From: Saccharibacillus sacchari DSM 19268
GTDB lineage: Bacteria > Bacillota > Bacilli > Paenibacillales > Paenibacillaceae
Reading direction: 5' to 3'
Length of the DNA stretch: 64,000 nt
Assembly: GCF_000585395.1 (NCBI RefSeq)
Contig: NZ_KK073875.1
Coordinates: 5,198,274 to 5,262,273, forward strand
This document shows positions 1 to 64,000 of this stretch, piece after piece. A program made the position numbers and the translations under genes. The notes under the pieces are model-generated. The model searched no databases. It saw only the letters and a list, made by a program, of their open reading frames with translations, and was not told where the DNA came from. The first letter of the stretch is position 1. The number at the start of each line of letters is the position of its first letter.

Positions 1-395
1 TCCGCGGATTCGCGGGAAACGCTGGCAAGCAGCATGCGCGCCGCTTTGTGCATGCGGTCCACCGCGCGGTTGAGCGTCCCCGTCTCGTCATTGCGCGCCA
101 GATACTTTTCCGGCAGCTTTTGCGTGTAGTCGCCGTCGGCCATTTTGTCCAAATGCGCCGTGGCCGCTTGAATCGGTCGAACGATCCCTTTTACAATAAA
201 GAACAACAAGACGAAAGACACGACGAAGCCGAACACCGAGACGACCAGCGGACCGATCCGCCATACGTTGGCCTGCTGAACGAAATCGCTCATCAATACG
301 AAGTTCAAAACGGTAGGAAGCAGCATGCCGAGCACGGCAGCAGCCAGGATTCGAGTGAACAAGCTTCCAAACAGCGTTTTAAATCGGTTTTTCAT
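1..395 (-). CDS. Methyl-accepting chemotaxis protein, N-terminal part (runs off the window)
   Basis: Membrane chemoreceptor; only the first 131 codons lie in the window and the gene continues past base 1. The start codon at 395 follows an AGAGGTG ribosome site. The protein begins MKNRFKTLFGS, has two membrane segments (about residues 12-33 and 48-68) with almost no loop between them, and then a HAMP linker recognised by IVKGIVRPIQAAT and the DKMADGDYTQKLP turn. The near absence of an extracytoplasmic sensor domain is unusual for a chemoreceptor and suggests that it senses within the membrane or the cytoplasm. The signalling hairpin is outside the window, so a HAMP-containing histidine kinase or cyclase is not fully excluded. 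Confidence 0.7.
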   Translation of the reverse strand, partial: MKNRFKTLFGSLFTRILAAAVLGMLLPTVLNFVLMSDFVQQANVWRIGPLVVSVFGFVVSFVLLFFIVKGIVRPIQAATAHLDKMADGDYTQKLPEKYLARNDETGTLNRAVDRMHKAARMLLASVSRESA

Positions 396-668
396 TATTT
401 CGCACCTCTTTTATCATTATTGAGAGTAAAAAGGAACTTTAGACCTGCGTTTCAGTTCGAACGAGCCGTCTTTCTCTCTATTTCAACAGCTTTTTATTCA
501 AAAAAGGTCTTTAGGTCTAGTTCTTACTATCTACTAGTTATTATATCCTAGTTAGCGAGTATTTAAACACTTACTTACGAATTTTTTAAAATTTTATTTA
601 GAGCAATTTAATTTTTGATTTGAAATACAAATTTTTTTAAAACTTTTTATTCAGGAAAGGAAAAGGTT
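396..668. other. AT-rich divergent intergenic region
   Basis: About 270 bases between the divergent chemoreceptor and SUKH genes. It is much richer in A and T than the surrounding coding sequence, especially 540-660, where runs of T and A dominate. It must carry both promoters, but no hexamer pair with convincing spacing stands out. No small gene is visible. Confidence 0.5.
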
Positions 669-2138
669 ATGAATAAGATCACAAAAGCGCGATTCGAGAT
701 CTGGATCAAAGAATGGGATCTGATCACCAAGCAAATTACCGACCGCAGCGGACAATCCGGCGGCGGACTTTATTCATTCGTCAACGATCCGGAGAATATG
801 ATTCAAGAGATCGAACAGCGGCTGGGCCTGTTTCTGCCGGAAGACTTGAAAGATTTGATTCGTTTCGGTTATTTTCATGCCGAGGTCGATTGGGCATTCC
901 CCGACGGAATCTTGATCCCGTTCCCAAACGTATCCGAAGGCGATCTCGGCTGGAACATCAAAGACATGGATTTCCCCGGTCTCTTCGACGATAACGGCGA
1001 CGAAATGCAGCAGCGCCGTTATCTCGCGTTCCATATGGCGGGCAACGGCGATCTGCTGCTGTTCGATCTGGAAAGCGCCTCAGGCTCCGCCGTCGTATCC
1101 TGGTCGCACGAAGAAGACGAGTTCCGTCTGCTGGCCCCGTCGCTGCCGGACTTTTTTGAACGGATTACGAAACTCGGGCTGATCGGGGCTTACGGCGACA
1201 GTTATGTTCCGTTTCTCGGTGCGGACGGCCTGGAACCGGACGGAACCAACGGGCAGTTATGGCAGGCGTGGCTCAAGGACTATCGGGAGCTGCAATGGGA
1301 AGACGTCCAAAATGATCTTCCCGCGGCTCTCCGATTATTCGAGATGATTGCTTCCGACGATCCGGAGTTGACGCCGAGACGCGAGATCGGTCCTTTGCTC
1401 AAGGAATACCATTCCGTCGAAGATATCCTTCGCGAATGGATAGCACGCGGCGAAGAACCTCAACCGAAGCGGAATCGCCGCGACCGGCTGATCCTGATCG
1501 GCGAAGCGATGGGCAGCGACGCTGCCGATTGGGTGCGTACGCTGTGGACGGCGAAAGCGGGCAAGGATGCCGCCGAGCGCCCGACGTCAGAAGCGCCGCT
1601 TGTCGCGCGCCGCGAAGCCGACTCCGGAAACGACGCGGCGCAAGATCCCGCCGCCTTTCTTCCCGAAGCAGACGAAGGCGTGCTGCATCGTCTCGCAGCC
1701 GTATGCCTGCCCGAAGACGAAGGCCTGCCGCTCGTCCTGCGCGATATTGAGCGCGAAGCCCGGCAATCCGGCCGACGCATCTCGCCGCCGACTTATTCGC
1801 TCGCTGCCTTCCATAGCCGCCGCGTCATTCCCTGGATAGAGCCGCATGTCTCGTTCCCGTTCAGCGGTTGGGACACCCTGCTTGCCGCTTCCCGACCGCA
1901 AGCCGAAGACCTGATCCGCTGGCTGCAAAGCGCCGACGCGCTCCGCATGACCGCCGTCTCCGCGATCGGCCTGCTGCCCGAAGATGAAATTCCGGCTTTG
2001 TTCGCCGGCCCGAACGGTCATGCGGAGCGCACCGAACTCCTGCGCCTGCTCGAAACCCTGCACGCCTCCGCCGTGCTGCGCAAAGAAAAAACGGCGATCT
2101 CCGAAGCGATCGCCGCCCTTGCCTTTCCCCTAACCTGA
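669..2138 (+). CDS. SMI1/KNR4 (SUKH) family protein with long C-terminal extension
   Basis: 489 residues; start preceded by AGGAAAGG. Residues about 25-175 have the SUKH fold pattern: an acidic helix (IQEIEQRLGLFLPEDLKDLI), then W-rich strands around GDLGWNIKDMDF and the hydrophobic GDLLLFDLES strand. SUKH proteins are typically immunity proteins of bacterial polymorphic toxins or scaffold-like regulators. The second half (about 190-489) is helical, acidic and unrecognised. No toxin gene is adjacent, so an immunity role is only family-based inference. Cytoplasmic: no signal peptide or membrane segment. Confidence 0.75.
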   Translation: MNKITKARFEIWIKEWDLITKQITDRSGQSGGGLYSFVNDPENMIQEIEQRLGLFLPEDLKDLIRFGYFHAEVDWAFPDGILIPFPNVSEGDLGWNIKDMDFPGLFDDNGDEMQQRRYLAFHMAGNGDLLLFDLESASGSAVVSWSHEEDEFRLLAPSLPDFFERITKLGLIGAYGDSYVPFLGADGLEPDGTNGQLWQAWLKDYRELQWEDVQNDLPAALRLFEMIASDDPELTPRREIGPLLKEYHSVEDILREWIARGEEPQPKRNRRDRLILIGEAMGSDAADWVRTLWTAKAGKDAAERPTSEAPLVARREADSGNDAAQDPAAFLPEADEGVLHRLAAVCLPEDEGLPLVLRDIEREARQSGRRISPPTYSLAAFHSRRVIPWIEPHVSFPFSGWDTLLAASRPQAEDLIRWLQSADALRMTAVSAIGLLPEDEIPALFAGPNGHAERTELLRLLETLHASAVLRKEKTAISEAIAALAFPLT

Positions 2139-2249
2139 CGCGTACCTCGTCAGATTTAAGATTTGCGATTGTTCTATTCAAGGCGAAGCGAAGATGCGAA
2201 TTTCTAACGCAGCGTCGCCCCAAGCCGCCTCCCCGAATAGGAAGTTCAT

Positions 2250-3935
2250 TCAAACCTTAAACCGCCCCACAAGCACGCGCAGCTCATCCGCAAGCTTGTT
2301 CAACGACGAAGCCCCGTGCAGCATTTCTTCCCCCGCCGCCAGCTGTTCCTCCGTCGCGGCCGCGATTTCCTGCGTGCCGCCGGAAATTTCTTGCGTTCCC
2401 GAGCTGACGTCCTCCATGGAACGCGAGACGTCGGCGAATCCGTCGTGCACTTGCGCCGTCGAAGCCGCCATCGCCTCCGTGCGATCCGACACTTCGCCGA
2501 TTGCATGCAGAATGCCGCCGAACTGCTGCGCGCCGTGGTGCGTCACGCCTGCGCCTTCTTCCACGCGGGTCTTCACGTCGTGCATTTTTTCCATCGCCGC
2601 CTGCGTTTCTTGCTGAATGCTGGCGACCAATTCCTTGATTTCCCGCGTCGAATCGGCCGATTGTTCGGCCAGCTTTTTCACCTCGCCCGCCACGATCGTA
2701 AAGCCTCGGCCGGCCTCGCCGGCCCGGGCCGCTTCAATGGAAGCATTCAACGACAGCAGATTGGTCTGCCCGGAAATTTCGTTAATGAGCGAAGTGATGT
2801 CATCAATCCGCTCCGCATGGACAGCAAGCTGGGCGATCCGTTCATCCGCCTCGACCACAGCCGATTTGATATCGCTCATCTGCTCATCGATCTGAACGAT
2901 CGCCCGCTCGCCTTCGGCGGCCCGACGACTCATATCCCGCGAAAAAGCTGCGACTTCAGCCGTCGAAGCGGCAATCTGCGTAATTTTTCCCAAGGTCTCT
3001 TTGGCCGATTCCGTGCTTTGCCCGACCGTCTGCGTCTGCTCTCCTGCGCGCTCCGCGATTTGCTGCATGGCAGCCGCTACCTGATGCGAAGTCGATTTGG
3101 ACTGTTCGGCACTCGCGGAGAACTGCTCGGATGCCGAAGCCAAGTGCTCCGAAGCTTCGCCTACTCGCGCCATCATGTCGCGCAGCGAGCCGATAAATCG
3201 ATTGAAGCTGCCTGCCAAGTGACCGAATTCGTCTTTTTTGTCCCATTCGATTCGGCTGGTCAAATCGGCGTCGCCCTCCGCGATCTCGCTCATTCTGCGT
3301 TCCAGCAGCGTAAGCGGGCGCATAATGGAACGCAGCAGCCAGAACCCGAGTCCAAGCCCTGCCGCCACGGTCACGAGCACGACGCTGAACAGAATGGTTT
3401 GATTCCGTTTCGCATCGCTTTCGTTTTCGGCTTTCATAGCCGCAACTTCGGCATCGAGCCGATCAACGAACTCGTTCACGGCCGGATCGACCTGCTCTTT
3501 GCGCAGCGTCCGCTCCTCGCCGAAATGCAGTTGCTCTGCTTGCTCTTGTTGTCCGTTTGCCACAAATTGCAGGACCTGTCCGTTCAGCTCGATCATCCGA
3601 CTTAATTCGGCTCCGATCTTTTGCAGCGAATCCAGATCATTCCCTTGCAAACGAAGAGCTTCCGATTCCAACATGGCTCGGATATCTTCCGTCTTTTTTC
3701 CCATACCATCCGCGAATTCCGTATCGCCAGTCAGCAAGTATCCACGTTCATCATTAGCAAGCCCCGTCATCCGGTATTGCAACTGCTTCAAAAAGGTTTG
3801 CGTCTCCAACTTGTCTTCCAGTCGAGCCGAACTTTTCATACTATTATCGATCGCTACCAGAGATAAAGCTCCGCTACCCATCAATACAGCAACCAGCATC
3901 AAAATAACAGCAAATAATTTAGTTCTGACTCTCAT
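2250..3935 (-). CDS. Methyl-accepting chemotaxis protein
   Basis: 561 residues. One membrane segment lies near residues 8-30. A four-helix-bundle or CHASE3-like sensor domain follows (about 31-180; [19 protein letters not shown] is CHASE3-like), then a second membrane segment (about 183-205), HAMP (about 205-260) and the long coiled-coil signalling domain. The hairpin tip is clear: [20 protein letters not shown] followed by [19 protein letters not shown]. It should relay ligand signals to CheW/CheA. A sigma-D type promoter lies about 50 bases upstream. It stands alone and convergent with the SUKH gene, with no recognisable terminator between them. Confidence 0.95.
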
Positions 3936-3983
3936 CGTTCTCCTGCTTCCCGGATCATTTTTGATTTTAGTGCTTCCGTTGTA

Positions 3984-4010
3984 TTATCGGTCTTTTATCC
4001 TACCTTTTTA
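3984..4010 (-). promoter_or_regulatory. Sigma-D (motility) promoter of the chemoreceptor
   Basis: On the minus strand: TAAA, 15 bases, ACCGATAA. This matches the sigma-D consensus TAAA-N15-GCCGATAA at 11 of 12 positions and sits about 50 bases before the chemoreceptor start at 3935. Chemoreceptors are classic sigma-D targets, so site and gene agree. Confidence 0.75.
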
Positions 4011-4243
4011 TAGCAATTTGTCGAAAAAAGTCGTGAGCCTTGCTTTTTCTTTTCGCAATTCACAGTCATTGACTCGGAAAATAAAATTCGCTGCCGCCAA
4101 CCTCCCGGTACGCTTTGCTTTTTCCTTACTTTAAGCTGCTTTGCATATTTGACGCTTTACCGGGAAAGTGATATTTTGAAAACCATATTGATAATAATGC
4201 GAAAATAAATAGTATCATTACATATTGCGGGAGGATCGATGAG

Positions 4244-5437
4244 ATGACCATACAGACCAAAGATCAATGGATCGAACGCCTTGAAGGCGAATATGAACAG
4301 ATCGTAGAATGGCGCCGCCACATGCACGCCAACCCGGAGCTCTCATTCCAAGAAACGAATACGGCCCGCTTTATCGCGGAAACGTTGACCGGATTCGGTT
4401 ACGAAGTACGTACAGGCGTAGGCGGCAACGGCATTCTGGCTGATTTGAAAGGCGTACATCCAGGGCCCTCGATCGCTTTCCGTGCCGACTTCGACGCTCT
4501 GCCGATCGATGAAGAAAACAACGTTCCTTATAAATCGAACAATCCCGGCGTGATGCACGCTTGCGGACACGACGGGCATACTTCCACGCTGCTCGGCGTT
4601 GCCAAGGTACTGGCGGATCGCCAAAGCGATCTGAAAGGCAGCCTTCGCTTCATTTTCCAACATGCCGAAGAGAAACTGCCGGGCGGCGCGATCGCGATGA
4701 TCGAAGCCGGTGCGCTTGAAGGCATCGACGAAGTGTACGGCGCGCATCTGGCGAGCTACATGCCGCTGGGCAAACTTTCCGTCTCGTCCGGTCCGTCGAT
4801 GGCTGCGGTCGATTCGTTCGCCATCACGGTCCAAGGCAAAGGCGGCCACGGCGCGAAGCCGCACCAGACCGTCGACGCGATCGTCGTCGGCAGCCAACTC
4901 GTGACCTCGCTTCAGCATATCGTGGCGCGCCATATCAACCCGCTTCACTCGGCCGTCGTGACCGTAGGCGTATTCCAAGCCGGCGCGGCGTTCAACGTCA
5001 TCGCGGACAAAGCCAAGATTGAAGGTACGGTACGCAGCTTCGATCCGGACGTGCGCAAACAGCTCGAACGCGATATCCGCGACATGGTGCACGGCATCAC
5101 GCTTGCCGAGCATGCTACCTATGAACTGGACTACGTAAACGGCTACCCGGCGCTCGTGAACCCACAACAGCAAGCCGAAGAGGTTCGGTCAATCTTCACC
5201 CGCCAGTTCGGCGAAGAAGCGTTATTCGGCCTTGACGCTTCGATGGGCGCGGAAGACTTCGCCTACTATCTCCAACATCGCCCAGGCAACTTCTTCAACG
5301 TCGGCTCGCAAAACGAGAGTGCAGACACCGCATTCCCGCACCACCACCCGCGCTTCGACATCGACGAACGCGCCCTGCTGATCGCCGCCAAAGCCTTCCT
5401 GGCGATCGCAGCAGATAAGCTGCTGGGCGAATCCTAA
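4244..5437 (+). CDS. M20 family (M20D) amidohydrolase / N-acyl-amino acid hydrolase
   Basis: 397 residues, cytoplasmic. Metal-dependent hydrolase of N-acyl or amide bonds on amino acids (hippurate/N-acetyl-amino-acid hydrolase type). The first domain carries RRHMHANPELSFQE and the metal ligands in HACGHDGHTS. The catalytic glutamate lies in HAEEKLPGG, and the late ligand region is DASMGAEDFAYYL. The dimerisation domain starts near GKGGHGAKPHQTVDAI. Length and motif order are normal for the family. Substrate cannot be read from the sequence. The start follows GGGAGG. Two similar hairpins and repeat copy 1 lie just 3' of it. Confidence 0.93.
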   Translation: MTIQTKDQWIERLEGEYEQIVEWRRHMHANPELSFQETNTARFIAETLTGFGYEVRTGVGGNGILADLKGVHPGPSIAFRADFDALPIDEENNVPYKSNNPGVMHACGHDGHTSTLLGVAKVLADRQSDLKGSLRFIFQHAEEKLPGGAIAMIEAGALEGIDEVYGAHLASYMPLGKLSVSSGPSMAAVDSFAITVQGKGGHGAKPHQTVDAIVVGSQLVTSLQHIVARHINPLHSAVVTVGVFQAGAAFNVIADKAKIEGTVRSFDPDVRKQLERDIRDMVHGITLAEHATYELDYVNGYPALVNPQQQAEEVRSIFTRQFGEEALFGLDASMGAEDFAYYLQHRPGNFFNVGSQNESADTAFPHHHPRFDIDERALLIAAKAFLAIAADKLLGES

Positions 5438-5475
5438 TCCTTTCTCTTGTTATTCTTGTCCACATTTCTACAAAA

Positions 5476-5500
5476 AACCGACGATAGCAAACCGTCGGTT
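5476..5500 (+). terminator. Hairpin 3' of the M20 gene, left of repeat copy 1
   Basis: AACCGACG and CGTCGGTT can pair around a short loop. There is no T run on the plus strand. The hairpin resembles the true terminator at 5676-5704 on the other side of repeat copy 1. Confidence 0.5.
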
Positions 5501-5509
5501 CAATGCAAC

Positions 5510-5667
5510 GAGAAACTCCAACGTAGCGGGAAGCGAGAAGACGGAGAGAAAAATTCAGTGAAAGACGCCTTTGAGCGCGGAAAGCCGTAGGCTTTCTGCG
5601 CGAGACAGCGTCTTGAACGAATTTTTCTCGGAGTCTTCTCGCTTCCCGCGCCCACGTAACTTTCGAG
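5510..5667 (+). repeat. Structured palindromic repeat, copy 1
   Basis: Full-length member (158 bp) of the seven-copy family in this window. The outer stem is GGGAAGCGAGAAGAC with GTCTTCTCGCTTCCC. A 3x3 internal loop GGA/GGA follows. The middle stem is GAGAAAAATTC with GAATTTTTCTC, then a loop AGTGA/GAAC, stem AAGACGC with GCGTCTT, loop CTTTGA/GAGACA, and an apical stem GCGC...GCGC capped by GGAAAGCC gta GGCTTTC. It lies between the M20 gene and thg1-like gene. Orientation is plus, the same as the upstream gene. Confidence 0.9.
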
Positions 5668-5675
5668 AGCAACCT

Positions 5676-5704
5676 AAACCGACGATATTCGAATCGTCGG
5701 TTTT
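5676..5704 (+). terminator. Rho-independent terminator
   Basis: AACCGACGAT pairs with ATCGTCGGTT and is followed by six T. It ends transcripts from the M20 gene after they have passed through repeat copy 1. Confidence 0.8.
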
Positions 5705-5738
5705 TTCACACCTTCCCTATAAAGGAGTTTTTCACATC

Positions 5739-6482
5739 ATGCATATCGACGACTTCGGCACGCGCATGAAACATTACGAAAATGCGTTCCGCCATCACTT
5801 GCCCGGCCGCATGCCCGTCTTGATCCGCATCGACGGCTGCCATTTTCACACCTTCACCAAAGGGATGAACAAACCTTTTGACGAACCGCTGATCCATGTA
5901 TTCTGGGAAACGTGCAAATACCTCGCGCAAAACATCATGGGCTGCAAACTGGTCTACCATCAAAGCGACGAAATTTCGATCCTGCTGACCAACTACGATA
6001 AGCTGACGACCGCTTCGTGGTTTGAAAACAATCTGCAAAAGATCGTCTCTGTCGCCGCGTCCATGGCAACGGCCAAATTTAATGAAGAGATTCGCAACGT
6101 CTATCCCGATCGACCGCTCGCCACCTTCGACGCGCGCGCCTGGGTACTGCCGCAAGACGAAGTGACGAACTATTTTCTTTGGAGACAGATGGACGCGACC
6201 AAGAACAGCATCTCCATGGTCGCCCAAGCCAACTTCCCGCATCACGAGCTGCAAGGATTGGACGGCAGCGCATTGCAGGAGAAGCTTTTTTCGGAAAAAG
6301 CGCTGAATTGGAACGACCTTCCCGCTTGGCAAAAACGCGGCGCCTGCATCGTAAAGAAAGAGTTCTTGAAAGGCACGGCCGTGCGGCGCAGATGGGAAGT
6401 CGATCTCGACACGCCCGTCTTTTCACAGGATCGGGACTACATCAATCGCTTCGTTTATCCGGATCGGGAAAAGGGCGTGTAG
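5739..6482 (+). CDS. Thg1-like protein (tRNA(His) guanylyltransferase family, 3'-5' RNA polymerase)
   Basis: 247 residues. Thg1 family enzymes add nucleotides in the 3'-5' direction to RNA 5' ends; bacterial members (TLPs) repair 5'-truncated tRNAs in a template-dependent way. Visible motifs are the palm-domain metal site RIDGCHFHTFTKG with D32, and the second acidic site YHQSDEISIL with D77/E78. LATFDARAW and WRQMDATKNSIS correspond to the conserved mid-region. A longer reading frame starts at 5571 inside repeat copy 1, but AAAGGAG at 5721-5727 fixes the start at 5739. The next gene begins two bases after its stop, so the two are almost certainly translated together. Confidence 0.92.
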   Translation: MHIDDFGTRMKHYENAFRHHLPGRMPVLIRIDGCHFHTFTKGMNKPFDEPLIHVFWETCKYLAQNIMGCKLVYHQSDEISILLTNYDKLTTASWFENNLQKIVSVAASMATAKFNEEIRNVYPDRPLATFDARAWVLPQDEVTNYFLWRQMDATKNSISMVAQANFPHHELQGLDGSALQEKLFSEKALNWNDLPAWQKRGACIVKKEFLKGTAVRRRWEVDLDTPVFSQDRDYINRFVYPDREKGV

Positions 6483-6483
6483 C

Positions 6484-6933
6484 ATGGAATGCATCATATT
6501 CATGGGCATCCAGGCTACCGGCAAATCGACTTTTTACAAGGAACGTTATATCGACACCCATCTGCGGCTCAATATGGACATGCTTAAGACAAGGTATCGG
6601 GAAAAGCTTTTGTTACAGGCTTTTCTCGAAAGTAAGCAGCCGTTTGTGGTCGATAATACGAATCCGCTGCCGGAAGATCGGCTCACCTATATTGAAGAAG
6701 CGAAAAAACACCGGTTCTCCGTCGTCGGCTTCTACTTCGAACCGGATTATGCGGAAAGCATTCGGCGTAACGCGCAGCGGAGCGGCAAATCCGTCGTACG
6801 GGAAATCGGCATCCAAAGCGTCATGAAAAAACTCACCGTCCCTTCTTTTGCGGAAGGATTCGATGAGCTGTACCGAGTGACGTCGGTCGATGGCGTTTTT
6901 ACCGTAAAACGAATCGCCGACGAAGAAGCGTGA
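6484..6933 (+). CDS. Polynucleotide-kinase-like P-loop ATPase (AAA_33/Pnkp-kinase type)
   Basis: 149 residues. The P-loop GIQATGKST is at residues 8-16. D32 (NMDML) is placed like the general base of polynucleotide 5'-kinases. VVDNTNP at 55-61 is the second strand typical of this group, and R residues near 97-100 (NAQRSGKS) could form the lid. By family it would phosphorylate an RNA or DNA 5'-OH or a small molecule. Because it starts two bases after the Thg1-like gene, RNA-end processing is the likely role: a 5'-kinase would prepare ends for, or recycle ends from, the 3'-5' polymerase. Substrate is inferred only. Confidence 0.8.
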   Translation: MECIIFMGIQATGKSTFYKERYIDTHLRLNMDMLKTRYREKLLLQAFLESKQPFVVDNTNPLPEDRLTYIEEAKKHRFSVVGFYFEPDYAESIRRNAQRSGKSVVREIGIQSVMKKLTVPSFAEGFDELYRVTSVDGVFTVKRIADEEA

Positions 6934-6942
6934 GCGCTCGAC

Positions 6943-7461
6943 TCAAACGTTGGATTTCCGCAGCACCTGCCGAATAAACGCGGTCTTCCCGTCCACGTAA
7001 GCGTCAATGTCCGTTCGATGCGCTTCGGCAAGCCGCTTCTTGATTCGGGCATATTCATCGCGGGCTTCGTCGTGCCGCCGCAGGTAATCGCGCAGGGCGA
7101 TATGCTCCAAATAACCTTTTCCGTCCGGCGGGCAGACATAGAGGTGGAACTTCATAAAGCCCAAGTCCCTCGTCGGGTGAAAAGCTTCTCGGCCTTCCAC
7201 GCCCAGATTGCCTTGATGTTCAAATCCTTGCAGGCGCAAGCGTTCAATGATTTCGGGCAGCACTTCTATGCTTTTCATTACGGCATCCAGATCGATAATC
7301 GGCTTGGCCGGCAGTCCTTCGACCGACGTGCTGCCTACATGCTCGATGCGGATCAATAAGTCGCCGATCCATTCCTTTAAGGCATTGGAGATCTTTTCGA
7401 ACTCCTCCGGCCAAGCTGGATCGTAAGGAACAACTTCGATGAATCGGGTGCGTTCAGCCAT
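6943..7461 (-). CDS. GrpB/UPF0157 family nucleotidyltransferase-fold protein
   Basis: 172 residues. The start PYDPAWPEEFEKI, the IEHVGSTSVEGLPAKPIIDLD signature and the later HLYVCPPDGKGYLEHIALRDYLR are diagnostic for GrpB/UPF0157. The fold is of the DNA polymerase-beta superfamily (G-S and D-x-D motifs). Some members sit at the C-terminus of dephospho-CoA kinase, but the free-standing ones have no settled role. The start follows AGGAGG. It is convergent with the kinase gene, with only ten bases between the two stops. Confidence 0.9.
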   Translation of the reverse strand: MAERTRFIEVVPYDPAWPEEFEKISNALKEWIGDLLIRIEHVGSTSVEGLPAKPIIDLDAVMKSIEVLPEIIERLRLQGFEHQGNLGVEGREAFHPTRDLGFMKFHLYVCPPDGKGYLEHIALRDYLRRHDEARDEYARIKKRLAEAHRTDIDAYVDGKTAFIRQVLRKSNV

Positions 7462-7587
7462 CTTTTTTTCCTCCTGATTTTCTTTTTCGACAGGGTTGTT
7501 TTCCGAGCTTCTTCTATAGTAACCTATATTTTAGCACCCAACGAAAACGCTTTAAATTCAATTTGACGACACCGGAGGAAATCCCGC

Positions 7588-8826
7588 ATGGCAAGAACGC
7601 TTTTCCCGAGACTTCGCGGCAACAGCCGGGGCTGCCTCGCTTTCGAACCGTTTTTCCTGATTCCGTACAGCATGATGGCGACTTACGCCACGCTGTACAT
7701 GTACGAGCTAGGCGTGAGCGAAACGAATATCGGCTGGATCACGACGCTCGGGCTGATGGTGCAGGTGATGTCGGCTTTTATGAGCGGATACCTGACTGAC
7801 CGAATGGGCCGCAAACGAGCTATTCTCACCTTCGACGTGCTCAGTTGGAGCGTGGCGATGTTGATCTTTGCTTTTTCGCAAAATATCTGGTTCTTCGTCA
7901 TCGCGACATTCATTAACGGGCTTCAACGGGTTCCGCATGTGGCCTTCTACTGTCTGATCGTCGAGGACACGCCGAAAAAAGATCGGACCTATGTGTTCAC
8001 GCTGCTTCAGATCATCGGCGTTGTCGGCGGACTGTTCGCACCGCTCGGCGGTCTGCTGGTCGACCATTACGGATTGGTGGACGGAACGCGGATCATGTAT
8101 GTCATGTGTTCCGTGCTGATGACCTTCCAGTTTATCGGGCGGCATATCACGACGAAAGAAACGGAAATGGGCTATCGGAAAATGCAGGAGACGAAGGATC
8201 TCGGGCTGAAAAAGAGCATGATCGATTATAGCGGCGCGATCCGTGATCTGTTTGCCAGTCGCAGTCTGATGTTGATCTTCGTCGTTTACATTCTGTTCAA
8301 CTTCCAAATGACGCTCAAAACGACGTATCTTTCGCTGTATCTGGCCGATTATCTGAAGGTGGACAGCGGGCTGATCTCGCTCGTGCCGGCCGTATCCTCT
8401 ATCGTGATGCTGCTCGCGCTGTGGTTCATCATGCCGAAGATTCCCGCCGAAGGCGAGACGCGCTCGATGATGGCGGGATTCGCGCTGTCGGTATTGTCGA
8501 ACGTGATGCTGGTGATCTGGCCGACGTCGAATCTGGCCTGGATCGGCTTGAGCACGGTGCTTGCGGCCGTAGGCTTAATGATCAGCTCGCCGTACCTGGA
8601 AGCGGCCGTGCAAAACGCGATCGACGACGAAAAAAGGGCCAAAGTGTTCTCGATGCTCTCCGTCGTGATCCTGCTGCTGACTTCTCCGGCGGGGATCGTG
8701 GGAGGCTGGGCGTATACGCTCGACCCTCGGATTCCGATTTGGATCATTACGGGATCGTTCGCGGCGGCGTTCGTGTTCTTGATGATCTACTTGAATCGGG
8801 TGCGGGGAGGAAAGGCCTATTCGTGA
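7588..8826 (+). CDS. MFS transporter
   Basis: 412 residues with about twelve hydrophobic segments. The loop between segments 2 and 3 has the MFS motif A (GYLTDRMGRKRAIL). Members exchange solutes across the cytoplasmic membrane using proton or substrate gradients; many in this position are drug or sugar exporters. Nothing in the sequence or in the neighbours fixes the substrate. The start follows CCGGAGG. Confidence 0.88.
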   Translation: MARTLFPRLRGNSRGCLAFEPFFLIPYSMMATYATLYMYELGVSETNIGWITTLGLMVQVMSAFMSGYLTDRMGRKRAILTFDVLSWSVAMLIFAFSQNIWFFVIATFINGLQRVPHVAFYCLIVEDTPKKDRTYVFTLLQIIGVVGGLFAPLGGLLVDHYGLVDGTRIMYVMCSVLMTFQFIGRHITTKETEMGYRKMQETKDLGLKKSMIDYSGAIRDLFASRSLMLIFVVYILFNFQMTLKTTYLSLYLADYLKVDSGLISLVPAVSSIVMLLALWFIMPKIPAEGETRSMMAGFALSVLSNVMLVIWPTSNLAWIGLSTVLAAVGLMISSPYLEAAVQNAIDDEKRAKVFSMLSVVILLLTSPAGIVGGWAYTLDPRIPIWIITGSFAAAFVFLMIYLNRVRGGKAYS

Positions 8827-8841
8827 GGGGAAGCTTGGGGC

Positions 8842-8858
8842 GCTGCGGGAGAAATTCG
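8842..8858. repeat. Possible relic arm of the structured repeat
   Basis: Seventeen bases, GCTGCGGGAGAAATTCG, match repeat copy 2 exactly (19620-19636). The rest of the palindrome is missing, so this is either a decayed copy or chance. Confidence 0.35.
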
Positions 8859-8894
8859 CTATAGCTTCTTTAAATAGATCTTTTGGAAAGTTGT

Positions 8895-8925
8895 AGAGGT
8901 GTCGCCTAAGCGGCGTCTCTTTTTT
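8895..8925 (+). terminator. Rho-independent terminator after the MFS gene
   Basis: GAGGTGTCGCC and GGCGTCTC form an imperfect stem followed by seven or more T, about 70 bases after the MFS stop. Confidence 0.7.
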
Positions 8926-9040
8926 TATTTGAAAAAGGAAAAAGATTAGGAAGCGAAATTCGGTGCGGTTTGATATGAGCCTAGCAGGTTTGTTATAAAT
9001 GGGTTGAGGCTATGGCGAAGAAAAGAAGCGGGAGGAAGTT

Positions 9041-9724
9041 ATGCAAGCCGTAATGAAGCATGCTTGGAATTTGAGCGAAAAGGAAGCGATCGGGCTTCAA
9101 GAGGAATGGGCGGGAACAGTCTCGTTGGAGACTCCGCAAGGTTGGAAAGTTCGGAGGGTCGCGGGGGTGGATGTGGCTTACGACAAAAACGACGATCGGT
9201 TGATCGCGGCGGTGGTGGTGTTGGATGCGGAGACGCTGGAGGTCGTGGAGACGGCTGCCGCGGAAGGCAAGCCTTCGTTCCCTTACATTCCGGGACTGTT
9301 TTCGTTTCGCGAGCTGCCGCCCGTGTTGGAAGCGTTCAAGCGTCTGAAAACACCGCCCGACTTGATCGTGTGCGACGGGCAGGGCATCGCGCATCCGCGG
9401 AGATTCGGGCTGGCCAGCCATCTGGGACTGCTGCTGGATATACCGACGATCGGATGCGGCAAGACCCGGCTGATCGGGGAACACGAAGAACCGGACGGCG
9501 AACGCGGATCGGCTTCGCCGCTGGTCGACGGAGACGAGACGATTGGTTACTGCCTGCGTACGCAAAACGGCGTCAAGCCGGTCTACGTCTCGGCGGGTCA
9601 CCGTTTATCCCAGGCAGACGCTTGCGAATGGATCTTGAAACTGACTCCGCGCTACCGCCTTCCTGAAACGACGCGGCAGGCGGATCAATGCGTGAAACGG
9701 GAACTGGGCAAGCCGACGAGCTGA
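9041..9724 (+). CDS. nfi: Endonuclease V (deoxyinosine 3'-endonuclease)
   Basis: 227 residues. Cleaves DNA (and in some organisms RNA) one base 3' of inosine, repairing deaminated adenine. Family motifs are in order: VAGVDVAY with the first catalytic Asp, YIPGLFSFRELPP with the wedge, LIVCDGQGIAHPRRFGLASH with the second acid, GCGKTRLIG and VYVSAGHR. Length is normal. No signal peptide. The start codon follows GGGAGG. It stands alone between the MFS gene and an unknown gene. Confidence 0.95.
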   Translation: MQAVMKHAWNLSEKEAIGLQEEWAGTVSLETPQGWKVRRVAGVDVAYDKNDDRLIAAVVVLDAETLEVVETAAAEGKPSFPYIPGLFSFRELPPVLEAFKRLKTPPDLIVCDGQGIAHPRRFGLASHLGLLLDIPTIGCGKTRLIGEHEEPDGERGSASPLVDGDETIGYCLRTQNGVKPVYVSAGHRLSQADACEWILKLTPRYRLPETTRQADQCVKRELGKPTS

Positions 9725-9790
9725 TCGCGTTCGAATCGAATGTCGGCGCTTCGGGCAGTGCGGAACGCGAAATCGAAAGGAGTTCATTCA

Positions 9791-10672
9791 ATGACCGATA
9801 TCCTCAAAACCTACAAAAAACGCATCGCCCTTTTCAAAAAACTCTACCATTATAATAACGGCACTTACGACCGGCAGCGCGGCGTAACGGTCTATGACGT
9901 AAGTATCCTGTCTGCCGAAGAATTGGCTTTCATGAATGAACTCCAATGGCAACCCAATGATATCGTGCAGATGAATCACGATGAACTGATTCCTGCGATT
10001 ACCGAACTCATTCGTGACGAACGTTTGTCCAAAGAACGTCTGATCGGCGAATTCGTAGCTGCGGCAGGAGGCAGCTATCGGCGCGGGATTAACGGCTTGA
10101 TGAACCTTCATTTCGCGACGCTTATTCCCGACCATCCCTATCATCCGGCGCAAAGACTCGCGGCATGCGGGGTTTGCGGATTTAGCGAACTGTCGACTCG
10201 AACGCACGATAATCTATCCGATATCCGGGAATCTTTATGGCTCGGCTATAATTGGCATTCGCCGAAAGGCATTTATGCGGATCTTACGGAACGGATCGAA
10301 CTGCCGGAAATTCATCCGACCGAAGAAGATGCGGCGGCACTCAAAAGCTTGCTTGAAGGCGTTGATCGCGCTCAAGCTGGCGAGACTCCGGGAAAACTGG
10401 AGAAACGACTCAGCGCGGAAAAGGTCATCAAAGGCAATTCGGGAACGCGGCGCGCTCTGCTCAGTACCTTGGCCGAAGTCGGCGTAATTCCGAATGCTGC
10501 CATGCCTGTCGATCCGAAGCGTTGGATCAATCACGAAGTGATGGTTCAAGCAGGCATGGATCTGGACTCCACGCAAGGACGCTCCGATATCGAGATGCCT
10601 TACGCCGGATGGCGCGGACATCTCGGCGTCGATTGGGATCGGGCGAAGGAATGGTTCGGCGCTTATTTGTAA
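9791..10672 (+). CDS. Hypothetical protein, 293 residues
   Basis: Not recognised. The start at 9791 is chosen for the strong AAAGGAG at 9777-9783; the frame is open for 17 codons further upstream. The protein is soluble and mixed alpha/beta. It contains a C-x-x-C pair (AACGVCGFSEL, about residues 120-130) within a stretch that also has H residues (NLHFATLIPDHPYHPAQR), so a bound metal is possible. The C-terminus is Trp-rich (PYAGWRGHLGVDWDRAKEWF). A bidirectional terminator follows. Confidence 0.7.
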   Translation: MTDILKTYKKRIALFKKLYHYNNGTYDRQRGVTVYDVSILSAEELAFMNELQWQPNDIVQMNHDELIPAITELIRDERLSKERLIGEFVAAAGGSYRRGINGLMNLHFATLIPDHPYHPAQRLAACGVCGFSELSTRTHDNLSDIRESLWLGYNWHSPKGIYADLTERIELPEIHPTEEDAAALKSLLEGVDRAQAGETPGKLEKRLSAEKVIKGNSGTRRALLSTLAEVGVIPNAAMPVDPKRWINHEVMVQAGMDLDSTQGRSDIEMPYAGWRGHLGVDWDRAKEWFGAYL

Positions 10673-10702
10673 GCTAGCCGCGCTCATGTTCTCTACATAG
10701 TC

Positions 10703-10746
10703 AAAAGAAGCCGAATGCGACAAGAATCGCTTTCGGCTTCTTTTTT
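10703..10746 (+). terminator. Bidirectional terminator
   Basis: AAAAGAAGCCGAA pairs with TTCGGCTTCTTTT, with an inner GCGA/TCGC stem and a T run on each strand. It serves the unknown plus-strand gene and the permease on the minus strand. Confidence 0.85.
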
Positions 10747-10780
10747 ATGGAACGTTCTTGTTAGAATGTAACCCTCAAAC

Positions 10781-12142
10781 CTACGCCGCCGGCTTTTTAA
10801 ACTTCAATATCGACCAGACCGTTAACAATACCAACACGCCCACGCAGACGCCGATGCTGAACCGGTTCTGCGGATCGATCACGAAGCCTGCCGCGATGAC
10901 CGCCAAGATCACGGCCGTCGTACCCGTAATATACGGATAGCCCCAGATGCGGAACGTCGGCTTTGTCGGATACTGCGGGCGCAGCTTGAGCTGGGCCAAG
11001 CAGATCGACAGCCAAACGACGAGCACCACGAAGCCCGGAACCGCCAGCAGAATCGCGAACAGATTGTCTTCCGCGACATAGGCGATCACCGCTCCCAGTA
11101 CCAGAACCGCCGCGCATAAGCGCAAACTGCCAACGGGCACGCCTTTTGCCGTAGTCATGCCCAGCGCCTTGGGCGCTTCTCCGGCAGACGCCATCGAATG
11201 CAGCATCCGCGTCGCGCCGTAAATGCTGGAGTTGGCCGCCGACAGCACCGCGATGACCAAAATAAAGTTAATGATATGCGCCGCGCCGCTAAGCCCCGTT
11301 GCTTCCAGCACCTGTACGAACGGACTATTCTGTCCCGCCAGCTGGTTCCATGGAATGAGGCCGCAAATGACCAGGATCGGTAGCGAATAAAAAAGCACGA
11401 CGCGCAGGATGAAGCTTTTGACGACTCTGGGCATGACCTTCTCCGCATCTTTGGCTTCGGTCAGCGTCATGCCGATCAGCTCCGATCCGCCGTAAGAGAA
11501 CATCACGACAAGAAGAGCGGAAAAGACCGACAGCCAGCCGTTCGGCATGAAACCCCCGTGCGCGGTATAGTTCGTCAATCCCGGAGCTTCGCCTGTAGCC
11601 CCCGGAATCAAGCCGAACAACAGACCCGCGCCCAGAATAATAAACACGACGATCATGGCGATCTTAATTCCGGCCAGCCAAAACTCGGTCTCCCCGAAAC
11701 TTTCGACGCTCATTCGGTTGATGCCTAGAATGAGCGCCGCGCTGGCAAGGCTCAGTACCCATAGAGGTACGCCCGGCATCCAATATTGCAAAAATGATCC
11801 GGCCGCCGTTACCTCGATCACGCAGACGCTGAGCATAAGAAAAGCATACAGCCAGCCCACGATAAACGCCGGACGCGGGCCGAATGCCTGACGGATAAAT
11901 TCTTTCATGTTGCGGTTAGGGTAGACGCTCGCCAATTCCGCGATCGCCCCCATGACGACCAACAGCAGCAGGCCGCCGAACAGGTAGGTTAACACGACGG
12001 CCGGTCCCGCAAGCCCGATCGTCTCGGCGCTACCTTTGAAGATGCCGGTCCCGATGACGCCGCCCATGGCCATAAAACTGATATGCCGCGGCAGCAGTTT
12101 TTTTTGAAGCTTTTCGCTGCCAGACTTATTTGCGCTTTCCAC
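10781..12142 (-). CDS. APC-family amino acid permease
   Basis: 453 residues with about twelve membrane segments. The signature HISFMAMGGVIGTGIFKGSA in the first segment, with the small-residue GVIGTGIF turn, is the substrate site of amino acid/polyamine/cation symporters of the AAT subgroup. The start is a GTG at 12142, placed seven bases after GGAGG; the frame is open further upstream but without a ribosome site. Substrate not readable; related Bacillus proteins import serine, alanine, asparagine or GABA. Confidence 0.9.
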   Translation of the reverse strand: MESANKSGSEKLQKKLLPRHISFMAMGGVIGTGIFKGSAETIGLAGPAVVLTYLFGGLLLLVVMGAIAELASVYPNRNMKEFIRQAFGPRPAFIVGWLYAFLMLSVCVIEVTAAGSFLQYWMPGVPLWVLSLASAALILGINRMSVESFGETEFWLAGIKIAMIVVFIILGAGLLFGLIPGATGEAPGLTNYTAHGGFMPNGWLSVFSALLVVMFSYGGSELIGMTLTEAKDAEKVMPRVVKSFILRVVLFYSLPILVICGLIPWNQLAGQNSPFVQVLEATGLSGAAHIINFILVIAVLSAANSSIYGATRMLHSMASAGEAPKALGMTTAKGVPVGSLRLCAAVLVLGAVIAYVAEDNLFAILLAVPGFVVLVVWLSICLAQLKLRPQYPTKPTFRIWGYPYITGTTAVILAVIAAGFVIDPQNRFSIGVCVGVLVLLTVWSILKFKKPAA

Positions 12143-12242
12143 TTGACTTCCTCCGATTCTTTTGCACAGTAATGCACACCCGCGTTTGCGAGACGCATAC
12201 TCTATCCTACAACAAAAAACGAAAATCCGCATCGGGTCGCGA

Positions 12243-12282
12243 AAAAAATCACCGAACGGACTCAAACTGTCCGTCGGTGAAA
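12243..12282 (-). terminator. Rho-independent terminator of the lipoprotein gene
   Basis: On the minus strand CACCGACGGAC pairs with GTCCGTTCGGTG and is followed by seven T, just 3' of the lipoprotein stop at 12311. Confidence 0.85.
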
Positions 12283-12310
12283 GAGTATGTCTACTTTAAA
12301 TAGACATATT

Positions 12311-13126
12311 TTAGTCAATATCGTACATCATCCATTTTCCTTCTTGCCGCACAAACACGTAAGCGTTGGAACGAACGTTTTTCTCGCCTTCTACGCGATA
12401 ATGAACGTGAACAATAGCCGTATCCGCTGAAGGCGGCTGCATATCCATGATTTGCAATTCTTCGATCGGAGGCGCGTCTACGCCCAGCACGCCGGAGTTC
12501 GAATTCGGAATGAACAGCTTCCGGTAAGCGTCCGCATCTCCGGCTATTTGAGCTTTTGTGCTTGCGTTAATCAGCTTTACGATCTCTAATTCGTCATTCG
12601 CATAACGTTCCTCGTCCACGAAAGGCCCGTCGGCACGTTCGATTCCCGCAACCCTCCATTGCCCCGCTTCTTGCTTGAGCTTATACAAAATCGAATGGTA
12701 ACCGTCTGCGGCGTTCTCCCGAATTGCGCCACCGAGCGGATTGATCCCTGTCGGATCGGACTCGGATCTGAACAGATCAAAGTTTTCAGCTTTATCCACT
12801 TGGAACGAGATCTGCTTATCCGCTTCAGGCGCGTCTTGCGTGAACAAGGCGGCGTAGGCCGAAGTATCGTCTGTTTGTTGCGCGCGAAAAAGCTCGTTTA
12901 ACAGATCGATCTGCTCAGGCTCAACCCTCGAACCTTCGTAATATTCTTTTTTCAAATAAACCTTCTCCGGTTCAGCGACAACCTCGGCAGATTCCGTCTG
13001 ATGATCCGTTTGATTCACTGCTTTTGGGCCATTTTGCTCGGGTGCTGAAGCACTCGTTCCGCATCCGGTTGCCAGTACGCCGACGACAACGGCTACTGCA
13101 AGCAATGGAACTGTGTTGATTTTCAA
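12311..13126 (-). CDS. Putative lipoprotein of unknown function
   Basis: 271 residues. Signal peptide MKINTVPLLAVAVVVG with lipobox LATGC (Cys near residue 22), so the mature protein is anchored outside the membrane. A Glu/Gln/Thr-rich linker follows. Two similar halves may each resemble the cystatin-like (NTF2-type) fold: residues about 70-155 (IDLLNELFRAQQTDDTSAYAALF) and about 180-270 (IVKLINASTKAQIAGDADAYRKLF), each ending in 'Y.l..e.g.W.v..i'. It is the last gene of the regulator-ABC block, 83 bases after the permease, and may serve that module. Function unknown. Confidence 0.8.
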   Translation of the reverse strand: MKINTVPLLAVAVVVGVLATGCGTSASAPEQNGPKAVNQTDHQTESAEVVAEPEKVYLKKEYYEGSRVEPEQIDLLNELFRAQQTDDTSAYAALFTQDAPEADKQISFQVDKAENFDLFRSESDPTGINPLGGAIRENAADGYHSILYKLKQEAGQWRVAGIERADGPFVDEERYANDELEIVKLINASTKAQIAGDADAYRKLFIPNSNSGVLGVDAPPIEELQIMDMQPPSADTAIVHVHYRVEGEKNVRSNAYVFVRQEGKWMMYDID

Positions 13127-13209
13127 AGAAAAGCCCTCCTATCTCAGCCATCGCCCATTTCGTTAGTTTAACTCTATGGATAGACGCGGAGGGCTTGACG
13201 TTAGTTCCA

Positions 13210-15768
13210 CTACTCCCGCAAACGTTCTGTAATCGAAGAGACAGCAAGCATTCGGCATACCATTCGGGTAAGCGCATACGCGATAACCAACAAGACGAGA
13301 AGCATCGCTACGGTCGGCCATATCCGCATACGAAAGACGGTAAACGCCATCTGCTCCGTTATCGTTCGTACCATACTTGCCGTTACCCACATCCCGGGCA
13401 GCAGCACAATCGCTGACGTTAGTCCGGTTATCCAAAGCCCTTCCGCAAAAAGCAATGTGCGCAGTTGTTTCTTCGTCATGCCGATGCTCTCCATCGCAGC
13501 CAATTCTTTTCGCCTGGAAAAGATACTGCTTAACACCGTATTCGCATAATTGAGCAGGCCGATCAGCGCAATGACCATACACAACCCATAACCGATCAAG
13601 CGAAAAACATTCACAAAACGCGACAGCTCTTGCCGATAATTTTCACGGGAACGAACGGATACTCCAATATGCTCAGAGGCAATCGCCTGAACGGAAGCGC
13701 CCAACGTGTCGGCAGAAGAAGTGGTTGCTCCCCTCTCTACAGCTTCCAAGGATACTACAAGCAACGAAGCATTCGGATGCTTCGCACGGACTTCAGCTTC
13801 CGGCGCATAGATGTTGAAGCCGAACTGGCTAAAATAACGCGTTCCGATCGCATAAAAGGCATCGTACCGGAGCACGGCCATCACTTCCCGCTGTTCCGCA
13901 GAACCAGGCAACCGCAGCCGATCCCCAGGGCGATAATAGGATGCGTATTTCGGTTCGCCGCCCAGCAAAGCTTCTGTCACCAACACGTAACCGCCTTGAG
14001 CAAACTTGGCCGAATCGAATGTTCCCGCCACAACGTCATCCTTTTTTAAAAGATCATAAAAACCCGCACCCAGACCATACATCTGCACAGGTACGGATTC
14101 TCTCTTGGGCAAATCCGGCTGTTTGTCGGCGATCAGGCGGCTTATCGAATCATCGACCGTAAACTCCGTTTGCTCCCAGTAGACCCGATCAACCGACGAT
14201 ATGCCGGGAAGACGTTCCAAATGTTCTGCGACTTCATTATTCAGCGCATGCCCCTGCAAGCTGCTGTTGTCCTCCGTCAATCTCTCCTCGCTAACGCCTA
14301 TAAGCTCTTCTTCCCGAAGCATCCAGTCTCCGACGATATAATCGTTCAGATACTTTTCCATGCTGACCGAACCGATTATATTGGAGACGATTCCGAACAC
14401 GATCAAGCTCAATGACAATGAAGCCAGCATAATGACCAGTCGCCGCGGACTACGGATCAAGTTGCGCCAAGCCATCCGATAGATTCGGGTGCCGCCTTTT
14501 ACTATACCTTTTCCATGGTGGCGTTTTTTTCGACCGACTGATACCTCCACGTATTTTGCGGCATCAACAGGAGTCGCAGCCGACGCCATTCGCGCAGGAC
14601 GTCCGGCAGACAATCGCACCGTGAGATAAGAAAATATCGCGGCAGCCATAAAAATGACCGGATGAACCGAATAAGCCGTTTCCGTCACTCCCGTTGCCAA
14701 CGAAGTTGCATAAGGCGACAGCAGCGAACCCACTCCATAGCCTAGCAATAAGCCGATCGGCAACGCTAACAGATATAAGCGATTCGACTGCACCAAGACG
14801 ATCCGGCGAATCTGCCTCGGCGAGGTCCCGATCGTTTTTAACAAACCGAAAAAACGGATATCCCGAACGACCGAAATATGAAAAATATTATAGATCAGCA
14901 AATAGCCGCTCAACATCACAATCAGCAACAATCCTGCGTAAGGCAACATATTCGCAGGTTGTTGAAGTAGACTCTCGCTTGCGTACGCCCAGTTGACCCC
15001 GTAATCGACGGATAGATCGGCGTTCTGCATCACTTTATGCATCTTGTTGCGGATATTCCAACAATTTTGGAATTTCACGTACAGTTGCGTGCTGCCCGTC
15101 AATATCGGTTCTTGCCCGCCGGCAGTCGGATTATATTCCCCGAATTCAGCAGCGGCGAAAGATTTCGATACAAAAGCCAGCCCCGCAACATTTCCGCCTG
15201 CATCCGATAAATAACGATCCGTTTCATACCATCCGCTGAGTCGGAAGGTACGCGCCCGCACATCGCCTTCGTCTGTACGAACATCGAGCGAGATTGCTGC
15301 GCCCAGTTCTCGCGGAATCTCCAACTCGTCCAACGTCCACCCGCTTAGCGCAATCCCGTCCGCCTGCTCCGGCAACCCGCCCTGTTCAAACGAAATAAAA
15401 GCATGGCTCGGATAATTCCCGTCGACGGCGATGACCTCAAGCCGTGAATTTGTTAAAGCCGCGTGTTGAATTCTGCCTATGTATACCGTACGCGAAAATT
15501 CTCGAATCTGCGGAGCCGTAGCCAGCATATCCGCTTGTTCAACCGTCAGTTTTTTGAAGCTGCCATGATAGTCGGTTCCGGCCGTCTTCATTGCGGCAAG
15601 TTCCATCGACTTATTCAGCGAAAACCCCAACGTAAACAAAGCGGTCAAGAGTAACGTAGTGAGTACAATCGCGCAACCTGTGATTACGCTCTGTATTCGA
15701 TGGGCACGAAGCTGCCTCAACGCGATCCGGGCGAGTACCGATTTGCCGCGAACATTCCCTTTGCTCAT
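13210..15768 (-). CDS. ABC transporter permease, FtsX/MacB type
   Basis: 852 residues. One N-terminal membrane helix (about 27-50) is followed by a large extracytoplasmic domain. Groups of helices follow near 280-400 and, after a second extracytoplasmic domain, near 700-845; both have the FtsX pattern (SVVRDIRFFGLLKTIGTSPRQIRRIVL and FSRRKELAAMESIGMTKKQLRTLLF). Such permeases act as mechanotransmitters for peptide-antibiotic resistance or lipoprotein release. Start overlaps the ATPase stop (ATGA), so the two are co-translated. The adjacent sensor kinase and regulator suggest a cell-envelope stress or antimicrobial-peptide response. Confidence 0.92.
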   Translation of the reverse strand: MSKGNVRGKSVLARIALRQLRAHRIQSVITGCAIVLTTLLLTALFTLGFSLNKSMELAAMKTAGTDYHGSFKKLTVEQADMLATAPQIREFSRTVYIGRIQHAALTNSRLEVIAVDGNYPSHAFISFEQGGLPEQADGIALSGWTLDELEIPRELGAAISLDVRTDEGDVRARTFRLSGWYETDRYLSDAGGNVAGLAFVSKSFAAAEFGEYNPTAGGQEPILTGSTQLYVKFQNCWNIRNKMHKVMQNADLSVDYGVNWAYASESLLQQPANMLPYAGLLLIVMLSGYLLIYNIFHISVVRDIRFFGLLKTIGTSPRQIRRIVLVQSNRLYLLALPIGLLLGYGVGSLLSPYATSLATGVTETAYSVHPVIFMAAAIFSYLTVRLSAGRPARMASAATPVDAAKYVEVSVGRKKRHHGKGIVKGGTRIYRMAWRNLIRSPRRLVIMLASLSLSLIVFGIVSNIIGSVSMEKYLNDYIVGDWMLREEELIGVSEERLTEDNSSLQGHALNNEVAEHLERLPGISSVDRVYWEQTEFTVDDSISRLIADKQPDLPKRESVPVQMYGLGAGFYDLLKKDDVVAGTFDSAKFAQGGYVLVTEALLGGEPKYASYYRPGDRLRLPGSAEQREVMAVLRYDAFYAIGTRYFSQFGFNIYAPEAEVRAKHPNASLLVVSLEAVERGATTSSADTLGASVQAIASEHIGVSVRSRENYRQELSRFVNVFRLIGYGLCMVIALIGLLNYANTVLSSIFSRRKELAAMESIGMTKKQLRTLLFAEGLWITGLTSAIVLLPGMWVTASMVRTITEQMAFTVFRMRIWPTVAMLLVLLVIAYALTRMVCRMLAVSSITERLRE

Positions 15769-16463
15769 ATCCGAAAGCCGCCTGATCCCTCGTTCGTCCG
15801 CTCTGCGATGCGTCCGTCCTCGATGCGAACAATCCGATCCGCCGCTTGAGCGGCTTCGTCGTTATGGGTAATCATCACAATCGTCTGCCCAAACTCTTCG
15901 CTGATGCGTTTGATTAACAACAGCACTTCTTGCCCGGTTCGGCTGTCGAGGTTGCCTGTCGGTTCATCCGCCAAAATGAGCGAAGGCTTGGCTGCCAGCG
16001 CCCGTGCAATGGCTACGCGCTGTTGTTGACCGCCGGACAGATTGGAGGGCAGACTTTCTTTTTTCGACTCCAAACCAAGCGTGGCGATGATCTCATCCAC
16101 GTAAGCCCGATCCGGAACTTCCCCGTCCAACTCGATCGGAAGCACGATGTTTTCATAAACGTTCAGTACCGGAATCAGATTATAATTTTGAAAAACAAAC
16201 CCGATGCAGCGCCGACGAAAAATCGTCAACTCCTCGTCGTCCATAGTAAAAAGGTCACGGTCCTCCACATATACGCGTCCTGATGTCGCCCGGTCCAATC
16301 CTCCAATCAGATGCAGCAGCGTGCTTTTACCGCTTCCGCTCGTTCCGACAATCGCGACGAACTCTCCTTTTTTCACAGTCAAGTCGACCCGGTCCAAGGC
16401 CTGTACCCGACGTTCTCCGCTTCCGTAATGTTTCGTGAGGCCCTCCGTTCGAAGCATGTCCAT
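15765..16463 (-). CDS. ABC transporter ATP-binding protein (MacB/LolD/BceA type)
   Basis: 232 residues. Walker A is GTSGSGKSTLLH, the signature is LSGGQQQRVAIARALA, Walker B is LILADEPTGNLD, and the switch histidine is in MITHNDEA. FVFQNYNLIPVLNVYENI is the Q-loop typical of the MacB/LolD/BceA group, matching the FtsX-type permease encoded next. Start 16463 has AAGGAG at ten bases; a second ATG two codons later is possible. Hydrolyses ATP at the inner face of the membrane to drive the permease. Confidence 0.95.
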   Translation of the reverse strand: MDMLRTEGLTKHYGSGERRVQALDRVDLTVKKGEFVAIVGTSGSGKSTLLHLIGGLDRATSGRVYVEDRDLFTMDDEELTIFRRRCIGFVFQNYNLIPVLNVYENIVLPIELDGEVPDRAYVDEIIATLGLESKKESLPSNLSGGQQQRVAIARALAAKPSLILADEPTGNLDSRTGQEVLLLIKRISEEFGQTIVMITHNDEAAQAADRIVRIEDGRIAERTNEGSGGFRI

Positions 16464-16495
16464 CCGGCACTCTCTCCTTATGTTCGTTTGCCTGC

Positions 16496-16545
16496 ATTAT
16501 AGCCGAACTTTCTGACATTCCGCTGTCCGGAAAGTGTCAGAATCG
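16496..16545 (-). promoter_or_regulatory. Candidate regulator-dependent promoter of the ABC operon
   Basis: On the minus strand a perfect -10 (TATAAT, 16496-16501) lies 33 bases before the ATPase start, but no -35 hexamer is present at the right distance. Upstream are two TCTGAC direct repeats about nine bases apart, and an 8-bp inverted repeat TTCTGACA / TGTCAGAA (16510-16517 and 16535-16542). This suits binding of the OmpR-type regulator encoded just upstream. Confidence 0.6.
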
Positions 16546-17625
16546 TCAGATTGGAAGCCAAACACTGAACAAAGCCCCGCCTTGCTTCGACACGCCTGCA
16601 CGAATCCGTCCCCCTTGCGCATGTACGATTTCCCTCGCCAAATACAAGCCCAGTCCCACGCCTTCGGATTGGCCTGCGGAACGCCCTCGCTTGAAGCGAC
16701 CGAAAATCCCGGCTCGTTCATTCTCGTCGATCCCCGGCCCGTTATCCGCGATGTCTACTCTTGCAAACACGTCGCCGACCGATAACGAAACTTCCACCTC
16801 TCCTCCCCGCCGACCGTATTTGACCGCGTTATCCAATAGATTGAACAACGCTTCTGCCGTCCATTTGGCGTCATGGCAAGCCTGCACTTCATGTTCCGCA
16901 TCCATACGCACGCTGAGTGTCACGTCCGCCCGTTCGGCCGCGACATAAACTTGCGAGACGGCTTGGCGTACCGTATCCAGCAGCGAAGAACGAGCAAGAT
17001 TCATCGTCAAAATCCCGGTTTCCAACCGCGACATGTCGATCAGCGAGCGAATCAAGAAATGCAGCTTATCCGCCTGCTCGCGAATCGCGGCGACCCATGA
17101 CTTGGTCTGTGTCTGATCCCCGACCTTCTCCTCTAACAACTGAGTATACAGCAGCATGTTGGCTAGCGGCGTTTTGGTCTGGTGAGAGATATCGGCGATC
17201 AAACGCTGGATGTTCTCCTTTTCCGATCCGATCTCTTCTTGACGTCCGCGGACCCATTCGGCAAAACGACTCAGCTTGTGCTCCAGCAACGACAACGTAC
17301 TCTCTGTATAGCCTAATCGTCTCGATTCGCCGCGAATCACGCCATCCGCTATTTCGTGTACGGATTGCAAAAAATGTAACGTCAGGCGTCGTATATGAAG
17401 CAGCCATAATGCAGCTATTCCGAGCATCAAAAGCAAAAAAACGACCGTAGCGATCACGGCCCCTTCTCTGCTTTGATCCTGATAAGCGGCTCCCGACAGC
17501 CAACCGGCGTACGCTATTGTCAAAAAGGAGACTCCCGACGCGAAAGGCAACGCCAGACGCCAGAAGGGGGTATCGACGATAGTTCCTGCATGTTCGATGC
17601 CCTGTTTTCGTTCCGTGACGCTCAT
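16546..17625 (-). CDS. Sensor histidine kinase
   Basis: 359 residues. Two membrane helices near residues 25-45 and 55-80 enclose a very short outside loop (intramembrane-sensing type). The phosphoacceptor is in RLIADISHQTKTPLAN. The ATP domain has LFNLLDNAVKYG (N box), DNGPGI (G1), GIFGRFKRG (F box) and GVGLGLYLA (G2). Start 17625 is set by GGAGG inside the end of the regulator gene; their stop and start overlap (ATGA). Kinases with this tiny sensor usually read the state of a partner FtsX-type ABC transporter, which is encoded directly downstream. Confidence 0.93.
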   Translation of the reverse strand: MSVTERKQGIEHAGTIVDTPFWRLALPFASGVSFLTIAYAGWLSGAAYQDQSREGAVIATVVFLLLMLGIAALWLLHIRRLTLHFLQSVHEIADGVIRGESRRLGYTESTLSLLEHKLSRFAEWVRGRQEEIGSEKENIQRLIADISHQTKTPLANMLLYTQLLEEKVGDQTQTKSWVAAIREQADKLHFLIRSLIDMSRLETGILTMNLARSSLLDTVRQAVSQVYVAAERADVTLSVRMDAEHEVQACHDAKWTAEALFNLLDNAVKYGRRGGEVEVSLSVGDVFARVDIADNGPGIDENERAGIFGRFKRGRSAGQSEGVGLGLYLAREIVHAQGGRIRAGVSKQGGALFSVWLPI

Positions 17626-18308
17626 TCCCGTTCCTCCTTCGGCCAAGTGTAACCCAACCCGTAGACCGTTTTGATCAACTTGGGCGAGGTCGGATCGTCT
17701 TCGATCTTGGCGCGCAGACGCTTGATGCCGACGCTTAGCGCATTTTCCTCCACAAACTCCGACTCCCCGCTCCACACTTGATCAATTAGCGTCTCACGCG
17801 GAAGGATTTGTCCTCGATTGACCACCAACAGCTTGAGCAGCTTTTGTTCGGTAAGGCTGAGCGATAGTTTTGCGCCTTTTTTCACGTATTCCATTTTGCC
17901 AAAGTCCATTTCCAAATCTGCGTAGACCAAACGTTCTTCCGGCATAGAAGCACTGCGACGAAGAACTGCCGTGACTCTCGCCCGCAATACCATCAGGCTG
18001 AACGGCTTGGTGATGTAATCATCGCCTCCAAGCGCAAAACCTGTGACGATATCGCTTTCCAGATCATTCGCCGTCAAAAAAATAATCGGGAGCGCTGACT
18101 CTTTTCGCAGCATCGTGCAAAAGTCGAAGCCGCTCCCGTCCGGTAAACGAACATCCAAGATAACCAAATCTATACCGCCCTGCTTGATCTCTTCGCGTGC
18201 GTCCGTCAGCGTATGCGCCTGACGAATCTGCGTTGTGGCGTCCCTCAGTGCCAAGGCGATGCCGTTGTTTAGTCCAACATCGTCCTCAACAATCAAAATC
18301 GTACGCAT
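17622..18308 (-). CDS. OmpR/PhoB-family response regulator
   Basis: 228 residues. The receiver domain (1-120) has the acidic pocket VEDDVG, phosphoacceptor Asp in LVILDVRLPDGSG, the switch Thr in IFLTAND and the Lys in YITKPFS. A winged-helix DNA-binding domain follows (about 130-225; LSLTEQKLLKLLVVNRGQIL and AKIEDDPTSPKLIKTVYGLG). First gene of the block regulator-kinase-ATPase-permease-lipoprotein. Likely activates the promoter at 16496-16545. Confidence 0.95.
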   Translation of the reverse strand: MRTILIVEDDVGLNNGIALALRDATTQIRQAHTLTDAREEIKQGGIDLVILDVRLPDGSGFDFCTMLRKESALPIIFLTANDLESDIVTGFALGGDDYITKPFSLMVLRARVTAVLRRSASMPEERLVYADLEMDFGKMEYVKKGAKLSLSLTEQKLLKLLVVNRGQILPRETLIDQVWSGESEFVEENALSVGIKRLRAKIEDDPTSPKLIKTVYGLGYTWPKEERE

Positions 18309-18386
18309 CGTTTTCCCACCTTCATATGTATAACCGCCCTTCGCCCGCGATATTTAAGGCGAAGCGACCGCTCCTTGCGCAACGCT

Positions 18387-18944
18387 TCACGGCTGAAGCC
18401 GCTCCTCCACCTCTTCCCTCCAAAAAGTTCCCTGGGCAAAGGCCGCGGGGTCGATGCGTCCGAACTCTTGCACGACCCATTTCAGCGTATCCTGCGGGAT
18501 TTCGTTTTGCAAAAAAGCATCCGGTCCGTTCTCGCGGATCGTGCGCTGAACCATCTCGGCGTAGATCAACAGAAATTCCGCAAAGCGCGGCACGGACGAA
18601 TTAATAAACCATTCCGTACCTCCCTGATCCATTCGGATACAGACGACTTCAGATCCGCCGGCTTTCAGGCAAACCGGGTCCCCGTATCCGGTCGTCCCCA
18701 GCAGCCAGTAGGCGGAATATTCCTTCGGCATGCCGAAGGCGCTTTTCAAATCGGACAATCGTCCTTCGCCGGAACGAAATTCAAGATACGGGGCCGAATC
18801 GGCGGGAAGCCCGGCTTGGCATAAAAAGCGCCTGGCCTCGTCCGTGATCGGCACAGCCTCCAGCGCTTCGCAGTCGAAGCGCAGCAGCGGGCCGTCCACG
18901 GCCGTATTCCAGGCAGCTATAAATCGTTCGGGCGTCATAGGCAC
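18387..18944 (-). CDS. SUKH-4-like immunity-type protein
   Basis: About 185 residues. The opening TPERFIAAWN, PITDEARRFLCQAGLPADSAPYLEF, the GTTGYGDPVCLK strand with VVCIRMDQ, and WFINSSVPRFAEFLLIYAEM fit the SUKH-4 group of toxin-immunity proteins. Start choice is open: GTG at 18944 lies eight bases after GGAGG, but GTG 18953 and ATG 18938 are in frame. Same strand as, and 38 bases after, another immunity-like gene. No toxin gene is adjacent. Cytoplasmic. Confidence 0.7.
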   Translation of the reverse strand: MPMTPERFIAAWNTAVDGPLLRFDCEALEAVPITDEARRFLCQAGLPADSAPYLEFRSGEGRLSDLKSAFGMPKEYSAYWLLGTTGYGDPVCLKAGGSEVVCIRMDQGGTEWFINSSVPRFAEFLLIYAEMVQRTIRENGPDAFLQNEIPQDTLKWVVQEFGRIDPAAFAQGTFWREEVEERLQP

Positions 18945-18982
18945 TTCTTCCACCTCCGTCTTTCTACTCCACCTTGATTGGA

Positions 18983-19507
18983 TTAATTCGACGCGAAGGC
19001 AGGATTCTCCCCCGTCTCTTCGCCGCGAGTCAACGCTTCCGTAAAACGATCCACTTTCTCCAGATAAAGCTGCGGCTGCGTTCGTTTGATATCCAGCAAG
19101 GTATTCACGACGCGCCGTGCGGCACGTGCGGGAATCGTTCGGAGCGCGCGGCTGTAAGCTTCAATATAGGGAAAACCCGGGCGATCGGCATTCAGCAGCA
19201 TGCGATGCAGGCGTACGGCCCATCCTTCCGCCCGCGGAAACAGGCCCGGTACGCCAAGTGCCAAGTAATGCATGCTCGCCTGGATTCCGCAGCGATCCGC
19301 AATATAAAAGATCGTCTCGAGCAAATCTCCTGCGGCGCTGGGTTCAATCACGTCATCCTCCAGCATGCGGCACAGATCGGTAATCACCTCTGCCGAAGCA
19401 TTCTGGCCAAGTTCGTTTAAAATATCGGAAAACCTCTCCAGGTCATCTTCTTCTCCGGCAAAATCGCGCATTCGGTACAGCTCGTCCAGCAGTTTTCGGT
19501 CCGGCAA
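18983..19507 (-). CDS. Hypothetical helical protein, possibly immunity-type (Imm30-like)
   Basis: 174 residues, all-helical by composition. Start is a TTG at 19507, nine bases after AGGAGG. The stretch LERFSDILNELGQNASAEVITDLCRMLEDDVIEP followed by a Leu/Ile-rich helix resembles the Imm30 pattern of toxin-immunity proteins, but I am not sure. It forms a likely two-gene unit with the SUKH-4-like gene that follows. No transmembrane segment or signal peptide. Confidence 0.6.
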   Translation of the reverse strand: MPDRKLLDELYRMRDFAGEEDDLERFSDILNELGQNASAEVITDLCRMLEDDVIEPSAAGDLLETIFYIADRCGIQASMHYLALGVPGLFPRAEGWAVRLHRMLLNADRPGFPYIEAYSRALRTIPARAARRVVNTLLDIKRTQPQLYLEKVDRFTEALTRGEETGENPAFASN

Positions 19508-19576
19508 AATGGTTCGCCTCCTCTTCCTTCTGAATTTCTTCGCGCATCTATATCATACCCGATCTGGCGGCAAGCA

Positions 19577-19600
19577 AAAACCGTGCACAATAGGCACGGT
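19577..19600 (-). terminator. Hairpin terminator next to repeat copy 2
   Basis: On the minus strand ACCGTGCC pairs with GCACGGT, followed by five T. It lies 3' of repeat copy 2 and so would end transcripts of the acidic lipoprotein gene. Confidence 0.6.
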
Positions 19601-19605
19601 TGAGG

Positions 19606-19740
19606 TACAGTGAGCGGGGGCTGCGGGAGAAATTCGTTCAAGACGCTGTCTCACCCGGAAAATCGATTGAATTTTTGATAGGAATTTTCCGGGTTCAAAG
19701 GCGTCTTTCACTGAATTTCTCCCTCCGCCCAGTCACTATA
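19606..19740 (-). repeat. Structured palindromic repeat, copy 2
   Basis: Shorter member (135 bp), on the minus strand, downstream of the minus-strand lipoprotein gene. Read on the minus strand the order is: GGC, loop GGA, stem GGGAGAAATTC, AGTGA loop, AAGACGCC, TTTGA, apical stem CCCGG...CCGGG, GAGACA, GCGTCTT, GAAC, GAATTTCTCCC, loop GCA, GCC. Outer stem differs from the full-length copies (AGTGA/TCACT). Confidence 0.88.
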
Positions 19741-19837
19741 GTTTTGGGAGAGGAGTTAAAAGATTTTAAAGCCGCAACTGCTTTTCAAAACCCAGTCTCC
19801 GCAATACATTTTTGATTTACGATACTTTTAACTTTTA

Positions 19838-20680
19838 TCAGTCAGCCAGCGTGGAGAGGGACGCGTAGACTAGCGGCGCGAATGTTTCGGCGTCTTCTCC
19901 GGCAGGGATATTGATTTTGATGTCATATCCCTTGGCCGGGGTTTCCCAGAGTGCGAATTGTCCGGTTCCGGCTTCGTTTTCGGCGGAAAGGAACAGGCGT
20001 GAAGCGGACAAAGCTGCCGGAGCTTTGTCGCCTTTAAGTTCGACTGGCGCGCCGTAGGCTTTCAGCGCGGTTTTGGCTTCGTTGCGCAGCGTGGCAAGCG
20101 CATAGCCTTTCTCGAGCGGCGTGATAATCGCGTAATAGTCAGGATTTGCGGTCATCGACAGACGGTTGGTTTCGGCGTCGAATTCCAGTCCTTCCATTGC
20201 GTAAAAGGCATAACCGTAGCCTTCTTGAAGTTTGCCGGTGACGGAATCGGTAGAGTCGGCTGTGGCGACTTCGAAGTTTTCCGTTTTCGGGCGGTCTGCG
20301 CCTGCGCCTTTATCGCCTTGCTTGGACGCATCGGCCGGATCTTCTTGGTCAATGGTTGCGGTTGCGGAAGAAGCTTCGTCCGTTGCGGCCGTATCGCCGG
20401 CAGCCGTGTCGCTTGATTCCTCTTCCTCTGTTGCTGCCGGATCGTCGGTAGCCGCATCAGTCGAATCGGCAGCGGTATCTCCGCCGTTCTCCTCGTTCGC
20501 AGCTGCCTCCTCGTCTGCCGGCGCTGTTGCCGGTTCTTCGATAGTGGAGTTGTCGGATGTCGCGGTCGTATCGGCCGGTTCGCTTTGAGATGCGGTGTCC
20601 GACTCGTTCCCGCAGGCTGCCAAAGCTCCGCTCAGCAGCAGCACGCCAAGCAAGCTTGCCGCACGGTTATAAGTTTTCAT
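19838..20680 (-). CDS. Putative lipoprotein with long acidic low-complexity linker
   Basis: 280 residues from the start at 20680. Signal peptide with lipobox LAACG places the protein on the outer face of the membrane. Residues about 25-125 are almost only Ala, Thr, Glu, Asp and Ser. A folded C-terminal domain (about 130-280; GYAFYAMEGLEFDAETNRLSM and GYDIKINIP) follows and is unrecognised. An in-frame ATG at 20746 also has a strong AGGAGG site; using it would add 22 residues ahead of the signal peptide. I favour 20680 because it gives a standard signal. Confidence 0.8.
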   Translation of the reverse strand: MKTYNRAASLLGVLLLSGALAACGNESDTASQSEPADTTATSDNSTIEEPATAPADEEAAANEENGGDTAADSTDAATDDPAATEEEESSDTAAGDTAATDEASSATATIDQEDPADASKQGDKGAGADRPKTENFEVATADSTDSVTGKLQEGYGYAFYAMEGLEFDAETNRLSMTANPDYYAIITPLEKGYALATLRNEAKTALKAYGAPVELKGDKAPAALSASRLFLSAENEAGTGQFALWETPAKGYDIKINIPAGEDAETFAPLVYASLSTLAD

Positions 20681-20995
20681 GGAAATGCACCTCCTGTTGA
20701 AAATAGACGCAGCCATTCGCCGAAAAGTTTCGACAAAAAGCCCCATCTTTGCACTTCCTCCTTTTAACCCTTACATCGCCGTGTGACTCAGAAAGCAGGC
20801 AAAAAACGCGCTATGACGCCAAAAAAAGTATAGCTTCGCGGCAAGTAAACAAGCATTCAAGTCCAATGGATACTATCACAAAAGAACCCCCGGATTTTAA
20901 AAATCGGGAGTTCTTTTCATAGCTTGAAAGCTTTGACTCAAACAATTCGGAAAGATCGGAGCGTCATGCGGAAGGATCTTTTCAGGCCGCAATCG
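20681..20995. other. Intergenic region between lipoprotein and GH cluster
   Basis: About 315 bases. Holds the terminator of the glycosidase operon (20885-20919) and, on the minus strand, the lipoprotein leader with a second AGGAGG site before an in-frame ATG at 20746. No other gene is visible. Confidence 0.5.
20885..20919 (-). terminator. Terminator of the glycosidase operon (bidirectional form)
   Basis: On the minus strand GAACTCCCGATTTT pairs with AAAATCCGGGGGTTC and is followed by TTTT. About 75 bases after the stop of the last glycosidase gene. Confidence 0.8.
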
Positions 20996-23900
20996 CTACC
21001 CGACTTCGATCTGTACTTCTTCCGGACGGTAAACCGCCGTAATATCGCCTTGCGAATTCGTCGCGAACAACGCGGAGCGCTCGCTTTCCAGCGTGAAGCT
21101 GTAGATCCGGCCTGTAGCCCGATCGCGAACTTTCACTTCGGCATCCCACGCGTACTCGGACACGAACACGTACAGGCTGCCTTCGGCGAACTTCAGCTTG
21201 CGGCCGTAAAGTCCTGCCAGCTCGCCGCCCGCCAACCATTCCAGATCGTCGACGACGCCTGCTTTCTCCGCGGCGTATCGGTACAATTCGGCAATCGGAG
21301 CATCGCCCGACCCCAGTTCGATCGGCAGCGGACTCCAGATCAATCGTCCTTTTCCGTTCGGCACGTTCAATACTTGATCCGCGCGGCCTTCCGCATCGGC
21401 AGGCGTTTCTTTCAGCGTCTCCGCGATCCGGCGTCCGGCGAACGAGACAGGCAGGCGCTTGCCGTCCAGCTCCAACATTTCTTCGCGGCGCACATTGCCC
21501 AACGTACGGATGCCAAGCAGTTTGTCGGCGCGGTCCGATTCATGCCAGTACGCATCCAGACCAACCGGCCCCGTGATAACCAAAGTCGCTTGCGTGGACT
21601 TGGCGATCCGCAGCAGCGTCTTCATGGAATCGTCGTCCATATTGTGCGGACTCGGCACGAAAATCAGCTTGGCCGGGTTTGATTTGAGCGAATCCAGTCG
21701 GTACTCGGACACCGCACGGAACGGTAACTTCAGATCGTATGTCAACACGCGCGTCAGTCGATTCGTAGTCTCAACCGCGAACGAACGGTTCGAGAAATCG
21801 TTGGAATACGGGTAAACGGCTGCCACTTCTTCAAGCTTCCGCCCTTTGAACAGATCGCGGATTTGAGCCATAAAGCGTCCGAAATCATACGATACGTCGG
21901 CTTCCGGCTTTTCCGTGCCGTCGGCTCTCAATGCCCCGATATGCGATTCGTTGGCGTTGTCCATATAGAAGTTGGTGTTCCAAATCCATTGGATCGCGCC
22001 CGCGCCGCCCGTGGAGAAGGCATATGCATACTTGCGCTCTAAGAAATTGCGCAGTTCGAACTCGCTGCGCTTGGCCCGGCCGTCCGGCGTTTCGACGTAC
22101 ATGATGCCCGTCTCCTGAATCACGTTCGGCTTGTCCGGCGTTTTCGCGAACACGCCGTCCCAGACCAGGCTGTCGTTCAGCCACCAGGAATGCACGGTCG
22201 TGTAATCGACGGCGTCTTCATAGAACAGCGGCGACGGACGCTGGGCGCCTTGCGCTTCGTCCTGGCCGACCGTAACCAGGTGATGAGGAACAAGCTGCTT
22301 GATCGAAGAGGTCAGCTCTGCTGCCCAAGCGCTGTGCATTTCGACCGAGAACAGGCTGTAATCCAGCCAGCGGGTGCCTTTTTTGCCTTTATGCATGTCC
22401 TGCACGTCGAAGTTGATCTCTTCAGGCTCCGGAATCGCCGCCGCTTCGAACGAAGGCAATTCGGCAGGGGTCATGTTCCAGTGCTCGCGCAGCTCATGAA
22501 TCGAATCATGACGCTTCTTAAGCCAGGTCACGAAAGCCGCACGTTCAAACTCGTCGCGTAACGAACGCGGTCCGGCCGAGAAAATTTTCGCCGGGTCGAA
22601 CATCGACGGCTCGTTGATCAGATCCCAATCCACATGCGTCGTCTGCGTATGACGGCTGACGATCGAGCGGATAAAGCGTTTCTGCGCTTCCACGCTTTGC
22701 GGATCGAGGTACGGGTTTTTGCCTTCCCATGTCTCCGGCGTAAAGGAGAAGAAGGTGAAGGTGACATGCAGCTTATGCTTGGCGGCAGTCAAGAAGAACG
22801 CATCAATCGCGCGAAGCACTTCCTCGGACGCATGGCCGTCAACCTGCATAATATTGCGGTAAGCCGTCCAGATTCCGGTACGAATCCAGTTGATGCCGGC
22901 TTTTGCCATAGCCGCCATGTCGCGATCCCAGACCGCCGCATTAGGCAGGAACAAGAATTTGCGCGCCACGTCGGAAGTCATGTAGGTCATGCCGACGATC
23001 GGCAGCGGGCGTCCGTCTTGCACGAAGTAATCGCGGTTGGAGGAGATCGGCTGACCGGATGCCAGCAACTCCTGATCTTGCCCCCAGAATCCTTGGCTAA
23101 GTACGCGAATTTCCCCTTCTGGCGATTGCGCATGACAAGTAACGTTATGCAGGCCCGGGTTAATATCGAAAGGAAGCACGATGTTCAATACGTTCCAATC
23201 GTGGGATACCGCTGTCTCAAGGGTCTGGGCGTAAGCTTCCGAGCCGTCAGGCGACGTTACGGACAATCGGAACGTCCATGCTCCGGCTTGGCCGAGTTGC
23301 TGCGCTTCGGCGCCGCTGCCCGCAGCATTCTGATCAGCTTTTCCTTTTTTGCTTGCTCCGTTTCCTTCGCTTTGTCCGCTGTCGCTTTTCGCGATGCGCG
23401 ACACCTTGCCGCCGGAAATCAGCGAGCCAACGTCCTGTTGCTCGACGAATACAGGCAGATTGGCCGGAACCCCTGCGCGACGAATCCGCTGCACGCGCAG
23501 CTTCAGCCGCGCACGCTCGCCCGGTTCGTATACGGCGCTATCCGGTGCCAGCGACAGCTCGATAGCTTCGCGCGCGGCGAACGCCGCCCAACGCGCTAAT
23601 GCTTCAAGCCCTTGACTTTCCGCAAGCGCAGCAGTCAACGGGCGGTTCACGAACACCCAGCGCGAACCCGCAAACGGACCGCGCACCTGCTCCCACAGCA
23701 CAACGGGGGCCGAGATCGGACGCTCCGAAGCATCGTAGGCCCGCAGCAGCGGCGTGATTTTGGTGCTCATCGTGCCTGCCGAGCCCATTTGCTCCGGCAG
23801 ATCGGCGTCGCGCGTCGTATGCGGAACCAGGTTCCAAGTCGTGCCGATGCTTCCTTTTCCCGCTGCGCCGCCGTTCTCGTCGACTGCCGCGAACAACGCT

Positions 23901-24352
23901 TCGTCGCCGTCCAGCAGCGGCAGTTCCGGCGAAGCTTCCAGACGAACCGCCTGTTTGGCTTCGACCGCCAACGTTTCGTGGATAAAGAGCTGTTGGTGAT
24001 AACCCGTTTGCTCAGGCCCGATCCGCCAACGCCCGCCTTCCTGACGCACCGGACGCTTGAACGGCGCTCCGCCTACGCTGAGCAGGCCGCCGCCTTTTTT
24101 CAAAAAGTCCAGAATGGCCGTCCATGCGCTCTCCGGGAAATACGGCGCGTGCAGATTGACCAATACGCCGTCGCCGTCGCTCAAGCGGTCGTTCAACGCG
24201 TCGCCCAGATCGGCCGCGCTGGTTACCAGACCGTAAGCGCCCAGTTCTTTCAAACCCGGCAGCGGGCCGGAAGCCGGAAAGCTCGGGTCGCGGAAAAAAA
24301 TCACCTTTTTATTGGTCGGCTCCGCCGCTTTTTTCAAATACGTTTCGCTCAC
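20996..24352 (-). CDS. Large clan GH-A glycoside hydrolase (beta-galactosidase/GH42- or GH5-like)
   Basis: 1118 residues, no signal peptide, so cytoplasmic. Order: an N-terminal Rossmann/amidotransferase-like domain (about 15-110), a beta-rich region, and a charged Gly/Ser/Lys linker (about 325-355). A (beta/alpha)8 barrel (about 425-800) follows, with acid/base Glu in DWDLINEPS and probable nucleophile Glu in NVIQETGIMY. A second GATase-like domain (YPYSNDFSNRS...LIFVPSPHN) and a beta sandwich end the protein. That plan fits a GH42/GH5-like enzyme. Its operon contains alpha-mannosidases, so a beta-linked mannose or galactose substrate is plausible. Starts at GTG 24352, overlapping the GH125 stop. 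Confidence 0.8.
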   Translation of the reverse strand: MSETYLKKAAEPTNKKVIFFRDPSFPASGPLPGLKELGAYGLVTSAADLGDALNDRLSDGDGVLVNLHAPYFPESAWTAILDFLKKGGGLLSVGGAPFKRPVRQEGGRWRIGPEQTGYHQQLFIHETLAVEAKQAVRLEASPELPLLDGDEALFAAVDENGGAAGKGSIGTTWNLVPHTTRDADLPEQMGSAGTMSTKITPLLRAYDASERPISAPVVLWEQVRGPFAGSRWVFVNRPLTAALAESQGLEALARWAAFAAREAIELSLAPDSAVYEPGERARLKLRVQRIRRAGVPANLPVFVEQQDVGSLISGGKVSRIAKSDSGQSEGNGASKKGKADQNAAGSGAEAQQLGQAGAWTFRLSVTSPDGSEAYAQTLETAVSHDWNVLNIVLPFDINPGLHNVTCHAQSPEGEIRVLSQGFWGQDQELLASGQPISSNRDYFVQDGRPLPIVGMTYMTSDVARKFLFLPNAAVWDRDMAAMAKAGINWIRTGIWTAYRNIMQVDGHASEEVLRAIDAFFLTAAKHKLHVTFTFFSFTPETWEGKNPYLDPQSVEAQKRFIRSIVSRHTQTTHVDWDLINEPSMFDPAKIFSAGPRSLRDEFERAAFVTWLKKRHDSIHELREHWNMTPAELPSFEAAAIPEPEEINFDVQDMHKGKKGTRWLDYSLFSVEMHSAWAAELTSSIKQLVPHHLVTVGQDEAQGAQRPSPLFYEDAVDYTTVHSWWLNDSLVWDGVFAKTPDKPNVIQETGIMYVETPDGRAKRSEFELRNFLERKYAYAFSTGGAGAIQWIWNTNFYMDNANESHIGALRADGTEKPEADVSYDFGRFMAQIRDLFKGRKLEEVAAVYPYSNDFSNRSFAVETTNRLTRVLTYDLKLPFRAVSEYRLDSLKSNPAKLIFVPSPHNMDDDSMKTLLRIAKSTQATLVITGPVGLDAYWHESDRADKLLGIRTLGNVRREEMLELDGKRLPVSFAGRRIAETLKETPADAEGRADQVLNVPNGKGRLIWSPLPIELGSGDAPIAELYRYAAEKAGVVDDLEWLAGGELAGLYGRKLKFAEGSLYVFVSEYAWDAEVKVRDRATGRIYSFTLESERSALFATNSQGDITAVYRPEEVQIEVG

Positions 24353-25668
24353 AAAATATCCTCCTTCATCGCCTTATACACCAGCTGCGAGAACAGGCTG
24401 TTGGACCAGGCAAACCATTTTCGCGTGAAAATCGTCGGGTCGTCCACATGGAAGCCTTCGTGCATGAATCCGGTGTCCGCGTCCGTGTTCTCCAGCATCT
24501 GAATCAACTCCAGCTTCTCCTCTTTCGACGAAGCCGTCAAGCCCTGCATGGAAAGCGCCATATGCCAAACGTAATCCGGCGGAGTATGCGGGCTGCCGAT
24601 TCCTTTTGCCGCGGTGCCTTCGTAGTAGAACGGGTTTTCTTTGCTCAGCGCGAAGCGTCTCGTGTTTTGATACACCGGATCGTCCGCGCCGACGTAGCCC
24701 AGATACGGAATCGACATCAGGCCCGGCGTGCCGGCGTCGTCCATCAGGCAGTAATTGCCGAAGCCGTCCGTCTCGTACGCGTAGATCGGGCCGAATTCCG
24801 GGTGACGGTAAGTGCCGTACAAACGGATGCCGCGATCGATTTCCTGCTCCAGCTTTTTCAGCTCGCGCACGTAATCCTGATCGCGGAAGATCCATTCGAA
24901 AAACTCCTGCATCTGCCGAAGCGCCACGACCGCGAACATATTGCCCGGAATATTGTAGTGGAAATCGCAAGCGTCGTCGCTGGAGCGGAAGCCCGACCAG
25001 ACCATCCCCGTGTAGTTGACCGGCATGCCCATTCCTTTGTTTTGCAGGGAGTCATGTTCGATGCCGTTGTCGCGGGTGAAGCGGTACGGCGATTGTTCGA
25101 AATGGTACTGCTCGGTACGGAACACGTTCACGATCGCTTCCATCGCTTCGCGGAAACTTCCGTCGAAGATATCCGTCTGCTCCGTTTCTTTCCAATAGAG
25201 ATAAGCCAAACGCACGACGAAGCAGAGCGAGTCGATCTCGAATTTGCGCTCCCAGACCCACGGGGACATCTCGGTGCCGTCGCCTTTGTTCCAATGCCAA
25301 TCGTTGGCCGTTTCGTTGAACGCGTTGGCGTAAGGATCGATCAGGACGTATTTCACGTGACGCTTGACCAGCCCGCCGATGATGCGTTGCAGATCCTTAT
25401 CTTCTTTGGCGAAAGGCACATAATGAATAACCTGTTCGACCGAATCGCGCAACCAGCTTGCCGGGATATCGCCCGTAATGACGAAGGTCGTGCCGTCGTC
25501 CATCAGCTTGGTCGTCGTCTCCAGCGTATTGGGAAAACAGTTCTTGAACAGCTTCAGCAGCTTGGGGCGATGCGCAAGCGCGACGTCGGCCTCGGCCAGC
25601 ACGTCCTGCACGGCTTGCGGAAGTTCGAATTTGGGCATCGGGATTTTGGGAAGGCGGAATTGTTCCAA
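24349..25668 (-). CDS. GH125 exo-alpha-1,6-mannosidase
   Basis: 439 residues. GH125 enzymes are metal-independent inverting alpha-1,6-mannosidases with an (alpha/alpha)6 barrel. Visible: GDIPASWLRDSVEQVIHYVP, NETANDWHWNKGDGTEMSPWVWERKFEIDSL, RSSDDACDFHYNIPGNMFAV and IPYLGYVGADDPVYQNTRRF, in family order. Start is TTG 25668, eight bases after AAGGAG; the frame is open 24 codons upstream without a ribosome site. No signal peptide. Removes alpha-1,6-mannose branches from imported mannosides together with the GH38 enzyme. Confidence 0.93.
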   Translation of the reverse strand: MEQFRLPKIPMPKFELPQAVQDVLAEADVALAHRPKLLKLFKNCFPNTLETTTKLMDDGTTFVITGDIPASWLRDSVEQVIHYVPFAKEDKDLQRIIGGLVKRHVKYVLIDPYANAFNETANDWHWNKGDGTEMSPWVWERKFEIDSLCFVVRLAYLYWKETEQTDIFDGSFREAMEAIVNVFRTEQYHFEQSPYRFTRDNGIEHDSLQNKGMGMPVNYTGMVWSGFRSSDDACDFHYNIPGNMFAVVALRQMQEFFEWIFRDQDYVRELKKLEQEIDRGIRLYGTYRHPEFGPIYAYETDGFGNYCLMDDAGTPGLMSIPYLGYVGADDPVYQNTRRFALSKENPFYYEGTAAKGIGSPHTPPDYVWHMALSMQGLTASSKEEKLELIQMLENTDADTGFMHEGFHVDDPTIFTRKWFAWSNSLFSQLVYKAMKEDIL

Positions 25669-25720
25669 GTGGATCGCTCCTTTTTCGTTTGATGTACCGG
25701 AATCTCTTTTGAAAAGAAAA

Positions 25721-25791
25721 GCCGACGCCCCGCCAATCACCGTCTCGGCAGCGAAAGCCGTCGTTTGGATGGTTGAGCGAAAGGCGTCGGC
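25721..25791 (-). terminator. Long-loop hairpin between GH38 and GH125 genes
   Basis: GCCGACGCC (25721-25729) pairs perfectly with GGCGTCGGC (25783-25791) around a 53-base loop; on the minus strand TTTTCTTTTC follows. It could partly end or process the transcript inside the operon. Confidence 0.45.
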
Positions 25792-25826
25792 GCAACATGC
25801 GGATCAAAATCTCGAATCGAGAAAAA

Positions 25827-28800
25827 TTAAGCCAGAATCAACTTCACCGTCTTGATCTCGTAAGGCTTGAAATCAAGCGATACGGCGACACCCTCGATCA
25901 GTTCCAATTCTTCGCCGTCTTCTTCCAGCGCGCCCGACAGGACGGCTCGCTTGAACGGATACGGCCAGTTGAACATTACCGACTCCCGTCCGCCTGCCGA
26001 TTCGTACAGACGCACGATTACGCCGCTTCCGTCTTCGGCCGGTTTGATCGTGTCCAAAATGACATGTTCGCCCGTATACACAATCATCGAAGCCGACGAC
26101 GTCAATTCGCCCGCATGGGCGGTTGTACGAACGACCGGCAGGGTCTGGTTCAGCGCCGCTGCGGCATGCACGGTATTGGCGCTTCTCCAACTGCTATGGT
26201 GAGGATACAGCGAATAGGTGAAATCATGCTCGCCCAGATCCGCCTGCGTATCCGGCCATTTCGGCGCTCTTAGCAGGGACAAACGGATGTTGCTGCCTTG
26301 AATATCGTAGCCGTATTTGCAATCGTTCAGCAGGCTGACGCCGTAACCGCGCTCGGATACATCGGCAAAACGGTGTCCGCATACTTCAAACTGTGCTTGC
26401 TCCCAGCTCGTATTGCGATGCGTCGGACGCTCCAGCGATCCGAACGGAATTTCGTAGGTCGCTTTTTCAGCCAGCACATCGACCGGGAAAGCCACTTTCA
26501 ACAACTTGTGCGCTTCATTCCAAGACACATGCGTTTTGAAGTCGATCCGGCGATCATGCTTGTAGAAAATAACATCCTGCTCGATCGTCGACTGATTCAG
26601 TTTCCAGCGGAAACGCAGCACGTCGCGCACGCCGCCGGAAGCGATCACCGTTTTATCGAGCAGTTCCGCTTGGCCAGCCGGTTGCTGTTCGAAGCGGGGA
26701 TCGATATCCCACGCATCCCATTCGGTCGGACGGTCGTGGAAGAATTGGAACGCGTTCGCGGCTTCGCCCGCTTGAATGACTTCGCGCTCCGCTTCTTTGT
26801 CGAACAACGAAACGATCTCGCCCCGTTCGTTGAAACGAACCGTATAATGCGCGGCTTCCCACACGTCCGAAACCGTCCGTTCATGCGAACTTTCGCTTTG
26901 TGCGGAAGTTGCGGCGTTCGGCAATCCTTCCTTTTCTGTCGGACGCAGCCAGATCGTCATATAACCCAATGCCGGAATATGCGGAACGAACACGCTCAAT
27001 TCGCCGGTCGTTTCGTCGTAATCCGCTTCGAGGCGAGTTCCTTCGGAATCGTAGGCCGCCTGTCCCGCCGCTTCGGGAATCTGCACCGTAGCAAATCGGT
27101 TCCACCCCTGGCTATTGAAAATAACGTAAGGCGTACCTTCGCCCTGCGTATTGATGCGATCCACAAGCGCATTCGTGCCGATCTCAAGACCCCGGTCGCC
27201 TTCCGCAAACACTTCCGCGTATTCGGCATCCGAAGTCTGATACGTTTCCGTAATCGCCGAGCCCGGAATGATATCGTGGAACTGGTTCAGCAGGATCAGC
27301 TTCCAGCCTTTGTGCAGCGATTCCAGTGCTTCGCCGTATTTTTCATGCGGCTGTGCGCCAGGCGACGTCGAACCTGCCGCTCCCGCCGCCAGCGCGTTCC
27401 AGAGCTCCGCTTCGCGATACAGAATTTCCGCTTTGCGATTGGCGCGCTTGTTATAGGCATGCGTCGTATACGTACCTCGGTGGAGCTCCAAATACAGGTC
27501 GCCGCGCCAGATCGGAAGATCCGGCTCCGCCTGCGTGATGCCTTCGAAGAATTCCGTCGCCGTGCCGTAACGGCTGCCCGGCTGTCCGACCATCAGATCG
27601 GCGCGGTCGATATACTCCAGCATTTCCCGCGTGACGCCGCCGCCTCCGTCGCCGTGTCCGTACAGCAGCATCTGCTCGGTGTGCTTGTCTTTTTGACGGT
27701 AAGATTGCCAGTGTTCGTGAATGTCTTTCGGATGCGTGTGTTCGTTGACGCCGTGGTTCAGATACGACAGAATCGGCGTGCCGTCGATCCCCATCCAGTG
27801 GAACAGATCGTACGGGAAGGTGTTCGTGTCGTTCCAGTTCAGCTTGGTCGTCATGAAGTAGTCCACGCCGCCGTGCTTCAGAATTTGCGGCAGCGACGCG
27901 CAGTATCCGAACGTGTCCGGCAGCCATTCGATATGCGAGATTTTGCCGAACTCTTCTTGATAAAAACGTTGGCCGTACAGCATCTGCCGCATCAGCGATT
28001 CGCCGCTCGGAATATTCAGGTCGGGCTCGACCCACATGCCGCCGACCAGTTCCCAACGGCCTTCTTTGATCCGGGCTTTCACGCGTTCGTACAGCTCGGG
28101 ATCGTTTTGCTTCAGGAAATCGAACAGGATCGGTTGGCTTTGCGTATACAGATACCCCGGGTATTCGTTCATCAGCGTATCAACGCTGGAGAACGTACGG
28201 CTCGTTTTGCGCACCGTTTCCCGTACCGGCCACAGCCAGGCGATGTCGATATGCGATTGGCCGACCATGATCTCTTGCCCTTCCGAGTTGTTGCCGCCGA
28301 TCTCGCGTACGCGACCGCGCAGCTGCTCTTCGATCGCGGCCACAGCGGAAGCTTCCAGGATTTCGTCTTGGCGAAGTCCGGTAAAAGCATCCATCGCGCT
28401 ATGCAGAGATTCCAGCAGACGCACGCGGCGGAAGTCGGTCTCCGGCAGCAGCACCAGCGAGTCGCGTACCACCGTCACGGTGTACATCAGGCTGCGGACA
28501 GGCTTGTTCGGCAGTACGATCAAACTGCGCACCGCTGTAATCGGAGGCTTGATCGTCGCCTGCTCGTTCAATGGGTCGTAAGGCTCGGGAATAATATCGA
28601 ACATCTCGATCTCAAGCTCCGGCTCAGGGCCGACCTGCTTCAAATCAAGCGTAGCGTACGTATGGTTGTCGTCGATCCCCTGATACGAATTGCCGTTCAC
28701 CCGCAGCAGCCCTTCGCCGCCGCAGTCGAAGATCAGGCCTACCGAATCCGTATTCCAATCCGCAGGAACGTCAAGCTTCGAGCGGAAGAAGTAAGTCGTG

Positions 28801-28973
28801 CCGTTTTTGCTGGGGAAAGGATTCAGTTCCTTGCCTTGCGGATACGGCTCGATATCGGTGTACTCGCCGGGAAGTCCATAGGTGGAACGGGTGATGTCCC
28901 AGTTCTTCCACTCCATCTGCTTCAACCATTGCTGCTGGGACAATTCCCGGATAAAACGTCTCAAACGCTGCAT
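25827..28973 (-). CDS. GH38 alpha-mannosidase
   Basis: 1048 residues, cytoplasmic. GH38 enzymes are zinc-dependent retaining alpha-mannosidases. The zinc site is in GQSHIDIAWLWPVRETVRK, the catalytic nucleophile Asp is in IEWLPDTFGYCASLPQ, and a further ligand His-rich region is SYLNHGVNEHTHP. The C-terminal beta domains follow (from about 680; FNERGEIVSLFDKEAEREV). The first in-frame codon is TTG 28997 inside the GH3 gene; ATG 28973, eight bases past the GH3 stop, is preferred. Acts on alpha-1,2/1,3-mannose links of imported oligosaccharides. Confidence 0.94.
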   Translation of the reverse strand: MQRLRRFIRELSQQQWLKQMEWKNWDITRSTYGLPGEYTDIEPYPQGKELNPFPSKNGTTYFFRSKLDVPADWNTDSVGLIFDCGGEGLLRVNGNSYQGIDDNHTYATLDLKQVGPEPELEIEMFDIIPEPYDPLNEQATIKPPITAVRSLIVLPNKPVRSLMYTVTVVRDSLVLLPETDFRRVRLLESLHSAMDAFTGLRQDEILEASAVAAIEEQLRGRVREIGGNNSEGQEIMVGQSHIDIAWLWPVRETVRKTSRTFSSVDTLMNEYPGYLYTQSQPILFDFLKQNDPELYERVKARIKEGRWELVGGMWVEPDLNIPSGESLMRQMLYGQRFYQEEFGKISHIEWLPDTFGYCASLPQILKHGGVDYFMTTKLNWNDTNTFPYDLFHWMGIDGTPILSYLNHGVNEHTHPKDIHEHWQSYRQKDKHTEQMLLYGHGDGGGGVTREMLEYIDRADLMVGQPGSRYGTATEFFEGITQAEPDLPIWRGDLYLELHRGTYTTHAYNKRANRKAEILYREAELWNALAAGAAGSTSPGAQPHEKYGEALESLHKGWKLILLNQFHDIIPGSAITETYQTSDAEYAEVFAEGDRGLEIGTNALVDRINTQGEGTPYVIFNSQGWNRFATVQIPEAAGQAAYDSEGTRLEADYDETTGELSVFVPHIPALGYMTIWLRPTEKEGLPNAATSAQSESSHERTVSDVWEAAHYTVRFNERGEIVSLFDKEAEREVIQAGEAANAFQFFHDRPTEWDAWDIDPRFEQQPAGQAELLDKTVIASGGVRDVLRFRWKLNQSTIEQDVIFYKHDRRIDFKTHVSWNEAHKLLKVAFPVDVLAEKATYEIPFGSLERPTHRNTSWEQAQFEVCGHRFADVSERGYGVSLLNDCKYGYDIQGSNIRLSLLRAPKWPDTQADLGEHDFTYSLYPHHSSWRSANTVHAAAALNQTLPVVRTTAHAGELTSSASMIVYTGEHVILDTIKPAEDGSGVIVRLYESAGGRESVMFNWPYPFKRAVLSGALEEDGEELELIEGVAVSLDFKPYEIKTVKLILA

Positions 28974-28980
28974 CGTGGTC

Positions 28981-31332
28981 TCATTCCTCTCCAACAATCA
29001 AATCTGTATTCTGCGTATCTTCAACGTTCCGTCCGACCTTCACTTTGAATAATCCAGGTTCCACGACCGGCGTATAGTCCGGCCCGATATAGCGGAGCTG
29101 CTCCGCGCCAAGCTGAAATTCGACTTTCTTTGTCTGTCCGGGTTCCAACTCTACCTTTTGGAATCCTTTGAGTTCATTCGCAGGACGAGTCACTGCGCTG
29201 ACAACATCAGAGATGTACAATTGCACCGTTTCGGCCCCTATGCGCTGCCCCGTATTCGTAACTTGCACCGATACCGTAACGCTGTCTCCAGCCGTCAATT
29301 GCTTCATCGATACTTGGGATGCCGATAGCGTTGGCTCCGAATAATCGAAAGAGGTATAGCTCAATCCATAACCGAACGGGTAACGCGGCTTCGAAGTTTC
29401 TTCCAAATACCGCTTACCGCGCGAACGTTTGCCCCGGTAATGCACCGGAAGCTGGCCGACATGCTTCGGAATCGAGATCGTCAAGCGGCCGGAAGGGTTT
29501 ACGTCGCCGAGCAAAATATCGGCAATGGCATGACCGCCTTCCTGACCCGGATACCAGGCTTGAAGCAGCGCGGAAACATGTTCTTCCACCCACGGTTCAG
29601 CCACCGGACGCCCGCCGATGTAGACCACAACGACCGGTTTTCCCGCTGCCGCGGCGTGAACCTCGCGGATCAGATCGAGCTGCACGCCCGACAGTTCCAA
29701 TGTCATGCGGTCGATCCCTTCGCCGCAGTCCATATCGCTGACCGCTTCGCCCGTGACCATCGAAGCCCCGGTCCGCAGATCGATCGTGCCTTCGCCGAAG
29801 TCGCGGGCGCTCGATCCGCCCATCACCAGCACCACGGCATCGGCTTGCGCCGCGATCTCCGTCGCTCTCGCAAATCCTTCGCGCGATTCGCCGCGAATCC
29901 GGCAGCCCGGCGCGTATAACACGCGCTCTTGCCCCAGCCGCTCGCTCAATCCCCGCAGCACCGTCGTGACGCTGCCCTCCGGCTGCGGCGACGTGTAATC
30001 GCCGAGCTGGTTATAACCCCGGTCCGCATTCGGACCGATAACCGCCACCTTGCCGATGTTATCCGGCAGCGGCAGCACGCCTGCGTCGTTCTTCAGCAGA
30101 ACGACGCTTTCGGCGGCGAGCTGCCGGGCAATGCCTACATGCTTGTCGCAGCCGATCACTTCGGCCGCCCGCTGCGCGTCCGCATACGGACGTTCGAACA
30201 GTCCGAGACGGAACTTCAGCTTGAGCACGCGCAGCGCCGCCGCGTCCAACACTTCCGGCTCCAAGCGTCCGCCTTCGAATGCGGTCAGCAGATGCTGTCC
30301 GAACATCACGCCGGACATCTCCATATCGATGCCCGCACGCAGCGATTGCAGCGCCGCGTCTTCGCCGCCTTCGGCCGTATCATGGCCGCTGGCCAGCATG
30401 TCGATCGCGCCGCAGTCCGTGATGACCGGGCCGTCAAAGCCCCATTCGCCCCGCAGGATATCGTCTAGTAGACGCTCGTTCGTCGTACAAGGTACGCCGT
30501 CGATTTCGTTATAAGCAGGCATCACCGAAGCGGCTCCGGCTTTGACCGCCCGCTCGAACGGATACAAATCCGTCTCGATCAACTCGCGCCAGCCCATCGA
30601 TACCGGGCCTGCGTTGCGTCCGCCTTCGGAGCTGCCGTAGCCGACGAAGTGCTTCAGCGTCGCCGCGACGCTGTTTTCCGCGTCCAAGCTCTCGCCTTGC
30701 AGACCTTCCACCGAAGCGACCGCCATTTCTCCGATCAGGAACGGGTCTTCGCCGAAACATTCTTCGGTTCGACCCCAACGCGGATCGCGCACGACGTCGA
30801 GCACCGGCGAATAGGTAGCCGCTCCGCCTTGCGCACGAGTTTCCGCGGCGACCGCCCGGCACATTTCGCGATACAGATCGACGTTCCAGGTGCTGCCGAT
30901 TGCCAGCGGCACCGGATACACCGTTGCCCCGATCGCCATATGCCCGTGCGAGCATTCTTCGCCGATGAGCAGCGGAATACCGAGTCTTGAATATTCGACC
31001 GCGTAACGCTGGATTTCGTTGACGGCTTCGGCACCTTCTGCCGGAGACAGTCCGGTTTCCAGCGTGACGCCTGTCCACGGGTCGGCACGCAGCGTTCCGT
31101 AGAGCGAGCCGACGTCGCCTTGCCGGACCTGCTCTTTAAAGTTCTCCGTCAATTCCGCTTTCCCTTCGTGACGCGAGTATGTCAGCCAGCCGAACGGCTG
31201 AATCAACTGTCCCACTTTTTCGCGCGGCGTCATCGCCGCGAGCAGAAGCTTCGCCCGCTCTTCGGTGGTCAGCGCCGCGTCCAGCCAGGGTTTTTCCGTG
31301 TTTGTATGCGTCGTCGTTGTCTGTTCCGTCAT
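28981..31332 (-). CDS. GH3 beta-glycosidase
   Basis: 783 residues, no signal peptide. N-terminal (beta/alpha)8 domain with KHFVGYGSSEGGRNAGP and nucleophile Asp in GPVITDCGAIDML. Alpha/beta sandwich domain from about 390 (VVLLKNDAGVLPLPDNIGKVAVIGPNAD). C-terminal fibronectin-III-like domain (about 690-780; VSVQVTNTGQRIGAETVQLYI). Typical of intracellular beta-glucosidase/xylosidase/N-acetylglucosaminidase enzymes; the linkage cannot be read. Start ATG 31332 is ten bases after GGAGG. Repeat copy 3 ends 48 bases upstream of the start, separating it from the ABC genes. Confidence 0.93.
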   Translation of the reverse strand: MTEQTTTTHTNTEKPWLDAALTTEERAKLLLAAMTPREKVGQLIQPFGWLTYSRHEGKAELTENFKEQVRQGDVGSLYGTLRADPWTGVTLETGLSPAEGAEAVNEIQRYAVEYSRLGIPLLIGEECSHGHMAIGATVYPVPLAIGSTWNVDLYREMCRAVAAETRAQGGAATYSPVLDVVRDPRWGRTEECFGEDPFLIGEMAVASVEGLQGESLDAENSVAATLKHFVGYGSSEGGRNAGPVSMGWRELIETDLYPFERAVKAGAASVMPAYNEIDGVPCTTNERLLDDILRGEWGFDGPVITDCGAIDMLASGHDTAEGGEDAALQSLRAGIDMEMSGVMFGQHLLTAFEGGRLEPEVLDAAALRVLKLKFRLGLFERPYADAQRAAEVIGCDKHVGIARQLAAESVVLLKNDAGVLPLPDNIGKVAVIGPNADRGYNQLGDYTSPQPEGSVTTVLRGLSERLGQERVLYAPGCRIRGESREGFARATEIAAQADAVVLVMGGSSARDFGEGTIDLRTGASMVTGEAVSDMDCGEGIDRMTLELSGVQLDLIREVHAAAAGKPVVVVYIGGRPVAEPWVEEHVSALLQAWYPGQEGGHAIADILLGDVNPSGRLTISIPKHVGQLPVHYRGKRSRGKRYLEETSKPRYPFGYGLSYTSFDYSEPTLSASQVSMKQLTAGDSVTVSVQVTNTGQRIGAETVQLYISDVVSAVTRPANELKGFQKVELEPGQTKKVEFQLGAEQLRYIGPDYTPVVEPGLFKVKVGRNVEDTQNTDLIVGEE

Positions 31333-31379
31333 TGCGGGCATGCCTCCTTTGTCGCCTTCCAAGGTAGACAATCTGTCTA

Positions 31380-31549
31380 GAAAGTTACGTGGGCGCCGGG
31401 AAGCGAGAAGACTGCGAGAGAAATTCGTTCAATCCGCTGTCTCACTCGGAAAATGGATGGGATTTAAATAAGGAATTTTCCGAGTTCAAAGGCGTCTTTC
31501 ACTGAATTTCTCTCTCCGTCTTCTCGCTTCCAGCTACGTTTGAGTTTCT
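31380..31549 (-). repeat. Structured palindromic repeat, copy 3 (inside the glycan operon)
   Basis: Full-length member (170 bp), minus orientation, between the LplC-type permease gene and the GH3 gene, all on the minus strand. Outer stem TGGAAGCGAGAAGAC / GTCTTCTCGCTTCC; loop GGA/GCA; stem GAGAGAAATTC / GAATTTCTCTC; loop AGTGA/GAAC; stem partly broken (AGACGC against GCGGAT); loop TTTGAA/TGAGACA; apical stem CTCGGAAAATTCC...TTTTCCGAG. Ends GAAACTC and GTTACGT...TTTC match copies 1 and 4. A TAGACA/TGTCTA hairpin adjoins at 31365-31379. Confidence 0.9.
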
Positions 31550-31626
31550 TGACACTTTAGTACCTTACCAGGCGGTTTTTTTTGTTTTAAGGGGGTATCT
31601 TTTTTCGAACCCGTTTTCGGCTCCTC

Positions 31627-32568
31627 TTACTCTTTCACCGCTCCGATCGTCAAACCCTGCACGAAATAGCGTTGGAAGAACGGATAAGCGAAAATAATCG
31701 GCAGAGTCGCCAGGACGACCATCGCCATGCGAGCTGTATCTTGCGGTAGCGATTGGAGTGCGGCCATGCTGATATTGGCGTTGGCCGAGTTTTGTTGGAT
31801 AAATTGCATGCTGGATTCGATTCGCATCAGCATGGATTGGAGCGGAACCAGGTTCGGCGTATCGATGTAGAGCAAAGCGTTGAACCAGTCGTTCCAGTAG
31901 CCTAGCGTACTGAACAAACCGATGGTTGCCAGGCCCGGCAGCGACAGCGGCACGATGATTTTCAGAAAAATCCGGAATTCGCCCGCGCCGTCGATCTTGC
32001 CGGATTCGACCAACGCGTCCGGCACGCTGGTGCTGTAGAACGTGCGCAGGATCATGACGTAGAACGCGTTCATCGCCAGAGGCAAGATCAGCGCCCAGAT
32101 ACTGTTTTTGAGTCCCAGCAATTGCGCCACGATCATGTAGGTCGGGATCATCCCGCCGTTGAACAGCATCGTCAAGATCGCGAAGATCGAGAAGAAACGG
32201 CGGTAACGGAAGCCTTTTCTCGATACCGCATACGCATAGAGCGAGATCATGATCAAGCTGACGATCGTGCCGATTACGGTTACCGCGATTGTCACGCCGT
32301 ATGCTCGGAGCAGCGTATCGCCGCTTTCAAAAATGTAACGGTAAGCGTCGAGGCTCCATTGCGACGGAATGAGGCGGTATCCTTCGCTGGCCAGCACGCT
32401 TTCGTCCGTCAGGGAAATGATGACGACGAAGACGAACGGGAAGACGCAGGCCAGAGCGAACAGTCCGGCGATCAAGTTGAACACGATATTCCAGCCTTTG
32501 CTGATCTGGTGGAAGTCGCGAGGTTTTCGTATTCGTCCGGCTTTGCCGGAATTGCGGGTCGTTTGCAT
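31627..32568 (-). CDS. Carbohydrate ABC transporter permease, LplC type
   Basis: 313 residues, six membrane helices. The inner-face EAA loop that contacts the ATPase is PDALVESGKIDGAGEFRIFLKIIVP. The start VFNLIAGLFALACVFPFVFVVIISLTDE and the end FAYPFFQRYFVQGLTIGAVKE are typical of the LplC/YtcP subgroup that pairs with LplB. No ATPase gene lies nearby, as usual: these systems share a general MsmK-type ATPase. The RBS AAAGGAAG precedes the start. Confidence 0.94.
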   Translation of the reverse strand: MQTTRNSGKAGRIRKPRDFHQISKGWNIVFNLIAGLFALACVFPFVFVVIISLTDESVLASEGYRLIPSQWSLDAYRYIFESGDTLLRAYGVTIAVTVIGTIVSLIMISLYAYAVSRKGFRYRRFFSIFAILTMLFNGGMIPTYMIVAQLLGLKNSIWALILPLAMNAFYVMILRTFYSTSVPDALVESGKIDGAGEFRIFLKIIVPLSLPGLATIGLFSTLGYWNDWFNALLYIDTPNLVPLQSMLMRIESSMQFIQQNSANANISMAALQSLPQDTARMAMVVLATLPIIFAYPFFQRYFVQGLTIGAVKE

Positions 32569-32622
32569 GGCGGTATCTTCCTTTCTGAATAGACGGTGGT
32601 GGTTTCTTGTCAGGCTATTTTT

Positions 32623-33552
32623 TTAGAACAGTGCGCTGTCCTTATCCACTCGTCGAACGACGTAGTTGGAGATGATGACGAGTACGAATCCGACGACCGA
32701 CTGATACAGTCCCGCCGCTGCGCTCATCCCGATCTCTCCTGTCGTCATCAAACCGCGATAGACATAGGTGTCGATTACGTTCGTGACCGCGTACAACGTG
32801 CCCGAATCTCTCGGAACCTGATAGAACAACCCGAAGTCCGCGTAGAAAATTTTGCCCACGGCAAGCAGTGTCATGATCGTCATGATCGGCGTAAGCATCG
32901 GAATCGTGATTCCGCGGATCTGCTGCCATTTGCTCGCTCCGTCGATCATGGCCGCTTCATACAGCGATTTGTCGATGCCCAAGATCGCCGCCAGATAGAC
33001 AACGCTGCTGTACCCGATCGACTTCCACAGATTGACGATAATCAGAATGTAAGGCCAATACTTTGCTTCGGAATACCACTGAATCGGGTCCATCCCGAAC
33101 CAACCCAGAATCTGATTTAGCAGACCGCGGTCCATGCTCAGGAAGCTGAATACGAAGTAACCGACGATAACCCAGGACAAGAAGTAAGGCAGGAACATCC
33201 CGGTTTGATAAATTTTCGACAGCCTACGGTTGACCAGCTCGGACAAAATAATCGCCAACAATACCGAAAATACCAGACCTAACAGGATAAACGCGAGATT
33301 GTACAGCAGCGTATTCCGCGTAATCGTAAAGGCATCGTCGGTACTGAACAGAAATTTAAAGTTGTCCCAGCCGACCCATTCGCTCCGGAAAATACTGGCC
33401 CAGAATCCGTCACGGCTGAAGCGGTATTCTTTGAACGCTACGATCGTGCCCGCGAGAGGCAGATACGAGAAGAAGAAAAACCAAATCGTCCCCGGCAGCA
33501 CCATGAAAAGCAGCGCCTTATTGCGGTTTATGTTTTTGAAAAAGTTTCCCAT
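32623..33552 (-). CDS. Carbohydrate ABC transporter permease, LplB type
   Basis: 309 residues, six membrane helices. LPGTIWFFFFSYLPLAGTIVAFKEY near the N-terminus and the EAA loop KSLYEAAMIDGASKWQQIRGITIP are characteristic. Start 33552 is set by AGGAGG eleven bases upstream; the frame remains open further upstream. Forms the membrane channel with the LplC-type partner encoded 54 bases downstream and receives substrate from the solute-binding lipoprotein encoded upstream. Confidence 0.94.
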   Translation of the reverse strand: MGNFFKNINRNKALLFMVLPGTIWFFFFSYLPLAGTIVAFKEYRFSRDGFWASIFRSEWVGWDNFKFLFSTDDAFTITRNTLLYNLAFILLGLVFSVLLAIILSELVNRRLSKIYQTGMFLPYFLSWVIVGYFVFSFLSMDRGLLNQILGWFGMDPIQWYSEAKYWPYILIIVNLWKSIGYSSVVYLAAILGIDKSLYEAAMIDGASKWQQIRGITIPMLTPIMTIMTLLAVGKIFYADFGLFYQVPRDSGTLYAVTNVIDTYVYRGLMTTGEIGMSAAAGLYQSVVGFVLVIISNYVVRRVDKDSALF

Positions 33553-33642
33553 GAGTATGCCATCCTCCTTTGAATCCACTCCGTCTAAAAAAAGGGCCGG
33601 GCGATCCTTCACCGCCCGACCCCCTCTATGTTTCGGTCAGTC

Positions 33643-35121
33643 TTACTTGCCGTTTTCCGCTTTCCAGGCATCGAGCTGGGTTTGCGCTTCAGCCATCACC
33701 TTTTCAAGGCCGGCTTGATTGAACTTCTCGATTGCTTGCGGCAGGTACGTTTCAGGATCAACGGTACCGGTCATCAGCGAGGACCAGAATTGTTCCTTCA
33801 CGTTTTGCACCGCAGCCAGTTCGCTCGATACGTTCTTCGGATCAAAGTTGAAGCTTAAGATCGGGGAATCCACGCCGGATTCGTTGAACGTTTTGAACTC
33901 GTCCCATTTGTTGTCCGGATCGTTCGGGTTCAAGTTGAGCAGCATGTTGTTGCCCAGCGAGTATGAAGGCATATCATAGTTTTTTGACTCCGGCAGGTTT
34001 TCCATCCGGTTGTCGGCTGTCTTCTTGTAGTGCGTGCCTTCGATACCGGAATCCACCATGTTGCGCAGCGTTGCATCCGTATTCAGCAGGTTCAGGAATT
34101 GCATCGCTTTTTCCGGATATTCCGAGTTGGCGGAGATCGCCATCATGGAACCTTGTACGGAGTTGTTCGTGATGATCGCGTCGCTGGCCGGCGTCGACGT
34201 GATCGGGTAGCCATTGCTTGTCGACCATACGTTATCCGCGAAAGGTTGAGTTTGCGCACGATCCAACAGCCATTTTCCCGAAATACCCAGGTCCGAAGTG
34301 GAGCCCGTCGTTGCCGCTTCGGGAGCGATATAACCGGCTTGATAGTACTTGCGCATCGTTGTCAGTGCTTCCTTCATTTCCGGGGTTTCCAGAATGTTCA
34401 CGACTTTATAGTCTGTCGTATCCAGCTTCACGGCCATCGGCAGATTCTGGATCACGTAGTCATAAGGCACATAAGGAATATAGTTTTTGTCCATAGCGAA
34501 AGGCGTCACGTCAGGCGCGTTTTCCTTGATCGTCTTCAGCAGCGGCTCCAAGCTGTCCAATGTGCGAACGCCGCTTGTATCCATCTTGTACTCTTCGATC
34601 AGGTTTTGGTTAAAACGCCATACTTCCTGTTGCGGAAGCTCTTTGTTTGCCGGAATCGCGTAGTTATGTCCGTCAACCTTCGAGCCTTCCAAGAAGGCCG
34701 GGTCGATGGTGTTTTTCAGATCCTGACCGTACTCGTCGATCAGCGAATCCAGTTCCATGAACGCGCCTTTACGCGCATTTTGCACATAGTCGAAACCGCC
34801 GGACGAAGTGAAGATAATATCCATCGGCTCACCGGAAGCGACCATCACCTGCATCTTCTGCTGGTAATCGCCCCAGTCGATCATTTTCATGGTCACGGTT
34901 GCGCCGATCTTCTCCGTCGTATACTTGCTGACTTCGGCCATGACCGTGTCGACATCCTTTTGCGGAGTACCGATGGTGTACCAGATCAACTCGACGGGTT
35001 TCTCCGAAGTGCCTTCGCCGCCCGAAGCCGTGCTCCCGCCACCGCCGCACCCGGAGAGTACGACGCTGAGCGCCGTGAGTGCGGTAATTGCGAGTGAAAA
35101 TCTCTTCTTGCCTTTTTGCAT
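33643..35121 (-). CDS. Extracellular solute-binding lipoprotein of sugar ABC transporter
   Basis: 492 residues. Signal peptide with lipobox VVLSGCGGGG anchors it outside the membrane. The rest has the LipO/YtcQ-type binding-protein pattern (VELIWYTIGTPQKDVDTVMAEVSKYTTEKIGATVTMKMIDWGDYQQKM, then FTSSGGFDYVQNARKGAFMELDSLI). First gene of the operon SBP-LplB-LplC-GH3-GH38-GH125-GH-A. The large binding-protein class and four intracellular glycosidases suggest uptake of oligosaccharides rather than monosaccharides. Start follows AGAGGAGG. Confidence 0.94.
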   Translation of the reverse strand: MQKGKKRFSLAITALTALSVVLSGCGGGGSTASGGEGTSEKPVELIWYTIGTPQKDVDTVMAEVSKYTTEKIGATVTMKMIDWGDYQQKMQVMVASGEPMDIIFTSSGGFDYVQNARKGAFMELDSLIDEYGQDLKNTIDPAFLEGSKVDGHNYAIPANKELPQQEVWRFNQNLIEEYKMDTSGVRTLDSLEPLLKTIKENAPDVTPFAMDKNYIPYVPYDYVIQNLPMAVKLDTTDYKVVNILETPEMKEALTTMRKYYQAGYIAPEAATTGSTSDLGISGKWLLDRAQTQPFADNVWSTSNGYPITSTPASDAIITNNSVQGSMMAISANSEYPEKAMQFLNLLNTDATLRNMVDSGIEGTHYKKTADNRMENLPESKNYDMPSYSLGNNMLLNLNPNDPDNKWDEFKTFNESGVDSPILSFNFDPKNVSSELAAVQNVKEQFWSSLMTGTVDPETYLPQAIEKFNQAGLEKVMAEAQTQLDAWKAENGK

Positions 35122-35192
35122 GAAATAGACCTCCTCTTTTGAATTGCTGTCTGTTTGTGTCTTGCGGTAAGAACTAACTTCACTCTAAACCA

Positions 35193-35206
35193 TGAAAGCA
35201 CTTTCA
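35193..35206 (-). promoter_or_regulatory. Candidate cre (CcpA) site upstream of the glycan operon
   Basis: TGAAAGCACTTTCA is nearly a perfect palindrome and fits the CcpA cre pattern (TGAAAGCGCTTTCA) with one mismatch. It lies about 70 bases before the solute-binding protein start. A closely similar site at 39318 precedes the sensor-kinase gene. Confidence 0.6.
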
Positions 35207-35245
35207 AAAAGAAGCGAAAACTAAGATGTCAGGGTACAAAATAAA

Positions 35246-35270
35246 GAAAAAGACCGCCTGAAGGGCGATC
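35246..35270 (-). terminator. Terminator hairpin upstream of the solute-binding protein gene
   Basis: On the minus strand GATCGCCC pairs with GGCGGTC and is followed by TTTTTCTTT. It lies 360 bases after the yesN-like stop and 125 before the next start, so it either ends the kinase/regulator transcript or attenuates the operon leader. Confidence 0.65.
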
Positions 35271-35629
35271 TATTCCATGAATTAGAAAGATTTGTTTACA
35301 TGAAAATAACATCGAAAAACTTTCATTTTTGCAAAACGGTACTGATGGAACATCACATACGTTGCGAAGCGCTTCGTCGACGGTCCTGTTTTTTAGCGGT
35401 GTAGAAACAGCCGGAAACAGATTTCCGAACGCTTATCAACAGGCGCATAGCACACACGGACATTGAAGATTTTCCGACTCATCCTGTACGCTATGCAACA
35501 TTTATGCTTTTAAAATTGCGATTGGGACCTCCAAGTTGTAGGTTATGCAATAAGTTATCCGCCATCGCCCATTTGTTATTTCCGAAAGTCTGTCCAACTC
35601 TGTCGCTTTTCCGCTGAAGAACCCTTTTC

Positions 35630-37159
35630 CTATTGAAGCGCCTTATATTCGGTCGGAGAAATCCCTACATACTTTCTGAACTGTTTATAAAAGTATCCGG
35701 TCTCCCAATAGCCCACGCTGCGCGAAATATCCTGTACTTTATGAGTCGTCGTACGCAGCTTTTCTTTGGCGCGTTCGATCCGGTATTTGTTCAAATAGTC
35801 GGTAAACGTCTCGCCGGTTTCTTTGTGGAACAACTGTCCCAAGTAGACCGGATGAATATGATATTGCGAGCCGAGCATTTTCAAAGACAACTCTTCGCCG
35901 TAATGAGCCACCACATGCCCGAGCACCTGCTGCACGACCGGACTTCGCGTATCCCGCGTAAGCTGACCGACCGTCTCCTCGGCTGCGCGCCGAACCGCTT
36001 CAATCAGCTCTTCCATATGCGAAGCGGCCCGAATCCGTTCAAGCACCTGAAGGAACGGTTCGCCGTCTTCCTCGCGCTTCACCTCACGCAATGCAACGCG
36101 AAAATCCGCACAGACGCCGAGCGCGATATTTTGCAGTTCTTCCGGGGTCATGCCTTCTGCTTTGCTTAATGCTACGAAATCCTGGCCGATTCTTCGCTTT
36201 AGCTCGTCGCGATCGCGTGCCAGCACAAGACGCGTATACTCCCGGCCCAGATCCGCCTTCGACAGGCCTGTCGATTCGGCTCCCGACCCGCTGCCCCCGG
36301 CAACCGGCGGCGCGTATTCGAAGACTTGACGCTGCGGATCGACAAGCGCATACTCCAATGCTTTTTTGGCTTCTGAACGACTGACGGAACCGTGCTGCGG
36401 CATAGGACCGATACTCCCCACGCCGATACGCAGCCCTTCCTTTCCGAGTCGCTCCGCAAGCTTCGAAGATACGGCAAGCAATCGGTCCTTGCACGCATCG
36501 GCTGTCAAAGGCACGATAACTACCGCGTCACCGTCCATGTCCCGAAAAACGACGCATTCCGGCTCGTCATGCAGTCCTTCCTCTACCTGTAAAGACAGCC
36601 CCTGATTCTCTTCAACCGCGCGCAAAATCAATACGCCGAGCCGAGGATGCCGCAACGAGATGCCCATCAAGCTCGCCCGCTCCGCAAACTCGGCCTGCGA
36701 AATTTCTCCCGTCAGCCAGCGATGCAGCACATTATCGCGAATGATTCGGGCTCCGAATGCGCCAAACTTCTCTTCACGTTCGGCACGACGCAGTTTTTCG
36801 GTCACATTGACAAGCGATGCCTCCAACTCCTCGACATTGATCGGTTTAAGCAAATAATTTTCGATGCCGAGCTTCATACCTTCCTTGAGGTAATCAAACT
36901 CGTTAAAACCGCTCAGGATGATGACTTTTAGCTCCGGGCGAGTTTCGCGAATCCGGCGAATCAACTGCAATCCTGTCATCTCCGGCATCGAGATATCCGT
37001 GATCAGCAGGTCAATTTCCGTCTCTTGCAAAGCTTCGAACGCTTCCCGGCCATCCTGCGCGCTGCCTACGATCTCCAGGTCGAACGAAGCCCAATCGATA
37101 ATATCGGACAAGCCTTCCGTAATAAACGGTTCGTCATCCACCAGAAATACTTTGTACAT
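35630..37159 (-). CDS. YesN-type response regulator with AraC DNA-binding domain
   Basis: 509 residues. Receiver domain (1-125): VDDEPFI, phosphoacceptor Asp in LLITDISMPEMTGL, VIILSGFNEF and YLLKPIN. A long linker domain of unknown fold follows (about 140-390), then two helix-turn-helix motifs at the C-terminus (LSLKMLGSQYHIHPVYLGQLFHKE and VQDISRSVGYWETGYFYKQFRKY). Overlaps the kinase gene by 26 bases. By family it is activated by the partner kinase and switches on the adjacent sugar-uptake operon. Confidence 0.94.
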   Translation of the reverse strand: MYKVFLVDDEPFITEGLSDIIDWASFDLEIVGSAQDGREAFEALQETEIDLLITDISMPEMTGLQLIRRIRETRPELKVIILSGFNEFDYLKEGMKLGIENYLLKPINVEELEASLVNVTEKLRRAEREEKFGAFGARIIRDNVLHRWLTGEISQAEFAERASLMGISLRHPRLGVLILRAVEENQGLSLQVEEGLHDEPECVVFRDMDGDAVVIVPLTADACKDRLLAVSSKLAERLGKEGLRIGVGSIGPMPQHGSVSRSEAKKALEYALVDPQRQVFEYAPPVAGGSGSGAESTGLSKADLGREYTRLVLARDRDELKRRIGQDFVALSKAEGMTPEELQNIALGVCADFRVALREVKREEDGEPFLQVLERIRAASHMEELIEAVRRAAEETVGQLTRDTRSPVVQQVLGHVVAHYGEELSLKMLGSQYHIHPVYLGQLFHKETGETFTDYLNKYRIERAKEKLRTTTHKVQDISRSVGYWETGYFYKQFRKYVGISPTEYKALQ

Positions 37160-38993
37160 GCCGCTCCCCCTCTTCCGAATCCGGATACCGGATCTCTACC
37201 AGTGTTCCCTGACCGACTCCTCCGCTATGCAGCGCGATGCCGTATTCCGGCCCGTACAATAAACGCAATCGTTCGTGCACGCTGCGCATGCCGAAGCCGC
37301 CTTCGCCTTCCGATTCTTCCCCCGTACGCTGAAGCCCGGCCTGAAGCTCGCGCAGCTTTTCCGTTGAAATCCCCCGACCGTTATCGCGTACTCTGACCGC
37401 AATATCGCCATGCTCCCGATCGGCAAAGATCACGATCCGATTATCCGCATCGCGGCTGCGAATCCCGTGCACGATGTAATTCTCCACGATCGGTTGAACG
37501 GATAATCGAGGCACTTCCGCGTCCAGCAGCTCCGGATCGGCTTGAATATCGTACGCGAGGCGATCTTTATAACGAATCCGGAACAGCTCCAGGTACAGAC
37601 GGCAAGCTTCAAGTTCGTCTTTTAGCGTATGCCGCTCCTTTTGCTGAACGAAGCTTTTGAACAACATCGACAGGCTATAGATCATCTCGCCTACGTCTTT
37701 CGCGCCCTGGGAAACGGCACGCATTCGAATGACCTCCAGCGTGTTATACAAAAAATGCGGATTGACCCTGGCTTGCAGCGCGGCAAGTTCGGTTCGCTTT
37801 TGCTTGATGTCCGCTTTATAGACCCGGTCGATGTATAAATTCAATTCGTCCAACATATCGTCGAAGCCGCTGGAAATCTGCCCCAGCTCATCGTCTTTGT
37901 TATCGTTGAGGCGGCTTTGCAAATCTCCGCGTTTAACGCGTTGAGTCAGGCGAATAATGCGGTTCGTGCGCTTGGCGAAGCTAAAGATGAATAATGACGG
38001 CACGAGAATCGCAAACACAATGCAGATCGCGCCGATTGTCACAATCGTATTGCGCAGGCTTCGATACGACTCGGCGGCATCCGCTTGACTCAATATGCCC
38101 GCAACTGTATACCCCCCCGAGGTCGAAGCCAGTTTATTGAGATAGATTCCGTCCTCCGCAGACGGCCCCGACGGATTCACGTCATAGACGTAATCCAGCC
38201 GCTCCGCATAAGGAAAGCGCTCCCCATAATAATATCCCGATGTGTCGAACAATACTCGACCGTCGGCCGACAGTACGAAAATATCGCCTTTAAACTCTTT
38301 TTCATACACGGTCAACGCATTCCACAGACGACTAGAATCGAACCAGACCGTAAGCTGTCCGAGATTTTTAAAAGTCTGTTTGTCGTTGACCGGCATCGTA
38401 ACCGAATACATCGCTTCATTGGTTTTGCCAAGCGCGCGGCTAACCCAAGCATTCGGTTCGGCTACGTTCGCGTTTTCGATCGCCATCGCATCCGGGACAT
38501 ACGATTGCGACGCATTGACGGCTACTGTTCGAAATTCGCCGTCGCTTCCGAACGAATACAAGACTTGCTGCTCGCTACTGTACAGAATAAGCGCTCGGAT
38601 ATCGGCACGCGCGGCAAGCACGTTTTCCATATACGTCTTGGCGCTTGCCGAATCGATTCCCGTCTCGGTATACCGATCCAGTCGGTAACGGATATAGTCG
38701 GAATACGGAGTCATCATAAAAGCGGATAGATCGATCGACAACGCGTCATCGCGGTAAATATCCGGCATGATCGAATCGGCTTCGCCGACGCGCAAGCTAA
38801 TATAGCGATCAATCGCCGACATCGCCGCCCTCTGGTTATCCAGTTCCCGACGAACGGCCGATTGGGACATCGAGACGAACATGAAATAAGAGAAAGCGAT
38901 GATCGTGACGATCGTGATGAAGGAGAAGAGCAGAACGATCTTGGTAAACAGATTGTTTTTGACGGTTCTTCGGTAAAAACCCAGGATATCCAT
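37134..38993 (-). CDS. YesM-type sensor histidine kinase
   Basis: 619 residues. Membrane helix near 18-40, a large extracytoplasmic cache-type sensor domain to about 300, second helix near 305-330, HAMP (about 335-385), His-kinase core with phosphoacceptor in LQARVNPHFLYNTLEVIR, and ATPase domain (VQPIVENYIVHG N box, DNGRGI, GGFGMRSVHERLRL). Senses an extracellular or binding-protein-delivered sugar and phosphorylates the overlapping YesN-type regulator. Start has AGGAGG eight bases upstream. Confidence 0.94.
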   Translation of the reverse strand: MDILGFYRRTVKNNLFTKIVLLFSFITIVTIIAFSYFMFVSMSQSAVRRELDNQRAAMSAIDRYISLRVGEADSIMPDIYRDDALSIDLSAFMMTPYSDYIRYRLDRYTETGIDSASAKTYMENVLAARADIRALILYSSEQQVLYSFGSDGEFRTVAVNASQSYVPDAMAIENANVAEPNAWVSRALGKTNEAMYSVTMPVNDKQTFKNLGQLTVWFDSSRLWNALTVYEKEFKGDIFVLSADGRVLFDTSGYYYGERFPYAERLDYVYDVNPSGPSAEDGIYLNKLASTSGGYTVAGILSQADAAESYRSLRNTIVTIGAICIVFAILVPSLFIFSFAKRTNRIIRLTQRVKRGDLQSRLNDNKDDELGQISSGFDDMLDELNLYIDRVYKADIKQKRTELAALQARVNPHFLYNTLEVIRMRAVSQGAKDVGEMIYSLSMLFKSFVQQKERHTLKDELEACRLYLELFRIRYKDRLAYDIQADPELLDAEVPRLSVQPIVENYIVHGIRSRDADNRIVIFADREHGDIAVRVRDNGRGISTEKLRELQAGLQRTGEESEGEGGFGMRSVHERLRLLYGPEYGIALHSGGVGQGTLVEIRYPDSEEGERHVQSISGG

Positions 38994-39013
38994 ACTCCGC
39001 TCCTCCTTATTTG

Positions 39014-39212
39014 GGGCGTGTCTTCAAACTTCGACGGACGTAGATTTAGCTGAATTTTCGTTCTCGGCAAGGAACTTTTTCGCAGGTGTGCCGGGGCACA
39101 TCAAGAGAAAGTGACGAAGCCATTGGTGGATAGCGACACGCTTCAAGTCAATATCCGCAGAGGGCGAAAAGGCAGGTCAAGATGCAAAGTGCCTGAGTTT
39201 GCGTACACGCCC
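39014..39212. mobile_element. MITE-like segment with terminal inverted repeats
   Basis: A 199-bp non-coding segment bounded by GGGCGTGTCTTCAAACT and, inverted, GGGCGTGTACGCAAACT. These agree at 14 of 17 positions. It resembles the ends of small transposase-less elements (MITEs) or a collapsed insertion sequence. It lies in the leader region of the sensor-kinase gene, whose start is 21 bases away. No clear target duplication was found. Confidence 0.5.
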
Positions 39213-39317
39213 TAGCTTTCGTTTTTGGCTATTTTCGCACTCTAACTTGTATCTGTCCACTCATACCGGACATGAATCTCCCATGGACGTCTACCCTTAT
39301 CCTTTTACCTTATCGAA

Positions 39318-39331
39318 TGAAACCCCTTTCA
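39318..39331 (-). promoter_or_regulatory. cre-like palindrome upstream of the kinase gene
   Basis: TGAAACCCCTTTCA is like the cre pattern with two mismatches. The following bases AATAAGAGG parallel the AAAAAGAAG after the site at 35193, which suggests that one regulator reads both promoters. Confidence 0.45.
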
Positions 39332-39443
39332 ATAAGAGGTGAAAATAAAGAAGCAACGTCCAAATTAAAGAAGCTATTGATCCAATCAGAAAGGCATGCC
39401 TGAATACGTGTTTTGCGTACTCGGACACACCTTGGAGTTGTAA

Positions 39444-40202
39444 CTAAAAATCCTCTGCCTCCAGCACTACCGGACAATGATCGCTTCCCATAATCAAGCA
39501 GTCGATCCGTGCATCCTTGAGCTTGGGAGCCAGACGCTCGGAGGCGAGGAAATAATCGATGCGCCATCCGATATTTCGCTCTCTGACTTTGGCCATGTAT
39601 GACCACCAGCTATAGACGCCTTCCTTATCCGGGTAAAAATAACGGAACGTATCGATGAAGCCTGAAGCCAGCAGCTCCGTCATTTTCCCGCGTTCCTCGT
39701 CCGTAAAGCCGGAGTTGCCGATATTCGGACGGGCATTTTTCAAATCAATCTCCTGATGCGCCACATTGAGGTCTCCGCAGACGATGACCGGCTTTTCGGC
39801 GTCCAGCTTTTTCAAATAATCCCGGAACCGATCTTCCCATTCCAAACGGTACGGAAGACGGGTCAAATCACGTTTGGCATTCGGCGTGTAGACATTGACC
39901 AGATAAAAGCCGTCGAATTCCAGCGTCAAAATCCGCCCTTCGTCTTCCGAGTCTGTCTCCATGCCGTAACGGACGGTTAGCGGACGAATCTTGGTGAACA
40001 CCGCCGTGCCCGAATAGCCTTTTTTAAGGGCGTAGTTCCAGTACTGATAGTACTCGCGCGTAGGCTCGATGGTGATCTGACCTTCCTGAAGCTTCGTCTC
40101 CTGCACGCAGAAAATATCCGCATTCTCGCGTTCGAAATATTCATTAAAGCCTTTATTGACAGCAGCCCGCAGGCCATTTACATTCCAAGAAATCAATTTC
40201 AA
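39444..40202 (-). CDS. exoA: Exodeoxyribonuclease III / AP endonuclease
   Basis: 252 residues. Hydrolyses DNA 5' of abasic sites and degrades 3' ends. Family motifs: LKLISWNVNGLRA, DIFCVQETKLQEGQ (metal Glu), VNVYTPNAK, VIVCGDLNVAHQEIDL, NSGFTDEER, YSWWSYMAKVRERNIGWRIDYFL and MGSDHCPVVLE (catalytic His). Start is the TTG at 40202, seven bases after AAGGAG; ten more codons are open upstream but lack a ribosome site. Confidence 0.96.
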   Translation of the reverse strand: MKLISWNVNGLRAAVNKGFNEYFERENADIFCVQETKLQEGQITIEPTREYYQYWNYALKKGYSGTAVFTKIRPLTVRYGMETDSEDEGRILTLEFDGFYLVNVYTPNAKRDLTRLPYRLEWEDRFRDYLKKLDAEKPVIVCGDLNVAHQEIDLKNARPNIGNSGFTDEERGKMTELLASGFIDTFRYFYPDKEGVYSWWSYMAKVRERNIGWRIDYFLASERLAPKLKDARIDCLIMGSDHCPVVLEAEDF

Positions 40203-40347
40203 ACTGCATTCTCCTTCAAACGGTAAATTCAACGGATCGTTTCACGCCTCCAACAGCCAGTGTACCATACCTCTGCATCAAAGGTTAATCTCAACATTAA
40301 TCTCATTCCCAACTCTAAGGCACGCAAACGCGCGTTCGTTTTTTGGG

Positions 40348-40376
40348 TTGACAGCCTTTTCCGCCAGTGTTATATT
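40348..40376 (+). promoter_or_regulatory. Strong sigma-A promoter
   Basis: TTGACA (40348-40353), exactly 17 bases, TATATT (40371-40376). Transcription should start near 40383, giving a leader of about 105 bases before the secreted coiled-coil protein gene. Confidence 0.85.
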
Positions 40377-40398
40377 GAAAATAATTACAAATGAACGT

Positions 40399-40456
40399 CG
40401 CAGGGAAGCACCCTGCGGATCAGGTCTTGAGACCTTTTCCGCAGGGTGCTTTTTTT
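40399..40456 (+). promoter_or_regulatory. Attenuator-like leader: competing hairpins with terminator
   Basis: Two exclusive structures share the same bases. A small hairpin CGCAGGG/CCCTGCG (40399-40417) overlaps the 5' arm of a strong terminator, AGCACCCTGCGGA (40407-40419) with TCCGCAGGGTGCT (40438-40450), followed by seven T. A third hairpin AGGTC ttga GACCT (40422-40435) fits in the terminator loop. The region lies between a strong promoter and the ribosome site of the next gene. Confidence 0.65.
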
Positions 40457-40487
40457 ATGTTCGTTTATTAAAAAAGGAGCTGAATCG

Positions 40488-41282
40488 ATGTTTTCCGTAT
40501 CCAAAAAATATCCGTTCCACCGCCTGTTTCCTTTGTTGCTTGCAACCGTATTGGCCCTAACCGTCTCACTCCCTGCCCGCGCCGAAGCTGCCGGAGATGC
40601 TTGGACAGTCGCCCTCTCCGGCATGGATACTCTGTATGACGGGTACACGGCGCTTGAGACGGCGAATAAACTGGAAAAACAAGCGATTCAGGCCTTGCGC
40701 AAAGACAGTGCGACACGCCTGAAAGAAGTCAATGCAGCAGTCAAAGCGATTGACAAGGCAAAAATCGACCAATTAGCTTCGACAGCCGCTTCGCTCAAAA
40801 CCCGCCACACCTCCCTGATTCAGCAGTATAGCGATCTGGGCAAACAAGCAAGCGATGCCCGCAAACGCAAAGACAAGAAGAACGCCGATCTGCTGGATCT
40901 TAAGCGCAACAAACTCAAGCCATCCGTTGACGCGGCCAAGCTGGAGATCAAAAATGCAAACGAAGCTCTCTCCGCCGCCAAAAAGCAAGCTACGGCAAAA
41001 GCCAAAGTCGTCAAAGACGTACTGGCTTCCGTCACTTCGCTCAAAAAACAGGTGACCGCCGAAAACAAGTCCATCGCCGCATTCAACAAAACACGCGCCG
41101 CCTCTTACAAGCGCTATCGCGCTGCCGTCAAGTCCGGCAACGCCATCACAGCCGCAGCCGAATTGACCATGATGTACACGCAACTCGGCAAAATTCATAC
41201 ATCCCAACAGAAAATCTACGGTTGGGAAAAACAAATTTCCGCCGCAATCAAATCCGCAGCAACCAAACTACCAACAAAGTAG
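40488..41282 (+). CDS. Secreted coiled-coil protein of unknown function
   Basis: 264 residues. Signal peptide (hydrophobic core LFPLLLATVLALTVSLPARAEA, cleavage near residue 34). The mature protein is Lys/Ala-rich and predicted to be long helices with heptads of Leu/Val/Ile/Ala from about 70 to 240. No catalytic motif. It may bind wall polymers or act as a structural surface protein; the high positive charge would suit teichoic-acid or DNA binding. Start ATG 40488 is seven bases after AAGGAGC. Preceded by a strong promoter and attenuator-like leader, followed by repeat copy 4. Confidence 0.8.
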   Translation: MFSVSKKYPFHRLFPLLLATVLALTVSLPARAEAAGDAWTVALSGMDTLYDGYTALETANKLEKQAIQALRKDSATRLKEVNAAVKAIDKAKIDQLASTAASLKTRHTSLIQQYSDLGKQASDARKRKDKKNADLLDLKRNKLKPSVDAAKLEIKNANEALSAAKKQATAKAKVVKDVLASVTSLKKQVTAENKSIAAFNKTRAASYKRYRAAVKSGNAITAAAELTMMYTQLGKIHTSQQKIYGWEKQISAAIKSAATKLPTK

Positions 41283-41300
41283 CCAATCATATAAAAATAT

Positions 41301-41486
41301 CGAGAAACTCCAACGTAACTGGAAGCGAGAAGACGCAGAGAAAAATTCAGTGAAGGAGCGATAGCGCTCGCCTTTGAAATCGGGAAAATACAAATAAAAA
41401 TTCAATCTTTTTTCCCGATTTCAACACGCGACCGGAACGAATTTTTCTCGCAGTCTTCTCGCTTCCCCCGCCTACGTAACTTTCGA
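41301..41486 (+). repeat. Structured palindromic repeat, copy 4
   Basis: The longest and most diverged copy (186 bp), plus orientation, downstream of the plus-strand coiled-coil gene. Outer stem TGGAAGCGAGAAGAC / GTCTTCTCGCTTCC, loop GCA/GCA, stem GAGAAAAATTC / GAATTTTTCTC. The left arm carries an extra GAGCGATAGCGCTC palindrome between AGTGAA and CGCCTTTGA, and the right arm has AACACGCGACCGGAAC instead of the usual sequence. Apical stem ATCGGGAAAA...TTTTCCCGAT. Confidence 0.88.
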
Positions 41487-41522
41487 GGATGCTCGATCAT
41501 ATGATCCCCATTTCAATCATCA

Positions 41523-41562
41523 AAAAGCCGCGTCCGGCAACCTTCACCGAACGCGGCATCAT
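41523..41562 (-). terminator. Terminator of the GH1 gene
   Basis: On the minus strand GCCGCGTTCGG pairs with CCGGACGCGGC and is followed by TTTTT, a few bases after the GH1 stop. Confidence 0.85.
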
Positions 41563-41570
41563 CAAATGAA

Positions 41571-43088
<1,518 letters not shown>

Positions 43089-43094
43089 TTCAAC

Positions 43095-44066
43095 ATGGAA
43101 CATAATCGATTATTTAAGATTTTGCTGCTGCTGTTGGAAAAAAAGAAAACGACGGCTCCCGAGCTGGCTAAACAGTTCGAAGTCTCGGTACGTACCGTTT
43201 ATCGCGATATTGATCGACTCAGTTCGGCAGGCATTCCGGTTTACACGACAACCGGAAAATACGGCGGGATTCATCTAATGGACAATTATGTCATGGATAA
43301 GTCGCTGTTCAGCGAAGAAGAACAAAACGAGATTTTACTTGGCTTATACAGTGTCAGTTCGATCCCGCACTTGAACGGCAATCGCATGTTGACCCGCCTT
43401 ACAACCTTGTTCGATCACAAGCTGGATTGGATCGAATTCGAGCATTCTCCCTGGGAGAGCATTCCGGCGCAGGAAATGGAGATGTTCAACCAGGTCAAAC
43501 AAGCGATTTTCGCGCGGCATCCCTTGTCTTTTCATTACGTAAATTCCAATGGAGAAGCCAGCACGGAGACGGCCCAACCCGTAAAACTGATTTTCAAAAA
43601 TAACACCTGGTATTTCAGAGGCTGGCAGGAGCTTGAACAGGAACAGTCCCGTAGTTTCAAGACGTTCAAAATCAAGCGCATTTCCGACCTAAGCTTCGTT
43701 TCCGGCCACTTCGATCGGGACCCGATCGCTCCGCCCGCGGAAGAAAGCAGTCCCGCTTCGCCTCAATTTCCTTTGACGGAAGTTCTGTTCTCCGAATCGG
43801 TTGCCTATCGGGTCCGGGACTTTGCCGATCCCGCCCTGATTCGAAAAGAGTCGGACGGGAGGCTGCGCGTGGCGATGCATCTGGAAGTGGACGAACGGCT
43901 GTACTCGTTTCTGATGTCTTTCGGCGGCGATGTCACGGTCGCGGAGCCGGCCCATATTCAGGAAGAGCTGCTCAGACGGCATCGGCGCGCGGTCGAACAT
44001 TTCATTGCGGCAAGCGGCTCCGCGCGCGAAAAGACCGATGCTGAGCGCAAGAATCAGGATGCCTGA
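43095..44066 (+). CDS. HTH/WYL-domain transcriptional regulator
   Basis: 323 residues. N-terminal winged helix (NRLFKILLLLLEKKKTTAPELAKQFEVSVRTVYRDIDRL) of the DeoR/YafY type, then a WYL domain (about 135-215; HYVNSNGEASTETAQPVKLIFKNNTWYFRGW) and a WCX dimerisation/ligand region. WYL domains bind nucleic acids or small ligands. The start at 43095 directly follows the -10 box, so the mRNA is probably leaderless; an upstream in-frame ATG at 43074 lies inside the promoter. Divergent from the GH1 gene, which it may control. Confidence 0.9.
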   Translation: MEHNRLFKILLLLLEKKKTTAPELAKQFEVSVRTVYRDIDRLSSAGIPVYTTTGKYGGIHLMDNYVMDKSLFSEEEQNEILLGLYSVSSIPHLNGNRMLTRLTTLFDHKLDWIEFEHSPWESIPAQEMEMFNQVKQAIFARHPLSFHYVNSNGEASTETAQPVKLIFKNNTWYFRGWQELEQEQSRSFKTFKIKRISDLSFVSGHFDRDPIAPPAEESSPASPQFPLTEVLFSESVAYRVRDFADPALIRKESDGRLRVAMHLEVDERLYSFLMSFGGDVTVAEPAHIQEELLRRHRRAVEHFIAASGSAREKTDAERKNQDA

Positions 44067-44120
44067 CCTGTCGGTGTGCGCGTACACTGAAACCAAACCC
44101 GACAGGAGGCTTTTAAAACC

Positions 44121-44963
44121 ATGAAACCTAACACCGATAACCCTTTGTCTTCACATTCCCGTACCGCAAGCCGCTCCGCTTCGTCCATCGCCGAGTTTCG
44201 GCGTTTGCATGAAGAAGAAGGCCTGCTGTTTCTCGGCAACGCCTGGGATCCCGCTTCGGCCGCGGCTTTGGAAAAAGCCGGCTTTGCGGCGATCGGCACG
44301 ACCAGTTACGGCATCGCTCAAGCGTCGGGCATGCGCGACGGCGAAGAGATTCCGTTCGACCGGCTTGCGGCGATCGTCCGCGACATCGCGGCCCGGGTGA
44401 ACATTCCGGTATCGGCGGATATCGAAGCGGGTTATGCTTCGAAACACGCGGACATCGTGGACAATGCGCTGCGCGTCGCGGACGCGGGCGCGGCCGGATT
44501 GAATATCGAAGATTCGCCGAAAGACAGGCACGGACTGCGCGACGTCTCCGAACAAGCACGGCTGCTGGCCCTGCTTCGAAACGCGCTCGACGCGCGCGGC
44601 TTCGGCGGCTTTTTCGTCAATGCGCGTACAGACACTTACCTGATGCCGGGCGTGTCCGATCCTTTTGAAGAAACGCTGCTTCGCGTACGCGCCTATGCCG
44701 ACGGCGGCGCCGACGGAATCTTCGTCCCCGGTTTGTCGGCAGACGCGGAGATCGCCGCCGTCGCATCGGCTTCGCCGCTCCCGCTGAACGTCATGTCGCT
44801 GCCGGGACTGACTTCGGTCTCCCATCTGCAAATGCTCGGCGTTCGGCGCTTCAGCTTCGGCAATGCTTTTTCCGATCTCGCCCTCGCTTTTCTGGCGCGA
44901 TCCGCGAAAAGACTGCTGCGTGATCAAGACACGCAATCGCTATATGCAGCGCGGAGCGAATGA
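44121..44963 (+). CDS. Isocitrate lyase / PEP mutase superfamily enzyme
   Basis: 280 residues. The (beta/alpha)8 ICL/PEPM fold shows in FLGNAWDPASAAALEKAGFAAIGTTSYG, metal-binding VSADIEAGY, AAGLNIEDSP and FFVNARTDTYL. Free-standing members cleave or rearrange C-C or C-P bonds of 2-hydroxy or oxo acids (2-methylisocitrate, oxaloacetate, phosphonopyruvate); the exact reaction cannot be told. The lyase motif KKCGH is absent, so true isocitrate lyase is unlikely. It follows the WYL regulator by 54 bases and has its own AGGAGG. Confidence 0.88.
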   Translation: MKPNTDNPLSSHSRTASRSASSIAEFRRLHEEEGLLFLGNAWDPASAAALEKAGFAAIGTTSYGIAQASGMRDGEEIPFDRLAAIVRDIAARVNIPVSADIEAGYASKHADIVDNALRVADAGAAGLNIEDSPKDRHGLRDVSEQARLLALLRNALDARGFGGFFVNARTDTYLMPGVSDPFEETLLRVRAYADGGADGIFVPGLSADAEIAAVASASPLPLNVMSLPGLTSVSHLQMLGVRRFSFGNAFSDLALAFLARSAKRLLRDQDTQSLYAARSE

Positions 44964-44995
44964 TCGCTGCCGCGAACACTTAAATACGAAAAAAG

Positions 44996-45040
44996 GGACC
45001 CTGAAAGCCGGAATTCCGGCTTTCAGGGTCCCTTTTTCTA
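44996..45040. terminator. Bidirectional terminator, perfect 40-bp palindrome
   Basis: AGGGACCCTGAAAGCCGG and its exact complement form an uninterrupted palindrome with AATT at the centre, flanked by A and T runs. Serves the PEP-mutase-like gene and the convergent stalk-domain gene. Confidence 0.9.
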
Positions 45041-45048
45041 TCGGACGA

Positions 45049-45774
45049 TCAGAACGAAGCTTTTTCCACGTGTACCGCTACCGCCTGAATTTGCGCTTTG
45101 GTCAGGCTGCCGTTGTCGGACCAGATAGTCACGAAACGATCGCCGACCGGGAACGTCAGCATATCTTTGTCGGACGGCTTGTACCAATTGCCTTTCACGC
45201 CGTTGGAGAGCGTAACCGGGGTCAGATCGTAGCCGAACGAATCGTCGCGCGGCGCGACGGCTACCTTCATCTTATCGAACACGTAAGTGACGGAATCGCC
45301 GCCGGCGCCCACGCTGTGGAATTTATCCCCTGTCGTCGCCTGCATCGGAGCATAAGCAGTTTCGAAGCCTTCAAATGCCGCGAATGCCGCTTTGGCTGCC
45401 GATTTTTGCGAAGCCGTATACGTGACGGCAGTCAGACCGGATTGCGTCTCGCCTGTTGAAGTGCCTGGATTGCCAGTTCCGCTTTTCGCGCCGATTACCA
45501 CTTTTTGTCCGGCTGCATCATACGTGACCGGTACATTCAATGCCTCGCCCAGTGCACGAACCGGCAGATACGTGGTGTTATTGTAGACGATTGGATCGAG
45601 GCTTTTGCCTGCTGCGTCTTTAGGCGTGTAAGCTTGGCCGTTCACGACGAAGCCCAGACCGTAGTTGAGCTGCGCCTTGATCGTCTCGATGTTGGATGCG
45701 GCGTAAGCGCCGACCGAAGCGGAAAGTGCCATGCCTGCTACCATTGCTGCCGCGATGAATTTTTTCGATTTCAT
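45049..45774 (-). CDS. Secreted protein with copper amine oxidase-like stalk domain
   Basis: 241 residues. Signal peptide MKSKKFIAAAMVAGMALSAS, cleavage near GAYAAS. The stalk domain runs from about 35 to 95 (FVVNGQAYTPKDAAGKSLDPIVYNNTTYLPVRALGEALNV), the 'copper_amine_oxidN' module common in Paenibacillus wall proteins, named for structure not catalysis. The C-terminal 120 residues are unrecognised. Start follows AAGGAGG. Divergent from the third chemoreceptor. Confidence 0.85.
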   Translation of the reverse strand: MKSKKFIAAAMVAGMALSASVGAYAASNIETIKAQLNYGLGFVVNGQAYTPKDAAGKSLDPIVYNNTTYLPVRALGEALNVPVTYDAAGQKVVIGAKSGTGNPGTSTGETQSGLTAVTYTASQKSAAKAAFAAFEGFETAYAPMQATTGDKFHSVGAGGDSVTYVFDKMKVAVAPRDDSFGYDLTPVTLSNGVKGNWYKPSDKDMLTFPVGDRFVTIWSDNGSLTKAQIQAVAVHVEKASF

Positions 45775-45907
45775 GATTTGTGTCCTCCTTGGGTGGTTGG
45801 AATGCGTTTTTCTTGTTCAACTCAATATACCCGAGGAATATCTCGAAAAAGCCAATGAATTGTATCCATGAAGTAAACATTTTGCCGAATTCAAGCATGC
45901 AAGCTAT

Positions 45908-45934
45908 TCAAGTTCCGTAATCTTTCGACGATAA
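45908..45934 (+). promoter_or_regulatory. Sigma-D-like promoter of the third chemoreceptor
   Basis: TCAA, 15 bases, GACGATAA: matches the sigma-D consensus TAAA-N15-GCCGATAA at 10 of 12 positions, 36 bases before the TTG start. Confidence 0.6.
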
Positions 45935-45969
45935 TGAAAGGTGGACATTCATCAAGGAGGCTCATCGCA

Positions 45970-47748
45970 TTGAAAACAGGCAAACAAAAAATATTCGGTT
46001 TACGAACAAAACTTTACTTGATCATTCTGGTTCCGCTTGTCGTGATCGGCATACTTGTCATGCTAACGACGCGTTCGGCAATCGAGCAGGCCGCTTTGAC
46101 AACCATGCAGGAGGATACCCGCCGATTGGCAGAAAACACGGCTGCCCGCTTGGGCACGCAGTCCGACGCCATCGAAACCGTATATGCGGACGGCGAAAGT
46201 TCTTCCGCCTATCGTACGCTTCGGGAAGAATTGAGCACGCTGCGCCAGCAGGCCGGCGTTCTGTATGCATACATGTTGAACAAAACGGACGCGGGTTGGA
46301 TTTACACCGTGGACGGAGCGGCTTGGGACGACGAAGAGTACAGCCCGTTCGGAACGGAGGCTTCCTTCGATGCGGACGTCGATACCGGGCTGCTCCAAGG
46401 CGAAACGGTCAATACGCCTGTCGTGCACAGCGAAGAATGGGGCGACCTGTTCTCGTCCTTCACTCCGATCCGCGACGACGGCGGAAGCGTGATCGGGTAC
46501 TTAGGCATCGACGTCGACGCGAATACGCTCGAACAAGTGACGTCGAACACGCTGGCCGATTCTTACAAGATCATTATTCCGCTGTTCGCCGCCGTCTTGC
46601 TGCTATCGATGCTCGTCATGCTGCTGGTGGTCAATCGTCTGCTCAAGCAGGTAAACGGAATCAAAAAAGGGCTGGAGCAAGTGTCCGAAGGCAATCTCGA
46701 TACTTCCGTTAAGCGGATTACCGGCGACCAGCTCGGCGATATCGCCGTTCTGACCGAAAAAATGACAGCCCGAATCAAAGACATGATCGTGCGAATCAAA
46801 AACGATTCCGATACGCTCGTGCAGTCGGCCGCGCATGTCGGAACCACGGCGGGCACCAACAACAAGCAGGCCGAAGAACTGACCCGAGCCATTCGCGAGA
46901 TCGCGTCGGGTTCGATGCAGCAGGCCGAGGAAACGGAACGCGCCGCGCAGTTGACCGATCGGCTCGGCGGCATGATGGACGAAGTCGCTTCTTACGTGCA
47001 TCAGTTTACCGGCGTCTCGGAACGGTTGGGAGCCGTGCAAGCCGAGGTCAGCCGGGAACACGAAATTCTGCTGGACAAAAGTCGGGATAACATGCGGCGT
47101 ACCGTCGACCTGACCGAAATGTCCGCGGAACTCGATCGCAAATCGAAGCTGGCCGCTTCGGTCAGCGACCGGCTCAATTCGATCGTCAAGCAGACGCAGA
47201 TCCTGTCGCTGAACGCCACGATCGAAGCCTCCCGGGCGGGAGAGGCAGGCAAAGGCTTCGCGGTCGTCGCGGGAGAAATGGGACTGCTGGCCCAGCAGTC
47301 GAAAGATTCCATTCAAGAAATCGAAACCATTCTCGGCTCTTTCGTCGGGCAAGTCAGCCGCATGAACGAACATTTCGAATCGAACCGCGTCAGCGCAAGC
47401 GAACAAGAAACCCAGATCGCTGAATGCCTGCAAACGTTTGGCGAAGTATCCCGGATTTCACAACAAATCGAGACGTTGGCCGAACGCTTGGATCGCCGGG
47501 CCGGCGATATGCAGGGCGCGCGCCGTGAAGTCGAACAGCATATGAACGATATCGCCGCGGCGACCGAACAGACGTCGGCCATGACCGAAGAAGTCTCCGC
47601 AAGCGCCGACGAGCAGCAGCGCTCCGCGCGCGAACTGGAAGACATTTCGCGTCGTCTGTCGGAAGTGGCGGACGGCATGCAGAGCGTCGCGCGGCAATTC
47701 CGCACGGAGCATGCGCAAGATGCAGAGCCGGATTCCCGAATCCGTTAA
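45970..47748 (+). CDS. Methyl-accepting chemotaxis protein
   Basis: 592 residues from TTG 45970, nine bases after AAGGAGG (45954-45960); an ATG at 45934 is in frame but overlaps the promoter and lacks a ribosome site. Membrane helix near 10-32, single-cache-type outside sensor (about 35-205; [20 protein letters not shown] and [10 protein letters not shown]), second helix near 206-228, HAMP, then the signalling domain with the tip [20 protein letters not shown]. Near the tip, [10 protein letters not shown] replaces the usual GEVRKLAEQS. Its 3' hairpin is interrupted by the IS3-family element. Confidence 0.93.
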
Positions 47749-47806
47749 ACCGCTCCTTCTTCCGAAAAAAGAAATAAGCAAAGAAAGCCGGCCTCCTTTC
47801 GTAGAG

Positions 47807-47869
47807 TGCACCCCTTAAAATGGACATTAGAAAACCCCTTGGGTAAACTAATGAGCATTTGGGGGTGCA
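47807..47869 (+). promoter_or_regulatory. Terminal repeat can mask the orfA ribosome site
   Basis: TGCACCCC in the left end (47807-47814) is complementary to GGGGTGCA (47862-47869), which contains the orfA ribosome site. Only transcripts entering from outside the element contain both, so the fold would block translation from read-through mRNA. Confidence 0.5.
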
Positions 47870-47875
47870 TTTTTT

Positions 47876-48202
47876 ATGGCAAAAAAAGGACAAACCTTTA
47901 AGTCGTATCCGGTCGAACTGAAAAGAGAAGCGATTCGGTTACACATCGAAGAGAAATGGACGTATCGAAAGATTACCGCACATTTCCAAATTCAAGATGC
48001 AGATCGAGTCAGAAAGTGGGTCAGGAAATATCGAGAGCAAGGCGAGTTTGGCCTGCTGGATCAGCGAGGACGAAAAGAAGAATATCAAGATACAGACCGA
48101 CAAATTGAGCGATTGAAGCGGGAGAATACGCTGCTAAAAAAGTGCTTAGCCATCTGGAAGGAGGAAAAACTCAAGCCAAGTATGCGCTTATTCGACAAGT
48201 AA
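47876..48202 (+). CDS. IS3-family transposase OrfA
   Basis: 108 residues. Helix-turn-helix DNA-binding protein (SYPVELKREAIRLHIEEKWTYRKITAHF) with a C-terminal Leu-zipper-like helix (DRQIERLKRENTLLKKCL). Binds the element ends; the main product is made with OrfB by -1 frameshifting. The slippery heptamer A AAA AAG is at 48136-48142, in the right frame. Confidence 0.93.
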   Translation: MAKKGQTFKSYPVELKREAIRLHIEEKWTYRKITAHFQIQDADRVRKWVRKYREQGEFGLLDQRGRKEEYQDTDRQIERLKRENTLLKKCLAIWKEEKLKPSMRLFDK

Positions 48203-49026
48203 ACGAGAACCAAACGATTCGGTGGCTATGCCAGATCTTTGGTGTTTCTCGAAGTGGATATTACGCTTGGTTAAAGCGACAAGAGGCTACACCTGAAGCC
48301 GCAGACGCCAAGCTTGTTCATGCCATCTATTGGAAATACAACGGCATTTACGGGTACCGCCAGCTTCAACTCTTTCTGTGGCAGGATTGTGGAATCTGGA
48401 TGAATCACAAGAAAGTACTCCGACTCATGCAGAAGCTCCGGATTCAAGCCAGAGTCCGCAAAAAGCGCAGGTACAGATATACCGCAGACGCAGCCGGACT
48501 CGTCGCAGAAAATGTACTCAACCAACATTTCAAAGCCGACAAACCGAACGAAAAGTGGGTAACGGACATCACGCAGTACCGAGTTGGCGAGCGTTGGCTC
48601 TATCTCTCCGCAGTCAAGGATCTGTTTAATAACGAAATTGTCGCCTACCAGATCGGAGAACACCCGGACAAAGAACTCGTGAAGCAGACGTTCAAGAAAG
48701 CGTTCCGCAAACGAAAAGACGTGACGGGTGTGGTCATTCACAGTGACCGTGGAGCCCCGTACACGTCTCATCTTTACCACGACATGCTGCCCAAGGTTGG
48801 CGCCCAAATCAGCATGTCTCGCGGGGGCAATTGTTATGACAATGCCTCCATAGAGAGCTTCTTCTCGCATTTAAAAACGGAAGGACTCTATCCGTATTCT
48901 ATCCGAAGTTTGGACGAGGCGCAAAGACGGATCGAGCAATACATTCGCTTTTACAACACCAAACGACCACAGAGAAAACTAAACAAACTGACGCCGGTAG
49001 AGTACCGACGTCAGTTCATTTCTTAG
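48142..49026 (+). CDS. IS3-family transposase OrfB (DDE catalytic domain)
   Basis: 294 residues as read from the GTG at 48142, which is exactly the codon entered after a -1 slip at the A AAA AAG heptamer, so the active protein is an OrfAB fusion. HTH_21 region RQVNENQTIRWLCQIFGVSRSGYYAWLKR, then the RNase-H-like core with catalytic acids in KWVTDITQY (D), VVIHSDRGAPY (D) and NASIESFFSHLKTE (E). The frame is intact, so the element may be active. Confidence 0.95.
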   Translation: MLSHLEGGKTQAKYALIRQVNENQTIRWLCQIFGVSRSGYYAWLKRQEATPEAADAKLVHAIYWKYNGIYGYRQLQLFLWQDCGIWMNHKKVLRLMQKLRIQARVRKKRRYRYTADAAGLVAENVLNQHFKADKPNEKWVTDITQYRVGERWLYLSAVKDLFNNEIVAYQIGEHPDKELVKQTFKKAFRKRKDVTGVVIHSDRGAPYTSHLYHDMLPKVGAQISMSRGGNCYDNASIESFFSHLKTEGLYPYSIRSLDEAQRRIEQYIRFYNTKRPQRKLNKLTPVEYRRQFIS

Positions 49027-49207
49027 GGTGTTTTTAACTGTCCATAAAATAGGGGCTTGACTATTCGGGAGCGTCGGCTTTCTTCATCTTATAAGTCCGA
49101 ACGGACTTCGGCGCGTTGAACGGCCGGGCTTTCGTGCAGTACCGTTTCCACGGATCACAACCGTTCTTATGGATAGCGGCACCTTTTCATGGTCTTCCTG
49201 CACCTCT

Positions 49208-49966
49208 TCAAACTGCGTCCTTCGCCGGCCGCACCGTCAGTTCATTCACGTCGACGCCTTCCGGCTGGGCGATCGCGTACGCGACGGCTTCGGCGATCGC
49301 TTCCGCAGGCAGCGCGATTCTGCGGTATTCCCGCATCGCCGCGCGTGCATGCTCGTCGGAAATGCTGTCGGCCAGCTCCGATTCGGTCACGCCTGGCGAG
49401 ACGAGCGTCACGCGGATCGAACGCCCCGTCTCCATGCGCAGCCCTTCCGAAATGGCGCGGACGGCGTATTTGGTCGCGCAATACACGGAGGCCGTCGGCG
49501 TCACCTCGTAAGCGCCGATCGAAGCGACGTTGACGAACTGTCCGCCTCCTTGCGCTTGCATGACGGGCAGGCCCGCCGCGATGCCGTGCAGCACCCCGCG
49601 GATATTAACGTCGATCATGCGGTTCCATTCGTCGATTTTGCGTTCTTCCAGATTGGACAGCGGCATGACGCCGGCATTATTGACGATAACGTCGACGCGG
49701 CCGAACTTTTCGACCGCTTCGTTCACGAACGCTTCCATGTCTTCCGGATCGGTCACGTCCAGCTTGCGATATTCCGCGGTTCCTCCCGCCGAGCGGATCT
49801 CGTCCGTCAACGATTCCAGCCGCTCGACGCGTCTTGCGCCCAGCATCACTTCGGCTCCCTGCTTCGCCAGCAAGCGCGCCGATGCTTCGCCGATTCCGCT
49901 GCTGGCTCCCGTAATCAGGACGACTTTGCCTTCCACGCCGTTCGTTTGCCGTTTTTCCGTATTCAT
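49208..49966 (-). CDS. SDR-family oxidoreductase
   Basis: 252 residues. Classical short-chain dehydrogenase: cofactor motif TGASSGIGEASA, NNAGVMPL, catalytic Ser near VNVASIGAYEV, and Tyr-x-x-x-Lys in YCATKYAVRA. An Arg in the ARRVER segment after the second strand suggests NADP preference. YdfG/serine-dehydrogenase-like. Substrate unknown. Second gene after the Atu4866-type gene, with AAGGAGG 37 bases after that stop; both are divergent from an AraC-type regulator that probably controls them. Confidence 0.93.
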   Translation of the reverse strand: MNTEKRQTNGVEGKVVLITGASSGIGEASARLLAKQGAEVMLGARRVERLESLTDEIRSAGGTAEYRKLDVTDPEDMEAFVNEAVEKFGRVDVIVNNAGVMPLSNLEERKIDEWNRMIDVNIRGVLHGIAAGLPVMQAQGGGQFVNVASIGAYEVTPTASVYCATKYAVRAISEGLRMETGRSIRVTLVSPGVTESELADSISDEHARAAMREYRRIALPAEAIAEAVAYAIAQPEGVDVNELTVRPAKDAV

Positions 49967-50003
49967 GTTCGTTCCTCCTTGAAAGGTTCGGCCGCAGCCT
50001 TTT

Positions 50004-50273
50004 TTATTTTTGCCGGTAAAAAATCATGCCTCCGTGATACAGCACGTCTTCGCGAAATTCGCCGTCCGCCGTGAATCCGGTATCGTCGATATAATCGATA
50101 TGGTCTCCTTTGACGGTGTAGCTGCCGGTGTACGCGCTGACGCAGCTGCCGCGGGCTTCGTCGTAACGTCCGTTTCGCAGCAGTTCTTGACGGATCAGGC
50201 CGTCCGCGGTCACCCACATGCCGACGTAAGGATGCGGTTTTTCATTTTCGCGTTTGTCTCCGTTCGCGTTCAT
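50004..50273 (-). CDS. Atu4866-domain small protein
   Basis: 89 residues. HPYVGMWVTADGLIRQELLRNGRYDEARG, TGSYTVKGDHIDYIDDTGFTADGEF and VLYHGGMIFYR are the family pattern, a small lipocalin-like beta barrel. Function not known; such genes are often beside SDR oxidoreductases and AraC-type regulators, as here. Start follows GAGGAGG. Confidence 0.85.
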   Translation of the reverse strand: MNANGDKRENEKPHPYVGMWVTADGLIRQELLRNGRYDEARGSCVSAYTGSYTVKGDHIDYIDDTGFTADGEFREDVLYHGGMIFYRQK

Positions 50274-50448
50274 GATTCGTCCTCCTCTCGTTTCGGTTCT
50301 GGTTCAGTATGAAGGATTCGCGGATGCGGGAGGTAGAACGATCGACGCAAAAAATTGCCTATTCCGCGCAAAGCTGTTCGCACGCGAAGCTTCGCATTGT
50401 ATAATCGAAGAAAATCCGCGCAGAACCGTATAAAGGAGGATTCCCGTA

Positions 50449-51387
50449 ATGTCGACTTCAACCGCCCGTTCCACCGTCAACGAAAAGCTTGCGGAGCTTG
50501 CCGGCTCGATTGCCCGATTCTCCGCGATCGACGGCACGTACCAGACGGACTTCCCTCCGCTGTCGCTGATTCGCAGCTCCGAAGATGCCGTCCCGGTCTA
50601 TACCGTTTACGAACCGTCGATCTGCCTCGTCGCCCAGGGAAGCAAGCTCGTCCTGCTCGGAAACGAAGCCTACCGCTACGGACCTTCGCAGTACTTCGCG
50701 GTATCGGTCGATCTGCCGATCTCCGGTCAGGTGACCGAAGCGTCGGCCGAACATCCGTATCTGGCCGTCCGCCTGCGGATCGATCCGCAGCAGGTGCTCG
50801 AACTGCTCCGCGAAACGGAAGACGGTTCCGCTGCACGGACCTCGACCGCGCGCGGATTGTACGTCAGCGAAGCGGCTTCCGGCATGCTGGACGCATTCCT
50901 GCGCCTCGTGCGTTTGCTCGAAACGCCCGAGGATCTTCCGGTGCTGGCCCCGATGGCGGCGCGGGAAATTTTGTATCGGGCGCTGCGGGACGGACAGGGA
51001 CGATCGATTAGGCAGATGGCGCCCGGAGCGGGACATGCCGCTTCCGTCGCCGAAGTGATCCGGCGCATCCGTGAAAGCTATAACGAACCGCTGCGCATCG
51101 ACGAGCTGGCCGGGGAGGCGGGCATGAGCCCGTCTTCGCTGCATCGACGATTCCGCGACGTGACGGCGATGAGCCCGCTTCAATTTCAAAAACAGATCCG
51201 GCTGCAAGAAGCGCGTCGAATGCTGCTTTGCGAACCGGTCCAAGCCGCCGAAGCCGCTTTTCGCGTCGGTTACGAAAGCCCGTCCCAGTTCAATCGCGAA
51301 TACGCCAGGTTGTTCGGCCGGCCGCCGCTTGTCGATATTCGCCGATTGAGAACGCTATCCGCAAGCCGGACGGCGGGCGAAAATTAA
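50449..51387 (+). CDS. AraC-family regulator with N-terminal cupin (AraC_N) domain
   Basis: 312 residues. N-terminal ligand/cupin domain (about 50-180; YTVYEPSICLVAQGSKLVLLGNEAYRYGPSQYFAVSVDLPI) and two C-terminal helix-turn-helix motifs (LRIDELAGEAGMSPSSLHRRFRDV and AAEAAFRVGYESPSQFNREYARLF). Divergent from the Atu4866-SDR pair with 175 bases between. Probably its activator; the inducer is unknown. Start follows AAAGGAGG. Confidence 0.92.
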   Translation: MSTSTARSTVNEKLAELAGSIARFSAIDGTYQTDFPPLSLIRSSEDAVPVYTVYEPSICLVAQGSKLVLLGNEAYRYGPSQYFAVSVDLPISGQVTEASAEHPYLAVRLRIDPQQVLELLRETEDGSAARTSTARGLYVSEAASGMLDAFLRLVRLLETPEDLPVLAPMAAREILYRALRDGQGRSIRQMAPGAGHAASVAEVIRRIRESYNEPLRIDELAGEAGMSPSSLHRRFRDVTAMSPLQFQKQIRLQEARRMLLCEPVQAAEAAFRVGYESPSQFNREYARLFGRPPLVDIRRLRTLSASRTAGEN

Positions 51388-51454
51388 AGCCACGTTCGAA
51401 CGAACGGCGAACCTCAAGAAAGACTGCTGAAAAAGCGCTTTTCCGTTACAAGCG

Positions 51455-51487
51455 AAAAAGGAACGTTTCCGAGGGAACGTTCCTTTT
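51455..51487. terminator. Bidirectional terminator
   Basis: AAAAAGGAACGTT pairs exactly with AACGTTCCTTTTT around a TCCGAGG loop. Separates the AraC-type gene and the convergent PRD-type gene. Confidence 0.9.
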
Positions 51488-51553
51488 TCGACTAAGCATT
51501 CAGGGGTATGAGCAATTCTTTCGACGGTCTGCGCGGCAAGGATGCGAAAGCGC

Positions 51554-51994
51554 TCAGGCGCCGCGCTTCGCGCCGCTCGAGACTACCTTATGCACGTGCA
51601 GCATCAGATCGAGCAGTTCATCATCCGGTAGACGGGCGCCGCTTCGGCGTTCCAGGTCGCTTCGAATCTCGCCCGCGCATTCGTAGCATTCCGGCATATG
51701 CTCGCGAATCAAACAGCCGAGCGTGCCGTCCGTTGCCGCGCTGCGGTCTTCCGTACGCAGTGCGCGACGCACCGAGGTCCGCATATGCTCGGCAAAACGC
51801 CGATACGTCAATACCGATACGTCAGAGCTTCCGATGCCGAAACGTCGCTCAATGATATCGAATGCGTTTTCGAGTGTGGCAAACAAAAGCTCTCCTTCGC
51901 CGCCCGTCGCTTGTTTCTTCCAATAGATGACTTCGTCCGCTTGTTCTTCTTGCGCGATCACCATATGGTCGTTGATGATTTGCGTAATTTTCAT
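51554..51994 (-). CDS. Short PRD-type protein (BglG/SacT antiterminator remnant or mini-regulator)
   Basis: 146 residues; start set by GGAGG eight bases upstream. The first about 29 residues (MKITQIINDHMVIAQEEQ) look like the opening strands of the CAT RNA-binding domain of BglG-type antiterminators. The rest fits one PRD domain: SVLTYRRFAEHMRTSVRR with the first conserved His, REHMPECYECAGEI, and RLPDDELLDLMLHVHKV with the second. Normal antiterminators have a full CAT domain and two PRDs (about 280 residues), so this is half length. No PTS gene or ribonucleic antiterminator is seen nearby. Divergent from a LacI-type regulator. Confidence 0.6.
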   Translation of the reverse strand: MKITQIINDHMVIAQEEQADEVIYWKKQATGGEGELLFATLENAFDIIERRFGIGSSDVSVLTYRRFAEHMRTSVRRALRTEDRSAATDGTLGCLIREHMPECYECAGEIRSDLERRSGARLPDDELLDLMLHVHKVVSSGAKRGA

Positions 51995-52139
51995 GGTTGC
52001 CGCCTCCCTTTCGTCGTTCACCGTGTGTTTGGATGTTCCAAGCATAATTTGTGACATCGATTTCAGGTCAACAGCTTTTTTCGTCCTCTGCGAAAAAAAT
52101 TGTTTTTTGATATACTTTTGGTCAAAGGGGGTGGCAGAA

Positions 52140-53108
52140 ATGACAAATATCAAAGAAATTGCAAAACGTGCTGGCGTATCCCCCTCCACCGCGTCTCGTG
52201 CGCTCAGCGGAAAAGGCTATGTCAGCGAAGAAAAAAAGCGCCGCGTGCTAGCCGTAGCCGAAGAATTCGATTACGCGCCAAACCTGAACGCCCTTTCGCT
52301 CAAAACGGGAATCACGCGCAGACTCGGTCTGGTCGCCCCCGCTTTTATCGAATCGGTCAGCCTGTTTACCGGAGGATTCGTACGGGCGGCCGAAGAGAAC
52401 GGGTATACCGTGACGCTGTTCATGACGGGCAGCGACGTATTCAAAGAGCTTGAAGCACTCGAAGCCTTACGTCGTAAACAGGTAGACGCGCTCGTGTTCG
52501 TTATGTTCCAGAGCGAACTGTCCGTGATTGCCGGTTATACGAAATATGGCCCGATCGTATCTTGGCAGCGAATCGTGCATGAAAATGTTCCTTCGGTATT
52601 CATGAATCAATATGACGGATACATGATCGCGCTCGAACATCTATATGCGCAAGGTTATCGCCGAATCTGCAATATTTACGGCGCTCCGATTCGACTGAAT
52701 ACGCAAAGCCGCATGGAGGCCTTTCAGGACTTTTGCCGAAAATACGACCTTGATCCCAATGCTTGTCCGTCTTTTGATAACATGGGCAACACCCGTCACG
52801 GGGAACAAATGGTCCGCTGGTGGCTGGAAAACGGACGCATCCCGGACGCGTTTGCCACTACCAACGACCGTGTCGCGGCAGGCATGGTCGCGGAAGCGCG
52901 CAGGCTCGGCTTGCAAATCCCGGAAGATTTCGCCGTCTGCGGCTTTGACAATCTCGACTTCGCGGACATGCTCGATCTGACGACGATTCATTATCCGGTG
53001 AACGAACAGGCGGGCAACGCGTTCTCGATCATTCGCAACCGCATCGAACATATCGATCTGCCGCTGCGTCCGCTGAAGTTCCACTTGGTCCAGCGCAGTA
53101 CGACATAA
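52140..53108 (+). CDS. LacI/GalR-family transcriptional repressor
   Basis: 322 residues. N-terminal helix-turn-helix and hinge (TNIKEIAKRAGVSPSTASRALSGKGYVSEEKKRRV), then a periplasmic-binding-like sugar-sensing domain (LVAPAFIESVSLFTGGFV, ATTNDRVAAGMV, VCGFDNLDFADML). Start ATG 52140 follows AAAGGGGGTG. The frame is open far upstream, but that part would be out of family. The controlled gene is unknown; no sugar operon is adjacent, so its targets are elsewhere or it is an orphan. Confidence 0.93.
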   Translation: MTNIKEIAKRAGVSPSTASRALSGKGYVSEEKKRRVLAVAEEFDYAPNLNALSLKTGITRRLGLVAPAFIESVSLFTGGFVRAAEENGYTVTLFMTGSDVFKELEALEALRRKQVDALVFVMFQSELSVIAGYTKYGPIVSWQRIVHENVPSVFMNQYDGYMIALEHLYAQGYRRICNIYGAPIRLNTQSRMEAFQDFCRKYDLDPNACPSFDNMGNTRHGEQMVRWWLENGRIPDAFATTNDRVAAGMVAEARRLGLQIPEDFAVCGFDNLDFADMLDLTTIHYPVNEQAGNAFSIIRNRIEHIDLPLRPLKFHLVQRSTT

Positions 53109-53126
53109 ACTTACGCTCCCAAGCTG

Positions 53127-53157
53127 TTGACTTATTAATCGTATACATTACTATTAA
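53127..53157 (+). promoter_or_regulatory. folE2 promoter with Zur-box-like operator
   Basis: TTGACT (53127-53132) and a weak -10 around TATTAA (53152-53157) surround a near-palindrome TCGTATACATTACTA (53139-53153). Against the Zur box TCGTAATNATTACGA it matches at 11 of 14 fixed positions. FolE2 genes are known Zur targets in Bacillus, which supports the call. Confidence 0.65.
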
Positions 53158-53187
53158 AGGAAAACGCTTAGGAGTCCTGATGCCTTT

Positions 53188-54099
53188 ATGACCGATCTGC
53201 ATTTTCCGCCCAAAAAGGAACGTCACCGCAAATTCGGAAGCGTTCCTCCTATTCCGGGCGATAAACCTACAAGCAAAGACCAAATGCTTGACCTGCAAAA
53301 CCGCCGGGAAGATTATTGGTTCGACCTGGATCAAGTCGGCGTGTCTTCCGTGAAGCACCCGATCTTGTTCCGCTCTCCATTGGCCCCTGCCCAGCAAACG
53401 CCGATTGCCTCGCTGGAACTGACGACTACCCTTTCCCGTGATGCAAAAGGGATCAATATGAGCCGCCTGACCGAACAATTGGAACGCTATCGTCATACCG
53501 ATTTCGTGTCCGATCCGGCTTCCCTGAACGCCTTCACCCGCGAACTGGCCGAAGCCATGCAGCAAGACGGCGCAACGCTGAAGCTGGAATTCCCGTGGTT
53601 CTACGAGCGCAGCGCTCCCGTTTCCGGCCAAGTCGGCCTTGCGCACGCCGAACTAAGCATCGAAGCCCGTTATCACAAGCACAGCCAACCCGAATTTTCT
53701 TTAACCGTCGGCATCCGGGCATCCGTAACCACGCTCTGCCCCTGCTCCAAAGGAATCAGCGAATACAGCGCCCACAATCAACGGGGAACCGTCCAAATCC
53801 AAGCCGAAGTCGATCCCGAACAGCTCGACAATAATTGGTGCGCCCTGCTGCTCGACGCCGCCGAATCCAACGCCAGCGCTCCGTTGCATCCGGTTCTCAA
53901 ACGGCCCGACGAAAAGCTCGTCACCGAGCGCGCCTACGAAAACCCCCGCTTCGTCGAAGACCTAGCCCGCCTCATCGCCGCCGACCTGGTCGAATGCCCC
54001 TTCATCCGTTCTTTCGATCTCGAATGCCGCAACGAAGAATCCATCCACCAACACGACGCCATAGCGCGGGTCCGATACCCAAAGAAAAGCGCAATATAA
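53188..54099 (+). CDS. folE2: GTP cyclohydrolase FolE2 (type IB)
   Basis: 303 residues. Converts GTP to 7,8-dihydroneopterin triphosphate, the first step of folate synthesis, without needing zinc; it replaces zinc-dependent FolE under zinc limitation. Family motifs: VGVSSVKHPILF, SLELTTTLSRDAKGINMSRL, TTLCPCSKGISEYSAHNQRG with the metal-ligand Cys, and the C-terminal ESIHQHDAIARV. Upstream Zur-box-like site fits zinc control. RBS AGGAG is 13 bases from the ATG, a little far. Confidence 0.95.
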   Translation: MTDLHFPPKKERHRKFGSVPPIPGDKPTSKDQMLDLQNRREDYWFDLDQVGVSSVKHPILFRSPLAPAQQTPIASLELTTTLSRDAKGINMSRLTEQLERYRHTDFVSDPASLNAFTRELAEAMQQDGATLKLEFPWFYERSAPVSGQVGLAHAELSIEARYHKHSQPEFSLTVGIRASVTTLCPCSKGISEYSAHNQRGTVQIQAEVDPEQLDNNWCALLLDAAESNASAPLHPVLKRPDEKLVTERAYENPRFVEDLARLIAADLVECPFIRSFDLECRNEESIHQHDAIARVRYPKKSAI

Positions 54100-54104
54100 A
54101 AATC

Positions 54105-54144
54105 AAAAGCAGCCTCAAGCCTTTTCGCTTTGAGACTGCTTTTT
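54105..54144 (+). terminator. Terminator of folE2
   Basis: AAAAGCAGCCTCAA pairs with TTTGAGACTGCTTTTT around a pyrimidine-rich loop. Works in both directions. Confidence 0.85.
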
Positions 54145-54187
54145 CTTGTATGTTTTATCTTTTCTTCTCTTAACCTCCCCAAAAATG

Positions 54188-54314
54188 CGACTCCCAGAAG
54201 CTAAGCGGAGGGAAAAATCAGTGAAAGACGCCTTTGAGCAAAGAAAGCCGGAGGCTTTCTGCGCGAGACAGCGTCTTGAACGATTTTTCCCGCAGCGCCT
54301 CCTTCGCCGAATTC
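54188..54314 (+). repeat. Structured palindromic repeat, copy 5
   Basis: Shorter member (127 bp), plus orientation, 3' of folE2. Core: loop GGA/GCA, stem GGGAAAAATC / GATTTTTCCC, AGTGA/GAAC, AAGACGC / GCGTCTT, CTTTGA/GAGACA, apical AGAAAGCC gga GGCTTTCT. The outer stem is weak. The apical part is nearly identical to copy 1. Confidence 0.88.
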
Positions 54315-54324
54315 GCAGTTCCCG

Positions 54325-54654
54325 TCACCTCCAAAACAACCCTTCCGGATCAAGCTCGAACTGTTCCAGCTGATCTTCGAAATCGGGCTGCGGTGCCAGC
54401 GACGGCGCCGCGGCCCATTTTCCGTCTTCCGTTTTGGCGTATAGGTTCCAAGCTCCCTGCTCCAAACGAAACTGCGCCAGATCCTTACCTTGCCAGCCGT
54501 AACGCGGCGGCTCCGGACGCTCCTCGCTCAAGGTCACGCGGTCCTCCTCCATCCGGTACACGATTCGCACCGCCCTGCGCATGCTCGGCGGAATTTTTTC
54601 CGAAATATAACCGCGAAGCAAAGCTTCCAATCTTTTCGTTTCCAGCGTACTCAT
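54325..54654 (-). CDS. DUF3024-type protein
   Basis: 109 residues. The pattern AVRIVYRMEEDRVTLSEERP, DLAQFRLEQGAWNLYAKTEDGKWAA and a C-terminal ELDPEGLFWR is that of DUF3024, small alpha/beta proteins of unknown role. Follows the FeoB-like gene by 22 bases on the same strand, so it is probably the third gene of that operon. No signal peptide and no Cys or His cluster. Confidence 0.75.
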   Translation of the reverse strand: MSTLETKRLEALLRGYISEKIPPSMRRAVRIVYRMEEDRVTLSEERPEPPRYGWQGKDLAQFRLEQGAWNLYAKTEDGKWAAAPSLAPQPDFEDQLEQFELDPEGLFWR

Positions 54655-54676
54655 CGATATTCCCGCCTTTATCGTT

Positions 54677-56344
54677 TTAGTTTAAAAAGGTAAACAGCAG
54701 CGCCAGCCCCGCCGTTGTCACGATCGACGTCGCCGCCTGCTTGCCTGCGAGCGAAGAAGCGAACTTCCAGCCCAGCTCCCGACGAACCGCCCACAACGTA
54801 ACCAAGCAAGCAGTGAGCGTCGAAGCCAAGTAAACCAGCGTAAATACCTGTCCCGCATTCATCGAAGCCAGCAAGTCGCCTTCTCCGCGGTTCAATACTA
54901 ATAGACCGTCTTTACGCAGAATCGAAAATAGCACGCTCTCCGCCGCTTCAGCGGGCAAATGCAGCCAACCGAGCAGCGGTGCCGCCGCGCGCGACAATCC
55001 ATTCAACAGTCCGCTCCATTCCAACAGAGACGCCGCTGCGCAAATCATCAGAAAAATCGGCATCGCTTGAAGCAAAAATTGCTTGACCGTTCCGCGTACC
55101 TTCCAGCTGACCGCACGCAGCCCTGGACGCTGAAGAAAGGTCGCAGGCGAGTAGCCAGGCTCCGCCAAGCCGGATGCTCCCCGATTCCAGACCCGCGTAT
55201 GCAAAGCGCCGACGACAGTCAGCACAACTATATAAGGAAGGAACAGCCACGGACGACCCGCCGAGCCGAAGATCGACAGCGATGCGCCGATCTGGTAACT
55301 GCACGCCGAACCGTAAGCGATCAACGATACGCAAGATTTTCGGGAGCATAGGCCGCACGTCCGACTTTGGAAAACGGCGACCACATTGCATCCGAAACCG
55401 GACAATACCGGGATCAGGTCCCGGCCGTTTAACCCAATACGGCGCATCCAGGGATCAAGCGCATCGGTGATTCGATCTTTAAGCCCGCTCTCCTCGGTCA
55501 AAGCCAGGCTGATTCCAAGCAGCAGCACGACCGGAAAAGCCCAAATGAACGAATAGATCCCGAGCGTAAATATGCCGTAATCCCCGACCAGCATCGCATT
55601 CGCTAACGAAGGCCACCCCGCCGCCCATGATCGAAGCGGATCAAGCAAGCCGATATCGGCCAGCGGTTGAAGCGCCGTAGACAGCAGATACGCGAGCATG
55701 ACGGGAACAGCGAACAAAAATATCGAGGCGACAAGCGCGGCAAGCCGTCCATAACGTGTATGCTCAAACAACGTCTGCTGCGGCGGGATTGCAGAAGCTG
55801 CCGCCGCAGCCGGGAAAGCCGGGGTTTGGCGAAGCACGGATGCGGACGCCAAACGCCGTGACAGCTCTTTTTTCCAATCTTCGTCAACGCGGCGAGCGTC
55901 AACGGAAAGCACCGGAATACCAAGCGTACGCTCATAGTGAAGCTTCAACTCATCCGTTCCGCCGGGCATTTTATCCGCAAAAGTAAGCACGAGCACGGCG
56001 CGGCGCCCATCGGCCCGTGCCGCTTCCAGCAGAAGCGGCAGCTCAAGCGCGGAATGCGTGCCGCGTACGACAAGCACGACTTGATCCGCCAGCTTCAATT
56101 CCCGTAGAGCGTCACGCGTCACTTGGCTGTCTCCGCTGCTTTGAAGTCCGGGCAGATCAACCAGTTCTTCCCCGGCCGACCAGAGCGCGCGCCTGGCGGT
56201 CACCGTTGATCCGCGAAAGTTCGCTTCCTCCCCCGTATCCTGACCGGTCAGCCCGCGGAACAAAGCCGATTTCCCTGCCGATTCGAAACCGACCAGCACG
56301 GTTGAACGCAGCTCGGCATCCGGCTTCGGTTTGCGTGCTAACAC
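54677..56344 (-). CDS. FeoB-like GTPase-coupled membrane transporter, variant
   Basis: 555 residues. N-terminal G domain: G1 GFESAGKSAL, G3 VDLPG, G4 TFADK. Then about ten membrane helices with two Gate-type halves. The FeoB pore motif (GFGCNVPA...RT) appears as GFGCNVVAVFQSRTCGLCSRKSC, with the Pro lost and an added C-x2-C-x4-C; the later CSARLPVY segment reads ACSYQIGASLSIF. True FeoB is about 650-750 residues and moves Fe(II). The altered pore and a Zur-like operator suggest another metal, perhaps zinc. Start is GTG 56344, overlapping the flavoprotein gene. Confidence 0.85.
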   Translation of the reverse strand: MLARKPKPDAELRSTVLVGFESAGKSALFRGLTGQDTGEEANFRGSTVTARRALWSAGEELVDLPGLQSSGDSQVTRDALRELKLADQVVLVVRGTHSALELPLLLEAARADGRRAVLVLTFADKMPGGTDELKLHYERTLGIPVLSVDARRVDEDWKKELSRRLASASVLRQTPAFPAAAAASAIPPQQTLFEHTRYGRLAALVASIFLFAVPVMLAYLLSTALQPLADIGLLDPLRSWAAGWPSLANAMLVGDYGIFTLGIYSFIWAFPVVLLLGISLALTEESGLKDRITDALDPWMRRIGLNGRDLIPVLSGFGCNVVAVFQSRTCGLCSRKSCVSLIAYGSACSYQIGASLSIFGSAGRPWLFLPYIVVLTVVGALHTRVWNRGASGLAEPGYSPATFLQRPGLRAVSWKVRGTVKQFLLQAMPIFLMICAAASLLEWSGLLNGLSRAAAPLLGWLHLPAEAAESVLFSILRKDGLLVLNRGEGDLLASMNAGQVFTLVYLASTLTACLVTLWAVRRELGWKFASSLAGKQAATSIVTTAGLALLFTFLN

Positions 56345-57465
56345 GTGCAGTCCTCTTCGCAGCAGGACAGATCGATCAGCAGCATCCCTTCCCGCCGATA
56401 TTCGTTCAGAGGAGAGAGGTCGAGTCCCAGCCGTCTGGCAATCTCTCCGCCCACAACGCCGAAGCGTTGACGAAACTTATAAATGAAGCAAAAGATCAGA
56501 TCGTCGTGCACCACGCTAGGTCCGGCCAAAAATAACCCGGGCGTCACGGTAGACTCGTCGTATTCGTTCAGCAGCACGGCTCCGTCTTCCCTTTTCGCAA
56601 AATGGTCTTCCACCATACGCAAGCTGCCTGTAAAGCCATTTGCCAAAATCGGAGGATGAGGCGTGTGCAAAAAGCTTTCTTCGCCATTTGCATTTTCGCT
56701 GTAGAGCAGGTAGCCTCCATCATCCTTGGGCTCGATCCAATGCACCTCGTGACCCGCCAACAGCTTAATTTTCCCGTCTTCGACATCCTTCAAACGATCC
56801 TTCGTAAACGGTGATAACGTCAAGCTGGGATCGCTGCTCCCCTTCTCCGTCCAGCGCCCGCTATGATCGATGATCGTCACCTTTTTACCCTGCCTAGCCA
56901 AATGAATCGCCGCGTCCGCGCCGCTCTCGTATCCGCCGATCACGATATATTCGTCGCCCGGAAGCGCCGCCCATTCACGAACGAGACTGCTGTGCATGGC
57001 ATATTCGGCTCCGGGAAAAGCGTCCGTGTTCGGATACTGGAACTCGCCCGCGGCCCAGATCACATAACGGCTCCGCATAAGGCCGCGGCTGCTGTCCAGT
57101 TCGAATCCGCCGCCTTCCAAGGGACGAATAGCCGTGATATCGGTATTCGCGTAGATCGGCAGCTTGCGATAAGCGGCCAACGCTTCCAGATAATCCGCAT
57201 ATTCGTCTCCCGAAGGATGCTCCGTTCCCAGCGTAAAAGCAGGAGACGTGCGCAGCGATATCGAATTTAAATCAAGCAGACCATAAGCGTTTCCGGTAAA
57301 AGAAGGCGTGATCATGCGCGTCTCCTTCGGCCAAAGCCGAAAAGAAGAGCCGATTCCGCCGCGATCCACCACGGCGAAACGGCCGATTTTCAAATCCTGC
57401 AACACACATGCTATGCCTAAGCCCGCGGCGCCGGCGCCGACGACCAGACAATCGAACTCTTCCAT
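56338..57465 (-). CDS. CzcO/TrkA-like FAD-dependent oxidoreductase with Cys-rich tail
   Basis: 375 residues. FAD-binding VVGAGAAGLGIACVL at the N-terminus, the second Rossmann motif YIVIGGYESGADAAIHLA for NAD(P)H, and a third flavin segment TVTPGLFLAGPSV. It resembles flavoprotein monooxygenase-like proteins annotated CzcO. The last residues are SCCEEDCTC, a likely metal- or thiol-binding tail. First gene of the operon behind a near-perfect Zur box; overlaps the FeoB-like gene by seven bases. Could reduce a metal or thiol at the transporter. Exact reaction unknown. Confidence 0.85.
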   Translation of the reverse strand: MEEFDCLVVGAGAAGLGIACVLQDLKIGRFAVVDRGGIGSSFRLWPKETRMITPSFTGNAYGLLDLNSISLRTSPAFTLGTEHPSGDEYADYLEALAAYRKLPIYANTDITAIRPLEGGGFELDSSRGLMRSRYVIWAAGEFQYPNTDAFPGAEYAMHSSLVREWAALPGDEYIVIGGYESGADAAIHLARQGKKVTIIDHSGRWTEKGSSDPSLTLSPFTKDRLKDVEDGKIKLLAGHEVHWIEPKDDGGYLLYSENANGEESFLHTPHPPILANGFTGSLRMVEDHFAKREDGAVLLNEYDESTVTPGLFLAGPSVVHDDLIFCFIYKFRQRFGVVGGEIARRLGLDLSPLNEYRREGMLLIDLSCCEEDCTC

Positions 57466-57486
57466 TTGGGTTCACCTCGAAACTTT

Positions 57487-57541
57487 AATAGTAATTATTA
57501 CGATTTATTCAGAGCATACGGCGTTCCTGCTATTCTGTCAA
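57487..57541 (-). promoter_or_regulatory. Promoter and near-perfect Zur box of the flavoprotein/FeoB-like operon
   Basis: On the minus strand: TTGACA, 17 bases, TATGCT (57536-57541 and 57513-57518). Just downstream, across the start of transcription, is TCGTAATAATTACTA (57489-57503). The Zur box TCGTAATNATTACGA is matched at 13 of 14 fixed positions; Fur (TGATAAT) and PerR (TTATAAT) half-sites fit worse. A repressor bound there would block transcription. Confidence 0.75.
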
Positions 57542-57607
57542 ATCAAAGTCACTTGAATTTTGCGGCATCATGTTCTATTTTGGTTGTAGGTATGTTTTTT
57601 GTATAGG

Positions 57608-57634
57608 TGAAACTTTAGTCCCGCCTTGGGCGTC
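57608..57634 (+). promoter_or_regulatory. Candidate ECF-sigma promoter of amidase 1
   Basis: TGAAAC (57608-57613), 17 bases, CGTC (57631-57634). Resembles promoters of envelope-stress ECF sigma factors such as SigM/SigW. A parallel GAAAC-N16-CGTC stands before the paralogous gene. Confidence 0.6.
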
Positions 57635-57698
57635 CAATTTATATAAAGGTTACTCGTCATGCCATCAAGTACATACATCATTCAAAGGAGAAGTGAGA

Positions 57699-59132
57699 AT
57701 GAAACTCGGAAATTTTGCTTGGAAAAAGAGCATCGTGGTGTTTGCCGCTCTTATGCTGTTGGCGCTCTTTACGCTTCCCGGAACGGTTCGGCACGCGTCC
57801 GCAGCCGCCGCGGTCGAAGCAAGCATCGTATTGGACGGTCAGACGATCAACGGGGCAGAGCCGGTCATCGTCAACCAAACGACGATGGTACCGATTCGCG
57901 TCGTCTCCGAACAATTGGGTTATTCGGTCAATTGGAACCAATCCGCGGGACGCGTGACGATCGGAGGAGAAGCCTCGCCGCTCGTACTGACGATCGGAAG
58001 CACGACGGCGGATTCGGCTTCAGGCAGCGTACAACTGGAGCAGCCGCCGTTCGTTCGTTCCAGCACCACCTATGTACCGCTGCGCTTCGTCGGTTCCCAG
58101 ATGGGTCTCGGCGTCAAGTGGGAGCAGGCTTCCCGGACCGTATTTTTGCAGACTCCGGCTCAAGACCCATCTCTTCCGCCCGCCGTCGAGACGCCGGACC
58201 CAACGCCTGTCGTTCCTTCGAATAACGCGTCAATCGATGCCATCAGCTTCAGCGATAACCGCTTGACGATATCGGCCGGAGCGAACGTAACGCCGAAAAG
58301 CTCTTCATTGGCAGGCCCGGACCGGATCGTTGTCGATCTGCCGAACAGCGCTTTCGGACCAGGGTTGCTTGCCAACGGCAGCCTGGGATTGGGACAAGTC
58401 GGTACGCTGGCCGTAGAAAATTCTTCCCTGGTCAAGCAAGTTCGATACTCGCTGTTCAGCGAAAGCCCTTCTACGGTTCGAGTGGTGATCGATCTGAATC
58501 GGGCTGTCGGATACAACATCTACACGGAAGGCAATCTGATCTTCGTTGATCTGAACGACGACGGAACGGCTCCGCCTATCGGAACGGACGGCAAAAAGGT
58601 CGTGGTGATCGATCCGGGACACGGCGACCATGACTCGGGCGGCGTCGGTATTACCGGCGTCAAAGAAAAAGACATGGTGCTTCAGGTCGGATTAAAAGTA
58701 GCTGCGCTGCTCAAGCAGGAGCCGAATATCGACGTCATTATGACGCGCAGCGACGACACGTTTATCGCGCTGGATGACCGGGCCAAGATCGCCAATAATG
58801 CCGGAGCGGATGTATTTTTGTCCATCCACGGCAACAAAGCCAACGCGAGCAGCGCGGTCGGCACCGAAACGTATTACGCCGATGCAGCTCGCAGCAAAAC
58901 GCTGTCCGACACGATCCAAAAACACGTTCAGCAGGCGACAGGCTTCCGCGACCGCGGCTCTAAACAAGCCAACTTCGTCGTCATTCGCAAAACGACCATG
59001 CCCGGCGCACTGGTCGAAGTCGGATTTTTGAGTAACGGCGAAGAAGAAACTTTGATGATGCAAGAAGACTTCCAGCAAAAAGTAGCCATGGCGATCGTCG
59101 CGGGCTTGAAAGAATATCTGGGCGTGAACTGA
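57699..59132 (+). CDS. N-acetylmuramoyl-L-alanine amidase (stalk + AMIN + Amidase_3), paralogue 1
   Basis: 477 residues, secreted (signal peptide ending near RHASAAAA). Cleaves the amide link between MurNAc and the stem peptide of peptidoglycan. Stalk domain about 40-150 (VNQTTMVPIRVVSEQLGYSVNW and SSTTYVPLRFVGSQMG), a Pro/Thr-rich linker, AMIN domain about 175-285, and zinc amidase about 298-475 with KVVVIDPGHGDHDSGG, the IHGNKA His and the catalytic Glu in LVEVGFLSN. Start ATG 57699 follows AAAGGAG; the frame is open 43 codons upstream. Tandem with a close paralogue. Confidence 0.93.
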   Translation: MKLGNFAWKKSIVVFAALMLLALFTLPGTVRHASAAAAVEASIVLDGQTINGAEPVIVNQTTMVPIRVVSEQLGYSVNWNQSAGRVTIGGEASPLVLTIGSTTADSASGSVQLEQPPFVRSSTTYVPLRFVGSQMGLGVKWEQASRTVFLQTPAQDPSLPPAVETPDPTPVVPSNNASIDAISFSDNRLTISAGANVTPKSSSLAGPDRIVVDLPNSAFGPGLLANGSLGLGQVGTLAVENSSLVKQVRYSLFSESPSTVRVVIDLNRAVGYNIYTEGNLIFVDLNDDGTAPPIGTDGKKVVVIDPGHGDHDSGGVGITGVKEKDMVLQVGLKVAALLKQEPNIDVIMTRSDDTFIALDDRAKIANNAGADVFLSIHGNKANASSAVGTETYYADAARSKTLSDTIQKHVQQATGFRDRGSKQANFVVIRKTTMPGALVEVGFLSNGEEETLMMQEDFQQKVAMAIVAGLKEYLGVN

Positions 59133-59173
59133 TCCTTTCTTCCTGCTCTTTTCTTTCTCTTCTTTCTAAAAAA

Positions 59174-59194
59174 TAGAACCTGCAATGTAGGTTC
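59174..59194 (+). terminator. Hairpin left of repeat copy 6
   Basis: AGAACCT and AGGTTCT pair around GCAATGT. No T run follows. Mirrors the terminator at 59384-59407 on the far side of repeat copy 6. Confidence 0.45.
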
Positions 59195-59200
59195 TCAGAT

Positions 59201-59376
59201 GTCGAAAAAGTTCAACGTAGCTGGAAGCCAGAAGGCGGAGAGAAAAATTCAGTGAAAAACGCCTTTGAACTCGGAAAACTCCTTATTTAAATCCAATCCA
59301 TTTTCCGAGTGAGACAGCGTTTTGAACGAATTTTTCTTGGAGCCTTCTGGCTTCCCACGCCACGTGACTTTATCGA
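59201..59376 (+). repeat. Structured palindromic repeat, copy 6
   Basis: Full-length member (176 bp), plus orientation, between the two amidase genes. Outer stem TGGAAGCCAGAAGGC / GCCTTCTGGCTTCC (two matched changes from copy 1), loop GGA/GGA, stem GAGAAAAATTC / GAATTTTTCTT, AGTGA/GAAC, AAAACGC / GCGTTTT (a further matched change), TTTGAA/TGAGACA, apical CTCGGAAAA...TTTTCCGAG. The palindrome extends outward through GTCGA/TCGAC and the flanking hairpins. Confidence 0.92.
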
Positions 59377-59383
59377 CAATCTG

Positions 59384-59410
59384 AGAACCCGCAATCGCGG
59401 GTTCTTTTTT
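59384..59410 (+). terminator. Rho-independent terminator of amidase 1
   Basis: AGAACCCGC pairs with GCGGGTTCT, followed by six T. Transcripts from the first amidase gene pass through repeat copy 6 before ending here. Confidence 0.8.
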
Positions 59411-59476
59411 GTTTTTGCAGCCTATAAGTTTTACTCGGCAACTAATTTTTCCTGAATCAATTTATTTTGCCTTAGA

Positions 59477-59501
59477 GAAACTTTTTAATCGTAATTGCGT
59501 C
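59477..59501 (+). promoter_or_regulatory. Candidate ECF-sigma promoter of amidase 2
   Basis: GAAAC (59477-59481), 16 bases, CGTC (59498-59501), about 25 bases before the start codon. Same elements as before the first amidase. Confidence 0.6.
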
Positions 59502-59526
59502 TATTAGCTTGAAGGGAGTAGTGATA

Positions 59527-60954
59527 ATGAGATTCGAACGAAAGTTATGGAAAAAGATAGCCGCCATGCTTCTGGCTATCGTGCTCACGGTTACGCTGGC
59601 TCTGCCCGGCACAATCGGACAGGCTTCTGCCGCAACGACTGAACCCGGAATTATGTTGGACGGCCGAAAGCTGGATAACGCCCAGGCCATTACGATTGGC
59701 GGAACAACGATGGTGCCGATTCGCGTTGTTTCCGAACAACTCGGCCACTCGGTGAATTGGAATCAGGCGACAGGACGAATACAGATCGGAACGGCTCCAG
59801 CCTCGTTGACCTTGACTCTGGGCAGCCGGACGGCAGCTTCATATTCGGGTAGCATTACCATGCAGCAAGCCCCGTTTGTTCGTTCGAATACGACCTATGT
59901 ACCGCTTCGTTTCGTCGGCTCGCAAATGGGCTTGGCCGTTCGATGGGAACAGTCTTCAGGTACCGTTTATCTGCAAACGCAGCTTGAAGCCCCTTCCCTT
60001 CCGACCACGCCTCCGACAGATACGTCGACACCGCCTGCCGATTCGAACACGGCGTCGATCAACAGTATCAGCTTCAGCGACAATCGTCTGACGATCTCGG
60101 CGGACAGCTCCGTGAAGCCCCAAGGTTCCGTGCTCGCAGGCCCCGATCGGATCGTGGTCGACCTGCCGGGCAGTTCGTTCGGACCGGGACTGCTTCAAAA
60201 CCAAACGGCATCCACGGGACAAGTCGTCACCCTGCCCGTAACCGGTTCTTCGGCGGTCAAGCAGGTTCGTTACTCGCTGTTCAGCCAAAGTCCGTCTACG
60301 GTACGGGTCGTGATCGATCTCAACCGTTCGACCGGACACAAGCTGTATACGCAAGGCAATCTGGTACTCGTCGATCTGAACGACGACGGCGCGGCCGCAC
60401 CGATCGGCACCGGCGGCAAAAAAGTCGTGGTCATCGATCCCGGACACGGCGATCAGGACCCCGGCGGTATCGGCGTGACCGGCAAAAAGGAAAAAGACAT
60501 GGTACTGAGCGTCAGCCTGAAGGTCGCCTCGCTGCTCAAGCAGGAACCGAATATCGACCTGATCATGACGCGAACCGATGACACCTTTATCCCGCTGGAC
60601 GGACGCGTCAAAATTGCCCAAGACGCCAAAGCCGACGTCTTCCTGTCGATCCACGGCAACGCCGCATCATCCAACGCAGGCGGAACCGAGACGTTCTATG
60701 CGGATACCAAACGCAGCAAAGCCTTATCGGACACCATTCAAAAGCATGTCTTGGCGGCTACCGGATTCCGGGATCGCGGCTCCAAACAAGCCAACTATCT
60801 CGTCATTCGCAAAACGACCATGCCCGCCGCCCTGCTCGAAATCGGCTTCCTGACCAACGCCAACGAAGAAAAGCTGATGATGCAGGACGCTTTCCAACAA
60901 AAAGTAGCCAAAGCCATCGTAGCGGGCATTAAAGAATACTTAGCCAATAGCTGA
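59527..60954 (+). CDS. N-acetylmuramoyl-L-alanine amidase (stalk + AMIN + Amidase_3), paralogue 2
   Basis: 475 residues with the same plan as its neighbour and very similar sequence throughout, so a tandem duplication. Signal peptide LAIVLTVTLALPGTIGQASA. Stalk domain with GTTMVPIRVVSEQLGHSVNWN, AMIN domain about 170-285, amidase with KVVVIDPGHGDQDPGG, LSIHGNAAS and catalytic Glu in LLEIGFLTN. Differences cluster in the linker and surface positions. Start ATG 59527 follows GAAGGGAG. Confidence 0.93.
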   Translation: MRFERKLWKKIAAMLLAIVLTVTLALPGTIGQASAATTEPGIMLDGRKLDNAQAITIGGTTMVPIRVVSEQLGHSVNWNQATGRIQIGTAPASLTLTLGSRTAASYSGSITMQQAPFVRSNTTYVPLRFVGSQMGLAVRWEQSSGTVYLQTQLEAPSLPTTPPTDTSTPPADSNTASINSISFSDNRLTISADSSVKPQGSVLAGPDRIVVDLPGSSFGPGLLQNQTASTGQVVTLPVTGSSAVKQVRYSLFSQSPSTVRVVIDLNRSTGHKLYTQGNLVLVDLNDDGAAAPIGTGGKKVVVIDPGHGDQDPGGIGVTGKKEKDMVLSVSLKVASLLKQEPNIDLIMTRTDDTFIPLDGRVKIAQDAKADVFLSIHGNAASSNAGGTETFYADTKRSKALSDTIQKHVLAATGFRDRGSKQANYLVIRKTTMPAALLEIGFLTNANEEKLMMQDAFQQKVAKAIVAGIKEYLANS

Positions 60955-60990
60955 TTTCAACAGCTAAGCTTAACCGCGATCTGTTACTAA

Positions 60991-61028
60991 GGGGTACAAC
61001 GGACATCTGATCTGTTGTACCCCTTTTT
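60991..61028 (+). terminator. Terminator of amidase 2
   Basis: GGGGTACAAC pairs exactly with GTTGTACCCC, followed by five T. Confidence 0.88.
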
Positions 61029-61135
61029 ATATCCCCCACTTACTCCCCCAAAAAGCTCTTTTCGAAAACCTCTTTCCCAAAGCCTCTTGAGCTGGGCTGC
61101 CCTGAATCTTTTCAAACGATCCTAATCTCTTAAAC

Positions 61136-61274
61136 GGATGCCGCTAGGCGGAGAGAGAAATTCAGTTCATGACGCCTTTGAACTCGGAAAGATTCCTTAC
61201 AAAAATTCCAATCCATCTTTCCGAGTGAGACAGCGGCTTGAACGAATTTCTCTCGCAGCCTACGCAGCCTATCC
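61136..61274 (+). repeat. Structured palindromic repeat, copy 7
   Basis: Shorter member (139 bp), plus orientation, 3' of the second amidase. Outer stem GGAT...AGGC / GCCT...ATCC differs from other copies. Loop GGA/GCA, stem GAGAGAAATTC / GAATTTCTCTC, loop region AGTTC/GAAC, stem partly broken (GACGC against GCGGC), loop TTTGAA/TGAGACA, apical CTCGGAAAG...CTTTCCGAG. Unlike other copies, it lies beyond the gene's terminator. Confidence 0.88.
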
Positions 61275-61447
61275 TTTCTTTTACGAACAGGATCTTGAAG
61301 CATTTCCAGACGCCCGCTCAAGGCGCCCCTCCCCCGTTTTCGAAAAGCAGCTTCCGACCTTAACCGCAATAATGAGGAGTCCTTTTCCCTCTCATCCTGT
61401 TACAATGAACACATCAGTCACCGCCGAACCGGAAAGGAGCCGCACCT

Positions 61448-62107
61448 ATGAACACAACCGTTGGAACGATCCGCCTGTCTTTCGAAGAGATGTGGGAGCG
61501 CATTATGGCTTGCGACGCAAGATACGACGGACTCTTTTTCACGGCCGTCAAAACGACCCGGATCTACTGCCGCCCATCCTGCCGATCCCGCAAGCCGAAA
61601 AAACAAAACGTGGAGTTCTATGTCCGTCTGAACGAAGCCGAAGCCGCAGGATATCGCCCGTGCAAAAGATGCCAACCGGAATTCGAACACTCGCCGTGGA
61701 ATGAATTCGTGCTCAAGGCCCGCTCCTTTATCGTGGAACATTACCGGGAAAATCTGCTGCTGAAGGATATTGCGGATCACGTTAAACTCAGCACCTATTA
61801 TCTCGAACGGCTGTTCAAGCAGGAGACGAGCGAGACTCCGCGCATGGTTTTGGAAAAGGTTCGCGTAGACCGTGCCGCACACTTGCTGCGATGCAGCGAC
61901 AAATCCAATCTGGATATCTGTTACGAGTCGGGCTTCCATACCCCCTCGAATTTCTATAAAGCGTTCAAACGCCATCATGGGTGCTCGCCTGGCGAATACC
62001 GGGATCAGGGTGCGCCGATCGTGCGCGAAGCCGCGCGGCGCAAAATTCCGCGACAGCCAACATCTGCCGGGCAACGGCAAGCCCCACCATCAGCTACTGC
62101 CAAATGA
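61448..62107 (+). CDS. adaA: AdaA-type methylation sensor and transcription activator
   Basis: 219 residues. N-terminal Ada zinc domain with Cys41, Cys45, Cys72 and Cys75 (YCRPSCRS and RPCKRCQP); Cys41 by homology takes the methyl group from methylphosphotriesters. Then an AraC-type DNA-binding domain (LLLKDIADHVKLSTYYLERLFKQE and LDICYESGFHTPSNFYKAFKRH). Methylation turns it into an activator of its own operon. A TACAAT -10 (61401-61406) without a good -35 upstream fits activator control. First gene of adaA-alkA-ogt. Confidence 0.94.
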   Translation: MNTTVGTIRLSFEEMWERIMACDARYDGLFFTAVKTTRIYCRPSCRSRKPKKQNVEFYVRLNEAEAAGYRPCKRCQPEFEHSPWNEFVLKARSFIVEHYRENLLLKDIADHVKLSTYYLERLFKQETSETPRMVLEKVRVDRAAHLLRCSDKSNLDICYESGFHTPSNFYKAFKRHHGCSPGEYRDQGAPIVREAARRKIPRQPTSAGQRQAPPSATAK

Positions 62108-62189
62108 TTCTAAGTTCGGACCAACTACGGGGACGCTGATTCCCTGTCAAAACAGATTTTAGTTAACGCGAAAGGAGGTCGCTATTAGG

Positions 62190-63179
62190 ATGCCCCCGTC
62201 TGACTATCTGTCCTTAGAACGTGAACACTCCGAATCACTGCCGCTGAATCTTCAGGTTACCGAGCCGTTTAGCTGGAGTGAATGCTTGGCTTATCTGGGT
62301 CGATCGGATGTTGAAATCATGCATCGGATCGAAGGTGATCGGGTCTATAAACCTGTGGAACTGGATGGAATCCCTGTATTGTTGGAACTCCGTTATGCAG
62401 CCGATTCTGCCTCTCTTCAGATTGGGTTTCCACAAGGAAACGTCGCGCCTGAAACACGCTCCGCCGCGGCAAGTTACGTGCGGGAATGGTTCGGTCTGGA
62501 TGACGACTTGCTTCCGTTCTATGCACTGGCGAAGCAAGATCCCATCCTTCATCCGGTCGTGTCTGCCCATGCGGGTTTACGACTCATCGGGATTCCGGAA
62601 TTGTTCGAAGCGCTGGTCTGGTCGATCACGGGTCAGCAGATCAGTTTAGGCTTTGCCTACACGATGAAAAAGCGGCTTGTCGAAACCTACGGCGAACCGC
62701 TTGCGGACGCAGACTTGAACACAACCTTTTCTACTAATAAGCCCTTCTTCCTGTTCCCTAAGTCTGCACGAATTGCCGCACTGTCGCCGGACGACCTGAA
62801 GCCGCTGCAATTCTCGGGACGCAAAGCGGAATACATCATCGGCATCGCGCAGCTGTTCGAGCAAGGCAAGTTGGACAAAAAAATGCTGCTGAATATGGAA
62901 ATAGCCGAAGCTCGCGAGACGCTGCTGGCGATTCGCGGCATCGGTGCCTGGACAGCCGACTATGTAGGGTTAAAATGCCTGCGGCATTCGACCGCTTTTC
63001 CCGTTGGCGATGCCGGATTGCAACAGGCGTTGAAGCGCGGGCTTCAGCTTGACCGCAAGCCGCTTCTATCCGAAATGACCGAAGCTTCCGCGAGCTGGCA
63101 TGGGTGGGAAGCGTACGCCACCTTTTATCTGTGGCATTCGCTGCTAGCGCCAAAGCGGCAATCTTCGATTTCGACTTAA
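62190..63179 (+). CDS. alkA: DNA-3-methyladenine glycosylase II (AlkA type)
   Basis: 329 residues. Removes alkylated purines. The helix-hairpin-helix and catalytic Asp are in LLAIRGIGAWTADYVGLKCL and FPVGDAGLQQAL; the mid-part FEALVWSITGQQISLGFAYTMKKRLV is the AlkA fold core. N-terminal about 110 residues form the AlkA-type mixed domain. Start follows AAAGGAGG. Lies 82 bases after adaA and 16 before ogt. Confidence 0.93.
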   Translation: MPPSDYLSLEREHSESLPLNLQVTEPFSWSECLAYLGRSDVEIMHRIEGDRVYKPVELDGIPVLLELRYAADSASLQIGFPQGNVAPETRSAAASYVREWFGLDDDLLPFYALAKQDPILHPVVSAHAGLRLIGIPELFEALVWSITGQQISLGFAYTMKKRLVETYGEPLADADLNTTFSTNKPFFLFPKSARIAALSPDDLKPLQFSGRKAEYIIGIAQLFEQGKLDKKMLLNMEIAEARETLLAIRGIGAWTADYVGLKCLRHSTAFPVGDAGLQQALKRGLQLDRKPLLSEMTEASASWHGWEAYATFYLWHSLLAPKRQSSIST

Positions 63180-63195
63180 CAGGAGGAATTTCATC

Positions 63196-63780
63196 ATGAA
63201 CACCCCATCTATTCCACAATCCGCTTTGGCGACGGCATTACCGAAGGCCTCTACAACCTATCGACTACTCTATCTGTCTCCATTGGGCGAGCTTGTTATC
63301 GAAGGAACGAATGAGGCTGTGCTATCCATCTTGTTCAGCGACACGGCAATGCCCGAAGGCTGGCCTGCGGTCAATCCGTTCCCTGACGCTTTTGTATTCG
63401 AGAACGATCAGAACGCTTCAGAAACGAATATTCCCGAAGCGCTGCGGATCTGCCGTCGCCAGCTTGCCGAATATTTCCGCGGCGAGCGGCGCAGCTTCGA
63501 TTTTCCTTACTCTTTCTACGGTACGGCTTTTCAGCAGTCCGTATGGACCGAACTCGCGGCTGTTCCTTACGCCGCTTCAAGCTCGTATAAAGACCTGGCG
63601 ATTGCCGTCGGCAGCGAGCGGGCTGTCCGGGCAGTCGGTTCGGCTAACGGGCGGAACAAACTCAGCATCGTATTGCCTTGTCACCGCATCATCGGTTCCG
63701 GCGGCAAGCTGACCGGATATGCGGGCGGACTTTGGCGCAAAGAATGGCTATTGCAGCATGAAGCTCGCTTTGCCGAGTAA
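63196..63780 (+). CDS. ogt: Methylated-DNA-[protein]-cysteine S-methyltransferase
   Basis: 194 residues. Repairs O6-methylguanine by moving the methyl to its own Cys in IVLPCHRIIG. The DNA-binding region is FQQSVWTELAAVPYAASSSYKDLA and the Asn hinge ANGRNKL. The N-terminal about 95 residues are the usual poorly conserved domain, here rather long. Third gene of the adaptive-response operon (the AdaB role of Bacillus). Start follows AGGAGG. Confidence 0.94.
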   Translation: MNTPSIPQSALATALPKASTTYRLLYLSPLGELVIEGTNEAVLSILFSDTAMPEGWPAVNPFPDAFVFENDQNASETNIPEALRICRRQLAEYFRGERRSFDFPYSFYGTAFQQSVWTELAAVPYAASSSYKDLAIAVGSERAVRAVGSANGRNKLSIVLPCHRIIGSGGKLTGYAGGLWRKEWLLQHEARFAE

Positions 63781-63804
63781 ACTCCCTTTTCCAATCCAAT
63801 ACGC

Positions 63805-63846
63805 AAGCCCATCAGACGCAGTTCGCGATACGGATGGGCTTTTTTC
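63805..63846 (+). terminator. Terminator of the adaA-alkA-ogt operon
   Basis: AAGCCCATC pairs with GATGGGCTT and is followed by TTTTTT, 25 bases after the ogt stop. Confidence 0.8.
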
Positions 63847-63862
63847 TTCTTCTTTTTTAGCG

Positions 63863-63891
63863 TTGACAGTCCCGATTACATAGGCTATATT
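63863..63891 (+). promoter_or_regulatory. Strong sigma-A promoter at the window edge
   Basis: TTGACA (63863-63868), 17 bases, TATATT (63886-63891). Starts a transcript whose leader contains an RBS-holding hairpin (63927-63966). Confidence 0.8.
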
Positions 63892-63926
63892 TCATTTATT
63901 AAAAGGGTTTTAAAAAGTGTTTGAGT

Positions 63927-63966
63927 ATATAACGAAGCTTCGGCTTCTGCACAGGAGGCGTTATAT
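63927..63966 (+). promoter_or_regulatory. Leader hairpin enclosing an AGGAGG ribosome site
   Basis: ATATAACG (63927-63934) pairs exactly with CGTTATAT (63959-63966). Inside are a UUCG hairpin (GAAGC ttcg GCTTC, 63934-63947) and the AGGAGG at 63953-63958, directly against the closing stem. Confidence 0.5.
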
Positions 63967-63972
63967 CCCCTT

Positions 63973-64000
63973 ATGATTCCCTCTTCTTTCAATTCGGCTC
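63973..64000 (+). CDS. Possible start of a gene cut by the window end
   Basis: ATG at 63973, 14 bases after AGGAGG, followed by an open frame to the window end (MIPSSFNSA). Too short to identify; supported only by the strong promoter and ribosome site upstream. Confidence 0.35.

Follow-up and report, generated by a model that had tools for sequence, protein, structure and literature searches.

The palindromic intergenic repeats of Saccharibacillus sacchari DSM 19268 are gene-free and probably represent non-autonomous, MITE-like elements, inserted by an enzyme acting in trans at the feet of terminator hairpins in the extruded state. The repeats are multi-copy, structurally constrained and variably present between species, and many of the long-armed ones lie between direct duplicates of a whole terminator hairpin. 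These duplicated terminators around the longer copies suggest that the element is mobile and picks its target by the shape of the DNA. Transposases are usually known by a near-fixed length of target duplication, whereas here the length tracks the target hairpin, which is natural evidence for insertion into extruded cruciforms.

Copies in the window and range of the family

The window is a stretch of 64,000 nucleotides from S. sacchari, the source genome (G000). The other genomes named most often are those of S. endophyticus (G015), S. alkalitolerans (G007) and S. qingshengii (G003), and L-numbers denote individual loci. All seven hairpin segments listed in a preliminary description of the window were found where it had placed them and fold as hairpins, those at 19606 and 31380 on the minus strand. 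Their positions were right, but in copies 1 and 6 the element itself measures 176 and 188 bp, respectively, and stops precisely where terminator hairpins, missing from that description, adjoin it on either side. The parts are as follows.

5476..5500, no strand: terminator hairpin duplicate to the left of copy 1 (AACCGACGATAGCAAACCGTCGGTT); resembles 5677-5702, more strongly in the S. endophyticus orthologue
5501..5676 (176 bp), plus strand: copy 1, long-armed, standard core, short apical loop; both ends adjoin hairpins; orthologous copy in S. endophyticus
5677..5702, no strand: terminator hairpin duplicate to the right of copy 1; a T run follows
19608..19740, minus strand: copy 2, short-armed, standard core; identified by fold and model R1; orthologous copy in S. 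endophyticus
31375..31555, minus strand: copy 3, long-armed; R1 match; the S. endophyticus orthologue has similar outer arms and another core type
41297..41490, plus strand: copy 4, long-armed, second core type (extra GNNA mini-hairpin); R1 match; missing from the orthologous site in S. endophyticus
54193..54308, plus strand: copy 5, short-armed; R1 match; orthologous copy in S. endophyticus
59175..59195, no strand: terminator hairpin duplicate to the left of copy 6; in S. endophyticus the two duplicates share the loop CAATCG, directly oriented
59196..59383 (188 bp), plus strand: copy 6, long-armed, standard core; R1 match; second core type in the S. endophyticus orthologue
59384..59405, no strand: terminator hairpin duplicate to the right of copy 6; a T run follows
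61136..61271, plus strand: copy 7, short-armed, AGTTC variant, long apical loop; R1 match; the orthologous copy in S. endophyticus has a shorter apical loop

Copies 1 and 6 are examples of hairpin duplication; none is visible at the flanks of copy 3. A loose motif search recovered six of the seven copies but missed copy 4, whose different core, with its additional mini-hairpin, places it in a second subfamily.

Thirty-one element copies from S. sacchari make up alignment A1, and model R1 was built from 31 sequences. R1 matches all seven window copies (E values from 1e-33 to 4e-15), six of which are among its own building sequences, the only independent match being copy 4 (3.7e-15). The genome-wide model search suggested in the preliminary description returned at least 150 family copies in the S. 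sacchari chromosome, not just seven. The hairpin units, well over a hundred in this genome, carry no gene and reach about 200 bases. As in MITEs, the element is short (about 204 bp), gene-free, bounded by terminal inverted repeats (it is a hairpin throughout) and multi-copy (at least 150 copies of the family).

A model of the second core type has matches in 345 of the 394 genomes of the host family and in 236 of 296 of the host order. The same model gave 27 matches in a class-wide sample of 299, all 27 inside its own family, and the element is present in several families of the order containing Saccharibacillus and Paenibacillus. No account of the element family was found in the open PMC literature on such Paenibacillus and Saccharibacillus repeats or on terminator-targeting elements; a 2008 survey of stem-loop repeats (PMC2267715) might list a relative. 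When a 3.6-kb query containing an element was compared with plasmid records, none of the matches listed (15 of 18 records) spanned the element.

Fold, loops and covariation

The long-armed form is mostly about 204 bp and has the ends TCAACGTGTCGAG...CTCGACAGCCTGA. Among the 31 copies in A1, the loop CTTTGA/GAGACA is present in 29 (GAAACA in the other 2), AGTGA/GAAC in 25 (AGTTC/GAAC in 4, others in 2), and the 3x3 loop is GGA/GCA in 21, GGA/GGA in 3 and of other types in 7. Copy 7 has AGTTC in place of the AGTGA given in the preliminary description. The conserved unpaired motifs place G.A mismatches on one strand, suggesting recognition of this strand in a folded, single-stranded state.

Standard pairs make up 95.9% of A1 cells, and both-sided changes occur at 18 of 34 pairs, a number equalled in none of 500 shuffles. 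Covariation is present in two alignments (0 of 500 shuffles, for the score and for both-sided changes); the covariation check advised at the outset yielded strong compensatory changes. The contrast drawn there between varying stems and constant loops was nevertheless overstated, because the stem positions AAATTC and GCC are as invariant as the loops. Where pairs change, one Watson-Crick pair usually replaces another, and wobble intermediates are few.

Comparison with Rfam, also advised there, gave no match over the window at gathering scores. With Rfam 15 on 15 loci at E<=1 there were three matches: PyrR (over its own score) and isrC fall outside the element, and MIR529 overlaps the element of L002 with 25.6 bits against a gathering score of 75. 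As no match on an element reaches a gathering score, we rejected a known structured RNA family.

Duplicated terminator hairpins and empty sites

In the other Saccharibacillus genomes, direct hairpin copies surround 25 of 34 long-armed copies (null 0.10), ten of them in S. qingshengii, five each in S. endophyticus and S. alkalitolerans, three in S. kuerlensis and one each in CPCC 101409 and G002; the remaining nine have no direct hairpin match. S. sacchari itself has a direct flank match at 18 of 68 long-armed copies (null 0.10), with 50 lacking one at the threshold and 42 lacking a match in either orientation. An extended set of 39 long-armed copies, one from S. sacchari, shows duplication at 28, with lengths of 16–32 bp (median 25). 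The duplication extends to both element ends in 23 of these 28 and lies up to 6 bases off in five. Because the duplicated stretch mostly adjoins the element, its length follows the hairpin; the target-site duplication typical of MITEs is thus seen at 28 of 39 long-armed copies, but with a variable length that tracks the hairpin. On visual inspection, matching hairpins also occur in two genomes from a different family (L337 and L338).

Five of 19 comparable copies are missing from S. endophyticus, so that presence varies between related species and copies come and go. Two of its empty orthologous sites, at 2856276 and 3439743, are clean and hold a single hairpin; a third, at 3783126, has a short diverged hairpin and is less clear. 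Insertion is shown by the empty sites together with the terminator hairpins duplicated on either side, and this supports in substance the early suggestion of a hairpin moved by a transposase encoded elsewhere.

The same flanks bear on whether the repeats are instead functional RNAs or 3'-UTR elements under selection, the hairpins beside them being two working terminators of convergent genes with no duplication involved. Covariation would suit such a role, as would position: 77 of 210 contexts lie between convergent genes (a raw count), and near stop codons 62 of 71 copies are in one orientation. However, the flanking hairpins have asymmetric loops in common, in direct orientation (L239, L259, L290 and L312), and at L121 in S. 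sacchari non-palindromic bases are also common to both. A two-terminator origin is further disfavoured because empty sites have one hairpin. We consider this explanation unlikely, and the structured RNA once proposed, lacking an Rfam match at gathering score and with few wobble intermediates, survives at most as an added role; the elements may have a regulatory role on top of mobility.

Around short-armed copies, locus-specific inverted flanks were found at 15 of 94 (null 0.10) versus direct flanks at 3 of 94 (null 0.20), and insertion at hairpin feet gives no account of the inverted ones. These flanks would fit replication copying, a transposase-free route in which the terminator is doubled and the hairpin spread by template switches at palindromes, as would the core swaps and core losses at orthologous sites and the presence of tandem arrays of copies. 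Such copying, however, does not carry a fixed-end unit to terminators that are unlinked, and at a palindrome it would yield inverted copies, not direct ones. Because the ends are fixed and the duplication is direct, template switching is disfavoured as the main route, and we give it little credence.

Candidate mechanism and mobilising enzyme

Insertion at the feet of an extruded terminator hairpin, with the enzyme supplied in trans, would find the two feet side by side at a four-way junction, and gap repair would therefore copy the whole hairpin, whatever its length. The enzyme is presumably of the DDE type and possibly IS1182-like. Insertion in a bidirectional terminator would leave a working half-terminator on each side, so that the site would be nearly neutral and a high copy number allowed; survival of terminators on both sides may explain the tolerance of the genome for so many insertions. 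Cores may later have been exchanged between copies by recombination, and some probably lost through palindrome deletion. This is a testable mechanism for an element family that lacks an Rfam entry and occurs in 345 of the 394 host-family genomes, and the elements could report terminator extrusion in vivo.

The closest parallel is IS1272/TnSha1 (IS1182 family) of staphylococci, described as choosing target hairpins, several terminators among them, that share no consensus in primary sequence (PMC4923244; PMC5678879); the element here likewise has stem-loop targets without a sequence consensus. The target structures are 21–85 bp in one of two models given for IS1272/TnSha1, and the duplicated ones here 16–32 bp. 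As described, IS1272 encodes its own transposase (1,945 bp) and deletes or replaces the stem-loop, leaving no duplication, whereas the present element has no gene and its target stem-loop is duplicated, not deleted. Duplication of the whole stem-loop was drawn by the IS1272 authors merely as a possible pathway (pathway b; PMC5678879), and the outcome proposed here would correspond to that hypothetical pathway.

A broader reading, which we advance tentatively and regard as rather doubtful, is a new mode of transposition that recognises both element and target by their shape. An enzyme outside the known RAYT, IS110 and reverse-transcriptase systems would insert the DNA, folded as a hairpin, into the middle of a terminator extruded as a cruciform. 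The hairpin, rather than the enzyme, would fix the duplication length, and one element family would have spread in this way across much of a bacterial order.

Y1 enzymes are not known to duplicate their target, whereas the present element duplicates whole hairpins. This argues against a REPIN-like element that a RAYT or Y1 (HUH) transposase would move in single-stranded form, one of the options named in the preliminary description. REPINs resemble the present repeats in having a hairpin as the mobile unit, compensatory changes and tandem clusters (PMC3116915), and the many extragenic gene-free copies, conserved unpaired motifs on one strand, tandem arrays and element pairs in minus-plus order (22 of 23) would also fit. 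The present element is, however, longer, and of the 16 genus genomes searched only G006 has the Y1 domain PF01797; G000, G002, G003 and G007 are among those that lack it. G006 contains 2 copies of the element by R1 and at least 7 by model R2. We regard this reading as largely refuted already and extremely improbable. The fixed order of the pairs is not explained by insertion at hairpin feet either.

Group IIC introns insert at intrinsic terminator hairpins, a likeness that invites retrotransposition, in which a structured RNA would be copied into terminator hairpins by a reverse transcriptase in the manner of a SINE, target-primed synthesis giving variable-length duplications. The conserved covarying fold, the terminator targets and the variable duplications are in its favour. 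However, wobble pairs are few, no intron matches in Rfam, and RVT_1 (PF00078), found in 4 of 16 genus genomes, is absent from G000, G002, G003 and G007, although matching-hairpin copies occur in G002 (L084), G003 (ten copies) and G007 (L265, L277, L301, L311, L312 and L333). We judge it very unlikely. An IS110-type transposase was rejected as mobiliser, the IS110/IS1111 DEDD domain PF01548 being absent from G000, G002 and G003 and present in 3 of 16 genus genomes (G007, G012 and G015).

ERIC and IRU are small palindromic repeats, and ERIC targets TA whereas the present element duplicates a whole hairpin, a separation made by description. Many intergenic copies of ERIC and IRU are reported from enterobacteria (PMC10969869). 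BOX, RUP and SPRITE are likewise small interspersed repeats, of other hosts and set apart by description; pneumococcal SPRITE is described as carrying terminator-like sequences (PMC10969869).

The strand carrying the motifs is the G-rich strand in 118 of 203 cases, which is weak and confounded by gene direction, and a strand bias was rejected. A half-model search found no half-element around an ORF in the DNA sample examined. The S. sacchari DNA examined contains two repeated IS-like units; the one in the window has rve domains, is IS3-like and has ends unlike the element by eye, and was set aside as a partner. An end-pattern search of G002 gave 26 end matches, forming 11 pairs, all short at 204–207 bp, and four unpaired ends; unpaired ends occur in G007 and G008 too.

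Copy number, fold and distribution of the hairpin family

All seven palindromic segments attributed to the window by the preliminary description (copies 1 to 7, at 5510, 19606, 31380, 41301, 54188, 59201 and 61136) are present, and each folds as a large hairpin. A covariance model of the standard core (R1), built from an alignment (A1) of 31 copies of the S. sacchari genome, a single contig of 6,075,237 bases in which the window spans 5,198,274-5,262,273, recovers all seven, six of these being among the model's own sequences and copy 4 the sole independent match (E 3.7e-15). The suggested genome-wide search, made with R1, found at least 150 copies, a figure in which the individual units of one tandem array are counted. 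A profile search, run on the window plus 100 fetched stretches that were chosen mainly around model matches, gave 212 distinct copies at E ≤1e-3, 178 of them scoring at least 60.

The proposed covariation is also seen in A1, where 95.9% of cells are paired and both-sided changes occur at 18 of 34 pairs, equalled by no shuffle; with slid partners, pairing falls to 51.7% or less. The loop CTTTGA/GAGACA is present in 29 of the 31 copies, AGTGA/GAAC in 25 and GGA/GCA in 21. Rfam at gathering scores gave no matches in the window.

A second core type, seen in copy 4 and others, differs in its inner part and has an additional mini-hairpin. In alignment A3, which has 47 copies, both-sided changes occur at 25 of 37 pairs (0 of 500 shuffles); almost every copy is from Saccharibacillus, two are from Paenibacillus and one is from a genome of a different family. 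The mini-hairpin loop is GNNA in 44 copies and GNA in three. Of the 44 GNNA loops, 42 have T or C at the third base, unlike the GNRA pattern of RNA. GNA and GNNA loops with a C-G closing pair are unusually stable in DNA. The unpaired motifs of copy 1 (GGA/GGA, TGAA/TGAA and TGAG/CGAG) likewise have their G.A mismatches on that one strand, which may be the strand that is recognised. Most changed pairs remain Watson-Crick, both-sided cells numbering 157 and one-sided cells 20 in A3; in A1 there are 102 both-sided and 23 one-sided cells, 14 of the latter at a single pair. The pattern of pair changes and the loop motifs favour a fold at the DNA level, short of proof.

The suggested search of other Paenibacillaceae gave matches to R2, the model of the second core type, in 345 of 394 family genomes at E ≤1e-4. 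At order level 236 of 296 genomes matched, including members of the families labelled f6, f9 and f10; of 299 genomes sampled across the class 27 matched, all in the same family as S. sacchari. R1 matched 16 of 59 genomes, S. sacchari itself counted. Among the matches listed, relatives occur in Saccharibacillus, Paenibacillus selenitireducens, P. terrigena, P. glucanolyticus and P. lautus; six listed matches outside Paenibacillaceae (L238, L282, L292, L300, L302 and L308) show no such fold on visual inspection and are probably chance matches.

Flanking hairpins and element ends

Many long-armed copies (mostly the form of ∼204 bp) are bounded on both sides by two similar terminator hairpins. We favour the reading that this is a gene-free, non-autonomous mobile element inserted into terminator hairpins, with duplication of the target hairpin. 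Comparison of 80-base flanks (score ≥12, with mispaired flanks as the null) gave a direct match in 18 of 68 long-armed S. sacchari copies (0.10 expected) and an inverted match in 22 of 68 (0.51 expected); the sets overlap, 26 of 68 copies having one or the other, because a palindrome scores in either orientation, and a small number of inverted matches are not hairpins. In other Saccharibacillus genomes 25 of 34 long-armed copies have a direct match (0.10 expected). Addition of five loci, one from S. sacchari, gives 28 of 39, with a matched stretch of 16–32 bases (median 25) that touches both element ends in 23 cases and lies up to 6 bases away in five. Asymmetric loops of the flanking hairpins recur in direct orientation, and copies L337 and L338, whose genomes belong to another family, likewise lie, by eye, between matching hairpins.

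Element lengths are mostly 203–206 bp, with one of 192, seven of 240–241 and two of 276; in the ones read as 241 or 276 bp, one arm or both contain additional hairpin modules. Modules of ∼35–37 bp occupy similar spots of the left and/or right arm in L103, L110, L125, L133 and L160, and in L290 and L312. In another Saccharibacillus genome, G002, 11 end pairs span 204–207 bp, and four of 26 end matches are unpaired.

The absence of a direct match in 50 of 68 S. sacchari copies and nine of 34 from other genomes counts against a mobile element. Short-armed copies have locus-specific inverted flanks in 15 of 94 cases against 0.10 expected, and direct ones in three of 94 against 0.20; these inverted flanks also count against the favoured reading. 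In short-armed copies such as L100 9940-10062 and L162 9937-10058 the outer stem extends into flanking sequence particular to each locus, and in L100 it runs through the adjacent gene's stop codon.

Empty sites and a possible route of insertion

Using anchors, 21 S. sacchari copies were set against orthologous stretches of S. endophyticus CCM 8702. At block level 13 align through as a single block, and an element is present in S. endophyticus at two further sites, 4661908 and, with the other core type, 850162. Most of the core is lost at 3890820 and 2895373, and the right side of 788940 is unalignable. Three sites are element-free: 2856276 and 3439743, each with one clean hairpin, and 3783126, with a short, diverged hairpin. 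Around the window 19 of 22 matches were comparable, of which 14 are present (including two fragments of one copy) and five absent; at one of the latter, 5428571, the outer arms are still there. Of the seven window copies, only copy 4 is absent. Copies 3 and 6 differ in core type between the two species within similar outer arms, and recombination may have exchanged the cores.

The favoured mobile element would be mobilised in trans. Its target would extrude as a cruciform, and the enzyme would join the element's 3' ends to the 5' feet of both stem-loops, so that the whole hairpin would be duplicated. Insertion may be neutral. Such duplication is drawn as pathway b by Wan and co-workers, who report that IS1272 itself replaces stem-loops with no duplication (PMC5678879); Furi and co-workers describe the TnSha1/IS1272 targets as hairpins, several of them confirmed terminators, with partial deletion (PMC4923244). 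The likeness to the IS1272-type system thus lies in the target, whereas the stem-loop is duplicated here and replaced in IS1272. The mobilising enzyme may be of DDE type, possibly IS1182-like, but the element cannot be assigned to the IS1182 family, because the deletion feature is not seen. Neither an enzyme, in searches for Y1_Tnp, RVT_1 and IS110, nor an autonomous copy, among the G002 end pairs and the fetched sample, was found, which counts against the mobile-element reading. All three protein types were absent from S. sacchari, G002 and S. qingshengii, although elements between matching hairpins occur in G002 (L084) and, as ten copies, in S. qingshengii.

Orientation, clusters and neighbouring features

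Simple ORF calls place 77 of 210 copies in convergent, 105 in co-directional and 28 in divergent contexts, as raw counts. Of 71 copies lying no more than 40 bp from a stop codon, 62 share one orientation relative to that gene. The order is minus-plus in 22 of 23 neighbouring pairs, the exception being two fragments of one copy, with a terminator between the members of most pairs inspected. Six genomes of genus g7 (G153 in L341, G200 in L342, G021, G134, G172 and G184) have a minus-plus pair ∼330–350 bp apart, possibly one conserved locus.

L031 4299-5153 (∼4,581,300-4,582,150 in S. sacchari) and L159 hold a tandem array of about seven identical 124-bp units with one short-armed element each, adjoining a locus of which more than 1 kb is duplicated with 100% identity. 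The P. selenitireducens locus L236 has three elements with the second core type, at 6844, 7104 and 7364, a period of 260 bp, and the repeat unit also contains a terminator-like hairpin.

Other features of the window are:
18387-18953 and 18983-19507, minus strand, two neighbouring immunity-type genes (SUKH-4; sub-threshold Imm30 match)
47802-49063, IS3-like insertion sequence of 1,262 bp with rve domains

The gene pair adjoins copy 2. The insertion sequence has an identical second copy at ∼4,010,030 and is absent from the orthologous place in S. endophyticus. In sampled stretches of the S. sacchari chromosome, only the interval 2.5–3.9 Mb has a mostly positive GC skew, with negative values over 0–2.4 and 3.9–6.07 Mb. 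The two skew arms therefore differ greatly in size, possibly reflecting a large inversion.
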